Assembly: GCA_947561715.1 (NCBI GenBank)
Contig: OX387199.1
Location: 9,243,001-9,307,000 of the forward strand
From: Ascidia mentula
Lineage: Eukaryota > Chordata > Ascidiacea > Phlebobranchia > Ascidiidae
Length of the DNA: 64,000 nt
Direction: 5' to 3'
Of this stretch, positions 1 through 64,000 are shown piece after piece. How positions within the stretch are numbered: position 1 is the first letter of the stretch; each line of letters opens with the position of its first letter. The notes under the pieces were generated by a model. It did no database searches and was not told the origin of the DNA. It saw only the letters and a list, made by a program, of their open reading frames with translations. Both the position numbers and the translations under genes were made by a program.

Positions 1-1
1 T

Positions 2-136
2 TGGGGGATGAATAGAGTGCTTGAGGCGACTACATATGACGATCTTCCAAAGTTATTCAAGAGGGAAGAGATACGGGAGAGCGGGTTGAAGAAAATACGC
101 GTGAATGCACTTATTCATACGCACACAGAATTTCTT
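2..136 (+). CDS. Candidate upstream exon of the lipoxygenase gene
   Basis: An open frame runs from base 2 to a strong GTGAGT donor at 137, giving 45 codons. It contains an ATYDDLPKLFKREE segment. In animal lipoxygenases a DLP motif occurs shortly before the catalytic domain, at the point expected for an exon preceding the one at about 17811. The frame stops inside the following intron, at a TAG near 161. The Penelope-like composite begins about 50 bp further on, so this exon and the downstream lipoxygenase exons would flank a 17.3 kb insertion in one intron. The splice phase to the next exon is not resolved: GTGAGT leaves phase 0, while a weaker GTAACC donor at 141 would leave phase 1. The match to lipoxygenase is short, so the assignment is an inference. 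The gene's more 5' part lies outside the window. Confidence 0.5.
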
Positions 137-176
137 GTGAGTAACCCTTGCAGTAACCTTTAGTCCACTTTATTTG

Positions 177-190
177 TTTTTTTTTTCAAT
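177..190. repeat. Left copy of putative target-site duplication (T10-CAAT)
   Basis: Ten T followed by CAAT stands at the left edge of the Penelope-like composite. The same 14 bases recur at 17518-17531 at its right edge. The CAAT part is also the first sequence shared with the interior units, so the true duplicated length could be 10 to 14 bases. Low complexity makes chance identity possible. Confidence 0.5.
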
Positions 191-744
191 AATAATGTAT
201 TAAAATCCAAACACAGCGATCTTCAAACAGCTCAGATCGATTTATTTAGAGAAAAATATATTTCGCCTAAAACGGCATCATCAGTTTCTCCATTTACCAA
301 AACTGCCAAAAAGGAAAAACAGAAAGAAAAAAGTCAAGAATCTAACGCAAAAAGGTTACGCAAGCTAAAAATAAATAAAAATTAATAAAAACTATAAAAA
401 TATTCAGGTTTCAAGCATTAACTAAAAAATAATAAAAGTATGAATTAACTGCATGTGGTCAGACCTGTCTGTACTACTTTGCTTTCAAAAAACCACTGGC
501 GCTGACACCGAGTGAGCACACAAACATACAGAAGCAACTGAATGTAAAAACAGAACAAAAGTGGAAGGGACGTCACGAACTGCAGACAGGTAGGCCTGTG
601 GGCGAACAGGTGTGACCGATAAGACTCGGTGAATGATAAGACGATAAAAACAGGTTAACAACACAGGAAAAGTCATCAACCCGTTACAGCGAAAACAAGC
701 GCAAACAAAAACATAGTCCTACGGGCGGGGAATAGCAAAACAAA
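187..744 (-). repeat. PLE unit 1 non-coding region (pLTR/3' region), outer-truncated
   Basis: This is the same non-coding spacer that separates ORFs in the array, read on the minus strand. It is cut at its outer end and lacks about 80 bp present in internal spacers (compare 3597-3675). It also carries a private 6-bp deletion near 577, where internal copies read GGGGAATGGACG. It contains a hammerhead-like fold at 249-290. A plus-strand AT-rich open frame here is antisense and is not considered a gene. Confidence 0.85.
249..290 (-). ncRNA. Hammerhead-ribozyme-like motif, PLE unit 1
   Basis: On the minus strand the order is stem I strand GAGAAA, core CTGATGA, stem II GCC/GGC with a GTTTTA loop, core GAAA, a very short stem III, then TTTCTC closing stem I. 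This matches the minimal type I hammerheads reported in Penelope-like elements. A U next to the core is unpaired opposite C at the base of stem II, so activity cannot be taken for granted. Confidence 0.5.
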
Positions 745-3576
745 CTATTTGCATGATGGTGTTACCATGGTTTGCACATTTATTTGTGCCCGTATTCTGT
801 GCAACCATAAGTCCTCATATAGATCCAAACTCCCTGCAGGTGGTTTTTGCACGAACGTCACGTCATAGCAACTTGGCAATATGGGTCTTTGCTGGAATGT
901 CTCGCTATGCTTCTTCAGGTAGTGGTTACCCAGCGCCGTAGCATCGCTATCTAGCGAGCACTCGAAGTGGTACCAAGTAGACCTGTGAGCATTCCAGCGA
1001 GTGGAGAACTTGTTTTTCGTCTGCCCAACATACTGGGCTCCGCAGGTTTTGCACGAGGCCACATATATCCCATAGTCGCGACATGTTAGTCGCTGACGCA
1101 ACATTATTCTGCCTTTGGGGGTACACAGGAAGGTAGTTGTGGGCACCATGGGCTCGTGGTTACCATGGTGCCCGCACAGCGCACAGTGGCCGCAAGGGGC
1201 CGATTGGCCAGTGTCCCGAGGCTCGGTGTGATGGGCAAGCTGCTTGTAGTGGCATAGTTTGTTAAACATCGTTGGTCCTCTCCGATAAACGATGGAAGCA
1301 TTTGCCTGGAGGCTCAATTCCTTGGGCGAAAGACGCAGTATATGAGGGAATGCTGTTGCCCAGATAAGTTTGTGCAGGCTTGGAAGCGAGTCTACCGACT
1401 TGTTGTGGAAGAATCTAGACTTCCAAGCGCTGGCTGTTGCTAACACATCGCATGTCATCCTCACCGGGAAATTGGATTTCACAGCTTTATCTTTGAGCCA
1501 CAATAGGGCCTTTTTGTAGTCGCTTTCATTCTCGTTTAAGCGCCGCATCCGTATGGCTTCGGAAAACACAATTGATTTAAACACATGGATTGGGTGGTGG
1601 GAACGCCCATTAAGAAAACAACGGTCAAGTGCTGTGGGCTTAGTGTGATTGGTGGTTTTGAAGCCCGCCAGTGACATGGGGTCGATAATGTGGCACACAT
1701 CAAGAAATTCAACTCCAGTGCATGGCTTTGCCGTTGTGGCTTGGCGGAAAGTTAGTTCCAAGCCTGCGTTACGAAAGCATTCCACCAACTTCTGTTGTAT
1801 GACATTGGTTGTTTTAACCCCAAGCGACACCCATATAATGTCATCAATGAACCTCTTAAATATGTACGCCTTGTTTATTGCTGTGGCAGCTTTGCAAACA
1901 ATGAAGTGAACAGCAATGTTAGCCACCGATACTGAGTTATTGTCACCTGTGACAATGCCTTCTTTTTGGCAATAAAAAGAATCTGCATTCCTCAATATGG
2001 CGTTGTCAATGCAAAACATTGTCAATTCGATGATGGTGTTTCTTGCCTGCGCGGTGAATGTTGAGTGACCATTCAAAGCCGCCTTCAAAGCCTGGCGTAT
2101 AATGGATCTGGGAAGGTTGGGATATAATGATTTTACATCCCCTGCCACAATGCATAGTTCCTGGCGCCGCATTTTCTTGGAGAGGTGTTGCGCATTTTCC
2201 ATTTTCCACTTGTGGAGTTCTTCTAAATAATCTTTACTGTCCCGGCAATATTCATTTACGTTTGCCTTGCAATAGAGTACACTGATCGGCTGCAAAATGC
2301 TTTCCAGGAAAATCGTAGTTCGGGACGTCGTGGTGTTTCCAGATGCTTGCACCAGTCTCACTGGCATCTCTCCAATACTGCAATGCAGCAGCTCTTCAGG
2401 TGCGAGCTTGTGGGTTTTGAACAACGGATACGCATATCCGGGTTCGTTGCACGCAAAGAATTTTGCTGTAGGACCAGAGATATGTCGATAGGTGCAACCA
2501 TGGAGTTTGATGCCAGCCGTGTTATATAGGATGGTATCGCTTACGACTCCAAACTTGTGCAGCTTAATGAGCTTATCATCACAGGTGTCTTTAATCTTTT
2601 GCATCTCCGAACCTACTGTGGAACGCGTCAAGGGTAATTGGTGATACGCGGAGAATTGTTTTAACATTGTGGTGTTGTAGTCTTGTAAGTTCAGAATGAT
2701 GATTTTCCCATCCATGTCCGCCCTGCATATTACTATTTGTTTCTCCCTGGTCAATTTCGTTAATCTGTGCAAACTCTCTCTGAGATTTGAAGTCAGATTA
2801 TTCCGATTAACGAATAGGCGTCTGGCGGATGTCTCCATATTCCTGACTTTGGCAAAAACCATTTCTGTGTAGGCTAGAACTTCTGCGCTTAGTTCACTTT
2901 TGTTAGGCCTGTTAAGCTTCGGTATTTTAAGCTTTTCAGGGATCGGCTCTTTGATCTCGTCTTCTTCACCATAGAGACTCTGCCATTCTACACGGCGAAC
3001 ATGTCTAATGGCGTTAACCCATTCTGAATGTTGTGTTGTTTCATTCCACTGCGGCGTTGGCACAAAATTCAGGCCATACATTAAGAGAATTTTATCGTCT
3101 GAATTGAGAACGTAGTCTGATTTATTTAATATCATGTGTTCCGCTCGATCCAAAAGTTGTTCGTCCAAACGTTTTTGTGTTCGCAAATTGTACCGCATTT
3201 TGCTTTTCCTGTTCCTCGATGTCGAAGGCTTCAAAGTACTTCTGGGTGCGGTGCTATACCTCGTTACTTGTTTTGCCGCAAGCCAATTGTATCGTTCAAT
3301 GAATTTGGACGTAACCATTCGTTTGTATTTAAGTAGATAACATCGAGAGGCTTCAGGTAATGCCAACCAATTGTGAAGTAGATTGTTACACCGTTTATTA
3401 TGCAGACATAACTGTTTGTTAATCTTGCGTGATTGTTGGATCAAAAGTAGGTCCAAATCAATGCCTTTGCGGTAGTTAGAGGGAAGCAGCAGATGGCATC
3501 GCAAGCTTCGCCTTAAAAACTTAACCTTGGCTTCCATGTACACATCTTTTTGGTAGTTTTCAATTGCCGGGTCCAT
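745..3576 (-). CDS. Penelope-like element RT/GIY-YIG protein, copy 1 (intact)
   Basis: The intact 943-residue frame starts at a CACCATGG context and ends at TAG at the low-coordinate side. Layout by residue: a basic N-terminal region; a PLE-type DG(K)-containing segment near 290; RT motif A with DVKSLYPN (Asp480); motif B GIVTGDNNS (540-548); motif C FIDD (Asp578-Asp579); a Cys/His cluster CGHCALCGHHGNH (795-807); and the GIY-YIG nuclease with GIY at 836-838 and YVG at 849-851, with CKTC between them. It would perform target-primed reverse transcription with its own nick. A private change replaces Lys with Met in the ADKDGK segment found in the other copies. This Lys is conserved across all the other full copies, so this copy may be impaired. 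Confidence 0.93.
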   Translation of the reverse strand: MDPAIENYQKDVYMEAKVKFLRRSLRCHLLLPSNYRKGIDLDLLLIQQSRKINKQLCLHNKRCNNLLHNWLALPEASRCYLLKYKRMVTSKFIERYNWLAAKQVTRYSTAPRSTLKPSTSRNRKSKMRYNLRTQKRLDEQLLDRAEHMILNKSDYVLNSDDKILLMYGLNFVPTPQWNETTQHSEWVNAIRHVRRVEWQSLYGEEDEIKEPIPEKLKIPKLNRPNKSELSAEVLAYTEMVFAKVRNMETSARRLFVNRNNLTSNLRESLHRLTKLTREKQIVICRADMDGKIIILNLQDYNTTMLKQFSAYHQLPLTRSTVGSEMQKIKDTCDDKLIKLHKFGVVSDTILYNTAGIKLHGCTYRHISGPTAKFFACNEPGYAYPLFKTHKLAPEELLHCSIGEMPVRLVQASGNTTTSRTTIFLESILQPISVLYCKANVNEYCRDSKDYLEELHKWKMENAQHLSKKMRRQELCIVAGDVKSLYPNLPRSIIRQALKAALNGHSTFTAQARNTIIELTMFCIDNAILRNADSFYCQKEGIVTGDNNSVSVANIAVHFIVCKAATAINKAYIFKRFIDDIIWVSLGVKTTNVIQQKLVECFRNAGLELTFRQATTAKPCTGVEFLDVCHIIDPMSLAGFKTTNHTKPTALDRCFLNGRSHHPIHVFKSIVFSEAIRMRRLNENESDYKKALLWLKDKAVKSNFPVRMTCDVLATASAWKSRFFHNKSVDSLPSLHKLIWATAFPHILRLSPKELSLQANASIVYRRGPTMFNKLCHYKQLAHHTEPRDTGQSAPCGHCALCGHHGNHEPMVPTTTFLCTPKGRIMLRQRLTCRDYGIYVASCKTCGAQYVGQTKNKFSTRWNAHRSTWYHFECSLDSDATALGNHYLKKHSETFQQRPILPSCYDVTFVQKPPAGSLDLYEDLWLHRIRAQINVQTMVTPSCK

Positions 3577-4237
3577 GGTGATCCAGGCCGTATCTTTCCA
3601 ATGTGATTAGTAAATCAAATCTGGATCCAAAAAAACCAAAGGCCCCTGGCAGGCTGTCGATCGCACACCGTATCAATAATAATGTATTAAAATCCAAACA
3701 CAGCGATCTTCAAACAGCTCAGATCGATTTATTTAGAGAAAAATATATTTCGCCTAAAACGGCATCATCAGTTTCTCCATTTACCAAAACTGCCAAAAAG
3801 GAAAAACAGAAAGAAAAAAGTCAAGAATCTAACGCAAAAAGGTTACGCAAGCTAAAAATAAATAAAAATTAATAAAAACTATAAAAATATTCAGGTTTCA
3901 AGCATTAACTAAAAAATAATAAAAGTATGAATTAACTGCATGTGGTCAGACCTGTCTGTACTACTTTGCTTTCAAAAAACCACTGGCGCTGACACCGAGT
4001 GAGCACACAAACATACAGAAGCAACTGAATGTAAAAACAGAACAAAAGTGGAAGGGGAATGGACGTCACGAACTGCAGACAGGTAGGCCTGTGGGCGAAC
4101 AGGTGTGACCGATAAGACTCGGTGAATGATAAGACGATAAAAACAGGTTAACAACACAGGAAAAGTCATCAACCCGTTACAGCGAAAACAAGCGCAAACA
4201 AAAACATAGTCCTACGGGCGGGGAATAGCAAAACAAA
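3577..4237 (-). repeat. PLE inter-ORF non-coding region between copies 1 and 2
   Basis: This complete 661-bp spacer between two head-to-tail ORFs serves as the 3' region of copy 2 and the 5' region of copy 1 on the minus strand. It carries the hammerhead-like motif (3736-3777) and, close to the ATG, the short segment ending ATCACCATGG. Small antisense frames in it repeat identically in every unit, and they look like by-products of high copy identity. Confidence 0.85.
3736..3777 (-). ncRNA. Hammerhead-ribozyme-like motif, PLE spacer 1/2
   Basis: This is the same fold as at 249-290, on the minus strand in the sense of the RT ORF. It lies about 460 bp after the stop codon of copy 2 and about 160 bp before the start codon of copy 1. 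In a tandem transcript it would cut between units. Confidence 0.55.
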
Positions 4238-7069
4238 CTATTTGCATGATGGTGTTACCATGGTTTGCACATTTATTTGTGCCCGTATTCTGTGCAACCA
4301 TAAGTCCTCATATAGATCCAAACTCCCTGCAGGTGGTTTTTGCACGAACGTCACGTCATAGCAACTTGGCAATATGGGTCTTTGCTGGAATGTCTCGCTA
4401 TGCTTCTTCAGGTAGTGGTTACCCAGCGCCGTAGCATCGCTATCTAGCGAGCACTCGAAGTGGTACCAAGTAGACCTGTGAGCATTCCAGCGAGTGGAGA
4501 ACTTGTTTTTCGTCTGCCCAACATACTGGGCTCCGCAGGTTTTGCACGAGGCCACATATATCCCATAGTCGCGACATGTTAGTCGCTGACGCAACATTAT
4601 TCTGCCTTTGGGGGTACACAGGAAGGTAGTTGTGGGCACCATGGGCTCGTGGTTACCATGGTGCCCGCACAGCGCACAGTGGCCGCAAGGGGCCGATTGG
4701 CCAGTGTCCCGAGGCTCGGTGTGATGGGCAAGCTGCTTGTAGTGGCATAGTTTGTTAAACATCGTTGGTCCTCTCCGATAAACGATGGAAGCATTTGCCT
4801 GGAGGCTCAATTCCTTGGGCGAAAGACGCAGTATATGAGGCAATGCTGTTGCCCAGATAAGTTTGTGCAGGCTTGGAAGCGAGTCTACCGACTTGTTGTG
4901 GAAGAATCTAGACTTCCAAGCGCTGGCTGTTGCTAACACATCGCATGTCATCCTCACCGGGAAATTGGATTTCACAGCTTTATCTTTGAGCCACAATAGG
5001 GCCTTTTTGTAGTCGCTTTCATTCTCGTTTAAGCGCCGCATCCGTATGGCTTCGGAAAACACAATTGATTTAAACACATGGATTGGGTGGTGGGAACGCC
5101 CATTAAGAAAACAACGGTCAAGTGCTGTGGGCTTAGTGTGATTGGTGGTTTTGAAGCCCGCCAGTGACATGGGGTCGATAATGTGGCACACATCAAGAAA
5201 TTCAACTCCAGTGCATGGCTTTGCCGTTGTGGCTTGGCGGAAAGTTAGTTCCAAGCCTGCGTTACGAAAGCATTCCACCAACTTCTGTTGTATGACATTG
5301 GTTGTTTTAACCCCAAGCGACACCCATATAATGTCATCAATGAACCTCTTAAATATGTACGCCTTGTTTATTGCTGTGGCAGCTTTGCAAACAATGAAGT
5401 GAACAGCAATGTTAGCCACCGATACTGAGTTATTGTCACCTGTGACAATGCCTTCTTTTTGGCAATAAAAAGAATCTGCATTCCTCAATATGGCGTTGTC
5501 AATGCAAAACATTGTCAATTCGATGATGGTGTTTCTTGCCTGCGCGGTGAATGTTGAGTGACCATTCAAAGCCGCCTTCAAAGCCTGGCGTATAATGGAT
5601 CTGGGAAGGTTGGGATATAATGATTTTACATCCCCTGCCACAATGCATAGTTCCTGGCGCCGCATTTTCTTGGAGAGGTGTTGCGCATTTTCCATTTTCC
5701 ACTTGTGGAGTTCTTCTAAATAATCTTTACTGTCCCGGCAATATTCATTTACGTTTGCCTTGCAATAGAGTACACTGATCGGCTGCAAAATGCTTTCCAG
5801 GAAAATCGTAGTTCGGGACGTCGTGGTGTTTCCAGATGCTTGCACCAGTCTCACTGGCATCTCTCCAATACTGCAATGCAGCAGCTCTTCAGGTGCGAGC
5901 TTGTGGGTTTTGAACAACGGATACGCATATCCGGGTTCGTTGCACGCAAAGAATTTTGCTGTAGGACCAGAGATATGTCGATAGGTGCAACCATGGAGTT
6001 TGATGCCAGCCGTGTTATATAGGATGGTATCGCTTACGACTCCAAACTTGTGCAGCTTAATGAGCTTATCATCACAGGTGTCTTTAATCTTTTGCATCTC
6101 CGAACCTACTGTGGAACGCGTCAAGGGTAATTGGTGATACGCGGAGAATTGTTTTAACATTGTGGTGTTGTAGTCTTGTAAGTTCAGAATGATGATTTTC
6201 CCATCCTTGTCCGCCCTGCATATTACTATTTGTTTCTCCCTGGTCAATTTCGTTAATCTGTGCAAACTCTCTCTGAGATTTGAAGTCAGATTATTCCGAT
6301 TAACGAATAGGCGTCTGGCGGATGTCTCCATATTCCTGACTTTGGCAAAAACCATTTCTGTGTAGGCTAGAACTTCTGCGCTTAGTTCACTTTTGTTAGG
6401 CCTGTTAAGCTTCGGTATTTTAAGCTTTTCAGGGATCGGCTCTTTGATCTCGTCTTCTTCACCATAGAGACTCTGCCATTCTACACGGCGAACATGTCTA
6501 ATGGCGTTAACCCATTCTGAATGTTGTGTTGTTTCATTCCACTGCGGCGTTGGCACAAAATTCAGGCCATACATTAAGAGAATTTTATCGTCTGAATTGA
6601 GAACGTAGTCTGATTTATTTAATATCATGTGTTCCGCTCGATCCAAAAGTTGTTCGTCCAAACGTTTTTGTGTTCGCAAATTGTACCGCATTTTGCTTTT
6701 CCTGTTCCTCGATGTCGAAGGCTTCAAAGTACTTCTGGGTGCGGTGCTATACCTCGTTACTTGTTTTGCCGCAAGCCAATTGTATCGTTCAATGAATTTG
6801 GACGTAACCATTCGTTTGTATTTAAGTAGATAACATCGAGAGGCTTCAGGTAATGCCAACCAATTGTGAAGTAGATTGTTACACCGTTTATTATGCAGAC
6901 ATAACTGTTTGTTAATCTTGCGTGATTGTTGGATCAAAAGTAGGTCCAAATCAATGCCTTTGCGGTAGTTAGAGGGAAGCAGCAGATGGCATCGCAAGCT
7001 TCGCCTTAAAAACTTAACCTTGGCTTCCATGTACACATCTTTTTGGTAGTTTTCAATTGCCGGGTCCAT
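4238..7069 (-). CDS. Penelope-like element RT/GIY-YIG protein, copy 2 (intact)
   Basis: The second full 943-residue frame has the same domain order as copy 1: RT motifs DVKSLYPN, GIVTGDNNS and FIDD, then the Cys/His cluster and GIY-YIG nuclease. It keeps the ADKDGK lysine. Its visible private change is Leu for Phe in WATALPH, from a G-to-C at about 4841. No stop or frameshift was seen. It lies head-to-tail with copies 1 and 3 at the constant 3,493-bp period. Confidence 0.93.
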   Translation of the reverse strand: MDPAIENYQKDVYMEAKVKFLRRSLRCHLLLPSNYRKGIDLDLLLIQQSRKINKQLCLHNKRCNNLLHNWLALPEASRCYLLKYKRMVTSKFIERYNWLAAKQVTRYSTAPRSTLKPSTSRNRKSKMRYNLRTQKRLDEQLLDRAEHMILNKSDYVLNSDDKILLMYGLNFVPTPQWNETTQHSEWVNAIRHVRRVEWQSLYGEEDEIKEPIPEKLKIPKLNRPNKSELSAEVLAYTEMVFAKVRNMETSARRLFVNRNNLTSNLRESLHRLTKLTREKQIVICRADKDGKIIILNLQDYNTTMLKQFSAYHQLPLTRSTVGSEMQKIKDTCDDKLIKLHKFGVVSDTILYNTAGIKLHGCTYRHISGPTAKFFACNEPGYAYPLFKTHKLAPEELLHCSIGEMPVRLVQASGNTTTSRTTIFLESILQPISVLYCKANVNEYCRDSKDYLEELHKWKMENAQHLSKKMRRQELCIVAGDVKSLYPNLPRSIIRQALKAALNGHSTFTAQARNTIIELTMFCIDNAILRNADSFYCQKEGIVTGDNNSVSVANIAVHFIVCKAATAINKAYIFKRFIDDIIWVSLGVKTTNVIQQKLVECFRNAGLELTFRQATTAKPCTGVEFLDVCHIIDPMSLAGFKTTNHTKPTALDRCFLNGRSHHPIHVFKSIVFSEAIRMRRLNENESDYKKALLWLKDKAVKSNFPVRMTCDVLATASAWKSRFFHNKSVDSLPSLHKLIWATALPHILRLSPKELSLQANASIVYRRGPTMFNKLCHYKQLAHHTEPRDTGQSAPCGHCALCGHHGNHEPMVPTTTFLCTPKGRIMLRQRLTCRDYGIYVASCKTCGAQYVGQTKNKFSTRWNAHRSTWYHFECSLDSDATALGNHYLKKHSETFQQRPILPSCYDVTFVQKPPAGSLDLYEDLWLHRIRAQINVQTMVTPSCK

Positions 7070-7730
7070 GGTGATCCAGGCCGTATCTTTCCAATGTGAT
7101 TAGTAAATCAAATCTGGATCCAAAAAAACCAAAGGCCCCTGGCAGGCTGTCGATCGCACACCGTATCAATAATAATGTATTAAAATCCAAACACAGCGAT
7201 CTTCAAACAGCTCAGATCGATTTATTTAGAGAAAAATATATTTCGCCTAAAACGGCATCATCAGTTTCTCCATTTACCAAAACTGCCAAAAAGGAAAAAC
7301 AGAAAGAAAAAAGTCAAGAATCTAACGCAAAAAGGTTACGCAAGCTAAAAATAAATAAAAATTAATAAAAACTATAAAAATATTCAGGTTTCAAGCATTA
7401 ACTAAAAAATAATAAAAGTATGAATTAACTGCATGTGGTCAGACCTGTCTGTACTACTTTGCTTTCAAAAAACCACTGGCGCTGACACCGAGTGAGCACA
7501 CAAACATACAGAAGCAACTGAATGTAAAAACAGAACAAAAGTGGAAGGGGAATGGACGTCACGAACTGCAGACAGGTAGGCCTGTGGGCGAACAGGTGTG
7601 ACCGATAAAACTCGGTGAATGATAAGACGATAAAAACAGGTTAACAACACAGGAAAAGTCATCAACCCGTTACAGCGAAAACAAGCGCAAACAAAAACAT
7701 AGTCCTACGGGCGGGGAATAGCAAAACAAA
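7070..7730 (-). repeat. PLE inter-ORF non-coding region between copies 2 and 3
   Basis: A complete 661-bp spacer, nearly identical to 3577-4237. It has a private A (GATAAAACTCGG) at about 7609 where the others read GATAAGACTCGG. It contains the hammerhead-like motif at 7229-7270. Confidence 0.85.
7229..7270 (-). ncRNA. Hammerhead-ribozyme-like motif, PLE spacer 2/3
   Basis: Same CTGATGA / GAAA core and GAGAAA-TTTCTC stem I as the other units, minus strand, sense to copies 2 and 3. Confidence 0.55.
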
Positions 7731-8826
7731 CTATTTGCATGATGGTGTTACCATGGTTTGCACATTTATTTGTGCCCGTATTCTGTGCAACCATAAGTCC
7801 TCATATAGATCCAAACTCCCTGCAGGTGGTTTTTGCACGAACGTCACGTCATAGCAACTTGGCAATATGGGTCTTTGCTGGAATGTCTCGCTATGCTTCT
7901 TCAGGTAGTGGTTACCCAGCGCCGTAGCATCGCTATCTAGCGAGCACTCGAAGTGGTACCAAGTAGACCTGTGAGCATTCCAGCGAGTGGAGAACTTGTT
8001 TTTCGTCTGCCCAACATACTGGGCTCCGCAGGTTTTGCACGAGGCCACATATATCCCATAGTCGCGACATGTTAGTCGCTGACGCAACATTATTCTGCCT
8101 TTGGGGGTACACAGGAAGGTAGTTGTGGGCACCATGGGCTCGTGGTTACCATGGTGCCCGCACAGCGCACAGTGGCCGCAAGGGGCCGATTGGCCAGTGT
8201 CCCGAGGCTCGGTGTGATGGGCAAGCTGCTTGTAGTGGCATAGTTTGTTAAACATCGTTGGTCCTCTCCGATAAACGATGGAAGCATTTGCCTGGAGGCT
8301 CAATTCCTTGGGCGAAAGACGCAGTATATGAGGGAATGCTGTTGCCCAGATAAGTTTGTGCAGGCTTGGAAGCGAGTCTACCGACTTGTTGTGGAAGAAT
8401 CTAGACTTCCAAGCGCTGGCTGTTGCTAACACATCGCATGTCATCCTCACCGGGAAATTGGATTTCACAGCTTTATCTTTGAGCCACAATAGGGCCTTTT
8501 TGTAGTCGCTTTCATTCTCGTTTAAGCGCCGCATCCGTATGGCTTCGGAAAACACAATTGATTTAAACACATGGATTGGGTGGTGGGAACGCCCATTAAG
8601 AAAACAACGGTCAAGTGCTGTGGGCTTTGTGTGATTGGTGGTTTTGAAGCCCGCCAGTGACATGGGGTCGATAATGTGGCACACATCAAGAAATTCAACT
8701 CCAGTGCATGGCTTTGCCGTTGTGGCTTGGCGGAAAGTTAGTTCCAAGCCTGCGTTACGAAAGCATTCCACCAACTTCTGTTGTATGACATTGGTTGTTT
8801 TAACCCCAAGCGACACCCATATAATG
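7731..8826 (-). pseudogene. Penelope-like element copy 3, 5'-truncated at the palindrome centre
   Basis: This is the C-terminal 365 or so codons of the 943-residue protein. It begins just after the catalytic motif C region (the ATAATG of the ATTGATGACATTATATGGG segment) and runs through the Cys/His cluster and the whole GIY-YIG nuclease to the normal stop. The RT domain is lost, so this copy alone cannot reverse transcribe. It has a private substitution near 8627 (GGCTTTGTGTG for GGCTTAGTGTG). The truncation point is the junction with the inverted copy 4. Confidence 0.92.
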
Positions 8827-8891
8827 AACAACCAATGTCATACAACAGAAGTTGGTGGAATGCTTTCGTAACGCAGGCTTGGAACTAACTT
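8760..8891. other. Centre of the PLE palindrome (5'-to-5' junction)
   Basis: The left copy ends with CCCATATAATG at 8826. From 8827 the right copy starts with AACAACCAATG, the reverse complement of bases about 27 nt inside the left copy. The arms are therefore perfect inverted repeats around a spacer of about 27 nt made of left-copy sequence only. No filler and at most one base of microhomology is visible at the join. Arms of more than 8 kb this close together could extrude or be unstable. Confidence 0.88.
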
Positions 8892-9895
8892 TCCGCCAAG
8901 CCACAACGGCAAAGCCATGCACTGGAGTTGAATTTCTTGATGTGTGCCACATTATCGACCCCATGTCACTGGCGGGCTTCAAAACCACCAATCACACTAA
9001 GCCCACAGCACTTGACCGTTGTTTTCTTAATGGGCGTTCCCACCACCCAATCCATGTGTTTAAATCAATTGTGTTTTCCGAAGCCATACGGATGCGGCGC
9101 TTAAACGAGAATGAAAGCGACTACAAAAAGGCCCTATTGTGGCTCAAAGATAAAGCTGTGAAATCCAATTTCCCGGTGAGGATGACATGCGATGTGTTAG
9201 CAACAGCCAGCGCTTGGAAGTCTAGATTCTTCCACAACAAGTCGGTAGACTCGCTTCCAAGCCTGCACAAACTTATCTGGGCAACAGCATTCCCTCATAT
9301 ACTGCGTCTTTCGCCCAAGGAATTGAGCCTCCAGGCAAATGCTTCCATCGTTTATCGGAGAGGACCAACGATGTTTAACAAACTATGCCACTACAAGCAG
9401 CTTGCCCATCACACCGAGCCTCGGGACACTGGCCAATCGGCCCCTTGCGGCCACTGTGCGCTGTGCGGGCACCATGGTAACCACGAGCCCATGGTGCCCA
9501 CAACTACCTTCCTGTGTACCCCCAAAGGCAGAATAATGTTGCGTCAGCGACTAACATGTCGCGACTATGGGATATATGTGGCCTCGTGCAAAACCTGCGG
9601 AGCCCAGTATGTTGGGCAGACGAAAAACAAGTTCTCCACTCGCTGGAATGCTCACAGGTCTACTTGGTACCACTTCGAGTGCTCGCTAGATAGCGATGCT
9701 ACGGCGCTGGGTAACCACTACCTGAAGAAGCATAGCGAGACATTCCAGCAAAGACCCATATTGCCAAGTTGCTATGACGTGACGTTCGTGCAAAAACCAC
9801 CTGCAGGGAGTTTGGATCTATATGAGGACTTATGGTTGCACAGAATACGGGCACAAATAAATGTGCAAACCATGGTAACACCATCATGCAAATAG
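8827..9895 (+). pseudogene. Penelope-like element copy 4, 5'-truncated at the palindrome centre
   Basis: This is the plus-strand partner of copy 3. It starts about 27 nt further into the element, so the RT catalytic aspartates are missing. It keeps the RT thumb-like part, the Cys/His cluster and the GIY-YIG nuclease through the normal TAG at 9893-9895. It lacks the private substitution carried by copy 3. A short open frame can start from an in-frame alternative codon at about 8852, but no initiation signal is evident. Confidence 0.92.
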
Positions 9896-10556
9896 TTTGT
9901 TTTGCTATTCCCCGCCCGTAGGACTATGTTTTTGTTTGCGCTTGTTTTCGCTGTAACGGGTTGATGACTTTTCCTGTGTTGTTAACCTGTTTTTATCGTC
10001 TTATCATTCACCGAGTCTTATCGGTCACACCTGTTCGCCCACAGGCCTACCTGTCTGCAGTTCGTGACGTCCATTCCCCTTCCACTTTTGTTCTGTTTTT
10101 ACATTCAGTTGCTTCTGTATGTTTGTGTGCTCACTCGGTGTCAGCGCCAGTGGTTTTTTGAAAGCAAAGTAGTACAGACAGGTCTGACCACATGCAGTTA
10201 ATTCATACTTTTATTATTTTTTAGTTAATGCTTGAAACCTGAATATTTTTATAGTTTTTATTAATTTTTATTTATTTTTAGCTTGCGTAACCTTTTTGCG
10301 TTAGATTCTTGACTTTTTTCTTTCTGTTTTTCCTTTTTGGCAGTTTTGGTAAATGGAGAAACTGATGATGCCGTTTTAGGCGAAATATATTTTTCTCTAA
10401 ATAAATCGATCTGAGCTGTTTGAAGATCGCTGTGTTTGGATTTTAATACATTATTATTGATACGGTGTGCGATCGACAGCCTGCCAGGGGCCTTTGGTTT
10501 TTTTGGATCCAGATTTGATTTACTAATCACATTGGAAAGATACGGCCTGGATCACC
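9896..10556 (+). repeat. PLE inter-ORF non-coding region between copies 4 and 5
   Basis: A complete 661-bp spacer in plus orientation. It follows the stop of copy 4 and leads into ATCACCATGG of copy 5. It contains the hammerhead-like motif at 10356-10397 and A/T-rich stretches. Confidence 0.85.
10356..10397 (+). ncRNA. Hammerhead-ribozyme-like motif, PLE spacer 4/5
   Basis: Plus strand: GAGAAA 10356-10361, CTGATGA 10362-10368, then U, stem II GCC (10370-10372), loop GTTTTA, GGC (10379-10381), GAAA 10382-10385, a short TATA-like stem III region, and TTTCTC 10392-10397 closing stem I. The predicted cleavage site would lie in the T-rich stretch just before TTTCTC. The very short stem III is typical of PLE hammerheads, which are thought to work best as dimers. 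Confidence 0.55.
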
Positions 10557-13388
10557 ATGGACCCGGCAATTGAAAACTACCAAAAAGATGTGTACATGGA
10601 AGCCAAGGTTAAGTTTTTAAGGCGAAGCTTGCGATGCCATCTGCTGCTTCCCTCTAACTACCGCAAAGGCATTGATTTGGACCTACTTTTGATCCAACAA
10701 TCACGCAAGATTAACAAACAGTTATGTCTGCATAATAAACGGTGTAACAATCTACTTCACAATTGGTTGGCATTACCTGAAGCCTCTCGATGTTATCTAC
10801 TTAAATACAAACGAATGGTTACGTCCAAATTCATTGAACGATACAATTGGCTTGCGGCAAAACAAGTAACGAGGTATAGCACCGCACCCAGAAGTACTTT
10901 GAAGCCTTCGACATCGAGGAACAGGAAAAGCAAAATGCGGTACAATTTGCGAACACAAAAACGTTTGGACGAACAACTTTTGGATCGAGCGGAACACATG
11001 ATATTAAATAAATCAGACTACGTTCTCAATTCAGACGATAAAATTCTCTTAATGTATGGCCTGAATTTTGTGCCAACGCCGCAGTGGAATGAAACAACAC
11101 AACATTCAGAATGGGTTAACGCCATTAGACATGTTCGCCGTGTAGAATGGCAGAGTCTCTATGGTGAAGAAGACGAGATCAAAGAGCCGATCCCTGAAAA
11201 GCTTAAAATACCGAAGCTTAACAGGCCTAACAAAAGTGAACTAAGCGCAGAAGTTCTAGCCTACACAGAAATGGTTTTTGCCAAAGTCAGGAATATGGAG
11301 ACATCCGCCAGACGCCTATTCGTTAATCGGAATAATCTGACTTCAAATCTCAGAGAGAGTTTGCACAGATTAACGAAATTGACCAGGGAGAAACAAATAG
11401 TAATATGCAGGGCGGACAAGGATGGGAAAATCATCATTCTGAACTTACAAGACTACAACACCACAATGTTAAAACAATTCTCCGCGTATCACCAATTACC
11501 CTTGACGCGTTCCACAGTAGGTTCGGAGATGCAAAAGATTAAAGACACCTGTGATGATAAGCTCATTAAGCTGCACAAGTTTGGAGTCGTAAGCGATACC
11601 ATCCTATATAACACGGCTGGCATCAAACTCCATGGTTGCACCTATCGACATATCTCTGGTCCTACAGCAAAATTCTTTGCGTGCAACGAACCCGGATATG
11701 CGTATCCGTTGTTCAAAACCCACAAGCTCGCACCTGAAGAGCTGCTGCATTGCAGTATTGGAGAGATGCCAGTGAGACTGGTGCAAGCATCTGGAAACAC
11801 CACGACGTCCCGAACTACGATTTTCCTGGAAAGCATTTTGCAGCCGATCAGTGTACTCTATTGCAAGGCAAACGTAAATGAATATTGCCGGGACAGTAAA
11901 GATTATTTAGAAGAACTCCACAAGTGGAAAATGGAAAATGCGCAACACCTCTCCAAGAAAATGCGGCGCCAGGAACTATGCATTGTGGCAGGGGATGTAA
12001 AATCATTATATCCCAACCTTCCCAGATCCATTGTACGCCAGGCTTTGAAGGCGGCTTTGAATGGTCACTCAACATTCACCGCGCAGGCAAGAAACACCAT
12101 CATCGAATTGACAATGTTTTGCATTGACAACGCCATATTGAGGAATGCAGATTCTTTTTATTGCCAAAAAGAAGGCATTGTCACAGGTGACAATAACTCA
12201 GTATCGGTGGCTAACATTGCTGTTCACTTCATTGTTTGCAAAGCTGCCACAGCAATAAACAAGGCGTACATATTTAAGAGGTTCATTGATGACATTATAT
12301 GGGTGTCGCTTGGGGTTAAAACAACCAATGTCATACAACAGAAGTTGGTGGAATGCTTTCGTAACGCAGGCTTGGAACTAACTTTCCGCCAAGCCACAAC
12401 GGCAAAGCCATGCACTGGAGTTGAATTTCTTGATGTGTGCCACATTATCGACCCCATGTCACTGGCGGGCTTCAAAACCACCAATCACACTAAGCCCACA
12501 GCACTTGACCGTTGTTTTCTTAATGGGCGTTCCCACCACCCAATCCATGTGTTTAAATCAATTGTGTTTTCCGAAGCCATACGGATGCGGCGCTTAAACG
12601 AGAATGAAAGCGACTACAAAAAGGCCCTATTGTGGCTCAAAGATAAAGCTGTGAAATCCAATTTCCCGGTGAGGATGACATGCGATGTGTTAGCAACAGC
12701 CAGCGCTTGGAAGTCTAGATTCTTCCACAACAAGTCGGTAGACTCGCTTCCAAGCCTGCACAAACTTATCTGGGCAACAGCATTCCCTCATATACTGCGT
12801 CTTTCGCCCAAGGAATTGAGCCTCCAGGCAAATGCTTCCATCGTTTATCGGAGAGGACCAACGATGTTTAACAAACTATGCCACTACAAGCAGCTTGCCC
12901 ATCACACCGAGCCTCGGGACACTGGCCAATCGGCCCCTTGCGGCCACTGTGCGCTGTGTGGGCACCATGGTAACCACGAGCCCATGGTGCCCACAACTAC
13001 CTTCCTGTGTACCCCCAAAGGCAGAATAATGTTGCGTCAGCGACTAACATGTCGCGACTATGGGATATATGTGGCCTCGTGCAAAACCTGCGGAGCCCAG
13101 TATGTTGGGCAGACGAAAAACAAGTTCTCCACTCGCTGGAATGCTCACAGGTCTACTTGGTACCACTTCGAGTGCTCGCTAGATAGCGATGCTACGGCGC
13201 TGGGTAACCACTACCTGAAGAAGCATAGCGAGACATTCCAGCAAAGACCCATATTGCCAAGTTGCTATGACGTGACGTTCGTGCAAAAACCACCTGCAGG
13301 GAGTTTGGATCTATATGAGGACTTATGGTTGCACAGAATACGGGCACAAATAAATGTGCAAACCATGGTAACACCATCATGCAAATAG
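10557..13388 (+). CDS. Penelope-like element RT/GIY-YIG protein, copy 5 (intact)
   Basis: Intact 943-residue plus-strand frame, used here as the reference copy. Motif A Asp480 is at 11994. FIDD aspartates 578-579 are at 12288-12293. The cysteine/histidine cluster 795-807 is at 12939-12977. GIY 836-838 is at 13062-13070 and YVG 849-851 at 13101-13109. The protein should combine RT and endonuclease for target-primed retrotransposition in the nucleus. Private changes include Val for Ile in PRSIVRQAL (12031 region) and a synonymous C-to-T near 12959. There is no intron, frameshift or stop. Confidence 0.94.
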   Translation: MDPAIENYQKDVYMEAKVKFLRRSLRCHLLLPSNYRKGIDLDLLLIQQSRKINKQLCLHNKRCNNLLHNWLALPEASRCYLLKYKRMVTSKFIERYNWLAAKQVTRYSTAPRSTLKPSTSRNRKSKMRYNLRTQKRLDEQLLDRAEHMILNKSDYVLNSDDKILLMYGLNFVPTPQWNETTQHSEWVNAIRHVRRVEWQSLYGEEDEIKEPIPEKLKIPKLNRPNKSELSAEVLAYTEMVFAKVRNMETSARRLFVNRNNLTSNLRESLHRLTKLTREKQIVICRADKDGKIIILNLQDYNTTMLKQFSAYHQLPLTRSTVGSEMQKIKDTCDDKLIKLHKFGVVSDTILYNTAGIKLHGCTYRHISGPTAKFFACNEPGYAYPLFKTHKLAPEELLHCSIGEMPVRLVQASGNTTTSRTTIFLESILQPISVLYCKANVNEYCRDSKDYLEELHKWKMENAQHLSKKMRRQELCIVAGDVKSLYPNLPRSIVRQALKAALNGHSTFTAQARNTIIELTMFCIDNAILRNADSFYCQKEGIVTGDNNSVSVANIAVHFIVCKAATAINKAYIFKRFIDDIIWVSLGVKTTNVIQQKLVECFRNAGLELTFRQATTAKPCTGVEFLDVCHIIDPMSLAGFKTTNHTKPTALDRCFLNGRSHHPIHVFKSIVFSEAIRMRRLNENESDYKKALLWLKDKAVKSNFPVRMTCDVLATASAWKSRFFHNKSVDSLPSLHKLIWATAFPHILRLSPKELSLQANASIVYRRGPTMFNKLCHYKQLAHHTEPRDTGQSAPCGHCALCGHHGNHEPMVPTTTFLCTPKGRIMLRQRLTCRDYGIYVASCKTCGAQYVGQTKNKFSTRWNAHRSTWYHFECSLDSDATALGNHYLKKHSETFQQRPILPSCYDVTFVQKPPAGSLDLYEDLWLHRIRAQINVQTMVTPSCK

Positions 13389-14049
13389 TTTGTTTTGCTA
13401 TTCCCCGCCCGTAGGACTATGTTTTTGTTTGCGCTTGTTTTCGCTGTAACGGGTTGATGACTTTTCCTGTGTTGTTAACCTGTTTTTATCGTCTTATCAT
13501 TCACCGAGTCTTATCGGTCACACCTGTTCGCCCACAGGCCTACCTGTCTGCAGTTCGTGACGTCCATTCCCCTTCCACTTTTGTTCTGTTTTTACATTCA
13601 GTTGCTTCTGTATGTTTGTGTGCTCACTCGGTGTCAGCGCCAGTGGTTTTTTGAAAGCAAAGTAGTACAGACAGGTCTGACCACATGCAGTTAATTCATA
13701 CTTTTATTATTTTTTAGTTAATGCTTGAAACCTGAATATTTTTATAGTTTTTATTAATTTTTATTTATTTTTAGCTTGCGTAACCTTTTTGCGTTAGATT
13801 CTTGACTTTTTTCTTTCTGTTTTTCCTTTTTGGCAGTTTTGGTAAATGGAGAAACTGATGATGCCGTTTTAGGCGAAATATATTTTTCTCTAAATAAATC
13901 GATCTGAGCTGTTTGAAGATCGCTGTGTTTGGATTTTAATACATTATTATTGATACGGTGTGCGATCGACAGCCTGCCAGGGGCCTTTGGTTTTTTTGGA
14001 TCCAGATTTGATTTACTAATCACATTGGAAAGATACGGCCTGGATCACC
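13389..14049 (+). repeat. PLE inter-ORF non-coding region between copies 5 and 6
   Basis: Complete 661-bp spacer, same structure as 9896-10556, with the hammerhead-like motif at 13849-13890. Confidence 0.85.
13849..13890 (+). ncRNA. Hammerhead-ribozyme-like motif, PLE spacer 5/6
   Basis: Identical to 10356-10397, offset by one 3,493-bp unit. Confidence 0.55.
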
Positions 14050-16881
14050 ATGGACCCGGCAATTGAAAACTACCAAAAAGATGTGTACATGGAAGCCAAG
14101 GTTAAGTTTTTAAGGCGAAGCTTGCGATGCCATCTGCTGCTTCCCTCTAACTACCGCAAAGGCATTGATTTGGACCTACTTTTGATCCAACAATCACGCA
14201 AGATTAACAAACAGTTATGTCTGCATAATAAACGGTGTAACAATCTACTTCACAATTGGTTGGCATTACCTGAAGCCTCTCGATGTTATCTACTTAAATA
14301 CAAACGAATGGTTACGTCCAAATTCATTGAACGATACAATTGGCTTGCGGCAAAACAAGTAACGAGGTATAGCACCGCACCCAGAAGTACTTTGAAGCCT
14401 TCGACATCGAGGAACAGGAAAAGCAAAATGCGGTACAATTTGCGAACACAAAAACGTTTGGACGAACAACTTTTGGATCGAGCGGAACACATGATATTAA
14501 ATAAATCAGACTACGTTCTCAATTCAGACGATAAAATTCTCTTAATGTATGGCCTGAATTTTGTGCCAACGCCGCAGTGGAATGAAACAACACAACATTC
14601 AGAATGGGTTAACGCCATTAGACATGTTCGCCGTGTAGAATGGCAGAGTCTCTATGGTGAAGAAGACGAGATCAAAGAGCCGATCCCTGAAAAGCTTAAA
14701 ATACCGAAGCTTAACAGGCCTAACAAAAGTGAACTAAGCGCAGAAGTTCTAGCCTACACAGAAATGGTTTTTGCCAAAGTCAGGAATATGGAGACATCCG
14801 CCAGACGCCTATTCGTTAATCGGAATAATCTGACTTCAAATCTCAGAGAGAGTTTGCACAGATTAACGAAATTGACCAGGGAGAAACAAATAGTAATATG
14901 CAGGGCGGACAAGGATGGGAAAATCATCATTCTGAACTTACAAGACTACAACACCACAATGTTAAAACAATTCTCCGCGTATCACCAATTACCCTTGACG
15001 CGTTCCACAGTAGGTTCGGAGATGCAAAAGATTAAAGACACCTGTGATGATAAGCTCATTAAGCTGCACAAGTTTGAAGTCGTAAGCGATACCATCCTAT
15101 ATAACACGGCTGGCATCAAACTCCATGGTTGCACCTATCGACATATCTCTGGTCCTACAGCAAAATTCTTTGCGTGCAACGAACCCGGATATGCGTATCC
15201 GTTGTTCAAAACCCACAAGCTCGCACCTGAAGAGCTGCTGCATTGCAGTATTGGAGAGATGCCAGTGAGACTGGTGCAAGCATCTGGAAACACCACGACG
15301 TCCCGAACTACGATTTTCCTGGAAAGCATTTTGCAGCCGATCAGTGTACTCTATTGCAAGGCAAACGTAAATGAATATTGCCGGGACAGTAAAGATTATT
15401 TAGAAGAACTCCACAAGTGGAAAATGGAAAATGCGCAACACCTCTCCAAGAAAATGCGGCGCCAGGAACTATGCATTGTGGCAGGGGATGTAAAATCATT
15501 ATATCCCAACCTTCCCAGATCCATTATACGCCAGGCTTTGAAGGCGGCTTTGAATGGTCACTCAACATTCACCGCGCAGGCAAGAAACACCATCATCGAA
15601 TTGACAATGTTTTGCATTGACAACGCCATATTGAGGAATGCAGATTCTTTTTATTGCCAAAAAGAAGGCATTGTCACAGGTGACAATAACTCAGTATCGG
15701 TGGCTAACATTGCTGTTCACTTCATTGTTTGCAAAGCTGCCACAGCAATAAACAAGGCGTACATATTTAAGAGGTTCATTGATGACATTATATGGGTGTC
15801 GCTTGGGGTTAAAACAACCAATGTCATACAACAGAAGTTGGTGGAATGCTTTCGTAACGCAGGCTTGGAACTAACTTTCCGCCAAGCCACAACGGCAAAG
15901 CCATGCACTGGAGTTGAATTTCTTGATGTGTGCCACATTATCGACCCCATGTCACTGGCGGGCTTCAAAACCACCAATCACACTAAGCCCACAGCACTTG
16001 ACCGTTGTTTTCTTAATGGGCGTTCCCACCACCCAATCCATGTGTTTAAATCAATTGTGTTTTCCGAAGCCATACGGATGCGGCGCTTAAACGAGAATGA
16101 AAGCGACTACAAAAAGGCCCTATTGTGGCTCAAAGATAAAGCTGTGAAATCCAATTTCCCGGTGAGGATGACATGCGATGTGTTAGCAACAGCCAGCGCT
16201 TGGAAGTCTAGATTCTTCCACAACAAGTCGGTAGACTCGCTTCCAAGCCTGCACAAACTTATCTGGGCAACAGCATTCCCTCATATACTGCGTCTTTCGC
16301 CCAAGGAATTGAGCCTCCAGGCAAATGCTTCCATCGTTTATCGGAGAGGACCAACGATGTTTAACAAACTATGCCACTACAAGCAGCTTGCCCATCACAC
16401 CGAGCCTCGGGACACTGGCCAATCGGCCCCTTGCGGCCACTGTGCGCTGTGCGGGCACCATGGTAACCACGAGCCCATGGTGCCCACAACTACCTTCCTG
16501 TGTACCCCCAAAGGCAGAATAATGTTGCGTCAGCGACTAACATGTCGCGACTATGGGATATATGTGGCCTCGTGCAAAACCTGCGGAGCCCAGTATGTTG
16601 GGCAGACGAAAAACAAGTTCTCCACTCGCTGGAATGCTCACAGGTCTACTTGGTACCACTTCGAGTGCTCGCTAGATAGCGATGCTACGGCGCTGGGTAA
16701 CCACTACCTGAAGAAGCATAGCGAGACATTCCAGCAAAGACCCATATTGCCAAGTTGCTATGACGTGACGTTCGTGCAAAAACCACCTGCAGGGAGTTTG
16801 GATCTATATGAGGACTTATGGTTGCACAGAATACGGGCACAAATAAATGTGCAAACCATGGTAACACCATCATGCAAATAG
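14050..16881 (+). CDS. Penelope-like element RT/GIY-YIG protein, copy 6 (intact)
   Basis: Fourth intact 943-residue frame, with all RT and GIY-YIG motifs as in copy 5. The private change seen is Glu for Gly in KFEVVSD (G-to-A near 15077). It is the outermost right unit, so its 3' region ends at the right insertion edge and can be compared with the cut outer end of unit 1 to infer how the array integrated. Confidence 0.94.
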   Translation: MDPAIENYQKDVYMEAKVKFLRRSLRCHLLLPSNYRKGIDLDLLLIQQSRKINKQLCLHNKRCNNLLHNWLALPEASRCYLLKYKRMVTSKFIERYNWLAAKQVTRYSTAPRSTLKPSTSRNRKSKMRYNLRTQKRLDEQLLDRAEHMILNKSDYVLNSDDKILLMYGLNFVPTPQWNETTQHSEWVNAIRHVRRVEWQSLYGEEDEIKEPIPEKLKIPKLNRPNKSELSAEVLAYTEMVFAKVRNMETSARRLFVNRNNLTSNLRESLHRLTKLTREKQIVICRADKDGKIIILNLQDYNTTMLKQFSAYHQLPLTRSTVGSEMQKIKDTCDDKLIKLHKFEVVSDTILYNTAGIKLHGCTYRHISGPTAKFFACNEPGYAYPLFKTHKLAPEELLHCSIGEMPVRLVQASGNTTTSRTTIFLESILQPISVLYCKANVNEYCRDSKDYLEELHKWKMENAQHLSKKMRRQELCIVAGDVKSLYPNLPRSIIRQALKAALNGHSTFTAQARNTIIELTMFCIDNAILRNADSFYCQKEGIVTGDNNSVSVANIAVHFIVCKAATAINKAYIFKRFIDDIIWVSLGVKTTNVIQQKLVECFRNAGLELTFRQATTAKPCTGVEFLDVCHIIDPMSLAGFKTTNHTKPTALDRCFLNGRSHHPIHVFKSIVFSEAIRMRRLNENESDYKKALLWLKDKAVKSNFPVRMTCDVLATASAWKSRFFHNKSVDSLPSLHKLIWATAFPHILRLSPKELSLQANASIVYRRGPTMFNKLCHYKQLAHHTEPRDTGQSAPCGHCALCGHHGNHEPMVPTTTFLCTPKGRIMLRQRLTCRDYGIYVASCKTCGAQYVGQTKNKFSTRWNAHRSTWYHFECSLDSDATALGNHYLKKHSETFQQRPILPSCYDVTFVQKPPAGSLDLYEDLWLHRIRAQINVQTMVTPSCK

Positions 16882-17517
16882 TTTGTTTTGCTATTCCCCG
16901 CCCGTAGGACTATGTTTTTGTTTGCGCTTGTTTTCGCTGTAACGGGTTGATGACTTTTCCTGTGTTGTTAACCTGTTTTTATCGTCTTATCATTCACCGA
17001 GTCTTATCGGTCACACCTGTTCGCCCACAGGCCTACCTGTCTGCAGTTCGTGACGTCCATTCCCCTTCCACTTTTGTTCTGTTTTTACATTCAGTTGCTT
17101 CTGTATGTTTGTGTGCTCACTCGGTGTCAGCGCCAGTGGTTTTTTGAAAGCAAAGTAGTACAGACAGGTCTGACCACATGCAGTTAATTCATACTTTTAT
17201 TATTTTTTAGTTAATGCTTGAAACCTGAATATTTTTATAGTTTTTATTAATTTTTATTTATTTTTAGCTTGCGTAACCTTTTTGCGTTAGATTCTTGACT
17301 TTTTTCTTTCTGTTTTTCCTTTTTGGCAGTTTTGGCAAATGGAGAAACTGATGATGCCGTTTTAGGCGAAATATATTTTTCTCTAAATAAATCGATCTGA
17401 GCTGTTTGAAGATCGCTGTGTTTGGATTTTAATACATTATTATTGATACGGTGTGCGATCGACAGCCTGCCAGGGGCCTTTGGTTTTTTTGGATCCAGAT
17501 TTGATTTACTAATCACA
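16882..17517 (+). repeat. PLE unit 6 3' non-coding region up to the right insertion edge
   Basis: The spacer sequence continues unchanged to AATCACA(TT) at 17511-17519 and then breaks into a T-run and host sequence. The last 24 bases before the next ATG of internal spacers (GGAAAGATACGG...) are absent, so this marks the element's natural or truncated 3' end. A private C (TTTTGGCAAATGG) is seen near 17335. Confidence 0.85.
17342..17383 (+). ncRNA. Hammerhead-ribozyme-like motif, PLE 3' region of unit 6
   Basis: Same fold as at 10356-10397, in the terminal unit, about 135 bp from the right edge of the insertion. Confidence 0.55.
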
Positions 17518-17531
17518 TTTTTTTTTTCAAT
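17518..17531. repeat. Right copy of putative target-site duplication (T10-CAAT)
   Basis: Ten T then CAAT follows the right end of the composite, matching 177-190. If real, the pre-insertion site read ...TTTATTTG, T10, CAAT, TGACAATTTTC... in a lipoxygenase intron. Confidence 0.5.
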
Positions 17532-17810
17532 TGACAATTTTCTTCCAGAGCAAAAGTTTCATAAAAAAAAGAATACACAACATTAAACATGGTTCCAAAC
17601 CATTGTCTTCCAGACATTAACTTAAATGTTTTGACAAAGTGAAGTTCCGAAACAGATTGTGGCAATTTATAAACTTTTTAACTAAAATGGAGTTAAATGC
17701 GCAAAAGAGCAATAGTAATCAATGAGAGCTGCACTGATGAGACTTTACCCAGATCGAAACAGTGTGTACACCTGTTGCAGTTCTCATTACAATGGAATTG
17801 TTTTTGTAGC

Positions 17811-20800
17811 TGTTGGCCTAGAATTGAACAAGCTGGAAGATTATCACAGACTTTACAAATGTCACTTCGTTAAACAGTCTGATCACGACGCATTAGAAGG
17901 GTATGCATTTCTCACTCTATTTTTGGTCTTTAGGTAAAACAATAGCCAAGATACGAGAGATTCAAAATCTCATTCTTTCCAGGTGGGATACGGATGAATT
18001 TATGGGGCGCAACACTTTGAACGGGATCAGTCCTTCTTCCTTTTATCGATGCAGGGAGTTACCCTCCGGTTTCAGTGTCACTAATGACGATTTGTGCGGA
18101 TTGCTTAGAAACGGAAGGACTTTAGAAGACGAAATGAAGGTGTGACTCGAAGTCGTTAAACATGACCTTGGTAGATTGCATTAGTCACAAATAACCTCAA
18201 ATAGCAAAACATAAAATCTGAAAGTTTCTAATGCTTGGATTTAAAATTAATTCCAATCAGGCCGGTCGCGTTTATGTTGCCGACTATCGGAAGTACCTCG
18301 AGGGAATTTCCCGCAATCACGATTTCGATGGGCGTCCCATATACTGTGCTGATGCCCAGTGTCTGTTCTACGTACGTGCCGACAAGCTCTTCGTTCCAAT
18401 TGCTATTCAGTTGGTGCCAAATGACCGCAGCCATCTTTTTACCGCATCTGACAGCAAATACGACTGGCTTTCTGCGAAGATGTATTTCAAATGCGCCGAA
18501 ACCTTGTATCATCAGGTACAATGTTGCATAGTGCTGTTACTATACCGTGATTTAAAATCATGCAAAGTTAATGCAAAAAATATGTTGTTTGTTTTCTTGG
18601 CGCGACAGTAAGGAGACAGTAAATGCATGTTTTCAAAAATGTTTTCCTAGCTGTGTTTAGTATCATTTCATTGCATCAAAAATTAATTTATATTTGGTTA
18701 GACCTTCCATTCATGTTGAAATTTAGGATTCATTATGAATATCCCTGTTACGGTAACAAAATATTCTGAATATGTATACAACGACATAATTTTTTGTCTA
18801 GACACAAGTAAAACATGTTTATGCGACGAGACTCGAATAACGTGCTCCATGTTTGCAGTGGATAGTGCACTTTTTGAAAACACACGGCGTCATGGAGACT
18901 GTGGGCATCGCTCTGTTTCGTTGCCTGCCAAAAGCCCACCCCATCTACAAATTGCTGAGAAACCTTGTTACCAACACAGCCGTAATCAATCTGGAAGGTC
19001 GGCAGAATCTAATTCCACCGTCAGGCAGGGCACAAAAAGCTTCTGGAATATGTAAGTACAAGGTTAATGTAGGCCACTTTCAAAGTTAAATGCTGCAATG
19101 AATTAAAAAGGCATTGTTGACAAATGGTATAAGATATAAGGTTGACTATTGGAGAATAGTTCTGGCTCTATAAACAATTCTGCATGGTTTTTAAAAACTT
19201 TCCTTTATTTTTAAACACATGTATTTAGCCTAAGTATAGTGTATTTAATTTGGGTCAAGTTTTTGAAAAGCAATCAGCTAAAAACCAATCAAATTTATGA
19301 AAAAAGGTTGAGAAAATAACTTAATTGTGTGCATCAAACAGCGGCGTCGGAAATGCTGCGAAAGATTTACAAAGAGTTTTTTAACTTCGAGGATTTGGTT
19401 ATTCCCAAGTTGTTGAAGAAATTGGGTAAGACTTAAAACAGCGTAACAACTACGAAAACTTGATTTATTCTTCAACTGGGACAAAACTTAGGTTTGGATG
19501 ATTCAGAACTTCTTCCAAACTATCATTACCGCGATGACACATTGGAACTGTGGGAAATCACGAGAAAGTTCGTCAATGGTGTTCTGAGTAATTATTACAA
19601 GTGCGACAAGGTAGGCAAAAGAAACGTTAGATATTACGTTATACGGCTATGTCAAAGACGTGGTCTAAACAAACCAATGCTTTAAGGATGTGGAAGAAGA
19701 CTATGAACTGCAGGACTGGTGGAGGGATGTTGTTGATGAGGGTATTGCTTGGCAAGATGGTAACAGGAGAGGATTTCCAGAGCGAATTGGGACGTATGAC
19801 GAGTTGGTAATGGAAAAGAGTCTTTGTTTCAAATGATATTCCGTACACTAACAAGCTGCATCAATTTAACAAATAAATGTGTGAAATGTTAGCGTCACAA
19901 CCAAGTATAACTTACATCTTTTGTGAGTTAACATTTATTGAAAAGACGTTTTAAAGATTTTCAAATTAAAATTGTGTTTCCAAAGCTTGATGTCTGTCTT
20001 ACCCTAATGTATACAAGCACGGCACAACACGCTGCAGTCAACTTCGGCCAGTTCGACACTTACAAATTCATTCCCAGCGCAACAGGAGGTATGATGCTGC
20101 CACCGCCCAAAAAAGGCGAGGTAACATGAATTTATACGTGCACACAAACAACACCTACGTTACTATTTTCAAAGTATACAATGGAAAATTTTAACGACCT
20201 TTACATTGTAACGATAAATATAACTGTTGCAGACTAGAAGGGTAATAATATGTTCAATTTCCTTTCGATTAGGGTTCGTTGCAGAGGATTATGCTGGCCC
20301 TTCCAGGAGTAAGAGTAAGCGGGGTACTGATTGCCTTTGCTTACGTCCTTTCCACATATCCCGATAATGAGGTGAGTTACCTTTCACAAAAATTAAACAT
20401 TTTATTAGTTCGTTATAAAAGGCGTCAATGTAAGACAAACTTCTTCAGTCGACAAATTTGTTTAGAACACAAACAATTACATGGCAAAAAAGTACAGGAA
20501 ATGTTGCAATCATGTCAAGCAATGGTGCCGATAATATGTCTTGAGTGAGCTACATTCAGAGACCTAATAAGTCGAAAGAATGGCGCTGTATGGCTTATTT
20601 AAAATGTGCTGCTTCTTTACTAATTCAGCGCGCCTGGTGTTTAAATTTTTTGCGTTTATTCTGATAAACTTGCTGAAATATAGCGAATTTGTGCAGGTAT
20701 ACCTCGGTGAATTTCCCCAGCGTCAGTTTATTGATAATGAAACTCTTCGGCATCAGAGTGAATTCAAAGCCGACCTTGAAAAGTTCTCGGAAAAGATCAA

Positions 20801-20876
20801 GGAGCGTAATTCCAAACTAGATCACCCTTACACTTACCTCCTGCCAGAAAGAATTCCCTTTGGCATCAACATATGA
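17811..20876 (+). CDS. Animal lipoxygenase (iron dioxygenase), C-terminal catalytic exons
   Basis: The spliced exons encode most of the catalytic domain of an animal lipoxygenase, which adds O2 to polyunsaturated fatty acids. Exons: about 17811-17900, 17983-18139, 18261-18515, 18859-19051, 19342-19425, 19492-19610, 19687-19806, 19986-20120, 20273-20371 and 20697-20876. All internal junctions are GT/AG and phase-consistent. All five iron ligands are visible: the two His of HFLKTH (18868 region), the His and Asn of AQHAAVNFGQ (20029 region), and the C-terminal Ile (GINI, TGA at 20874). An Ala occupies the position (QKASG, about 19039) that is Ala in S-specific and Gly in R-specific enzymes, which suggests S-stereochemistry (inference). 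The PLAT domain is not in this window. The start of the first listed exon is uncertain. The gene looks intact, but its intron is loaded with the PLE composite. Confidence 0.88.
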
Positions 20877-20928
20877 CATACCTCCAACTTTATTGCACGC
20901 ATTTTTGAAAGTTATGATTCTTGTTTAT

Positions 20929-21172
20929 CAGTTGCATTTTGTGTGTGGAAATAGTAGACCTATATGCAGAATTCCATTTTGCTTGGGCGTAATTTTTAAT
21001 ATACCCTAATAAGTATTTCGTTGATTTGTCTGTTTAAAAACTTCACTTTTCAGTTGCATTTTGTGTGTGGAAATAGTAGACCTATATGCAGAATTCCATT
21101 TTGCTTGGGCGTAATTTTTAATATACCCTAATATGTATTTCGTTGATTTGTCTGATTAAAAACTTCACTTTT
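20929..21172. repeat. Tandem duplication of about 122 bp downstream of lipoxygenase
   Basis: Two adjacent copies (20929-21050 and 21051-21172) start CAGTTGCATTTTGTGTGTGG and differ at only two or three positions (AAGTATTT/ATGTATTT, TCTGTTTA/TCTGATTA). They fall just after the lipoxygenase stop, probably in or near its 3' UTR. Confidence 0.85.
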
Positions 21173-21174
21173 CA

Positions 21175-24100
21175 AAAAGCGGTAAACATCGTGTGGCATT
21201 TCATGTACAGGCTAGTACATCAATTTATTACAGACTATACAATAAATTTGTGAATATATAACATATTTGACCATTACTCAAGCAATTATTCATGTAAACG
21301 CACATCCATTTTGCGAATAATATTTCCGCTCCATCGTAACTGGTGATAGGGCTCAGCGTTTGTATTGATATTTTGCACGATAATTTGCACAACCGGCAAT
21401 TGGACGTTGAGAACCGAGCACATTATATACCTGAAGAAGTGTGTGGGTTTTGTTGTCTGGCTTGTGAAGGTTGCTAATGTCAGTGGGTTGATACTCACGT
21501 CGTATTGCGTTTTAGTGGTTAAAGTGTAAACTTCTGGTTTAAGTGGTGATCTAGGACATAGGGTATTTACAATAAATATAGTACGTGTTAAACACCGACG
21601 TGACCAAATGGCTGTATTAACACGTAGCCAACATTTAAGTCAGTAAAGAGATGCTTTTTAATGCTGCTTCAGCCTTGGCGCGAAATACAGTTTTTTTCGT
21701 GCAGATCCTTTAAACTAAACACTTTAGCTAAACACAAGTGTTCAAGAAAATCCCCCCACAAATGCACAAACAGAAAATCGACCGAAGCGCCACGGCTGTA
21801 TTATGAACCTAAACAGCATGGTTTTATGAACAATTATAAAACGACACTCGTTGTTGCAATGTTAGCGAGCGTTGAGCGCCATGTAAGCACACTATTGGAA
21901 AGGTGATTGTTAACAATTAATCCAGCCAGCGCAGTGTAGCCTCATGCTTGTTTTGACTATAGTGACTGATTAAATGCTTGTGTATCTTTGTCATTGTCGT
22001 GTTAAAATGCAGTATTTCTACAAACTTGATTTTATTTTAGTGTGTTTGTTTCGTGTTTGTCTGGTTCTTGCTAAATTACATTCCTGGGACTACAAAGTTA
22101 CTTACAAACCAAAGTCGTGTGCTTTTGGGTAGAAACGTGTTGCTATGAATGGGAAAGTCAAAGCTAATGCTCACCATTGTTAAGCAAACGATTCGAACAC
22201 TACTGTGCTCATCATCAGTGCTGTGAACCAACTGAGTTGCTTAGCAACTATATAAAAGTGTTGAGAGAGAAGGTAGGCTACATCACAGTACAATTTTCAC
22301 ATGGCAGACAAATGATGATAAAACTTCAATTGCAATATGACACAAGAGGTCTTGTTTAACGCTGTAATCTTCCTACAATATGCTATATTTTGTACATATT
22401 GCAAGTTTTAAGACATGGGCCGAACATGCTTGTTTCTATTTTGTGGTGTTGTATGATGTTGTTTTAAAATGTGTGGATCAAAATGTAGCACCATACGACT
22501 TCAGTTTCGAGCAAAATAGGTACTTAACTCAAATGGCCAACCATGTTTGCTTCGCTTTATTAAGCCCGGCATTAATTACGGGAGACCAGGTTCTCAGATC
22601 TGGGCAAAAAACATGAATTAACCGTGACCGGATTACGACTTCCACGGCAATAATCTGCGACTGAACAATAATGGACGAAGTATTCGAGCGCTTTGTAGGG
22701 TATGAATGAGCACAATATAAACCAAATTCAACTGTACGATATGGTCACGAAAATAGAAACGTTGTATTGCTATCAATTATGGACCGCCTCGTGAAAGGCA
22801 GCTTTATGTGGAATTTGTCGGCTTTACTGTTCACATACGTTTGACTTACTAATAGCAGAGTGTTACAAATCGTTTATCTTCCTGCTGGGTGTTTTTGTAA
22901 TGAGGGTTATAGTGAAAAATAAAGGAACCCCATATTAGTTGCACTGTTTCAAATACTTTTATCATATTAGCGTTTTTCTTTTCTTGTATCAGCGACATTT
23001 TTGTGCTTTTATCAACTTGGGCTCTCTACTTGTAGCTATAGATATTATGCTGGTTAAAACATTTTTTATTGCAACAAGCACCCTTCTTAAAATCTGAGAC
23101 ATACATGGTTTACTTTGCATGTGGTTTGTGATGAAATTAAATCTGTATACGCGCTGGATCAAATACTGTGAGTTGCGCACAGATCCCCAATGTTTCGACT
23201 GCACTTATGAGACCTAATACGTCCAAACAGTTCTGTGTGCAGCTTACAGAATTCACATGCTTATATATATGTATATAATTTGCTCAAATAGTGTTTCCGT
23301 TGTAAGTGTGCCAGTTGTGCATGTTTTAAGCTTAACGTACTGCATGTCCTGCTGACATATTTGTGAACTCGATTTTTCGTGTCATGCTTGATAAACGACC
23401 ACAATCACTCATCTTCACTCGGCCCGTGATTCAGCGTGCACAAATAAGTAAAGGACCACAAAAATAGCAACGATTTTCCATGTCCATCGGCACGTAGGCA
23501 CAATCTTCGGCCACGTATGTAAGACATGGGATTTAGGTCTCTTATTGCCGTCAATGTAGTATTATTTTGCTCCCTGTATGATTCTCGATTTGTGACTAAT
23601 CTTTCGCTTGGGCGAGGTTTTGACTCAGTTGAACCTCTGTCGATCGTTTGTGTTACTGTCTCAAGAATACCAACTTAAACTATAGAAATACTAACTTTGA
23701 TTGTAACCTAAGGAATATGAAACTGTGACTTGTTTTTGTGCGGTAAGGCAATATCAATGCACTTCACGTTTTTCTATCAGTCGTGACTTCATACTTTTGT
23801 TGTGGTCAATTTAAGTTTACATCGTATAACAGTAACCCGTGTGTTATAACTATGCAATTAGTGTGTGTTACTTATGTAGCGACCTAGATTTCATATCAAT
23901 AAACACTAAAATATTGAGCCCCAAAACTAGTTTTGGATATTTTTACTGCATTGAGGACACCAACCCACCACTAACAAATGACTTCCCTTTTTAACAGTAA
24001 ACAAATACACCAACGAAGGACAAGACATGTCCTATTTATTAACGTAGTTCAATTCGAATTAAGAGATACCGATCAAAGAAAGGTCAGTTACTGAAAGACG

Positions 24101-24447
24101 ACAAAGGAAAGTCACATGGCGACCAAACCAAACACTTTCAAACTAGCTACTAAATCACTTAAGAATAATAAGACCCAAAATAGCTGGAAAACCATATAAC
24201 ACAAAGGATATTAATCACGTTAATATACACCTGTTGCTATCGCTACACTTTGAAATGAAACACACTTGACAAGACGGCCTAAGAATGCCTTTACCCCTAA
24301 CCCAGTGAAGAGAGATTCCGAACAATGACAAACTGATCATGCAACCTAAGTCCATCAATTCAAACGTTGACATGTAGCATAAATTACGCTACACGCCAGT
24401 TAGGTAGCTGCATGATTTTTTTTTCACACGTCCTATATTATAGGCTA
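21175..24447. other. Intergenic, no gene recognised
   Basis: AT-rich sequence. Open frames are short, lack recognisable domains and have no convincing splice partners. I see no RNA gene. Confidence 0.5.
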
Positions 24448-24620
24448 ACCCAGTATTTCTCAAACTTTTTTTCTGCACCGCCCCTCAAAACACCTTAGTC
24501 ATTCAACAACGCCCAACAGAACAGACAAAAACATAACGAATTTATTTGTTGCTTGTCAATTAATGCGATGGGCGACGTTGGTGGAATGACACCAATTTCG
24601 TCTGATTCCTGATAATTCAC
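24448..24620 (-). mobile_element. Orphan 3' end of a hAT element (same family as 45987-47687)
   Basis: It starts CAGTATTTCTCAAAC and follows, with many differences, the reverse complement of 47540-47687. Shared parts include the CACCTTAGTCATT and GAATTTATTTGTTGCT stretches and the region that encodes the transposase C-terminal tail. Only this end is present. The sequence from 24621 to 25315 shows nothing I can name. Confidence 0.65.
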
Positions 24621-25315
24621 TACCAAACTCTAGTTAAAAACAAGTAAACTGTGGTGAAAAAGACACATGACACACAGCACTAATTCTTTGTCTTTATGCT
24701 TTTTTTGTTCACCTGCGTTGTTTATTTAAATCACTGTTCATTACATATACATTTCATTACATCACATCGCACTTTTGTTTATGTTTTCATCTTTCTCACA
24801 CTTTATTCGTTTTTCTATGTTTGCCACGTCGTCCCGTAACGCCCCATTGATTTCATAAAAAACCGTTGATTGGTTAATTTACCGGTGCGAGGAGGTGCTT
24901 AGGTACGATCGGTTAGTTTCGAAATGGGCGTCGTGCTGTACGGAGAGTGAGTGTGGCCAAACGAAAAGAGTATCAATGGTATTGGTTTCTACTGAGTATA
25001 TGCACGTTTTACCGTCGTTTTAGCCTGTTCATTAAAGAGAAGCCCATTTAGCGAACCAGCGTGAGAGACTTTGGCTTTAGTGGTGAGCCGTTACTGCAGG
25101 GTCCGGACCGAAGTAGGAAATAATTCCGTGACAAAACCATACTACCGAAAATCATCATTTTCGAATAGCGATTGTTTAGCGTTAATTGATGACACATTGT
25201 GACACACATAAAATTCGTTGTGATGTCAGAATCAATAACTTCTAGTTCAGCATGCGAGAAAACCCTTTTTTGAAGTAGCATAAATTATGAAAAGATTGGA
25301 CTGAATCATTTGGGC

Positions 25316-25576
25316 CAGTGATTCCCAACCTTTTTGTGATTGCGTACCACTTGGAGGTAAAACAATATCGTCGTACAAAGTAATTATCGAAAATTTTTAA
25401 ATCAGTTACGATTTTTTTTTGGTGATTTTGATTTTTTAATTTAAAAAAAAATCATTTTTTTATTGATTTTTTTAAATTTAAACTATACCCGCAAATTACA
25501 GAAAGGTGCTCACGTACAACCTGGAATGCGGTCGCGTACTACTAGTGGTAAACGTACCACCGGTTGGAAAACACTG
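25316..25576. mobile_element. Short hAT-type MITE with CAGTG termini
   Basis: The left end reads CAGTGATTCCCAACC...GTACCACTTGG. The right end is the inverse, GTACCACCGGTTGGAAAACACTG. The inside is a T/A-rich block with long T and A runs (25410-25470) that could form a hairpin. No clear 8-bp target duplication is visible, so it is old or nested. Confidence 0.6.
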
Positions 25577-25721
25577 ACTTACGCTAAGAGAAAATTTGCC
25601 CTGTCACCAATTGGTCATTTATTTCCTAGTGCCCCCCCTATTGCCAATTTGGTCTCCAGCGCCCCCGTACAATTGCAAACGCCCCCAGGGGGGCGCTGGC
25701 GCCCACTTTTGGGAACCACTG
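25577..25721. mobile_element. Second hAT-like 3' terminus, GCGCCCC-rich
   Basis: This stretch, rich in GCGCCCCC/GGGGGCGC, ends CACTTTTGGGAACCACTG, a typical hAT terminal inverted repeat. Its partner end is not seen. Positions 25722-26297 hold no recognisable feature. Confidence 0.45.
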
Positions 25722-26297
25722 GGCTAACGTTTCTAAGGATGCCAAAATTATTTAAAAAAAACATATTCATTATCGGTTATGAATATGATATATATACTAT
25801 GTTATAACTATGAGTAAACATCGATTACCGCTGAAATCCTTGGGACACATATTCTTTAACGTCCATCGTATCTAACAATATTAAACTTTTCAGGAAAACA
25901 AACGAGAGCAGTACAAAATTTGCGGAACAAAAACTATGCCCACATACTTTTCTATGTTTTGTGCTCGCCACGAACAAGTTATGATTTTAGACTATACCAC
26001 AATGAAAATAAATGTCACGTTATCTTGGTATGTGTTTTCATAAAACCTCTTGCAGAAGACATTGAGACCGCGAACGTCTCAAATTTGCTTTTAATATCAA
26101 TACAGGAATTACGCATTGACTTTCAAAACCAGTTGCGTACAAATAAAAAAACTAGTATTCATCGCAATGTGTAAAACGTCGAGCCAGCGTTTTTTGTGTT
26201 CCGGTGTTTTTTGGGTGCGTAAAAGAGGGTGGTAACAGTGCATTCGATTGAGAGTTGCTGAATTTATATTTAGCGGTGCGACATTTCAGATACTTAC

Positions 26298-27723
26298 TTG
26301 AAGGTTACGTGTACGTTTACGGTTTTCACTGATCACAAACCGCTCACATTTGCTTTCACAGAATGTTCCGATCCTTGGTCGCGTCGTCAACAGCGCCATC
26401 TTTCTTACATATCAGAATTTACCACAGATGTGCGGCATGTCTCAGGCAAGCAGAATCATGTCGATGACGCGCTTTCCCGATCTTTAGTATCGGAGGTCCA
26501 ACCTTCTGCAACACAGTTTGATCCCAAATCTCTTTCTTCAGCACAACGAGCAAATGAGCAAGAAATGGCAAATTATCGGACATTCATAACCAATCTCCAC
26601 TTTAAAGTGCCTAATTTTGAAAAGGATGGTTGCGAAATTCCTTGCGACATCTCCACCGGAGTACCGCGACCAGTTGTGCCGACAGCATGACGCAAACACG
26701 TCTCTCATGCACTGCCTGACATTTCTCATCCATCGGTAAGGAGGACTAAAAAGCTCATTACGCAACTTTACGTGTGGCATGGAATGCAGAAAGATGTAGG
26801 AAATTGGGCATAGCAGTGTCTTTCTTGCCAACGCTCCAAAGTACAACGCCATGTACCAGCTACGATTGAAGACTACCCTTTTGTTCATGCACGATTCGCT
26901 CACTTGAAAGTTGACATAGTGGGTCTCTTGATAGATTGCCAAGGTTTCACAAACCTTTTGACTGTCGTGGAACGTGTCACACGGTGGCCAGAAGCCACGC
27001 CCAACAGCTTTGAACTGTACCAAAGTTATCATCAGCGCTTGGATTGCCAGCTTTGGCATTCCTTCCCATTTAACGTCGGATCGAGGACCTCAGTTTTCTT
27101 CCGAACTCTGGTCAGCTGTTAACAAGCTCCTCGGCATTAAACTGCACCTGACAACGGCTTTTCATCCCCAGGTCAATGGCCTCGTGGAACGATTACACAG
27201 GCATTTGAAAAGCACTCTTATGGTGCGCACAACGGCTAACTTAGTTGACAATTTACCGTGGGTGCTTCTGGGCATCAGAACAACTCCTAAAGAAGATTTA
27301 CAAACTTCGTCGGCCGAACTGGTTTACGGTGCACCGCTCGCAGTGCCGGGAGACATCACACCCAACATTGCTACAACACCAAATGTTGCAAATTTGCTTT
27401 CACAACTCCGACCGTCAGTGAGAAGCCAGATTCCGATATTAATGTCTCGCCACAATGCTAAAAAAGAGCACTTCCGAGGAAGCTGTTAAATGCTAGGTAC
27501 GTATTCGTACGGAGGATAGTCATCGGCCACCATTAACAGCACCTTAAGGGGGTCCCTACAAGGTTGTGGAGACTTCTCAAAAAACTTTTGTTTTGGATTT
27601 TGGCGGCTGACATGCAACATCTATTGATCTGCTTAAACCCGCAGAAGTTGACCTGGCGGAACCCGTCGCAATTGCGCGACCACCGCGTAGAGACAGACCG
27701 CATAGTCCTCCTGCGCTCACTTG
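26298..27723 (+). pseudogene. Ty3/gypsy pol remnant: RNase H end and integrase
   Basis: The remnant opens with an RNase H part (VFTDHKPLTFAF, then HVSGKQNHVDDALSR). It then shows a His-His-Cys-Cys integrase zinc-binding region (26700-26835), an integrase core with Asp in VDIVG (about 26910), Asp in SDRGPQF (about 27075) and Glu in GLVERLHRH (about 27190), and a C-terminal GPY-type module near 27550. It is broken by in-frame stops near 26690 and 26811, by frame changes near 26985 and 27485, and by a stop in the GPY module near 27608. Gag, protease and RT are absent, so the 5' two thirds are lost. It is not functional. Confidence 0.85.
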
Positions 27724-27783
27724 ATAATAATGTGTAATTGTCTGCGTATTTTCCGCATTCTACGTTTTTCTGAGAGGGGGTGG

Positions 27784-27924
27784 TGTAGCAACTATTACGT
27801 ATTTACCAAACCGTAACATGCACCGATGGCCTTTTTCCTTAATGTGTCTCGTTTTATGCTGCTCGTTGAAGTGCCTGGCAGTCTGATTTCTTGGCGCCTG
27901 AATAAACATCGCCACAATATAACA
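27784..27924 (+). repeat. Possible short 3' LTR of the Ty3/gypsy remnant
   Basis: A purine-rich tract (GAGAGGGGGTGGTG) just after the pol end is followed by TGTAGCAAC, a usual LTR start. An AATAAA sits near the end, and the stretch can close at ATAACA (TG...CA). With no second LTR to compare, the right border is a guess. Confidence 0.35.
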
Positions 27925-28207
27925 ATTATGCAAAAGTGCACGAAAATATTATGGTTGCGTAACAGATCATGAGAATGTACAAGTTTATGGTTAGCATTGT
28001 GAAACAACAGTAACCAGACAACCAAGCGACTAAATTGACGTGTCGTTTTGTATTCCAAAGTTTTGTGACATAAAGTGACCATTCACGAAATTCTGTATTT
28101 GCTTGACGACTTAGCTATCTTTGTAAACGATAAACTAACTTTAATTGTTTAAATAAATATTGCTGGGAGAAAACATTTCAGTTAAGGAAGTGGCCATTCG
28201 TGTCAGT

Positions 28208-31200
28208 ATGTCTAAAGAACTGGAGCAAAGTAATAGTTGGTTTGCTGGGCCATGCCACCTACTCGAGTTTTACGTGAATGGAAAAAAGGTGATTGCTTTC
28301 TGTTGCATTTAGAACATAAAAATACATTATACGTTAGCTTCCTTAGTTTACGTTTGTAACTTTCTTAAATCCAGGACGTCTGTATGTTCCAAAAAACTCA
28401 AAATTACTTTTAATGATAAGTGAAAATAAACGGCATGTTGAAGGATTTTATGAAAGTGAATAACTTCGTGTTTCAGATTACGGAACCAAACGCTGATCCA
28501 GAAGTCACGCTACTCACATACCTGCGCAGGAAGTGTAAGAGAAATATTCTTTAACGCAATTTTACAAATTGACAAATCACTCATTTTTTGCGCAGTTGTG
28601 CAGTAAGTCCAGTACAGGGTTTCAAAACCTGGGCTGCGTAACTCCCCATGGGCTTGTGAAGGTAGTTTAATTGGTCCGGACACCGAAGTCTAATTAAGAG
28701 ATTCACTAGATTTTGTCTGCTTTTGTAGACCATTAATGTGCTTGGAATCTTGCGTTAGATTTCGTTAGATGTCCTTAGCTTAAAGCACAAAGTATTTTAA
28801 TTATTTTGAAGTGTGTTTAACCGGCTCGAAGTTGGGGTGCGGGGAGGGTGGATATGGAGCTTGTACTGTCATGATTTCTAAATGGGATCCACTCTATAAC
28901 AAGATAATGTGAGAAAACAAGATAATGGTTGTTAGGTTTGAAACTTACAGGTTAACTTATCTGTTTCAGCCATTATTCAGCAAACGCATGTTTGGCTCCA
29001 GTAGTTTCTGTTCATGGATGCGCTGTTACAACTGTAGAAGGAATTGGAAGCACAAATACTAAGTTGCACGCAGTGCAGGTATTGGATAAAGGTTGCTTAT
29101 TAATAGCAACGTCAGGTTAACACACAATACCAGTTCGCTGTTTGTTACACTTTAGGAACGTCTCGCAAATTTTCACGGATCTCAGTGCGGTTTCTGCACA
29201 CCTGGTATGGTGATGTCAATGTATGCATTGTTACGTAACAAAGTGGTACCGAGCGCTGAGCACATAGAGGAATGTTTGCAGGGAAACCTGTGTCGTTGTA
29301 CAGGATACAGACCTATACTAAGCGGTAATACCTGTTTAAACAAACTTGCCCTTACTGTTTGCTTTAATAGAGAACTACGCTTTGTAGCTTTTTATACATT
29401 TCTCAACGAAGAGGAAGGGTGTCATATGGGTGCAAACTGCTGCAAAAAGAGATTAACAACTAACAACGGTATATTTCTTAAGTGCGATATATGACATTAA
29501 CACATGGTGTAAAGAAGTGTAATTAAAAGTAGGATCGAAGTAACCAAGGTATACTGACAGACTCTTTAGCACTTTTGTCAAAAGTTCAGACAGCGATTGT
29601 AACAGACCGCTCAATTTATATTAGCAGACATGTAATGCTTTTACAGTGAAATATGTTTTTCTTTTAATACAATTTACAGATGTTTGTTACGATCGCTGTT
29701 TAAACTTTTGACAAGAATTAACAATTTGGAAAAGGTGAATACCGAATGGAAAATCAGTGTGTTTTTACGATAGGTTTTCAAAATGGTGAAACCAATCACG
29801 AACAATCCGTGTGCTTTTCAAAATACGATCCATCACAGGAGATCGTGTTCCCCCCTGAACTGCTGGTACCGTTTTTAACTCGATAATGTCCTTTCTACAA
29901 CATTTTGCCACAAAAAAACGCTTTTGTGCAGATCAAATCAAAAAACTTTTGTCCCAAACCTCTTAAGTTCATCGGAGAGCGGACCACGTGGTTCCGTCCA
30001 ACGTCACTAGATCAGCTGATTGAGCTGAAGCGGATTTACCCGGAAGCGCAGCTTGTTAACGGAAATACAGAAATTGGTGTGGACGCGGCTACAAAAGGCC
30101 GGGTTTCGAAGTACACAGTTACGCCCTTGAGTATAAATGAGCTGAGGCAAATTGAGATAAACGAAGGAGGTAAACCCAGCGTCGTAATAATCCATTAAAA
30201 AAAATTTGATTCCATTCCTTTTGATGCAAGAATGTTTTCAAAATAAAAGTCTTGGAAAGTTACACAAAGTCAAATTGTTTGCAATTTAGGCATAAACATT
30301 GGGTCTTCGTGTACCATAAGTCAAATTCAAGACGAACTCAAAATTATCATTGCCTCTGGAAATTACGCTAAGTGTCAAATCCAATGTCTTCAATCTATGG
30401 TTGAAATGATTCACTGGTTTGCTGGAAATCAGATAAGAAACGTTGCTGTGAGTCAAATGAAATTGTTGCAATTGAACAAAAATTTAGTTTAAGTTGTTCA
30501 TAGGCAATCGGAGGCAACATAATGACTGCTAGTCCAATCTCTGATCTCAATCCAATTCTGATGGCAAATGAAAGTCTTGCAACTTTGAGATCGCATTCTC
30601 GCGATGTTGATCGACAAGTTTTAATGGATCAAAATTTCTTCCCCAAGTACAGGACGACGTGTGCGGAGAAGGATGAAGTTTTGCTTTCGGTTTATCTTCC
30701 GTTTAATGGAAAGGTAGGAATATAAAAATTAAGTACAAAAACATAATTAGGTTTTCATCGTATCTCTAATTTGTGATTTTAACATTATTTTATGTTTCTT
30801 GTTGACAAAATGTCATCATTTAAAAAAATAAAATTATTGTCAGGACGAATACACGAAATCATACAAACAATTAAAACGCAGAGAAGACGACATTGCTATC
30901 GTAAACGCAGCCATGCGCGTCGTCTTCCAACCGTTAACCTGCAAAGTAAAGAAATTTGTAGCAGCATTTGGTGGAATGGCGCCAACAACAGTAATGCCGA
31001 AGAAAACAATGAAAAACATGATCGGAAGGTACGTTTTGTATCTGGAAAAACTTTTTGATCGGCCTTGTTTTATTATCTAGGAACTGGGATGACCAACTTT
31101 TGCAAGATGTGACAACATGGTTAAGACAAGATCTACCTCTTGCCAAGGCTGCTCCGGGAGGAATGGTGAAATACAGAGAAACACTTGCAGCAAGTTTTTT

Positions 31201-34200
31201 CTTCAAGTTTTTTCTTCACGTTAAGATGTGTCTTGTGGATAGTGGAATGACTACAGTGAGTATTGGTGCCAGAAATTGTACAAATTTATTCAAGTATTTG
31301 TCTGACTTTGACAGGAAGGAATTGAATCAAGAGACAAAACGGCAACTGAATCTTCAACTGCGTTGCACAAGCAAATTAGCGTTAGAACTTGGCAAGATGT
31401 GAGTATGGATATTTTTATTGAAAACAGCGTTTTCTGTCAAACGAAAAGCGCTTCATGGGCGTCATACCAATCTACAAGTATACAGCGCCGTCTCTTTATC
31501 TCATGGGCACGTGCTTATGCAGGAGGTGCAATATCGCAAATGTAATCTGTAATCTGTACTTTATGTTTGGGATAAAGTGATTTCGTTTTGTAAGTGTGTA
31601 TATACTTGTGTTTCCAAGACCACTGGCAAACAAAGTGTGGATGATGAGGTTGGGCGTCCAGTTAAACATTTGTCGGGAGACAAACACATTACGGGAGAAG
31701 CAGTGTACATAGACGATATACCGACGTTTAGTGGTAAAGTATCGGGTTTTCTTGCTATTCCAGATTACAATATTGAAGGTTTACTATATAGATGAACTTT
31801 ACTTGTGCTTAGTCACAAGCACGCAGCCACATGCCTACATAAAAAACGTCGACATTACAGCAGCAATGGCTAGTAGTGGGTTTAAAACGTATGTCGACCA
31901 TCGTGACGTACCTGGCTCAAACCTTCTACCAATAGCTGATCCACAAACAGAAATTTTCGCCTCCAAACAGGTTTTTAACAATGTTGTGTGTTAGTAGTGT
32001 GTCAACAATAATCATTGCATTTACTGTTCCAGGTAACATGCTTTGGTCAAGTAATTGGAGCAGTTGTCGCTGACACTCAAGCTCATGCTCAAAGAGCTAC
32101 TCAGTTAGTGAAAATTGAATACGAGAACAAAACGCCTGTGATCGTTACGATAGAGGTAATATCATAAGGTCGTGTTTAACAAAGGTAGATAATTCTTTAA
32201 CGTACAGGAAGCTATTGAACACCAATCTTTCTTCGAACCTTCAATAAAAATTGTCTACATGCTGAAGCAGCTTTGTTTTCGTGTGACCATGCTATCAAAG
32301 GGAGTGTTAGGTAAGCTAAAAGGGGTGAAAAACTAATATCTGCAAAAACGGAAATGTAACTACAACATTGTTTAAAAAACAGGACAGGGGGACAAGAGCA
32401 TTTTTATTTGGAGACACAGTCTTGCGTTGCTTTTCCTAAAGGGGAAGATGGCGAAACAGAAATTTTCAGTTCGTGCCAGGATCCAACTGCCCTTCAAACT
32501 TTAGTAAGTAATGATTGGTCAGTGTATGCTACAAACACCATGGCTATAATCACTTTGTAAATTGACATATGTTTAGACTGCCTCCGCTCTGGGAGTTGAG
32601 AGAAACAAGATCGTGGCACGTGTAAAGAGACTGGGAGGGGGATTTGGTGGAAAAGACACAAGATATCACTTGATCAGCAATCCGGTTGCAGTAGCTGCGC
32701 ACAAGTAAGATCGGTATAAAGATGAAGTCATCATACATTATAATTTCATCCTACTGTCAATACAGATGTGGTCGAGCGGTAAGATGTATGTTAAGTAGAA
32801 AGGAGGACATGACTATTACCGGAGGGCGTCATCCATTTCTAGCCAAGTACAAGGTTGGTAATTCTTTCTCTGATATTCTATCTGGTTTATTGCAGAATGA
32901 ATTCCTCAACCGTTCATGTTTTTACCAAACATGTAGAACTCGGTTAATCCGGAGTCGAGTTCAACAGGTGGATTGAGTTCAAAATTAGTTGTTTCAATCC
33001 TAACTCTGTGTAGTTAATTGGATATCGGTATAAATCGTCCTATTTAAACACAACCAAGACATAATTACAATTTAAAATCATGGCAACACGTGTGTCTAAT
33101 CATTGATTACTCAAAATGTACTCGGCGAATTGACTGTTCGTTGTGGTAATTCCGTTTTAGTTCCACGGTTACAAGAAACTTATTCTCGGAATAATCATTT
33201 TTCCTTTAGCTGAGTACGTATCAGGCGACATTTGAATTCCATTGTAAAGTTACTAGAGAATTTGCATATCAAGTTTGACAGGTGGGATTTATGAAGAATG
33301 GAAAAGTGGTGGCATTAGTTTTGGACCTCTACAGCAATGGTGGAAATACAATCGACAGTTCTACATCAGTTATGAAGAAAGCTTTGAGGCACAGCGACAA
33401 TTGTTACAAGTAAGACTGTTTGACATCTATCAATGTTGTCATACATTATGGAAAACGAAGTTGTTTCACACTCTTAGAGTTTCCATATACAATCATATTG
33501 CTTGCTTGTGTAATCATATCCAGTTTGCATTTTTCAATAAATTCAATGTGTTGAAAACTCCAAATTAATTCCGCACTGGTTGCTGTCAGGCATATTATTT
33601 GTTTTTGTGGGACTGACCTGGATGTCTCGCTGTATCGAACTTAAACTATCGGTTATTTAGATCTATATTAGAGTTGTTTCATATGTTCAGTTCCTACTAT
33701 ATTACAACAGACTACCGAATGTTTTAATGCGTGGCAAAGTGTGCAAGACCAACATATCGTCGAACACCGCATATCGAGGTTTCGGCGCTCCACAAGGGTT
33801 GATGGTTGTTGAGAGCTGGATGACCAGGGTTGCTGACTTTCTTAATATGTCACAAGAAACGGTTTAGTATGAATGATGGAGTTATCGCATTAGGATTAAC
33901 ACCAAGTACTCTATAGATAAGAGATATCAACATGTATCAGGAAAACGACGTAACACATTTTAAACAAAAACTTCAGTCATTTCAAGCAAGAAAGTGTTGG
34001 GAAGAATGTATAACAAAATCAAACATGAAAAAACGGAAGCAAAATATGGAATTGTTTAACCAACAAAACCGGTATCTTTTATTTTAAATTGCGCTGTTAG
34101 TAGCACTAACACAATGTTTATGTCTCAGGTGGCGCAAACGAGGCATATCCTGCATTCCAAGCAAGAGTGCAAACGGTATTCCCTGCGATTGGTGTTACGG

Positions 34201-36024
34201 TGGTGCGTTGGTTCACATTTATGCCGACGGTTCGGTGCATCTCTCACATGGTGGCACTGAGATGGGACAAGGTCTACACACCAAAATGTTCAGGTGCATT
34301 TATCGAGTTTTGGCAATATTATGACAAAAAACCGAATCCCAAAATATTCTGTACGTATACCAACAACAAAGCATTTCAGACACTGGGTACATCAGGTCAA
34401 ATGAAAACGTAGACTATGTTTTGTGTACGAACAACCAGCATGACGTAGGCAATATGTAGCATAATTTATGAACAAAATAAAACTCTGTTCACTTATTTTT
34501 GCTACGAAACGTAACATTCCACTGCAGATTGCTGGGCGGTGTTTAGGAATTCCCACATCGCGCATCCACATCCATGAGACGAGCACAAACACTGTCGTGA
34601 ACACGAGAGGAACCATAGCAAGTTTAAGCACCGATCTCAACGGAATGGCAGTCAAAGTGTGTGCTGCTATTCGACTAAATTTAAGATCACCAAAAGCCAG
34701 AAACTACAGATTTTTAAGTATTCAGAAACAAGCGAAACGATTATGGAACGGCTTCTACCCCTCCGCAAACAATGCCCAGACACGGAATGGAACGATTTAA
34801 TTAAGAAAGCTCATTCAGAACGGATCTGTCTCTCCGCTACCGGATGGCACAAGTAGATACAAATTTGTGATGGCAGTTTGGAAAATAGTCGCAATGTTAA
34901 CTCCCGTCTAGGTATCGTTGATTGTTGACTAATTGCCTTGAGTAGGCATGGTTAAAGGCATCAGGGACCATGTCATACACTGTTTTGTGAGTGGCAGACT
35001 CCGATAACTTTTCATGGGAAAAAACATTTGGTTCTCTCTTTTAACTGCATTTGGGGAAATAGTTGTTGTTTTCTTAATAGAACGATAGTTAAGATGATTT
35101 ATTTAAACCTACATTAAATCGTCGTACAGAACACCTGGAATGTTTTCTAATTGGAACATTGAAACCGGATTAGTGGAAGGTCGCACTTCTTGTTACTTCT
35201 CGTACGGAGCAGCCGTGTTCGAAGTTGAGATGGATTGCTTGACCGGTGATCACGTGGTGTTGAGAACGGACATTGTAATGGATGTTGGTAGAAGTATTAA
35301 CCCTGCTATCGATGTTGGCCAGGTAAAATAACAAATACTTTCAAAAACATATTTTTGCATGCAGCAATACAGCAATCAAACGAAGAGTAATTTCGGTAAA
35401 CTTGTGTTTCGGTACATTAGATCGAAGGAGCGTTCATTCAAGGTTATGGCATGCTAACAATGGAAGAAACATTGCATACTCCTACTGGACAACCCTTGAC
35501 CACTGGTCCCGGTTTTTACAAGATTCCTGGTTTCGGGGATTACCCACGCCAGTTTAATGTCCATCTGCTAAAGAATTCAGAAAATAGTCGTGGAATATAT
35601 TCATCCAAGGTAAAGACAAATATCCTTGTATCATACGTTAATTTTCCACACATTCTAACGTTTGTGCGGTCTGTCAGTTCCTATGCTGTTGTTTATAAAT
35701 AGGGAGTCGGGGAACCACCTATTTTTCTGTCTTCTTCTGTGTTTTTTGCGATAAAAGATGCGATCGGATACGCTCGTAGCGATTCGGGTTTGTCCGGATG
35801 GTTTCGTTTTGATTCACCTGCAACATCCGAATGGCATGTGGTGACGAACTAACCAAACAGGTTTGTACATCAGTTTTAGTCTACTCCTTTCATTAGGTTT
35901 TGGTGCCAACACAAATTTTGGTACGAATCATGCATTTTACCTTAACAACTTGGTTGTATAGCACGAACATCACACTCCTGGAGACGAAGAGAAGGACCTT
36001 AAACCATGGAGCATTCGTGCATAG
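28208..36024 (+). CDS. XDH: Xanthine dehydrogenase/aldehyde oxidase family gene, 30 exons, with lesions
   Basis: This is a molybdenum hydroxylase of purine catabolism (hypoxanthine to xanthine to urate). I can place 30 GT/AG exons from ATG at 28208 to TAG at 36024, about 1,355 codons, near the family's usual length. Domains in order: two [2Fe-2S] clusters (28812-29324), FAD domain with [16 protein letters not shown] (30504 on), and Moco domains with [35 protein letters not shown] and VGEPP. The catalytic Glu of VGEPP is present. Oddities: the first cluster motif reads CGEGGYGAC, so its second Cys is Tyr (about 28853). Three exons each lack one base: the A-run at 32246-32250, ATGTTCAG near 34286-34293, and near 35830. 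By remembered alignment, the substrate-site Glu is Asp and Arg is Lys. It may be a decaying or diverged paralogue, or it may contain sequence errors. Confidence 0.9.
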
Positions 36025-36764
36025 CGTGGCTGAAGTGAACAAAAATTAAATCGTGATCGAAATAAATTTATCATAATATTTCCAAAATACTTGCGTCATA
36101 GTATCCGAAATAATTCTTCACGCAAAACACTTTGGGCAATTCCTTGAAGCAATTTACGAAGTATTAGAAAAACGAAAACTGCGTCCAATATAATTCCCTG
36201 TGAAGCTTTGTGTATAATTATGACTCAATAATGCTCCGAGAAGTTCAACGGGCTTAAAACAAGTCGCATTTGTGAAAAATGTAAATAATTTTGGTTTATG
36301 TTATGGTGTGTGTGATTTCGTTGTTGGCATTGCATTTTAGTATTCGCCCGCTGTAGTGATGAGTCGTTGTGTGACTTTAGTGATGTTTTTCTTCCTATAT
36401 CCAAAATTATCCGTGCATCGATACTATATTTTGTGTTTAAATTTTTTGCCCAATGGTTGCAACAATAAGATAACGATAGACCAGTGTGTAAATAAAACTA
36501 AAGCTGCAATAGTTTATTACAGGGTTGTACAAAAATGTGTTTGCTGACAAAAATATGGTTGCGATACTGATGATATTACTCTATAATTCAATGCTCCTGT
36601 GACAAGAAAGAAGTATTAAACATTAACTAAAAATGATAACAAAATCTGGTCCGCGGGACAAATGTGGCCCGCCACCGCATTTTATTACATTCGTTGCAAA
36701 TTTTCTCTGTGCTTGTACAAGATGATGTTAATAGTTCATTCCGCCTTTTTCAGGAAAAGTGGTC
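36025..36764. other. XDH downstream region, no gene recognised
   Basis: AT-rich sequence. The CGGGACAAATGTGGCCCGCC segment near 36653 resembles the flank of a hAT element and probably belongs to the remnant that follows. Confidence 0.4.
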
Positions 36765-37480
36765 ACAGCTATAATACTTTTTTGCTGAAAGTCAAAGCAA
36801 TTGTATGCGCTCAATTTGTCACTGATGGTACACCTGTCATGACTGGCATACGAAGTGGATCTTTAGAAAAGTCAACGAAGAAGGGGGCAGCTGTATTAAA
36901 TTGCACTACATTATCCGCCAACAGGCTTTCTGTGCAAAAATTTTTAAATTTGTTCACGTCAAAAAAACAGTGGTAAAAGCAATCAATGTCATTCGTTCAT
37001 TAGCTTTGCGACGCCGCCAGTTTCAACAGTTGTTGCTTGGCAGATATCATTTATTACAGCGATGTGAGGTGGCTTAGTCCAGGCTGGGCACTTCTCTTTC
37101 TTAGAAAGGAGGTTGCACATTTGTTTTGTAAAAAGGAGGAACCAATGAAAGAACAATCAGAACCTGCTTGGCTCGCAGATTTTCCTTTTTGTAGACATAA
37201 CGAAACATTTAAATTCACTGAATGTCAAACTTCAAGAACGAGATAAAACTGTGAGTCACCTTTGTACTCGCATCGAGGCCTTTCCAACTAAGTTGCGGAT
37301 TTTTAGAAGGTTTAAAAGAAATTTTTGATTATTTTCCGCACGACAACTTGCGTGCACAAGTTACTGTATGGTCTCTTTCGAGAGAGTTTTCCAATCGCTT
37401 TCGAGATTTTGCAGCACTAAACAAGGAATTGTTGCTCTTGTAGGGAATTCGGCCCGTCATAGCTCAAAAGGAATTCTTGC
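36765..37480 (+). pseudogene. hAT transposase remnant (GTF2IRD2-like type)
   Basis: Pieces in different frames follow hAT transposase order: TDGTPVMTG (about 36818), VVKAINVIRSLALRRRQFQ (36971 on), DVRWLSPG (about 37060), then WLADFPF and, after a frame change, a DIT.HLN.LN..LQ-type stretch (about 37165-37240). Several stops and frame changes and a missing N-terminus show it is dead. This family is distinct from the hAT at 45987. Confidence 0.75.
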
Positions 37481-37984
37481 GTTAAGTGCCCATTTCCTTT
37501 TGTTGAATGTTGTTCTTTTGTCCGGCCCATTTTACTGACCGTCAATGCCTTCATAAGTTTTTTTCTCAGAAAGAGTTGTTTTCTGTCCTGTTTCCTGTAG
37601 CTTATATATCGTGTCTTCTTTATATCGCATGTATAACAATTGGTATGTATGTCTAATTCGCTAACAGATTTGTAAAAATAAATAGTGCTGTAGTTTTACA
37701 TTAGATTTTATCTGAATAAGAACTCGCTTGTGACCTGATGTCAATATACTTATCAGTCGGATTTTCTTGTCAAATGTTAATTAAAAGTTGTTGAGAGGCA
37801 TATAGATCGCAACAGTTCTTGAATATTGATTTATGCATTGCAGGTAAAATCTAGTTGCCAAGTGGAAATAGACTGCTGGGGCTGATCGTGTGTGGTCTGG
37901 AAAAACGAATACGTTCTAGCATCTAGTAATACAAAACGGTAAAATTTATTCAAGCAGCCAATCCACAATTAAGAAAAATCTGAA

Positions 37985-38458
37985 ACTTACAGCCAATTGT
38001 TATCGCTGTGATGTTTGTAAAAAGTTTTTTTCGTATTGCATATTACCTGAGGAGGCATATTCAATCCCACACTAAAGAAACATCATTCCGTTGCAAAGTA
38101 TGTGAAAAAACCTTTACTACATCAAGCAAAAAAACGCACTTTCGGGCACATACTGAGAGACCGTACCAATGCACAATTTGTTCAAAGCGATTTTTCCTCA
38201 GAGGTGATCTAAAGTAACACAATCTAACTCATACAGGAGAAAAGCCGTTCAACACATAAGTGCAACATATGTGAAAAATCTTTTTCTGAAAAAGGCAGTC
38301 CAAGAAAGCACTTTCCAGTTCATACAGGGGAAGAATCTTTCAAGTGCAAGGTATGTGGCAAATGTTTTTCTGGACAGGGTGACCTAAAAATTCATGTACA
38401 AATCCACACTGGAGAAAAGCCATTTAGATGTGATACATGCGAAAAAAACTTTCGATAG
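37985..38458 (+). pseudogene. Degenerate C2H2 zinc-finger array
   Basis: At least four to five finger units with Krueppel-type linkers (for example FRCKVCEKTF, YQCTICSKRF and THTGEKPF) appear across all three frames, interrupted by frame changes and stops (near 38215, 38258 and 38455). One finger lacks the normal spacing (SSKKTHFRAH). No introns and no promoter were seen, so it may be a retrocopy or a fragment of a zinc-finger gene. Confidence 0.75.
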
Positions 38459-38460
38459 AA

Positions 38461-38990
38461 AACCCACAGAGATTGTCACCTTATAGAACGTAATACCTTC
38501 GGAATCATACAAGGAAAAAATCGGCAAACTGAGGTAGAAACATTTCGTCACAGACAAAGCATTGCGTGTGTTACGTCATAGTGGCGCATTGTAGTTTATG
38601 TTGCTTGTTTCGTTTAGATGTGCGACAGTAACTGCTTGGACCGTCTTTGTGGTCCAGAGTTTCCCGGTTCCCAAATAGTTGGTGAGCCTTATGCTGTAAT
38701 TAACTACGCGTGAAGTGTATTTGTTTGACACGTTGCCTTCTGTGTAGAAACCGTGTTCTAAGGGTCCACGTGTCCTACGTGTCTTTCCGTCTCCTCCCGA
38801 CGTCTGTAGCGTCTACACTTCGAATACATTCTATCTTGCGTACGAGTGCGTACTGCACATTCGATAACAAGAATAACATCAACTGAGTGAGCGAGTTTGA
38901 GGCCCATTAAAGATACGCGTTTTAACTGCGGGAATTCCGCCTCGTGTGACGTTCCGCGCCGAGAACCGGGGCGCGTTCAACGGACGTTAC
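38461..38990 (+). other. Possible 5' LTR and leader of the BEL element
   Basis: A stretch starting TGTTACGTCATAGTGGCGC near 38568 and ending around 38880 (AATAACA) could be an LTR, followed by a leader. No primer-binding site or second LTR can be matched by eye. Confidence 0.25.
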
Positions 38991-39118
38991 ATGAAAGTTT
39001 CAACTATTTATTGAAAGCAAGTTTCAACTATTTATTGAAAGCAAGTTTCAACTGTTTGTTGAAAGCAAGTTTCAACTGTTTGTTGAAAGCAAGTTTCAAC
39101 TGTTTGTGAAAGCAAGTT
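38991..39118 (+). repeat. 24-bp minisatellite in BEL leader
   Basis: About five tandem copies of a 24-base unit of the type AAGTTTCAACTATTTATTGAAAGC. The first two carry ATTTATT and the later ones GTTTGTT. The last copy is shortened (TTTGTGAAAG). The array ends about 45 bp before the gag start codon. Confidence 0.9.
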
Positions 39119-39161
39119 TGACTATTTGGTAAAGGCAATCTTGCCAAGTTCGCCTTTCAAT

Positions 39162-40073
39162 ATGGCAGAACCAAGCGTTTCTCCACCGACACTTCCTGAT
39201 GCTGTCGTTGATCGTCTTCGACGACTCACTGGACAATACATCATCGCTGAGTGTCTGATGAATTTTCGCAATTTCGATTCTCGTATCGACGACAAGGTCG
39301 ATGACGAGGGAGCCAAACTATCGTACTTGGTTCAGCATTGCGAAGGAAAGGCCCGAAAGCTGATAGAGTACTGCCACAGACTGAGGGAAAACGGGTACCG
39401 GCAAGCGAGGCAGTTGTTGTACGATCAATATGGCAAGTCACACATAATTGCCCATGCATGCGTAAGGTGTGTTGTCAACGGCCCAGAATTACGGCCAAAT
39501 GGTGCTGCTGGTTTAAGCGAAATGGCGCAGTCGCTGCGCGATTGTCTACTTACTCTTTCAGACATTGACGAGCATTCTGAGATGAATAACTATCCAACGC
39601 TAATTGCTGTTGCAAATCGTCTTCCGTTCAAGATGCAGGAAGCTTGGAAACGACGTGTTGCAAAAATAATCAAAGAGACTGGCCGTGAACCTCTGTTCGA
39701 GCATCTCGTTGACTTCGTGGAATCTGAGAATCAGATTGCGAATTCGCTCTTTAGTCGTATATTGGACGAGCATCGCAACGAAGCAAAGAAAGCTAAAGGT
39801 AAAGCTAGTCACGTAAAGGCCTCTAGTCATGTTGTTGTAAAGGAAGAAGAGTCTAAGCCCAAGGCTCGCGCTGGACTTTCCCACGTTCCAGCAGTCCCTC
39901 TGTGTCCGTGCTGTTCAGGAAGGCACGGCCTTGTAAAGTGCGAGGAATTTAAATTCCGGTCGTACCGTGATCGTTTGCGCGTTACTCGACGCCGCAGACT
40001 ATGTGACAACTGTTCGATTTTCGATTTGGGCATTTTGCTACAAAGTGCAACAGCCCCAGGGCGTGCACAGTGA
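39162..40073 (+). CDS. BEL/Pao gag
   Basis: The start is the ATG of MAEPSVSPP. The frame is about 304 codons and ends at a TGA at 40071. The body is helical and charged (FDSRIDDKVDDEGAKLSYLV) and leads to a Lys/Glu-rich segment, then a Cys/His knuckle CPCCSGRHGLVKC (about 39904). A second knuckle (CDNCSIFDLG...) is cut off by a frame change near 40020. It would package the element RNA. Normally it is read through into pol. Confidence 0.8.
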   Translation: MAEPSVSPPTLPDAVVDRLRRLTGQYIIAECLMNFRNFDSRIDDKVDDEGAKLSYLVQHCEGKARKLIEYCHRLRENGYRQARQLLYDQYGKSHIIAHACVRCVVNGPELRPNGAAGLSEMAQSLRDCLLTLSDIDEHSEMNNYPTLIAVANRLPFKMQEAWKRRVAKIIKETGREPLFEHLVDFVESENQIANSLFSRILDEHRNEAKKAKGKASHVKASSHVVVKEEESKPKARAGLSHVPAVPLCPCCSGRHGLVKCEEFKFRSYRDRLRVTRRRRLCDNCSIFDLGILLQSATAPGRAQ

Positions 40074-41960
40074 AGGATTGCAAAGAAGCTCATCATACAT
40101 TGTTGCATCCACCGGAGAAGAGAGAAAACGAATCCTCCCCTGTTATAGGAACCGCACCGGAACGGACTGTCTGTTCGGTTGTGTCGGCAAGTGAAAGGGA
40201 CTGTCATGCTTCTTCTGGTCGCCAGAATGTCAATCTAATGATGGTTGCCGTCAAGGTCAGTGCCAGCGGAAGGTGCGTAAACACGTACGCTCTTTTGGAT
40301 ACTGGTTCTGGTGTCACTTTATGTGACAGGAAGTTAACTGAAAGACTTGGGCTGAAAGGTGAACCGAGCAACGTGACGCTAAAAACGGTCAATGGAGACA
40401 GTCGCAGACGCGAGGGCAAGAGGGTCGACTTAACCGTTGCTTCGCTTGATGGTGCTGCAACTGTGGAACTCCCGGAAGTGTTTGCCGTTGATTGTTTGCC
40501 CATTTCCGCCAACAAGTTTCCGACAAAGATAGAATTGAACGAACTGCCTTATATCAAGGATCTGTCATTCCCGCGTGTTGACTGCAGTGAAGCCTTGCTG
40601 CTGATTGGTTTGAATGTGCCAGAAGCCTTTATCGTGCAAGAAGTACGGAAGGGAAAACCCAAGCAGCCTATTGCATTACTTTTTTCCACTTGGATGGGCC
40701 TTAGCAGGACCTGTCTGCAAGAAATCAAACGATTGGTTTGCAGCAAACTTTACCAAAGTTGCCGATGATTCTCTACAGGATAAGCTAGAGCGAATGTGGA
40801 AGACCGACTTTCAGGATACCAACTGCACCGAAATGCCTATGACCCGTGAAGACCGGTATGTTTTAGATAAAATGAAGAACGGTGTGAAATTCCAGCAAGG
40901 ACATTGTGAGTTGCCGTTGCCGTGGCGTCCGAATGCGCAGCCGCTGCGCAACGACAGGAACATGGCACTAAATCGTCTGAGATCTTTGGAACGCCGCCTG
41001 ATGCGTGATGACTTTCTGCGGGACGCTTACACCAAGACGGTCCAGGGTTACATAGCTAAAGGCTATGCAGAGGAGATTCCTAATGAGAAACAGACCAAAG
41101 ACGTTGTGTGGTATCTGCCCCATCATCCTGTCACAAATCCGCACAAGCCGGGAAAGGTGCGGGTGGTTTTCGACTGCGCCGCCAAGTATCGCGGGCAGTC
41201 GCTGAATGAAGCTCTACTTCAGGGCCCGGACCTGGCCAACTCGTTGGTACGTGTCCTTTCAAGATTCCGGATGGGACAGGTGGCTCTCGTGGCCGACGTG
41301 GAAGCCATGTTCCATCAGATTCGTGTACAACCGAATGATTGCGATGCACTTCGATTCCTGTGGTGGCCCGGAGGCGATATGTCGAAGAAGCTCACGGCAC
41401 ACCGGATGCTGGTTCACCTGTTCGGGGCAGCTTCCTCCCCCTCATGTGCGAGCTTTTGCCTGAAGCAGGCTGCTGAAGATTTACGAAACGAGTTTCCAAG
41501 TGAGGTCGTCGAGACCATAAAGAAGAACTTCTACGTCGACGACTGTCTGAAGTCTGTATCAACTGAAGCAGACGCTATAAATCTTGTCCAGAGTATTTGC
41601 ACACTTCTTAAGAGGAAGGGATTTCGTTTGACCAAGTGGGTCCATTGACGAAGAGGAACGAGCAAAATCAGTCAAAGAGCTGAGTCTGGATGGATCGTCG
41701 TGCGAGAGAGTTCTCGGAGTTCGATGGAACATTTGCTCAGACGAGTTCGGGTTCTCCGTTGACGTAAAGCAGCCGAAATCCTTTACCAGAAGAGCCATCC
41801 TGTCAGTGGTGAGTTCGTTGTATGATCCTCTTGGTTTTGCAGCGCCCGTGATCGTGGTGGCAAAGACGATGCTAAGAGACCTCTGCAGGAAACAACTTGG
41901 TTGGGACGACGTGCTTTCCGATGAGGATTCCGAAAATGGTTGCAGCAACTACCGCGGTTA
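40070..41960 (+). pseudogene. BEL/Pao pol: aspartic protease, RT and A17 region, frameshifted
   Basis: An aspartic protease with LLDTGSGVTLC (about 40295) is followed by a frame change near 40680 and the BEL RT (KVRVVFDCAAKY, VADVEAMFHQIRV with catalytic Asp at about 41297, and the YVDD box at about 41530). After a frame change at about 41645 the Pao A17-like part continues (VLGVRWN, SLYDPLGFAAP) to a stop near 41960. At least two frameshifts make it non-functional as one polyprotein. Confidence 0.82.
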
Positions 41961-41989
41961 AAGGATGTCGTTCTACCTAGATGCGTGAA

Positions 41990-42360
41990 GCGGAGCCGAG
42001 CGTATCCTGCACGAAGAACTGAAGAAGTGGAACCAACAGCAGATTCACCAATATCTGCAACAACGCGAAATTGCATGGAGCTTTAAACCCCCTCACTGCC
42101 AGCCACATGGGTGGGGTATGGGAGCGCATGATACGCTCTGTGCGCAAAATTCTCAACGCCCTGCTCTCGGAGCAGACGTTGTCTGATGAGCGGTTGTGAA
42201 CTCTGATGGTAGAGGTCGAGGCAATCCTAAACTCCTGTCCCTTGGTCCCAGTGACGTTCGATCCGAAGGATGAGGAGCCCCTTACTCCCAATCATTTACT
42301 GCTGCAACGTGCAGCGCCGAATATGCCCCCAGGACTGTTCACGGGGAAGGACTGTTGCCA
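41990..42360 (+). pseudogene. BEL/Pao integrase C-terminal fragment
   Basis: Fragments in several frames match the end of BEL integrases, including [16 protein letters not shown] and [12 protein letters not shown] (42206-42310), preceded by a [15 protein letters not shown] stretch (about 42110). The catalytic core is missing. The sequence loses similarity at about 42360. Confidence 0.7.
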
Positions 42361-42374
42361 TCGAAACCACGTAC

Positions 42375-42536
42375 CTAATATATCGTCGAAAGTACATCCA
42401 CAATGGATTTAGAGAGCCTTGGGATTTATAAAGCTGCTTTATGCCGTGGTACGTCACGAGTAAACCGCTAAGAAAGAAGAAAGTATCGACTGCGAAGAAA
42501 CCGTTTGCCAAAACCATAACGGATGCGTTGCTCCTA
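42375..42536 (-). pseudogene. Exon of an NRF-6-like acyltransferase (acyltransferase-3 domain start)
   Basis: The minus-strand frame contains NGFFAVDTFFFLSGLLVTY and ends in MYFRRYIR, followed by a GTACGTGG donor just below 42375. This is the highly conserved first membrane segment of the acyltransferase-3 domain in nose-resistant-to-fluoxetine proteins. The next exons in the 3' direction would lie where the BEL element now sits, and none was found. It is also on the 3' side of exons that encode the C-terminal half (44746-45260), so it must belong to a second copy or to a rearranged gene. Confidence 0.65.
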
Positions 42537-44745
42537 ATTGAATTTTCAGCTAAGAATTTGTTGTCTGAAAAAGTGCGGTTTGAATGAATCGATCTTTAAC
42601 GGCAACATTATCGGAGGATATTGGTTTCAATATCATCACAAACACAAGCTAGAAACAGTTATCAATATTGTAGGGCATAAATTGGTAGACATGAAGAATA
42701 ATGATCCAAGTGGTGCTAAAAAAGCGGAGTCCGTCCAATACGGGAATGCCGCCTTTTCATATCTTCAAGTACAAGATTTCTTCGCCATTCGAAATAGCGG
42801 ACCAACAACGAATAAATTTTCCTGGTGCAAAATAAAAGTGCAGTTTTGAATTGGAGTTACCGTTAACCATGAAACAAAATGTTTGTTTTATAATGGGTCG
42901 TTCTTCTAAGTTACTGTGGAAAAAATATGCAAGCTTCGTTGATGGCAATGTGTAGAAACCACGTACATTCCTGGAGGTTTGGAGCATCTGGTGAATCCGA
43001 TTGTGTTGTACTTGAATTCTCAACCTTTTGTAGAACCCTACACAACAATTCCGACAACGCTTTGGCACATTAAACGAAGAAACATGTTCCTTATTTAAGA
43101 AAAAATATGTACAAAAAAAATCTTTATAAGAAGTAAAAAAAACATTATTCTTTAAAATGTCATTTCACGCAAATCGCATTACCATTCTGATGCAAGAAGA
43201 AAATTTGTCATGCCGGACTTAGCTGGAGAGGGAATTGCTGCCAAGGCATCGTACAACTGGTTTATGTCTTTCGTGTTCTTTGTGCCATCATTCCTCTCCC
43301 TCAGTGTGCCTCTTGTTTCAACTAGTTTTACCCCGATAATTAATTACGCCGAAGACGCCAACAACAAGAAACATAAACATGATTTTAAATTCATACTTTG
43401 CTCCAGTTTGTGACGATATCCAAATAAATTTCCACTGGAAGCAAATAAACAAAAATGTAAACTTTATACAATTTTCTTTTTGCCTGTAAACTAATATGCA
43501 GTCCGTTTGAAGCCATCCGAAAAGATGTATTCAGTTGTCTAGACTGTTGAACCAGCAAATCTTGTTTGGCCTACCATTAACACCAATTTACAAGCGCTAC
43601 TGTAACTAAAATGTCAACTTGTTTATATAAACGAAAGAAATGTTAAAAATTATCCCCACTCTGCTTGTATTATCGTATTTTCCTATTTCTACTTTCCATT
43701 TATTATCATTTCAACCGCTGACTCCAACACTGCAGCGCTCTTGTCCCATCATAATTACAACTTGTGCCCAACAAAGAATTGTGCAATGTAAGCCAAGTTT
43801 ACTATTTTTTACGTTGGCAAGTTAATCATTGACTGTAGCGTGGTTTTCTTGTTACGCATCTTTCTGTTATATTGTTGCAGTACAAAGGTGCTTGGATTTA
43901 CTGCATCTGTTTGTCGACCGTTTCACAATCAAGGTCGCGCGAAATAGTTTGAAGCTGTAAAACGCTGTTGTTGAAAGTTGTAACCATTGCTTTTAAAGCA
44001 AGCACACAAAATACCTTGGCATTTCTGCTTTGAACTCGTTTGAATGAAGAAAAGAAACTGACAGGCGGATTAATCACGTAAGCGTACAATGAATTGCAAA
44101 GCAAACGCATGAGAATGATGGATATTTATTCGAAAAAACGAATCTCGAACACTTACGAAACGTAGCAAACATGTAGTTTGACAAGAATGTGGTCGTTTTG
44201 TTGCAAGTCGGGGTGACTGATGGTTAATTAGAGCTCGGTGGTAATACTCGCCCAGCCGAGGGACTTGATATTTTTTTTCGTTTCCATTAAAATCTTCTGC
44301 TTGTTGATTCTCAGCATCAGAAAAATTCTTGTAACCATGTTTTATGTTGGTTTATATTTTTGATTCAAGTGAGTTTGTCGGTCGCGGAAAGGCGACTTTT
44401 GCCAAACCGATCATCGGCCATTCGAGAAAAAGGGTCAAAATTAAAGCACAGCTTAACGTGATGACCAGGTTACCTGTAAATGTTGTGTTATTTTTACTCC
44501 TTTTATCGAATGTTGTGTTATTTTTTCTTCACCAATTTAGTATTAAAAAACATTTTGATTATGAAATATCTATTTGCAAATACGTTAGGACCTGGAAATA
44601 ATTGCTAATAAATTATATTGGTTTGGTAAAAATTTTAATGAAAGTGATAGGTCGTATCGGTGCACATATCAGATTAACTTGACTGATAAGTCGTCATACA
44701 GTTGAAAACCCCTCCGTAATTAACAATAGAGATATCCGCACTTAC
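42537..44745. other. No gene recognised
   Basis: AT-rich DNA. A minus-strand stretch around 43200-43340 has a plausible open frame (NDGTKNTKDINQLYDAL) that could be an exon of an NRF-6-like luminal domain, but the match is too weak to call. Confidence 0.35.
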
Positions 44746-45260
44746 CTAAGTACATATACACCAAGTTGATAGTAAGAAAATAAAAGTACGTTTCCTGGGA
44801 TGTCATGTACCAAAACAACACAGGAATATGAACCAAATAAGCGTTGTAGGTGAGGCGAGACAGAGGTGTAAAGATTGACCAATCCAAAAACACTTTAATT
44901 GGACCTGCAAAAAGATATAGCATAAGACTACTATGTTTAGTATTGGCCTACCACAAATCTTGCTTTACACAGGTTTGCAACTACCGCCTATTTTACCACT
45001 TGTGATCGCAATGCAGTATTTAGCCGAAACAAAGTGTTTACACCTATATTCGTTTCTACATCAACACTTGCATGCGCAAAACTCACCTCCTTATCCGCTA
45101 CAGCAGGCGATGACCAACCAAGCAAGGGAGACACCCCAAGTTGAACGAGCGAATGTTTCGTAAAACGTTAAAAGTTCCCTGCTTAGTGGCTCGAGGTTGC
45201 ACACTTTTGCAAATGAACCGAAAACCACTGCGCATGCTGCAGTGGCGGCAAGCAACCAAC
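44746..45260 (-). pseudogene. NRF-6-like acyltransferase, two C-terminal-half exons with a stop
   Basis: The exon at 45087-45260 (acceptor TTCTCAG, donor GTGAG) encodes GWLLAATAACAVVFG and ends WLVIACCSG, stop, G. The family has an aromatic residue between two glycines here, so a Tyr codon has probably become TAA. The exon at 44746-44904 (acceptor TTTGCAG, donor GTAAGT) continues FLDWSIFTPLSRLTYNAYLVH, one of the best conserved segments of the family. Such proteins are multi-pass membrane acyltransferases. Exon borders and phase fit, so it was a genuine gene. The stop suggests a pseudogene. Confidence 0.7.
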
Positions 45261-45329
45261 CTGAGAAGACGTGCAAATTGTTTTTTACAATGATAATAAA
45301 ATTCTTAATTGGCAAAATTTCAATCATGT

Positions 45330-45480
45330 CAATTTACAGTGTGCATGCAAATCGTTTATCCTCTTTTGCTTGCTTCTGTGATAAACCCACACATTCATGT
45401 GAAACCATTGACCACATCGAGTGCACTCAACCCAAAGAGTGTTTTTGTGATAAGTATGACAAAACACACACGAAAGCTAA
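45330..45480 (-). pseudogene. PHD-finger fragment, homologous to 50455-50620
   Basis: The minus strand reads WVECTRCGQWFHMNVW (about 45390-45440), close to WIECTRCKQWFHIKC at 50455-50620. The first Cys pair is degraded and the following Cys is missing. The flanking non-coding bases also match the second copy, so both are copies of one repeat. Confidence 0.6.
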
Positions 45481-45975
45481 ATATTGCCACTTACTTGTTG
45501 GGAAAACCCCCTGCCTCTGCCCTGCAACACAAAACCATAAGCAACTACAAATACTTCAACATTAGTTACATTACAACATAATTGCAACTTACCCTTCCTC
45601 TCATGTTTGCGTTCTATAAAATTATTACTAATGTCATGTAATAGCCGATTGTATAAAGTAGTTTGAATGAGGAATGGCGCAACAAGTATATTTAAATATT
45701 ATACTTATTTTATTTTCAAGCTACACTACGTTTTAATTTGTTCCTGTGAAAAATATTACTAAATAAGAATCCAGCAATAAAAATTTAATTTACCCTTTGA
45801 AAAAATTCTTTCTTATTCAGCCATGTGCAAAATCAATATTTTGGGTATGCACTGCAAGTTTTGTAGCTATACTATGTAAATAATGCATTATTTACTTACA
45901 TAGCCTCTGACCTTATCTTCTTTTCTCTGCACAAGAAACAACAATAATTATCATATTCATTGTAACCATCCAGAC
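45431..45975 (+). repeat. Left arm of a long inverted repeat around the hAT/MITE block
   Basis: From CATGTTTGCGTTC (about 45602) to CATTGTAACCATCC (about 45970) it matches the reverse complement of 48888-49235 nearly base for base. Homology resumes at 45431-45465 (TTTTTGTGATAAGTATGAC) after about 130 bp present only in this arm. Confidence 0.85.
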
Positions 45976-45986
45976 TTTCAGAACAT

Positions 45987-47585
45987 TTGACTAGAATTCA
46001 TCCAGATAAAACTAACAAAGATAAAGCACATTTTCAATCACTTTGGGACACATTGAAAAAGCAAAAAAACGCGGTCTCTATGTTTACAAACACTTCTCAC
46101 AAAAGTGACGATGGATTACTGGCTTCTTATAACTTATCTCTGATGATTGCTAAAAAGGGCAAACCTCATACAATTGGTGAGGAACTCATTCTACCGTCGG
46201 TAAAGGAGGTTTTGGACACAGTTGTGCACCACAAAGCGTCTTCAAAGATTATTAAGTCAATTCCACTGAGCAACAACACTGTACAGACGTATTGATGAAA
46301 ATGGCTGGCGATATAGAAGGCAGATTATGCAGCATACTTAAACGCACAGAATTTAGCCTTCAATTAGATGAGTCTACTTTACCAGGAAATGAGTCACTAC
46401 TTCTGGGATATGTTCGTTTTGCTAACAATGGATCTCTACACGAGGAGCTGGCAATAGCCAAACTGCTAGAAACCGATACTCGGTGTAAAACAGTTTATCA
46501 CGAAGTAAAGGATTTTTTTGAACATAATAAAATTCCATTGACCAATGTGATAGCTTGTGCAACAGATGGCGCACCATCATCTATGATGGGTCGTCATAAA
46601 GGTTTCGTTGCATTTCTCAAAGAAGCAAATCCACGTGTGCTTACAATTCATTGCGTGATTCATCGACAGCATTTGGTGGCAAAAGCTATGAGCGTGCGAC
46701 TCGATCTATCTTTGAAGACTGTCATTAAAGCAGTTAATAAAATTAAAGCCCATGCTCTTAATTCACGCTTATTTAAACAACTATGCAATCAAAATGATAA
46801 GACATTCGAGCGTTTACTACTGCACACCGAAGTAAGATGGCTTTCCATGGGAAACTGCCTTGCGCGTTTTTACTCTCTCTTTGCCTGTGTCGTGGAATTC
46901 ATGTCAAATTGTGACCCTGATCTTGCGAAAGAAATAGTAAAAGCAAAAAATGACATCGCGTACTTGTCAGATATATTTTCCAAGTTTAATGAATTAAATT
47001 TATCTTTGCAAGGAAATGATATGAATCTCATCAAAGTCAAATCGGCCCTTTCTGGATTTAAAAGTAAGCTTCTATTGTATCAACGAAATTTATAAAGACG
47101 AGAATTTTTCCAATTTTTAAACTTGCACCAACTTGCTGGAAGTGACAACGGCGTATCGGATGGTGATGTTGACACGTATCACAACCACCTTTTGGCACTC
47201 CAAAAGGACATGCAAGTGAGATTCAAGGATATATTTGAATTAGAAATTCCGGATTGGTATCTGAATGTGGAATCCTCGAGGAAGAATTAGTGACGTTGCA
47301 AAACGACTTAAACCGAAGTTTACTACTTCCTATCAAGCATTCTGGCTGCAAAATGAAATTGTAGAAAGATACCCTCATGTATGGGAAAGGGCAAAACTTT
47401 ATTTTATTGATTTTCCCAGCTCTAACTTGGTGGAACGTGCGTTCAGCGCAGTCACCACTCTTTTAGATGGAAAAGGAAAAAATCTTGATATCATCAATAG
47501 AGGAGACTTACGTTTGTTTTTGACCGACATGAAACCGGATGTTGAGAAATTGGTGATATTGCACCAACCTCACCCATCGCATTAA
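45987..47585 (+). pseudogene. hAT transposase (ZBED5/FAM200-like), frameshifted
   Basis: Three open segments follow the normal order. 45987-46295 carries the N-terminal part before the catalytic domain, ending SNNTVQ. 46300-47095 carries the RNase-H-like core, with DESTLPG, ATDGAPSSMMGRHKGF, CVIHRQHLVAKAMS and EVRWLSMGNCLARF. 47265-47585 carries the C-terminal dimerisation part, SSNLVERAFSAVT to HQPHPSH. Frames break near 46290 (twice) and between 47095 and 47265. The BED zinc finger is not seen. The 3' terminus is at 47687 (GTTTGGGAAACACTG). It is a recent but dead copy. A related orphan end lies at 24448. Confidence 0.85.
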
Positions 47586-47701
47586 TTGACGATAGCAACA
47601 AATAAATTCGTTGTGTTTTCTGTTGGGCGCTGTCAAATGACTAAGGTGTTTGGGGAGCGGTACAGAAAAAAAGTTTGGGAAACACTGCGCTATGTAGTGT
47701 A

Positions 47702-48591
47702 GGGAGACCGGGGATACCTCGGACACGGGGATACTTCGGACCAGGTATTTTACGTCACAATTAGGTATTGTTAAGACACTGATACAAAAGCTTTATGTCT
47801 CCATCAAACGTTAACAGGAACTTTGGAATTAAATCATGTCTGCTTAAAAAATTATAATCGAAAAAGTCAATTTATCAGTGAAACCAAGTTTTTCAATTTG
47901 CATGTGTAAGGCTATATATCAGTCACAGTTAATCAAAATGCAGTATTTTTTGGTTAATTGCATATTCAAATGTGTATTCTTGGATAGGCCAATGGAGATT
48001 TTGTGTTATCTTTAAAAATAAGGCCATATTTTAATAATTTCTGTGTCGTCACGTGGTCGGGGATACTTCGGACATCATGGCAAGAAATCGCCAGAAGACC
48101 ACACTTTTTGAGTTTTTTGAAAAATTATCAGGTCATAGAAGAGAATATACAGAGGCTATATGAAATCATCGAATTTTGGCAGCAAAAAAAAGACCCGAAA
48201 ATCTATATATTCGTGCTGCGTAAAAGTACATGAGTTACCCAAAGTATGAACGTATGGAAGGGTCGAAACGATAAGTAGCCACGCCCCGATTCCTGAAAGC
48301 TTGAATGATATTATATGCGCTAATGCCCCAATGGTGATATTGCGCCAAGTTTGATTTCAGATATTTGTTAATAAACAAAAAAACGTCAGTTTAAAACTTG
48401 CTGTGGACATTTGAGACCTGTTTAATTGGCTGAATGAGCATTTTTAGTGAGCTAAAACGAACCAAAACCCTTTTGTTTTTTGAGCAATGCTTTACTACTT
48501 ACAACAAAGTAAAATTTAAGAATGTAGTTCATAATTTTAAAAAAATATGAGCAATTTTCCCAAAACCGTCCGAGCTATCCCCGGTCTCCCC
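47702..48591. mobile_element. MITE with GGGAGACCGGGGATA inverted termini and TA duplication
   Basis: The left end is TA then GGGAGACCGGGGATACCTCGGAC. The right end is the inverse, GTCCGAGCTATCCCCGGTCTCCCC then TA. This gives 890 bp without a transposase. The 15-base phrase GGGGATACTTCGGAC recurs inside at about 47729 and 48059. TA flanks suggest mobilisation by a Tc1/mariner/pogo-type enzyme. It inserted about 14 bp after the hAT 3' end. Confidence 0.75.
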
Positions 48592-48593
48592 TA

Positions 48594-48887
48594 CACGTGT
48601 AGGATTGTAAAGCCCTTTTTGCTTACGTGCTTGTTTTTCAGGATTTGTTTATTCGCTTTTACTTTATGTGCTAGCGACGAACCTCACAAATTTATATATT
48701 TTTCAGAAATGGAAAACAACATAAGCAATTGTCCGTTTATTTTCCACGGCGTTATTATAGTTGGCTGCCCAGGCACTCCTTTGAGGAGTTAAAAAGGTAT
48801 GTAGTGTGTTTTTGTGCCATAAAGGAAAATTGGGACCCTGTAGTAGGAGTAGCAATTTGGTAAATTGCAGTATATAAGGTCGCCTGG
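48594..48887. other. Spacer between MITE and right inverted-repeat arm
   Basis: About 290 bp, AT-rich, with no recognisable gene. A short plus-strand frame (MENNISNCPF...) is unsupported. Confidence 0.4.
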
Positions 48888-49262
48888 TTACAATGAATAT
48901 GATAATAATTGTTGTTTCTTGTGCAGAGAAAAGAAGGTAAGGCCAGAGTCTGTGTAAGTAAATAATGCATTATAGCCACAAAACTTGATTTTGCAGATGG
49001 CTGAATAAGAAAAAAATTTATCATAGGGTAAATCAAATTTTTATTGCTGGATTCTTATTTAGTAACATTTTTCACAGGAACAAATTAAAACGTAGTGTAG
49101 CTTGAAAATAAAATAAGGATAATATTAAAATATACTTGTTGCACCATTCCTGATTTAAACTACTTTATACAATCGGCTATTACATGACATTAGCAATAAT
49201 TTTATAGAACGCAAACATGAGAGGAAGGGTAATTTGTCATACTTATCACAAAAATGTTTTAG
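48888..49262 (-). repeat. Right arm of the long inverted repeat
   Basis: The reverse complement matches 45602-45975 across about 350 bp with scattered changes and small indels, then 45431-45465. The arm lacks the PHD-coding extension seen at the left side. Confidence 0.85.
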
Positions 49263-50420
49263 GGTCGAAGCTCCCAACTACGTGTAAGTATTGATATGCT
49301 TAGGGTCTTTTACAACCCATTAGTATTATTTTTTTTAATTTATTGAACGCATTTCTTATTTCCATTTGAAACTCTAAATCTGTTTTATTTTTGCATATTT
49401 TTACAGCAGAGAAGCCCGTCTGTTAAAGTAAGTGTCAATAAACTACATTAAATTATTTCCATTTCATTAACATAGTGGTTTAAGACACCTTTCTGTGACT
49501 TTAATTGTTGTGATTCTTAAGCTTCACTTAGCTCGTCCTAGCGTAAAAAAGAGTTTGCGAAAAAATCAATAGCACTATTGTGAAAACAAGCACCGACAAA
49601 CAACAACGTTGCGAAATCAGTTATTGACATGTAACCTTGAGAATTTTGTATTGGATTTACTCGAACTGCATCATTGAAATTGCATTTTTTATTGCGAGTA
49701 TTCGAATGCTTTACTAATTTCCACACAACCCAATAATTATGAAGTCTTTCCCATTGCGAAATCACATTCACAAGCTGCCTTAATCAGATGCCGGGAAAAC
49801 TTCCAAATGTAACACAGTTATCAGACGTAAACACTAGCCACGCCTTATTTAAGTAGAATCCTTATTCAAACGGAATCCTGTTTGTTAAAACACATGACAA
49901 AAAACTGACAACACAAGAACAAGCAAACATAACCACGCGGTCTGCACGCGCACAACTACTGCGCAGCCTTCACTATGAGTGTTGCGCCAAACATAGAAAT
50001 CACAACAATAACGAAAAGAACTATTAAATTTTGGTTTGGGAATCTACAATCTTGTTGCAGATGGTTGCACAAATCCATTATCAAAAAATAATTCTAATTC
50101 CGACATTTCCAGGGGATTTTGTCTTACCTTTTTTCGTTTGTATGAGCATTGAGCGGCAAAATAAACAGCCATTATTACTTGCTGACGCAGCTGTGCGGCT
50201 TTGTCCGGAATAAATCACTACTTAGCGAGGTCACCCAATACTAGCTAATTGGCAACCACACAAAGCGTTCAGGCACAATGCAAAGTAATGGCCTAACGGT
50301 CAACCACATTCACACACAAATGACGTTCAATTTTGTCATGAAACTCATCCCTGTGCAGAACGTTTAGCCTTTTCAGACTTATTTGGTTGGTTGACCACAC
50401 TTGCGTTCAACTAGGCTCAC
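49263..50420. other. No gene recognised
   Basis: AT-rich sequence without convincing exons or RNA genes. Confidence 0.4.
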
Positions 50421-50454
50421 CTCCAGTATTTCAATTATAATCATTAATTTACAG

Positions 50455-50620
50455 TGCACAAACAAAATATTTGTCCCGATTTGTATTTTGAAGTAAAATA
50501 CCAACACATTTGATATGAAACCACTGTTTGCATCGAGTGCATTCAATCCAGTCCATTTGTAAGCGGTCAGTAACATCATCATTGCATGATTTGCATATTT
50601 TTTTGGCCATTGTGTCAAGC
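50455..50620 (-). pseudogene. PHD-type zinc finger exon
   Basis: From an ATG near 50610, the minus strand reads MAKKICKSC, then DWIECTRCKQWFHIKCVG and FVC. This is the Cys4-His-Cys3 spacing of a PHD finger except for the final Cys, which would lie beyond the exon or be lost. PHD fingers read histone tails, and they also occur in some large DNA transposons. A second degraded copy lies at 45330-45480, so this is likely part of a repeat family. Nearby KDZ-like and possible Ulp1-like pieces may belong to the same family, but they are on the other strand. Confidence 0.55.
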
Positions 50621-51689
50621 CTTTTTCCAGCAATCAATCTAAAGATTTCAAGCCTATAGCTGTGCACAAAAGTGTTTTGTTGGAGACTTTTTCTAGTTGC
50701 TAGCCATTTGGCATGCATACAAATGATTACTCCACAACTTGATCAATCAGGTTGTTTTGTTCTTTGTGGACTTTCCAAAGTAGTAATTTTCCAAGCAAAT
50801 TTTGTTGTTAACAAATAGTTTCCCACGACTCTTGCAGTTTTAGCATTGTTGTAAGTTTGCAAACAAGGCATTGTCATTGGGTCTATGTAAAACATTTTTT
50901 GGCTAACAATGTCAACAAGCAAAACCCAGCAGAAACTGGAGGGGCATAAAAATTGCTAGTTTTGCTTGCAAATTTACTCCTTCCCAAACTTTTTTGATTG
51001 AAGCCTTCCTCTGCAATGTTTGAGCCACATCAGAACAAACATAAAAGGTATGCGGGTAAATGCTTGTTAATTGCCATAGGTAACTGTTGATAACTTCGAC
51101 ATAAAGTCAAGCAACTTTAATCTGCTGTCACATTTTTCAATTTACAAACTTCCTGTGGCGGTAATGAGTCGATTTTTACTCCAACAAAGAAGTGACATGA
51201 GGGCCATTTTGTAAAACCTTACTTGAACCTTTGTAAGCTGTAATTTGTTGTTGTACCCCTGATTTTTTGCTCCTACCATCGGCTTTTCACTTGTTTGAAG
51301 ATGCTTACATGGTGCTTTCAAGTAGTTGGTCGACAAGTGCCTCAAGACCCTTTTTCCTACACTTGTAAATGTTTTCTGTACAAATCATATATTAAAGGAT
51401 GTCGAATGGTGGATTAAAAAGCATGGTGGTGAAAAAGATGACGAAAAGGTCTTAAAAAATTAAATTACGCGTTTGCAGCGTGACCAACAATATTGCGGAG
51501 AACAAGAACCACATGCTAAAGGCAGTAACAGAACACAAACTTTTTTTTCAATAGACCTGATATCATAATTTTGAAATAAGTTCAGTATATGTAGCACTAC
51601 GACATTTTGCGGGCAGTAACTGGTTTTGGAAGATATCAAGTAAAGCTGCCGAATTTCAGCCTTTTCCATGACTTAACTATAATTCGGAA

Positions 51690-52100
51690 ATCAAAATTGA
51701 CGAAGGATGGAGCAAAACCTATCTATGTTTGGATGGAACCCGATGGTTGACAGAGGAAACACTGGAATTTTCAATACAGTGCCTTATAAACGATACCGCA
51801 AGTCAAAGATTTATTTTATTCGATTCATTTCATTGAGAGTGTGCGGAACCTAACGTGCACGATGCGATCATTTGCCTGCGAGAAAGAAGCAATCAACTTT
51901 GACCAATTTTGCTTTGTATGTAACACTGTAGGTCATTGGTTTGCCGTAGTGGCAAAAAAAGAAAAAAATATTGCTTTGATTACCGCCTTGGAAACGTTAA
52001 CATCATCACTTTACAGTCACCGCTTGTTACGCCGTTGCCGGTATAAAACTTACGCAGAATGGAAATTTTTAAAGTGCGAAGATCCACAACAGTTTTAGCA
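51690..52100 (+). pseudogene. Possible Ulp1-type peptidase fragment
   Basis: An open segment with VGHWFAVVAKKEKNIALI (about 51930-51985), preceded in other frames by a GNTGIFNTVPYK-like stretch, faintly recalls the catalytic His region of Ulp1-like SUMO peptidases found in KDZ and related transposons. The expected Asp and Cys are not evident and frames are broken. Low confidence. Confidence 0.2.
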
Positions 52101-52725
52101 CCGTTTGTAGCGAAATGTGGTTAAGGAGTGCAATGTTTGTGCCCAAAGAAAGTTCATTCAAATTTGCAATGCCTGGAAGTGGCAGAGAAACAGTTTTTTG
52201 CATCACAATTAGCCCACACAAAACAAGATTTATAACACAAATGCTGTTTAACATAAGATTAGTGTGTTTTATAAACATTTCAACTTTGCAAAAAATATGT
52301 TTGGAAATTTTTATCTGGTTTCTTGCGGCTTATTCAGGGTGGCTTCCATCTTTGCAGAATCTGCAGTGTTAAAGTTTTGTAACAATTTTGTTTTATCAAT
52401 CAAGAATCATACATGATTATCCATTTTTCTTAAATCCAATATAAACAATCACCCGATCCGTCGGACTTTCTTACGCTTAGAACGGGCCGGCATAAATGTT
52501 TATAACGCATTGTCAGATTATGCTCTCCCATGCACTGGCATAACTTTCCTGCGATAATAACGGACTGAAATTTCGTTCCCTGCACACGATGCGACTGACG
52601 AAGCGTGTCTATTTTATCGTCTGTAGACTGTTTAATTCCGTGTGTCAACATTTGCCAGCAAATCACAGCTTATATTTTGTTTTGTGGAAAATTGAACGTG
52701 CAAGGTGCAAACGCAAGTGTCAAAA

Positions 52726-53527
52726 ATGCCTAGATACCAGCAGGTAGCCTATTTCTTACGTATTTTCTAGACCTACTACTCACGGTATACAGAAATACAA
52801 TTTGTAGTTTATGTATGTTAAAAGAATCTTTAAATTCTTTGCAGCCACTTCACAAAAAGAAAATTACCAGCCTGTATAAAGTTGTAGACGTGAGAGAAAA
52901 AAGCAAGAAAAAGAAGCAAACATTTTTTGAGGCGTTTAAGTGTGTGAAAACACAGTTGCAAGTGGATAAAAGCAATAGTTCGTCCTCCGCCTATGCCCCA
53001 CCTGTAAGTTCTTCTTTCGAACAAGCATCTGTGGAAGAAAAACAGAGCAAACAACTAAAAAATTAGTTGTGACGAAAGAAGGGCACTCTTAATCAAAAGA
53101 TGGAGAAATATTGAAAATGACCTGTTAAATGTTGCCATACAATCTTTCACAATAAGTACTGAAGTTTGCATGGCATGCCATGAATTGTGTCTGGACAAAA
53201 TTACACGTTGTCAAGATTGTGGCACAAATGCTTTCTACTGCGTGCAATGTTGGAAGAAGTGTCACAGGCAGATGTATTATAATAAACCAGATTTGTGGCA
53301 GGTACCCGATAAATTATTTAGTTTTTCTTTTCTTCAAGCTATGGCCATATAGTGTTTATAAACACATATATGCCTGCCATGTAATTTTGCTTGAGCATTG
53401 GTGCATAAACTATTACATTTTTACAAAAATGTGCACACAGAATGGAAGATTTCAACATATAGACCTTGGTCCCAAGCTCTTAAAAAGAACTGACCATAAA
53501 TGCTGCACCAAATACCAACGTCCCTGA
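52726..53527 (+). CDS. KDZ-transposon-type CxC cysteine-cluster gene fragment
   Basis: The likely start is MPRYQQ (52726-52743, donor GTAGCC). Next comes a Lys-rich exon 52845-53003 (PLHKKKITSLYKVV..., donor GTAAGT), then an exon from about 53080 to 53301 with RRALLIKRWRNIEN and a cluster CMACHELC...RCQDCG...YCVQCWKKCH. The last is 53441-53527 with NGRFQHIDLGPKLL and HKCC. Order and spacing (Cys pairs, then W, then H..C) resemble the CxC clusters found upstream of KDZ transposases. The transposase core itself is not visible. The junction before the cluster exon is unresolved: the open frame of the Lys-rich exon closes at 53066. Confidence 0.45.
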
Positions 53528-53530
53528 TCT

Positions 53531-55080
53531 GTTGTTGATCACAAAGTTTTGTTGCTTAATTTAAGAGCCAAAATTATAAGACTCCTTTTACATGTAGTAA
53601 CAAGTTTTACTCGAAGTATAATAAGGATTTCAACATCAAATTGACATTGAGTTTTGTAACTGTGAGTCCGAATGTGCGACATTATATTGTAAGTCTAGAA
53701 TTAATGGAGTAGTTAGGAGTTTTAAATTTAGAATAGCAAGTTTCGACAGAAGGTTTTTGTAGTGCCCTGTCACTTAGATACAAGAATATTCCGGGAAATT
53801 TTCAGTTTGAGTTTTGCTTGACAAGTATTAAAAATCATCACTGATCATTTGTTTTCAACTTTCATAGGTAAAAGATCTTTCAAAAATCCTTCTTATAGAG
53901 GCATTGGAATCATATCACTTCCATGTATTTCAACTTAACAATACCCTGCCTGATAGACTTGACCAGGTTGATGATGGAACATCCAGTCCATCATGCAAAG
54001 GAGCAAGTACTCTCGTTAAATTATGGTGCAGATTGGGATATGCTAATATATTAACAAAAATAGGACCCATCATGTGAAGATATGTATTGCTAAAAGATAA
54101 GGAGGTGGGTGAGCTTCTAAATGCATATAAGGATAACGGATTTTCGAAAGGAGTATGTTTTAATGTTATTTTTGTGCTCAGGATGATTGTTATGGGGCGC
54201 CGTTTTGAAAAAAATTAAGTTGCCGCAAGATAGCTAAATTGCCAAAACATAGAGTTAAGTTGCAGCAAGATAACTAAGTTGCTCTAAAATCTTTTTTTTA
54301 TTCTTTACTCATTTTAGAAGCCCAGCTCGCACCAGTCAAGCCCCTACCCGCATCCTGCAACCCATACCATATTTACAACTAACAACGGGGTCAACGGCGG
54401 TCACCTTTTCTTTTGCGTACTGTGTTTGTTCCTTGCCGTGCGTGCAACGCGATCTAAGAATACGGCGATGCCTCAGAAGTGTTGAATTTTGTCGTTGTGT
54501 CATTTTTCAAATAAACGAGGTGAATTCACCGGATAAAAAGGTGGCAACAAATGCGAAACGGACTCTTCCGGACGTTGCGGACTCCGTGGATGTTGCGGCA
54601 TCGCTTCTCGGCTCTTTAGAACTTCGCGGTTGGCGCTCTGCTAGATTGTAAACTGAACTATTTTTACTGAACTATTACTAGAAACTTTATTGGATTATTT
54701 ATGAAAAACTTTCATCGGATATATTCTTAGTGAGGTATTTCATCAAAAAAAAAAACGTGAGTTTTTACATTTTTATTTCTGATTTTATGCTGGTTTTAAC
54801 TCCTTTTAAAGTGTGAGTAAAATCTTTTAATAGCAACCTTATAAATAGTACCCGCTTCTTCTATAAAACGGTGTTTGTAAGCACCATTTCAGAGCTTTTT
54901 GTTGCGCCTTGGAAGGGACCTTCTTTTCGGCTGTTCGCCGGTCTCTTTGTGTAATATCTTAGGTTATTTTCAAGTAAAAGTTTTTAATAAACTACGCGAA
55001 AATAATAACTCTTATTTGTCGCGAGTTCTGGGCCTCTATAGCCCGTTTTTCCTACATTTAAGCAACAAAAGTAGAATTAC
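53531..55080. other. No clear gene
   Basis: One open stretch near 53875-54075 (KDLSKILLIEALESYHFHV) after a possible acceptor could be another exon of the KDZ-like fragment, but it matches nothing I know. Short repeats of AAGTTGC(C/A)GCAAGATAGCTAA type occur at 54210-54285. Confidence 0.35.
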
Positions 55081-55092
55081 CTAAGGCAACGA

Positions 55093-55436
55093 GCCGCCAT
55101 CTTGGCCACGCCCGATCAAGTCGAATTATATCACGTGACCAAAAGAGAGCGCGTGATTGGCACACTGGGTCACGTGATGTTTAAAGCCGGTTACGTAACA
55201 CCACGTGATAACGCGCGGGTTTAATTGGGACGACCACGTGACAAAGACCAGAAATCGCCATTTTCTTTTATTCGAGATCACGTGGCCGGAACTTTTGTGC
55301 GGTTGGTCGTGACAAGCGAAAGAGTAAAGCGCCGACCAACGAGCGCCACTTGTTCTCTTCTTTGAATAGATTCAGGCACACAAATAACACGGGATATAAA
55401 AAGGAAACAAACCAAACACACAACTCCAGACACGTG
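55093..55436. promoter_or_regulatory. Cluster of six CACGTG E-boxes with YY1-like site
   Basis: CACGTG occurs at 55132, 55171, 55202, 55235, 55279 and 55431. The first two are preceded or followed by GT/AC, making near-complete GTCACGTGAC palindromes. GCCGCCATCTTGG at 55093-55105 matches the YY1 consensus, and GTGATTGGC at 55153 contains a CCAAT-type element. One CACGTG is expected per about 4 kb in random sequence. It lies between unannotated DNA and the R2-like element (start about 55980), so the gene served is unknown. Confidence 0.5.
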
Positions 55437-55992
55437 TTTAAAAAAAAAAAGTAGTAGGGGAGATCTAACAGACCCCTTACGTAAAGGCTCGAATAGGCCG
55501 CTCGATATCAGACGGGAGTAATTCGGAGCAAAATAAACAAACAAAGGCGAGATATCGCCCATAATAGTGCACCGATACTTCGATACCGACAAAGCCAGAG
55601 CCTCTTTGCTCCTCCTATTTTTTCTACGCATATAGTGCCTAAGCACCCAACCGTGACCACACAGTATCAAGTGCCACAAACACGAACTTTTGTTTCTTTT
55701 AACATAACGCATCACTTGACCACCCGCACATATACCTCCTCTCTTCCTTATATCTTAATATTTTAAAAACCTCACTATAGAATTATATCCTTATTTCTAT
55801 ATTACTTTCATATTTCTTAGCGAGAAGCGATTAGGAACTAAGAGTGCCAACCGCCATATTAATAACATATCAATACCGTTTTTATACTATACGATACTGC
55901 TTATCTGTGACTTTAAGTGACTCCACACCTCGAAGCACCATAAACGGAAACTTTTTTGTAATCAGATATACACAGTTTATTGTTTCAGTATC

Positions 55993-57361
55993 ATGTCGTC
56001 GCAACCCGAACTGCGGAGGTCTCGTCTTCGACGTACGCACGCACGCACGGAATCGCAGGATGCCACTCAACGATCGAGAGCCCCACCCCTGTTGGTATTA
56101 TTTTGTGGCCCCCGCGAGACGCAATACGAGTGCAGCGTGGAGGGATGCGCTCCGGCTTGCTCCAGAGCGTCAACCGGCACATTTCCAATGTCCACCGGTT
56201 GGCGCTAGGGAGCATGACAGTGACCTGTAGCAAATGCGATCTCCAGCTCAGGTCACAGTGGTCTCTCAATAAAATGAGGCACCACTTCCGGAGTTGCACC
56301 GCTCCCTCCACGACTGCCTGCTCTATTGCGCCCCTCGGCGATTTTCGCTGTCCGTTGTGTTATAGTCGTTGGCCGTCCTTAGTTGCTGCCAGAACACATC
56401 ACTACCAGCAGCATCCAGGTGGTCCGACACTTTCACCATCCAGCTTTGCGGTGGATTTAGGCCCAGAGTACGGTCAGCTCCAGCCCTCTTAACACCACCG
56501 TAGTGTACTCCGGGGCGTCCACCGTTTATAAATGCCCCGTGTCGGATTGCCTGAAAAGTAGTGATGGCTATGCCAGGGCCCAAGCCCTTAAACATCACAT
56601 TCGCACTTGCCACCATCGGAGAAAACTCACTTATAATACCATCTGTGGCAAGTGCAGGTGCGCCGTAGACGCCCCCACTAGCTCCCTCCTCCAAGTCTCG
56701 GCGCACTACAAGACCTGCCGTGGCATAGCAGAGCATGTCCCGGTTTCCCTTTCCCCATCTCAATCACCACCGACTGGTTCAGACGAGTCCAGCCTCGCCG
56801 GCTCACCCCGTATTCCGTCGATGGTGTTTCACCATTCGTCGGTCTCACCCTCTTCAACCGAGAGCGGCCCTCGGGTAGGTTCCCTGTCGGTTCCGATGAC
56901 CTTGGGGGTTCGTTCCTTCCCATCCCGTCCCCGACTCTGTCCTCTCCGGTAGCATTAAGCTACGCCGACATCGTTCGGCTCCCCTCTCCCCGCATTTATT
57001 TAAATCGGATCTCACCCATACCCAGTCCGGCGTTGCTGAATAAGTCCCCAGTCGGTTCTCCCTTTAGATTAATTTCCCCTGACGGCTGGCCCGAGTCGCC
57101 GTCTCCCGACCAATCCCTTTTAAGCTGGATTAGGACCCCAGTCTCCCCCGGGACCGTGCGGAAGACTATGATAACACCAGTCCTGCCTGAAAGTCTTCCG
57201 CCAGCTCTTCTGACAACATTTCGAAATTTACGCACAGGTGCCAGCGTGGGGGCGTCGGAGCGTGGAAGCCGGGCAACCGGTGGAAGTGCTTCGGCGCCGC
57301 CGGTGGATCGAGGGAACGAGGCGTCGGCGCGTACGAAGGGCGAGCAGTCCCGCCAACCCGC
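55993..57361 (+). pseudogene. R2-like N-terminal zinc-finger region, frameshifted
   Basis: Five Cys/His fingers can be read if frame changes near 56150 and 56475 are allowed. They are: YECSVEGC...HISNVH (CCHH, about 56128-56195); CSKCDLQL...HHFRSC (CCHC, 56226-56296); FRCPLCYS...HHYQQH (CCHH, 56343-56415); YKCPVSDC...HHIRTCHH (CCHH, 56528-56610); and CGKCRCAV...HYKTC (CCHC, 56650-56722). R2-type proteins use such fingers and a Myb motif to bind the target site. A Ser/Pro-rich linker (56760-57360) leads to the RT. Five fingers is more than the three usual for the R2 A-clade. Confidence 0.65.
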
Positions 57362-58875
57362 GTGCGGCAATACACGCCGAAGCCGTGGAAGTCAGTGAAT
57401 AGTAACAATAATTTTAAATTTTCCATGGACGATCTACGAGCTCGCTTCGATAACTCAGTAATTGGCCCTTTTTCTCACAACCCCCATTTTGGCGAGCTCG
57501 AGCACGCGTTGCAAGAGTGGACAGCCGCCGCTAATGCGGCGCAGAAACGACAAGTACGCAAACCCCGGTTTAACCGCGGCGCCATGCGCCGTTCCATCGT
57601 GAACCGGGAGCGTGGACACCCCAATAAGGCAAACCAAACCCCAATGACTGGGGCGTCCACGAAGGGCTTTGCCCTGCGAAAAGCGTTTTGGCGCGACCAG
57701 AAAGGCACAATCCGCAGGATCATGGATGGTAATAAGGGGGAGGTCAAATGCAAAATCGACCCTCAAGCAATTGAGGCGAAGTTTCGCGCCGACCTCCAGG
57801 TTCCACAGGTGCAGGATGTGATCGATTGCCTCCCGGACTGGATGTCGGCCCCGAAGCAGAGCGGAGCGGAGCCGCCTTCTCCTCCTGGTGAAGCTGACGG
57901 CGAGGCAATATCGCCCCAAGAGGTCGAGATGGTCCTCCAGAGCGTTAACATCTCATCTGCAGCCGGATCCGACGGTCTCTCCTATGGGTTTTGGAAGGCG
58001 TTTGACCCTAAAGGTCACCGCTTGGCGGCGCTTTTCGAAATCTGTGGGTCTGGCCGGCGGATCCCCCCGCAGTGGCGGTCGTCGAGGGTGACGTTGATCT
58101 GTAAAGATCCCGACGGCAACCTCGACGACCCAACGAACTGGAGGCCCATCTCGATCTGCCGTAATCTTTATAAGATCTACGCGGCGGTATTGTCTCGTCG
58201 GCTGCAGAGCTGGGCGTTGGAGCACGGCGTCGTCTCTGCCGAGCAGAAGGGCTTGATGCCAGTCGAGGGTACTTTCGAGCACGTATTCATGCTGGACGCT
58301 ATCCTGGCCGATGCCAAGCTGGAAGGCAAAGATCTCTTTGTCGGATTGCTTGACATCAAAAATGCCTTCGGTAGTATCCGGCACGATTGCATCCGCGCCG
58401 TCATGCGAGCCCTGGCCGTACCGGAGTTCTTGGTTGGATGCATCTCGGACGTCTACGTCGGTAACACGTGTGTGGTCCGAAAGGCCACCGGGGTGACCGG
58501 CGAGATCCCGGTTGGGAGAGGGGTCCGTCAGGGCTGTCCTCTGTCCGGGATGGTGTTCAACCTCGTCACCGAGGTATTGGTCCGGGGCATCAAATCGCTG
58601 TCGGACTGCGGTTATGGATTTTCCTGTTCCGCCGGGGACTTTACCCAAGTGCTGGCATACGCAGACGACGGGTGTCTCCTTGCTAGTTCGCGAGCGCAGA
58701 TGTGCAGGCAGCTGAAGGTGTGCGAACGGTTCGCCGACTGGGCCGGTATCCTTTTCAACCCACGGAAGTGCCGTGGGATGTCCCAGGTTATGCGTGGAAG
58801 ACGGAGAGTTCGTGACCCCGAGCCCTTCCCGTTCGCGGGCGGGACGATGAAGGTGATCGAGCTCGACGAATTCTA
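57362..58875 (+). pseudogene. R2-like reverse transcriptase domain
   Basis: A 504-codon open frame with N-terminal RT motif 0 region (RKAFWRDQKGTIRRIMDG), SSAAGSDGLSYGFWK, NWRPISI, FVGLLDIKNAFGSI (catalytic Asp, about 58350), GRGVRQGCPLSG, and AYADDGCLLA (catalytic Asp pair, about 58665). It closes with LDEF then TAG at 58874. The family reads an aromatic residue followed by KYLG there, and the bases after the stop still encode KYLGV, so the TAG is a nonsense change. It would act in target-primed reverse transcription if it were joined to the downstream endonuclease. Confidence 0.85.
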
Positions 58876-58879
58876 GAAG

Positions 58880-60139
58880 TACCTGGGCGTGAGAGAGGGG
58901 TACCAACGTACGTGAGAGCTTCCAACGTCCTCAGTACGGCCGTCGAGCGGATCGAGCGGCTCTTTAAGAGCAGGTTAACACCGCACCAGAAGCTAATTGC
59001 ACTGAAGCGCTTCGAACTTCCCCGTCTGAGCTTTATCCTTCGCATGCGCCAGTTCCCGATTGTCGCGCTGAGGAAGGTTGATCGTGCTGTGCGTCGCTGT
59101 CTGCGGCTTGCGTACCGCTTGCCCAACAGAACCTGTGTGACGTTCTATCACTCGTCTCCGGACAGTGGTGGGCTGGGTGTGCCGTCGATTGCCCTCGAGG
59201 GGGATATTCTGGCGGTCACCCACGCATTCAAATCGCTCACGTCACCAGACTGGCGGGTGGCAGCCATCGCACGCGGTCGACTGGAATCGGTCGTCAGGAG
59301 GGGCGAAACGCGTGGGGAGGTGAGTGCCGGTGCGCTGGCAGCTTTCTTATCAGGGGGTCCCGTCCCCGGTAACGTCGGCGGATCAAGTGAATACCTGGTG
59401 AGAGACTTGTTCACTTATGTGCGCAAGGCCTCGATCCGGTTGAAGCTCCGGTTCGTCGCGGGCGAGGACGGGCTTTTTCAAGTAACGTCTAGTGACAAGA
59501 CGTTGACCTCCGGCAACCGGGGAGTACTCACCAGGACACTCCACCAATTGGCCTCGGCCAGGTGGAGGGAGGAGTGGGCCGGTCATCCCGATCAAGGGAA
59601 GACCGTTAGCGCTCACTCTCTCTACGGTTATTCCAACCACTGGTTGAAGAAACCGGGGGCTCTGACCATTCCAGAGCAAATATTCGCCGTGAAAGCTCGC
59701 CTGAACCTCCTTCCGACCAAGAAGGTTCGGTCACGATTTCGAAGACGCGCCCAACATGACTTGCGATGCTGCCGCTGCAGATATGAAGTCGAGACCCTCC
59801 CCCATGTACTGAACCACTGTCAGCCGGTCATGCCCCAAATTTTACATCGGCATGACCGGATTTTGGAGGAGGTAATGAGTCATGTACCGACAGGTATCTT
59901 CACCAGGGTTTCTGTCGACCGAGAACCTGCGGCCGGATTTGGTGCTAGAGGGTGCCGGCGGGTTCTTGGTCGTCGACTTCGTGTGCCCGTTCGAAAAAGG
60001 TCAGGATGCCCTTGCCGCTGCTGCTGCCCGGAAAGAGAGCAAATACAGGGAGCTCTTCGGGAACCTGGCCCGCGCCACCAACAAAAGGGTCAGCTTCCAC
60101 ACTTTTATACTCCCTAGGAAGCTATGCCAAGGGCAATAA
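58880..60139 (+). pseudogene. R2-like thumb, CCHC and restriction-like endonuclease
   Basis: After a frame change between 58876 and 58912 the thumb/linker continues (ERIERLFKSRLTPHQKL). A gag-knuckle-like CCRCRYEVETLPHVLNHC (CCHC) is at about 59767-59820. After another frame change near 59905 comes the endonuclease: RPDLVLEG (PD), FLVVDFVCPFE (D) and ESKYREL (K), at about 59930-60055. A TAA ends it at 60139. The nuclease residues are intact within the broken frame. The stretch 60140-60300 is likely 3' UTR. Confidence 0.8.
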
Positions 60140-60637
60140 TTCCACCCTCTCCGCCCTTGGCATTACGGGCCGCCAGCAGTCGGACCTGGCCAGGGAGTGC
60201 TCCGCTCTGGCCTTGAGGGGTAGCCACCACGTGTGGCAGTCCTGGTGCAGGGGGATAGCTAGTGGGCTTGACTTTAAACCACCTTAATTTATTTTTTAGA
60301 TCAATTGTGCGGGCTGGTATTTCCCCTTTTTTCGCATGGCCACACATATGATGATCGGCGAGGCGGCGGCGTCAGGGGTTAGAAAGAAAGAACCAACATT
60401 GCAAATCGACCTCCTTCATCCGAACAATATTCCACGGCTAGAGGGCGCCAGCACCACTCAACCAACACTACCCGGCGCCCTCTCCCACGCTCGAAACGAG
60501 CACGTTTACAATATGCAAGATACAAAAAAAAAAAAAAACTACAGCAAAGAAGATTTCCACCAAGCTCCCAAACACCATCCGAACCCGGAACCCCCTGCCG
60601 CCGTCGCCCGTCGAGCCGTTGCCCCCCGACCACTTTT

Positions 60638-60681
60638 GGGGCGTCCTTAGCACATCCTCAACCAAATAGACTGGACGCCCC
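60638..60681. other. GC-rich hairpin
   Basis: GGGGCGTCC (60638-60646) pairs with GGACGCCCC (60673-60681) across a 26-base loop, in a C-rich stretch after a poly(A)-like A-run at 60526-60538. It could be an old retroelement 3' end or a structural element. Function unknown. Confidence 0.4.
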
Positions 60682-61058
60682 CCCTCGGATAACACAGGGG
60701 GGGCACGGCGAATTCACGCACAAGTCACTGAGAGTGTTGATGAATTCATAACCAAGGAATGGATAGAAGATTTTGCATAACTAAATTCACGTCTACAGAG
60801 AAAATTGCAACTGATACACTCCATGTATGATCATGCCAAGGCGTTTGGTGTGAAATTAACCCTGTGGGAAACGCAGATAAACAACAAAAACTTAGTTTAA
60901 TTGTCCTACTCTTCAGAGTCTGTAAGTTCAAAACTCCCAGAAATACTCAAAACTAACAACAGAACTAAGGGAAGATTTCGATCACAGATTCGTTGACTTT
61001 TAAAAGTCTGCTACGTATTTCAATATGTTTTCCTGCCCCTTTTCTGTAAAGATAGAAG

Positions 61059-61531
61059 ATGTACCTGAAAACCTTGGATTTAAGGGAGAAGTTCAAAGAA
61101 TTTCCAATGGTAGAATTTTGCAAAAAATATTTCTGCAAAGAAAAATACGAGGTTATTCGGCAGCACATACTTGTGCGAGCAAGTTTTTTCGCGGATGAAT
61201 CATGTAAAGACTCCAGTGAGATTACTAATTTCAGCCATATGGAAAACTCGCTTCGCATTGCTACATCGTCCATTTCACCGAATGTTTCTTGCATAACTTG
61301 TTGGAGAAAAACAGTGCCAAACTTCACATTGAAATAGTAAAAACTTTCTTGACTTTACTCTTGGTATGTTTGTAAAAGGGGATAATACACATTTCTAAGT
61401 TAGAATTTTGGTGTGAGGGTTTTAACTAGAAATGATAAGACAGCTATTTCTAAGAATACAAATTAGCAGTAAAAGCGCAATGATTCGTAAACCACATGTG
61501 GCCCTTAGGCCAAAAAGGTTGGACACCCCTG
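61059..61531 (+). pseudogene. hAT transposase C-terminal remnant with 3' terminus
   Basis: An open segment ends in HMENSLRIATSSISPNV, the conserved end of GTF2IRD2-like hAT transposases. About 190 bp later the sequence GGTTGGACACCCCTG at 61517-61531 is a hAT terminal repeat. The catalytic part is missing. Confidence 0.6.
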
Positions 61532-62729
61532 CTTTAAGATATTTCACATTCTAAAAAAAAAAATTGCAGGAAACAGCATTGCATCGGCAAGGAAAGAGAG
61601 GTGGGAAGGGAGAGCAATCAATTTAACGACGGATCACCAGCAATCATACGACACATTTGGTTGATGTGCTTGTCGGAGACCAGATAAAACAAGCCGTGAA
61701 ACACAAGGAGGGACGACAAAAATGCTACCTCTCAAGAAGCTGTGCAAAGCATACTTAACCTAACAGGGGCCTGCACTGGTTCCATACACTGGTCAAATTC
61801 AGGAAGTATCAAACAAATACACGTGTGTTTGTGTGTGTACTTTTTTTGCTTTGTGCATGCTACCACCATCTTACGAATAGCCACAACTTTTTCGCCTTGC
61901 TTTGTGCCAGTTGCGCAGCCAGGACCTTGCGTCCTGGGTCTGTTGACTTGTTCTTGTGCACTGAGCGAACAGAGATCCCCTTAGAGTGCGTGCCTTTTTT
62001 GGCACTACACGGAGTGGATCTATTTTTGTGAGTGAGAGAATACACGACCGCAAGAGCGCCATCTGGCGACTGCCGAGAGCGTGCTTTTTCTCACGTAAAT
62101 TGTGTGTTCACTGAGTCCTAATTAGACTAATTGGCTCTTCTTCGATTGTGAGACACCCCTTTGTAGGACAAATAATTGGCCTAATAAAATGAAAGTGTCC
62201 CTTTAAAACCAATTATAGCGTACTTTTTTTGGTTGAACACTCACTAGTGACGCCCAAACCAACTAATACTGTAAAAATTACCCAGTGATACTAGCATCAT
62301 ATTTTTTGTGTCTTTCTTACATTGTAGAATTTGTTCTACTTTCCTCCTTACACAAAATGAGCGACTATTATTTAGAAGAAAACCAATCAGTCTATGTTCA
62401 AATCCTAAATTTCGAATGGTTCAATTTGGAAGACTTCATAAACGTGTTCACTTAAGAATTAAAAGAATACAAGGGATATTGGCAAACAATAAAAACAAAT
62501 CCATATTTAAAGTAACATATTCCAAAGTAGCAACAGAATCATTATATTCCAGTTTGCGCAACATTTCAACGAGCTAACTATGATAACAATAAACGGGAAC
62601 ACCGAATTAGTAATTCAAGTCACAAAACCACCGAAACCCCAAACCACTCTCACCCTGTATCCGGTCCCACTCTAAATGAGTGGGAAACTATTTAAAAAGG
62701 TAGTAACAGAGCTGCAATGGGCGTAGAAC
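61532..62729. other. No gene recognised
   Basis: Mixed AT-rich sequence with short open frames only. GCGCCATCTGGCG near 62056 is a small palindrome of uncertain meaning. Confidence 0.35.
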
Positions 62730-63324
62730 ACCGGTTCCTCACCTACAAAAAAATTAAACATATCCACAACGGTTAAACAAAGAAGAAAATATCAAATACC
62801 TGAACAACATATATGGCCATAATATTCAAGTAGCCAAACCGGGCGAATCCTTCGGCCCGGCATGCACCTCATGCAATCAACGAGGGCACTGGGCATCCCA
62901 ATGCCAACAAAGGGGTAAATGCGCCATCTGCGGCCTGGCAGGCCACGGTCGAAGATGGTGCCAAGAAATACCAAAAATATCTCCAGAAAAACCACACGGA
63001 AGCACCTTTGAAAAAAGATTTCCAAAACTACCATCGAGATTTACCCCAAAGGGGAAAGCACAACTACCAAAACCCGAAAACCTATCACCAATATTAAATA
63101 TCATGGAAATACAAGAAAAAAAGAAAGATCGGCTTAACCAAATACACGAGCTGATCGACACCGAACCTAGTGATAAAAATACAAGTCAGGAATTCAGCAG
63201 CGAAGATCGCCGCAAAAGCTCCAAATCCAAACCTCAGATACAAATACAGAAAAATCAGCTTATGAAACCCCCAAAACCCTCGACTATAAGTCCTATTATC
63301 TCCATGCCACATCCCAAAAGATAA
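62730..63324 (+). pseudogene. Gag-like ORF with two CCHC zinc knuckles
   Basis: The frame runs from about 62770 (RLNKEENIKYL) through CTSCNQRGHWASQC and CAICGLAGHGRRWC (about 62862-62950), two tandem CCHC knuckles, into a basic Pro/Ser/Lys-rich tail ending TAA at 63324. No in-frame ATG precedes the knuckles within this open part and no protease or RT follows, so it is probably the nucleocapsid end of a retroelement gag. A cellular CCHC protein exon is the alternative. Positions 63325-64000 hold nothing recognisable. Confidence 0.55.
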
Positions 63325-64000
63325 AGATCCCCCGATGGAAGCACAGACCAACAGAGGAAAAGGAATTCCAACGTATCTTCAAAATTAAGCCAAGAATCAA
63401 CCAAACGAAACATAACCCATAAAATTATTGAAAATAGCCACATACAGAAAATATCCCTAAACCTTGACACGAACGACCTGTTGGCTATTTGCCACTGAAT
63501 TATCTGTTTGCTTGTGCTCTCGGCTGAGATGCGGGCAGACAGAATAATTCCAATTATAGTTTATTGATCGAATTCAGAATTAGTCTTGTTCAAAGTAGAA
63601 TCAAATCAAATAGAATGGATTATTAATAGAATGGTCAGAGAGGTGAAAGCGTTACCGTATAAACTGGATGTCACGTGACGTGCGGTATTGTGAGAAAAAG
63701 GCAGTGTTTTGTAACTACCATGCGGAGAAGTCTCTGGGGCATTATTTAAGATAAAGTGTCCCTGTCAAACGAAAACTCCCCCAATGATGGAAAACGGGAA
63801 AAAGTTCTTTTTTGGTCAAAAGGTCAAAACAGCTTCCAGCAGCGCCGTTGTCCATTCTCACTCCCTCAAAACAGTTACTCATACATCAAAAGGCGGTTTA
63901 CATCACACGACCACAATTCCAAACGAATGATGCTGCACCATCACAATATACAACATCTACCTGAAATCCGGTAACAGATCCGCCACAACACGCTTCAACC

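Follow-up and report, generated by a model that had tools for sequence, protein, structure and literature searches.

In L1 twin priming, two DNA ends prime on the element RNA to give an inverted structure, the arms of which derive from different, non-overlapping RNA segments. In dinoflagellate retrogenes, as excerpted accounts describe them, a reverse-transcribed spliced leader marks a trans-spliced template. Among Penelope-like elements (PLEs), Poseidon of Anolis carolinensis (PAc) combines a single ORF encoding an RT and a C-terminal GIY-YIG domain with tandem units, a hammerhead, AT-rich targets and two adjacent internal start sites for reverse transcription, the interval between which forms the tail; in vitro, both DNA strands are cut and extended (Frangieh et al. 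2024, PMC11167929). The excerpted description of Adineta vaga Penelope families, the copy numbers of which are very low, reports an inverted pLTR beside a direct copy, an optional tail on one inverted pLTR, target-site duplications (TSDs), 5′-truncated partial tandems and a tendency to long tandem or inverted structures (Arkhipova et al. 2013, PMC3846280).

We analysed a window of 64,000 nucleotides of Ascidia mentula (contig OX387199.1, positions 9,243,001 to 9,307,000), which holds an element that resembles PAc in this architecture (with a hammerhead-like motif for the hammerhead) and the A. vaga families in this anatomy. Self-comparison and unit mapping agree that 187–17519 consists of two inverted arms joined 5′-to-5′ at 8826/8827, as the original prediction had it:

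177 to 190, unstranded: left TSD copy, TTTTTTTTTTCAAT, 14 bp, its CAAT part overlapping the element end
187 to 8826, minus strand: A arm, outer end without a tail
187 to 3673, minus strand: full unit of the A arm, 3,487 bp, carrying a 6-nt deletion
3674 to 7166, minus strand: full unit of the A arm, 3,493 bp
7167 to 8826, minus strand: truncated unit of the A arm, 1,660 bp, reaching unit position u1834
8800 to 8826, unstranded: asymmetric centre, 27 nt, A-arm positions u1860–u1834, with the arms joined bluntly at 8826/8827
8827 to 17519, plus strand: B arm, outer end tailed
8827 to 10459, plus strand: truncated unit of the B arm, 1,633 bp, beginning at u1861
10460 to 13952 and 13953 to 17445, plus strand: full units of the B arm
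17446 to 17519, plus strand: tail, 74 nt (u1–u74), the interval separating start sites A and B, present only at the B-arm outer end
17518 to 17531, unstranded: right TSD copy, TTTTTTTTTTCAAT, 14 bp

The predicted six-unit array stands in so far as each arm has three units; these are not three full units, as had been proposed, but two full and one truncated, and the element maps to an end at 17519, not 17517. The predicted 27-nt asymmetry of the centre is the offset between the left arm, ending at u1834, and the right arm, ending at u1861. The six units carry nine differences, each private to one unit and none common in register to both arms; they fall in five units, the central right-hand unit having none. 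The inverted repeat is confined to the element (ends 186 and 17446), with the host flanks outside it.

The mirror symmetry raised the worry that one arm is an assembly copy of the other. Private differences occur in both arms, including the 6-nt deletion in one unit; the tail is one-sided, the arm ends are offset by 27 nt, and the different host flanks carry a TSD, which is T-rich and, taken alone, weak evidence. Moreover, the same pattern recurs at 50 other two-armed insertions, spread over nine contigs, with differing arm lengths and many only ~300 bp long. Because of the 74-nt tail asymmetry, the nine private differences and the 14-bp TSD, an assembly mirror or a fold-back is very unlikely, and we give an artefact almost no weight. 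The palindrome is confirmed as a real genomic structure.

Each of the four full units encodes a protein of 943 aa, and all four frames are open, in agreement with the four intact ORFs originally predicted:

745 to 3576, minus strand: ORF, 943 aa, RT and C-terminal GIY-YIG, open
4238 to 7069, minus strand: ORF, 943 aa, open
10557 to 13388, plus strand: ORF, 943 aa, RT and C-terminal GIY-YIG (P0001), open
14050 to 16881, plus strand: ORF, 943 aa, open

The domain matches score just under the Pfam curated cut-offs (RVT_1 at 468–608, 27.7 bits against 29.6; GIY-YIG at 835–866, 19.4 bits against 22.6). Residues D480, D578–D579, Y838, Y849, R860, E921 and N933, which we take to be catalytic positions, are invariant across six sequences (P0001 and five relatives). 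The closest named protein is from Phallusia mammillata (46%), and a search of solved structures returned a single match, at chance level (E 0.26). Cysteines C795 and C798 precede the endonuclease (EN); the Neptune clade has a cysteine-rich stretch between RT and EN. The single ORF with an RT core and C-terminal GIY-YIG endonuclease, the tandem and partial-tandem units with pLTRs, and the one-end tail with inverted copy and TSD are all features of canonical (EN+) PLEs, and the Penelope-like identity first proposed is supported.

We examined 90 loci of this family, which has at least 90 (the window, L009–L088 and L092–L100), taken from 40 scored entries out of several hundred candidates, the first-listed of 246 site-A matches and some of the leader–element junctions described below; L001–L008, which overlap other loci, and the leader genes L089–L091 lie outside the count. 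The set comprises 51 two-armed loci (26 left and 25 right by side), 16 one-armed insertions with a TSD and 23 loci without arm classification, which could conceal exceptions to the pairing rule that follows (L014, L015, L017, L019, L023, L024, L028, L032, L033, L035, L036, L038, L040, L051, L055, L065, L070, L072, L081, L085, L087, L093 and L098; L070 and L024 are segmental duplicates of L069 and L023, respectively, and L098 contains parts of two adjacent insertions).

All 51 two-armed loci, window included, pair one A (tail-less) with one B (tailed) outer end, and there is no A+A or B+B pair. The rule holds in 48/48 strictly classified loci; the other three are L045, with an outer end at u3472, beyond the A threshold, and L062 and L084, with second arms of 8–9 nt read by eye, and at L016 and L049 a single outlying weak match (84%) past the B end was removed by hand. 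Nine of these loci were fetched after the prediction had been written, in a test that was partly blind (the tail matches of L093 and L100 were known beforehand), and the five that proved two-armed were all A+B. The genome also holds other PLE families, with matches at 70–91% identity; the A/B rule was scored for the present family alone.

Forty-seven of the 49 two-armed loci with computed ends, window included, have TSDs of 12–17 bp, a length of at least 12 bp being reached by 2 of 2,352 mismatched flank pairs. Adding L062 and L084 brings the count to 49/51; L016 and L094 lack any TSD as long as 10 bp. Base preferences around the TSDs are weak (on the A side, A at −2 in 27/47 and T at −6 in 29/47; on the B side, T at +1 in 25/47).

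These data bear on two further origins for the palindrome. Arms that are 99.7% identical and separated by a short spacer could reflect a later inverted duplication of a single tandem insertion, whether by an error of replication or by fold-back, or else the integration of an extrachromosomal circle, as originally suggested. Circle integration would be expected to leave neither fixed element ends nor an element-type TSD. The two-armed sisters share two fixed outer ends with variable 5′ stops, the A/B asymmetry holds in 51/51, TSDs lie at the outermost edges, and the inverted repeat in the window halts where the element does; we consider such an origin highly improbable. Template jumping, also raised, is unneeded, as two cDNAs, one per side of the break, account for the palindrome. 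A single multi-unit insertion event, which had been put forward as well, is supported, and the earlier interpretation as a whole is partly borne out.

We propose that the palindrome in the window is the product of a single insertion event, in which a Penelope-like element was copied by two-ended target-primed reverse transcription, and assign this explanation as a whole a probability of about 0.75. The element endonuclease would make staggered cuts in the two strands of AT-rich DNA, 12–17 nt apart as the TSD lengths suggest, and both 3′ ends would then prime on the element RNA, with site A serving one end and site B its partner. In the 51 two-armed insertions, the outer ends place these sites 74 nt apart, directly before the ORF, and these ends, together with the in vitro work on PAc (Frangieh et al. 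2024), lead us to infer that A and B are priming sites. Both cDNAs would extend toward the RNA 5′ end, and their 3′ ends would be united by end joining into a head-to-head palindrome; the cDNA joins at two-armed loci are blunt, share 1–5 nt or contain short filler. We hold two-ended priming itself to be highly probable. It is not obligatory, because 16 one-armed insertions carry a TSD.

The distance copied would depend on the template. Many short family members terminate in the host spliced leader (SL), which indicates that trans-spliced RNA was their template. The genome has 62 leader–element junctions, compared with 0 for a reversed control, and 1,830 occurrences of the leader followed by GT; no match was obtained in a genome pattern search for a Ciona-type leader RNA carrying the Sm motif AGCTTTGG. 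The relevant sites in the window are:

17310 to 17329, plus strand: pyrimidine-rich tract and CAG, putative 3′ splice site for SL trans-splicing (cut after u3377), where the leader is joined in other copies
13817 to 13836, 10324 to 10343 and in the left arm: further copies of the same tract
17342 to 17383, plus strand: motif resembling a minimal hammerhead ribozyme, with stem I GAGAAA/TTTCTC and core CTGATGA...GAAA, present in every unit

On spliced-leader RNA, the cDNAs would end at the leader or close to it, having copied about 190 nt, which matches the observed leader ends, and on tandem read-through RNA they would traverse whole units; the window template would have been tandem RNA no shorter than 2.5 units.

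Several features of the arms bear on whether one RNA serves both DNA ends. Subfamily variants are common to the two arms of an insertion: across 34 loci, 11 of 395 informative cells differ between the arms of one locus versus 2,330 of 9,158 across loci, and 0 of 2,000 permutations were as low (test without the old locus L016). At 25 of 32 loci the closest arm, alone or tied, is the partner from the same insertion (with ties at 28 loci), and another locus is nearer in 7. These shared variants fit a common source gene as well as a common RNA molecule. B arms stop at site A (u3478–u1, an interval picked after data inspection) in 8 of the 51 two-armed loci, and none of the 25 one-armed B insertions, 13 of which carry a TSD, has such a stop. 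The contrast is modest (one-sided Fisher p 0.034); these counts were made by hand, as was the Poisson neighbour count (13 in 146 nt), and four additional B arms stop within the tail. At 4 of 20 long-arm loci the 5′ ends of the two arms are separated by 40 nt or less, with 0.55 expected (p 0.0007), although one of the four, L044 (194 nt), belongs with the short-arm loci, and this argument is weakened because arm ends have hotspots (u498, u2974 and u1819–1861).

Two separate RNAs, one per DNA end, with the subunits of a protein dimer forced onto different start sites, would suit the published element, which acts on both strands, cutting and extending each, and for which a dimer has been modelled (PMC11167929). 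Arm lengths are also often far apart, as at L009 (618 versus 6,481 nt). In the 38 two-armed loci with entered lengths (the other 13 being mostly leader-ended), A is longer by >40 nt in 22 and B in 4, and a strict leader–follower order with A always ahead fails at those 4. Near-coincident arm ends, and B stops at site A in two-armed but not one-armed loci, are both expected on one RNA, and two RNAs require extra assumptions for them. We regard two RNAs as unlikely and lean slightly towards one RNA molecule behind both arms.

The hammerhead-like motif in each unit raises the alternative that the tandem units arose by rolling reverse transcription of a circular monomer RNA generated by ribozyme cleavage. 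We take CTGATGA...GAAA to be the hammerhead core, and the motif, a candidate ribozyme by sequence, folds as a stem–loop (−12.9 kcal/mol, z −2.2, one fold); Rfam scans at the gathering threshold and a lax one gave no hammerhead match, and folding of the tail region was unremarkable (z −1.05 and +1.13). An excerpted account describes PLE hammerheads as minimal type I forms without helix III (PMC7761336). The nine private differences, none shared in register between arms, speak for a circular template, and variable sites in L009 (1), L010 (0) and L011 (7) are likewise each limited to one copy; a young homogeneous source array would, however, give the same picture. The 27-nt offset after 8.6 kb suggests a common RNA 5′ end, a feature absent from a circle, and the anole study detected no reads with either end at the site of ribozyme cleavage (PMC11167929). 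A circular template seems doubtful to us, and the template was probably linear.

The two-ended insertion model departs from its closest precedents in several respects. Like L1 twin priming it involves two-ended priming on element RNA and an inverted product; unlike it, the arms cover the same segment, overlapping by 8.6 kb in the window, and a fixed start site lies at each outer end. The PAc start sites lie inside the ORF (an AC-rich stem–loop 111–118 into it) with no apparent strand difference, whereas here they precede the ATG and are used exactly once each per two-armed insertion; the PAc tail is 30–40 bp rather than 74 nt, and the main text does not mention a spliced leader, which is present at many short copies here (PMC11167929). 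TSDs in A. vaga measure 8–10 bp, with some copies having none, as against 12–17 bp, and the excerpted account gives no end-pairing count, no spliced-leader ends and no multi-unit palindrome assembled in full with its ORFs open (PMC3846280). In contrast to the dinoflagellate relics in excerpted accounts, the template here is a retrotransposon's own RNA, in a tunicate, and in two-armed insertions the leader sits at the inner ends rather than the outer ones.

Taken together, this in vivo record extends published PLE biochemistry (Frangieh et al. 2024) and anatomy (Arkhipova et al. 2013). The genome is a large natural archive of finished insertions, with strict one-A-one-B pairs, source-sharing arms, arm stops at the partner's start site and leader-marked template 5′ ends, and this record makes the single-RNA, two-ended model directly testable. 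At even odds, we suggest that one RNP carries one RNA, on which the adjacent start sites serve one break end each, a division of labour and not slack, and that full-length spread would need tandem RNA escaping SL trans-splicing, because the leader-capped monomer could yield only ~190-nt dead-end copies. Such a model would account for tail and inverted copies alike and may inform work on two-sided RNA-templated DNA insertion, and the two-armed insertions show how a poorly understood class of elements moves.

Self-alignment of the window (C52:9243001-9307000 of a 196-Mb genome assembled in 79 contigs) revealed a single inverted repeat from 186 to 17446, with 99.7% identity, and direct repeats spaced 3,493 bp. 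This alignment and mapping onto one unit (u1, the base right after site A; ORF, u98-u2929) bore out the mirror-image Penelope-like element (PLE) block proposed for the left end of the window, with its right end at 17519 rather than 17517. The original prediction of three 3,493-bp units per strand held as to six units in two arms, but in each arm only two of the units are full-length, the third being truncated.

Features of the window
187-8826, minus strand: A arm of the PLE palindrome
8827-17519, plus strand: B arm
10557-13388, plus strand: ORF of 943 aa (P0001)
20928-21174 and 38995-39127: 122-bp sequence in two copies and 24-bp unit x5.6
39126-41648: ORFs with DUF1759 and RVT_1, which we take to be a BEL/Pao-type retrotransposon
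45585-45848 and 48972-49236: inverted 266-bp pair, 93% identity
57362-58876: RVT_1 ORF of a GC-rich RT element
58912-60117: ORF of the same element with a weak zf-RVT match

The GC-rich RT element (57300-60200; the 4-kb bin at 56001 has 0.58 GC) has 23 genomic matches including its own, 22 of them on the same contig and 17 of these 22 confined to C52:9.30-9.69 Mb.

In a profile search, the 943-aa PLE ORF gave RT and C-terminal GIY-YIG matches, each somewhat under Pfam cut-offs, and alignment identified invariant residues common to its product and five relatives. At least 27 of 8,000 candidates scored in a protein search were matches, the best (46% identity) from the ascidian Phallusia mammillata.

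Nine differences, each confined to a single unit, distinguish the six window units: eight are substitutions and the ninth is a 6-nt deletion. The outer ends of the block are unlike each other, as are the host flanks, and the same palindrome occurs in sister insertions as short as ~300 bp. The window palindrome is therefore real, and very unlikely to be an assembly artefact. At 17.3 kb it is the longest among the loci examined (runner-up L010, 9.2 kb), an unusually long member of a family for which the palindromic form itself is ordinary.

The point of interest is instead how the outer ends are paired. DNA and pattern searches yielded 89 loci plus the window, a portion of the family only, which we sorted into 51 two-armed loci, 16 one-armed loci with a target-site duplication (TSD) and 23 left unclassified. 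(L069/L070, ~93 kb apart on C69, and L023/L024, inverted on C1 at a distance of ~0.31 Mb, are pairs in which apparent segmental duplications carry the same PLE insertion.) In two-armed loci the arms are arranged head-to-head and their 3′ ends point outward, even in L062 and L084, where one arm measures only 8-9 nt. Outer ends fall at site A (~u3487-u3493) or site B (~u71-u82), ~74 nt apart, and all 51 two-armed loci have one of each, site A forming the left-hand end of 26 and the right-hand end of 25. Under independent end choice the chance of such pairing is at most 0.5^51, or 0.5^48 for strictly classified loci. The pairing was also forecast before nine of these loci were fetched (tail matches of two were already known); five proved two-armed, and every one of the five paired A with B.

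Of the 49 two-armed loci with computed ends, 47 are bracketed by TSDs of 12-17 bp (mode 13), against 2 of 2,352 mismatched left-right flank pairs with at least 12 bp; the two loci outside this set, L062 and L084, have TSDs of 13 and 15 bp. Flank comparison found no TSD of 10 bp or more at L016 and L094. Given these and the 14-bp TSD of the window, which is T-rich and weak by itself, the 17-kb block was most likely inserted in one event. By sequence comparison, the two arms of one insertion appear to derive from the same source. In the 34 loci whose arms overlap, 29 sites were informative, and differing cells numbered 11/395 within and 2,330/9,158 between loci; with the old locus L016 excluded, these were 8/371 and 1,761/8,339, and a value as low as this did not arise in any of 2,000 permutations. 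Of 32 loci, 25 had their own partner arm as the nearest or tied for nearest (ties in 28), and another locus' arm was nearer in 7. Short arms hold few informative sites.

We consider it very probable (about 0.9) that the family inserts by two-ended target-primed reverse transcription. Whether one RNA serves both arms is a closer question, on which we lean modestly towards a single molecule because of the strict A/B pairing, B arms that stop where A starts and near-coincident arm 5′ ends. B arms end within u3478-u1, the start region of A cDNA, at 8 of 51 two-armed loci (1.5 expected from adjacent positions; Poisson p 0.0002, for an interval picked post hoc) but in none of the 25 B insertions that have a single arm (TSD present in 13, absent in 12; one-sided Fisher p 0.034); in four further B arms (L053, L062, L094 and L099) the stop lies inside the tail. 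Arm 5′ ends are at most 40 nt apart in 4 of 20 long-arm loci (expected 0.55, p 0.0007).

Distance between arm 5′ ends
Window: 27 nt, after 8.6 kb
L012: 11 nt, after 2.9 kb
L029: 35 nt
L044: 0 nt, arm length just 194 nt

Two separate RNAs held by a dimer could yield the same pairing, a reading we regard as less likely. Frequently very unequal arm lengths and hotspots of arm ends also count against a single RNA; the A arm is more than 40 nt longer in 22, and the B arm in 4, of 38 loci with entered lengths. Recurrent 5′ ends lie at u498 (L015, L017), u2974 (L018, L031) and u1819-1861 (window twice, L011, L023), possibly reflecting RT pauses or RNA breaks.

The 44 tabulated joins comprise 9 blunt, 10 with 1-5 nt shared, 17 with 1-27 nt of filler and 8 with leader sequence. 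Filler copied from close-by sequence is typical of polymerase-theta-type end joining; several fillers (L059, L060 and L064) look, by eye, like adjacent sequence.

The leader is the 16-nt ATTCTATTTGAATAAG, the Ciona intestinalis spliced leader as given in PMC7986045. Followed by GT, it occurs 1,830 times in the genome (reversed control, 0), some copies forming a tandem array of 719/720-bp period, presumably spliced-leader RNA genes (C1:15.24-15.32 Mb, matches listed as far as 15315846). We infer an ascidian host in which Ciona-type trans-splicing operates, although a genome pattern search found no Ciona Sm motif behind the leader. In many short insertions the arm halts at the leader joined to the acceptor CAG^TTTTGG (u3377/3378), and leader sequence also marks where several one-armed copies end on their inner side. 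Allowing no more than one mismatch, the last ten leader bases plus element occur 62 times in the genome, against 0 for the reversed control. At the centre of L047, leader abuts leader. An extra base precedes it in L040, L042 and L095 (G) and L066 (C); non-templated addition at a cap might, tentatively, supply the G of the first three.

Neither start site is downstream of the ATG: both precede it, so reverse transcription of a leader-capped monomer can yield only ~190 nt plus leader, and ORF-bearing copies therefore need RNA across at least one pLTR-ORF-pLTR. The window template would be an RNA of at least 2.5 units, probably linear. A hammerhead-generated circle, which we think less likely, agrees with the all-private differences among the six window units, although a young array would give these equally.

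Inverted pLTRs with a tail optionally on one of the pair are described in Arkhipova 2013 (PMC3846280). Titles and abstract openings searched contained no report of obligate end pairing or spliced-leader ends in PLEs, and priority for either is not firm. As presented in Frangieh 2024 (PMC11167929), a PLE in vitro cleaves and extends both strands from two internal RT start sites, the tail being the interval between them, with no apparent difference in start site between strands. The genome record adds that completed two-armed insertions here hold one of each.
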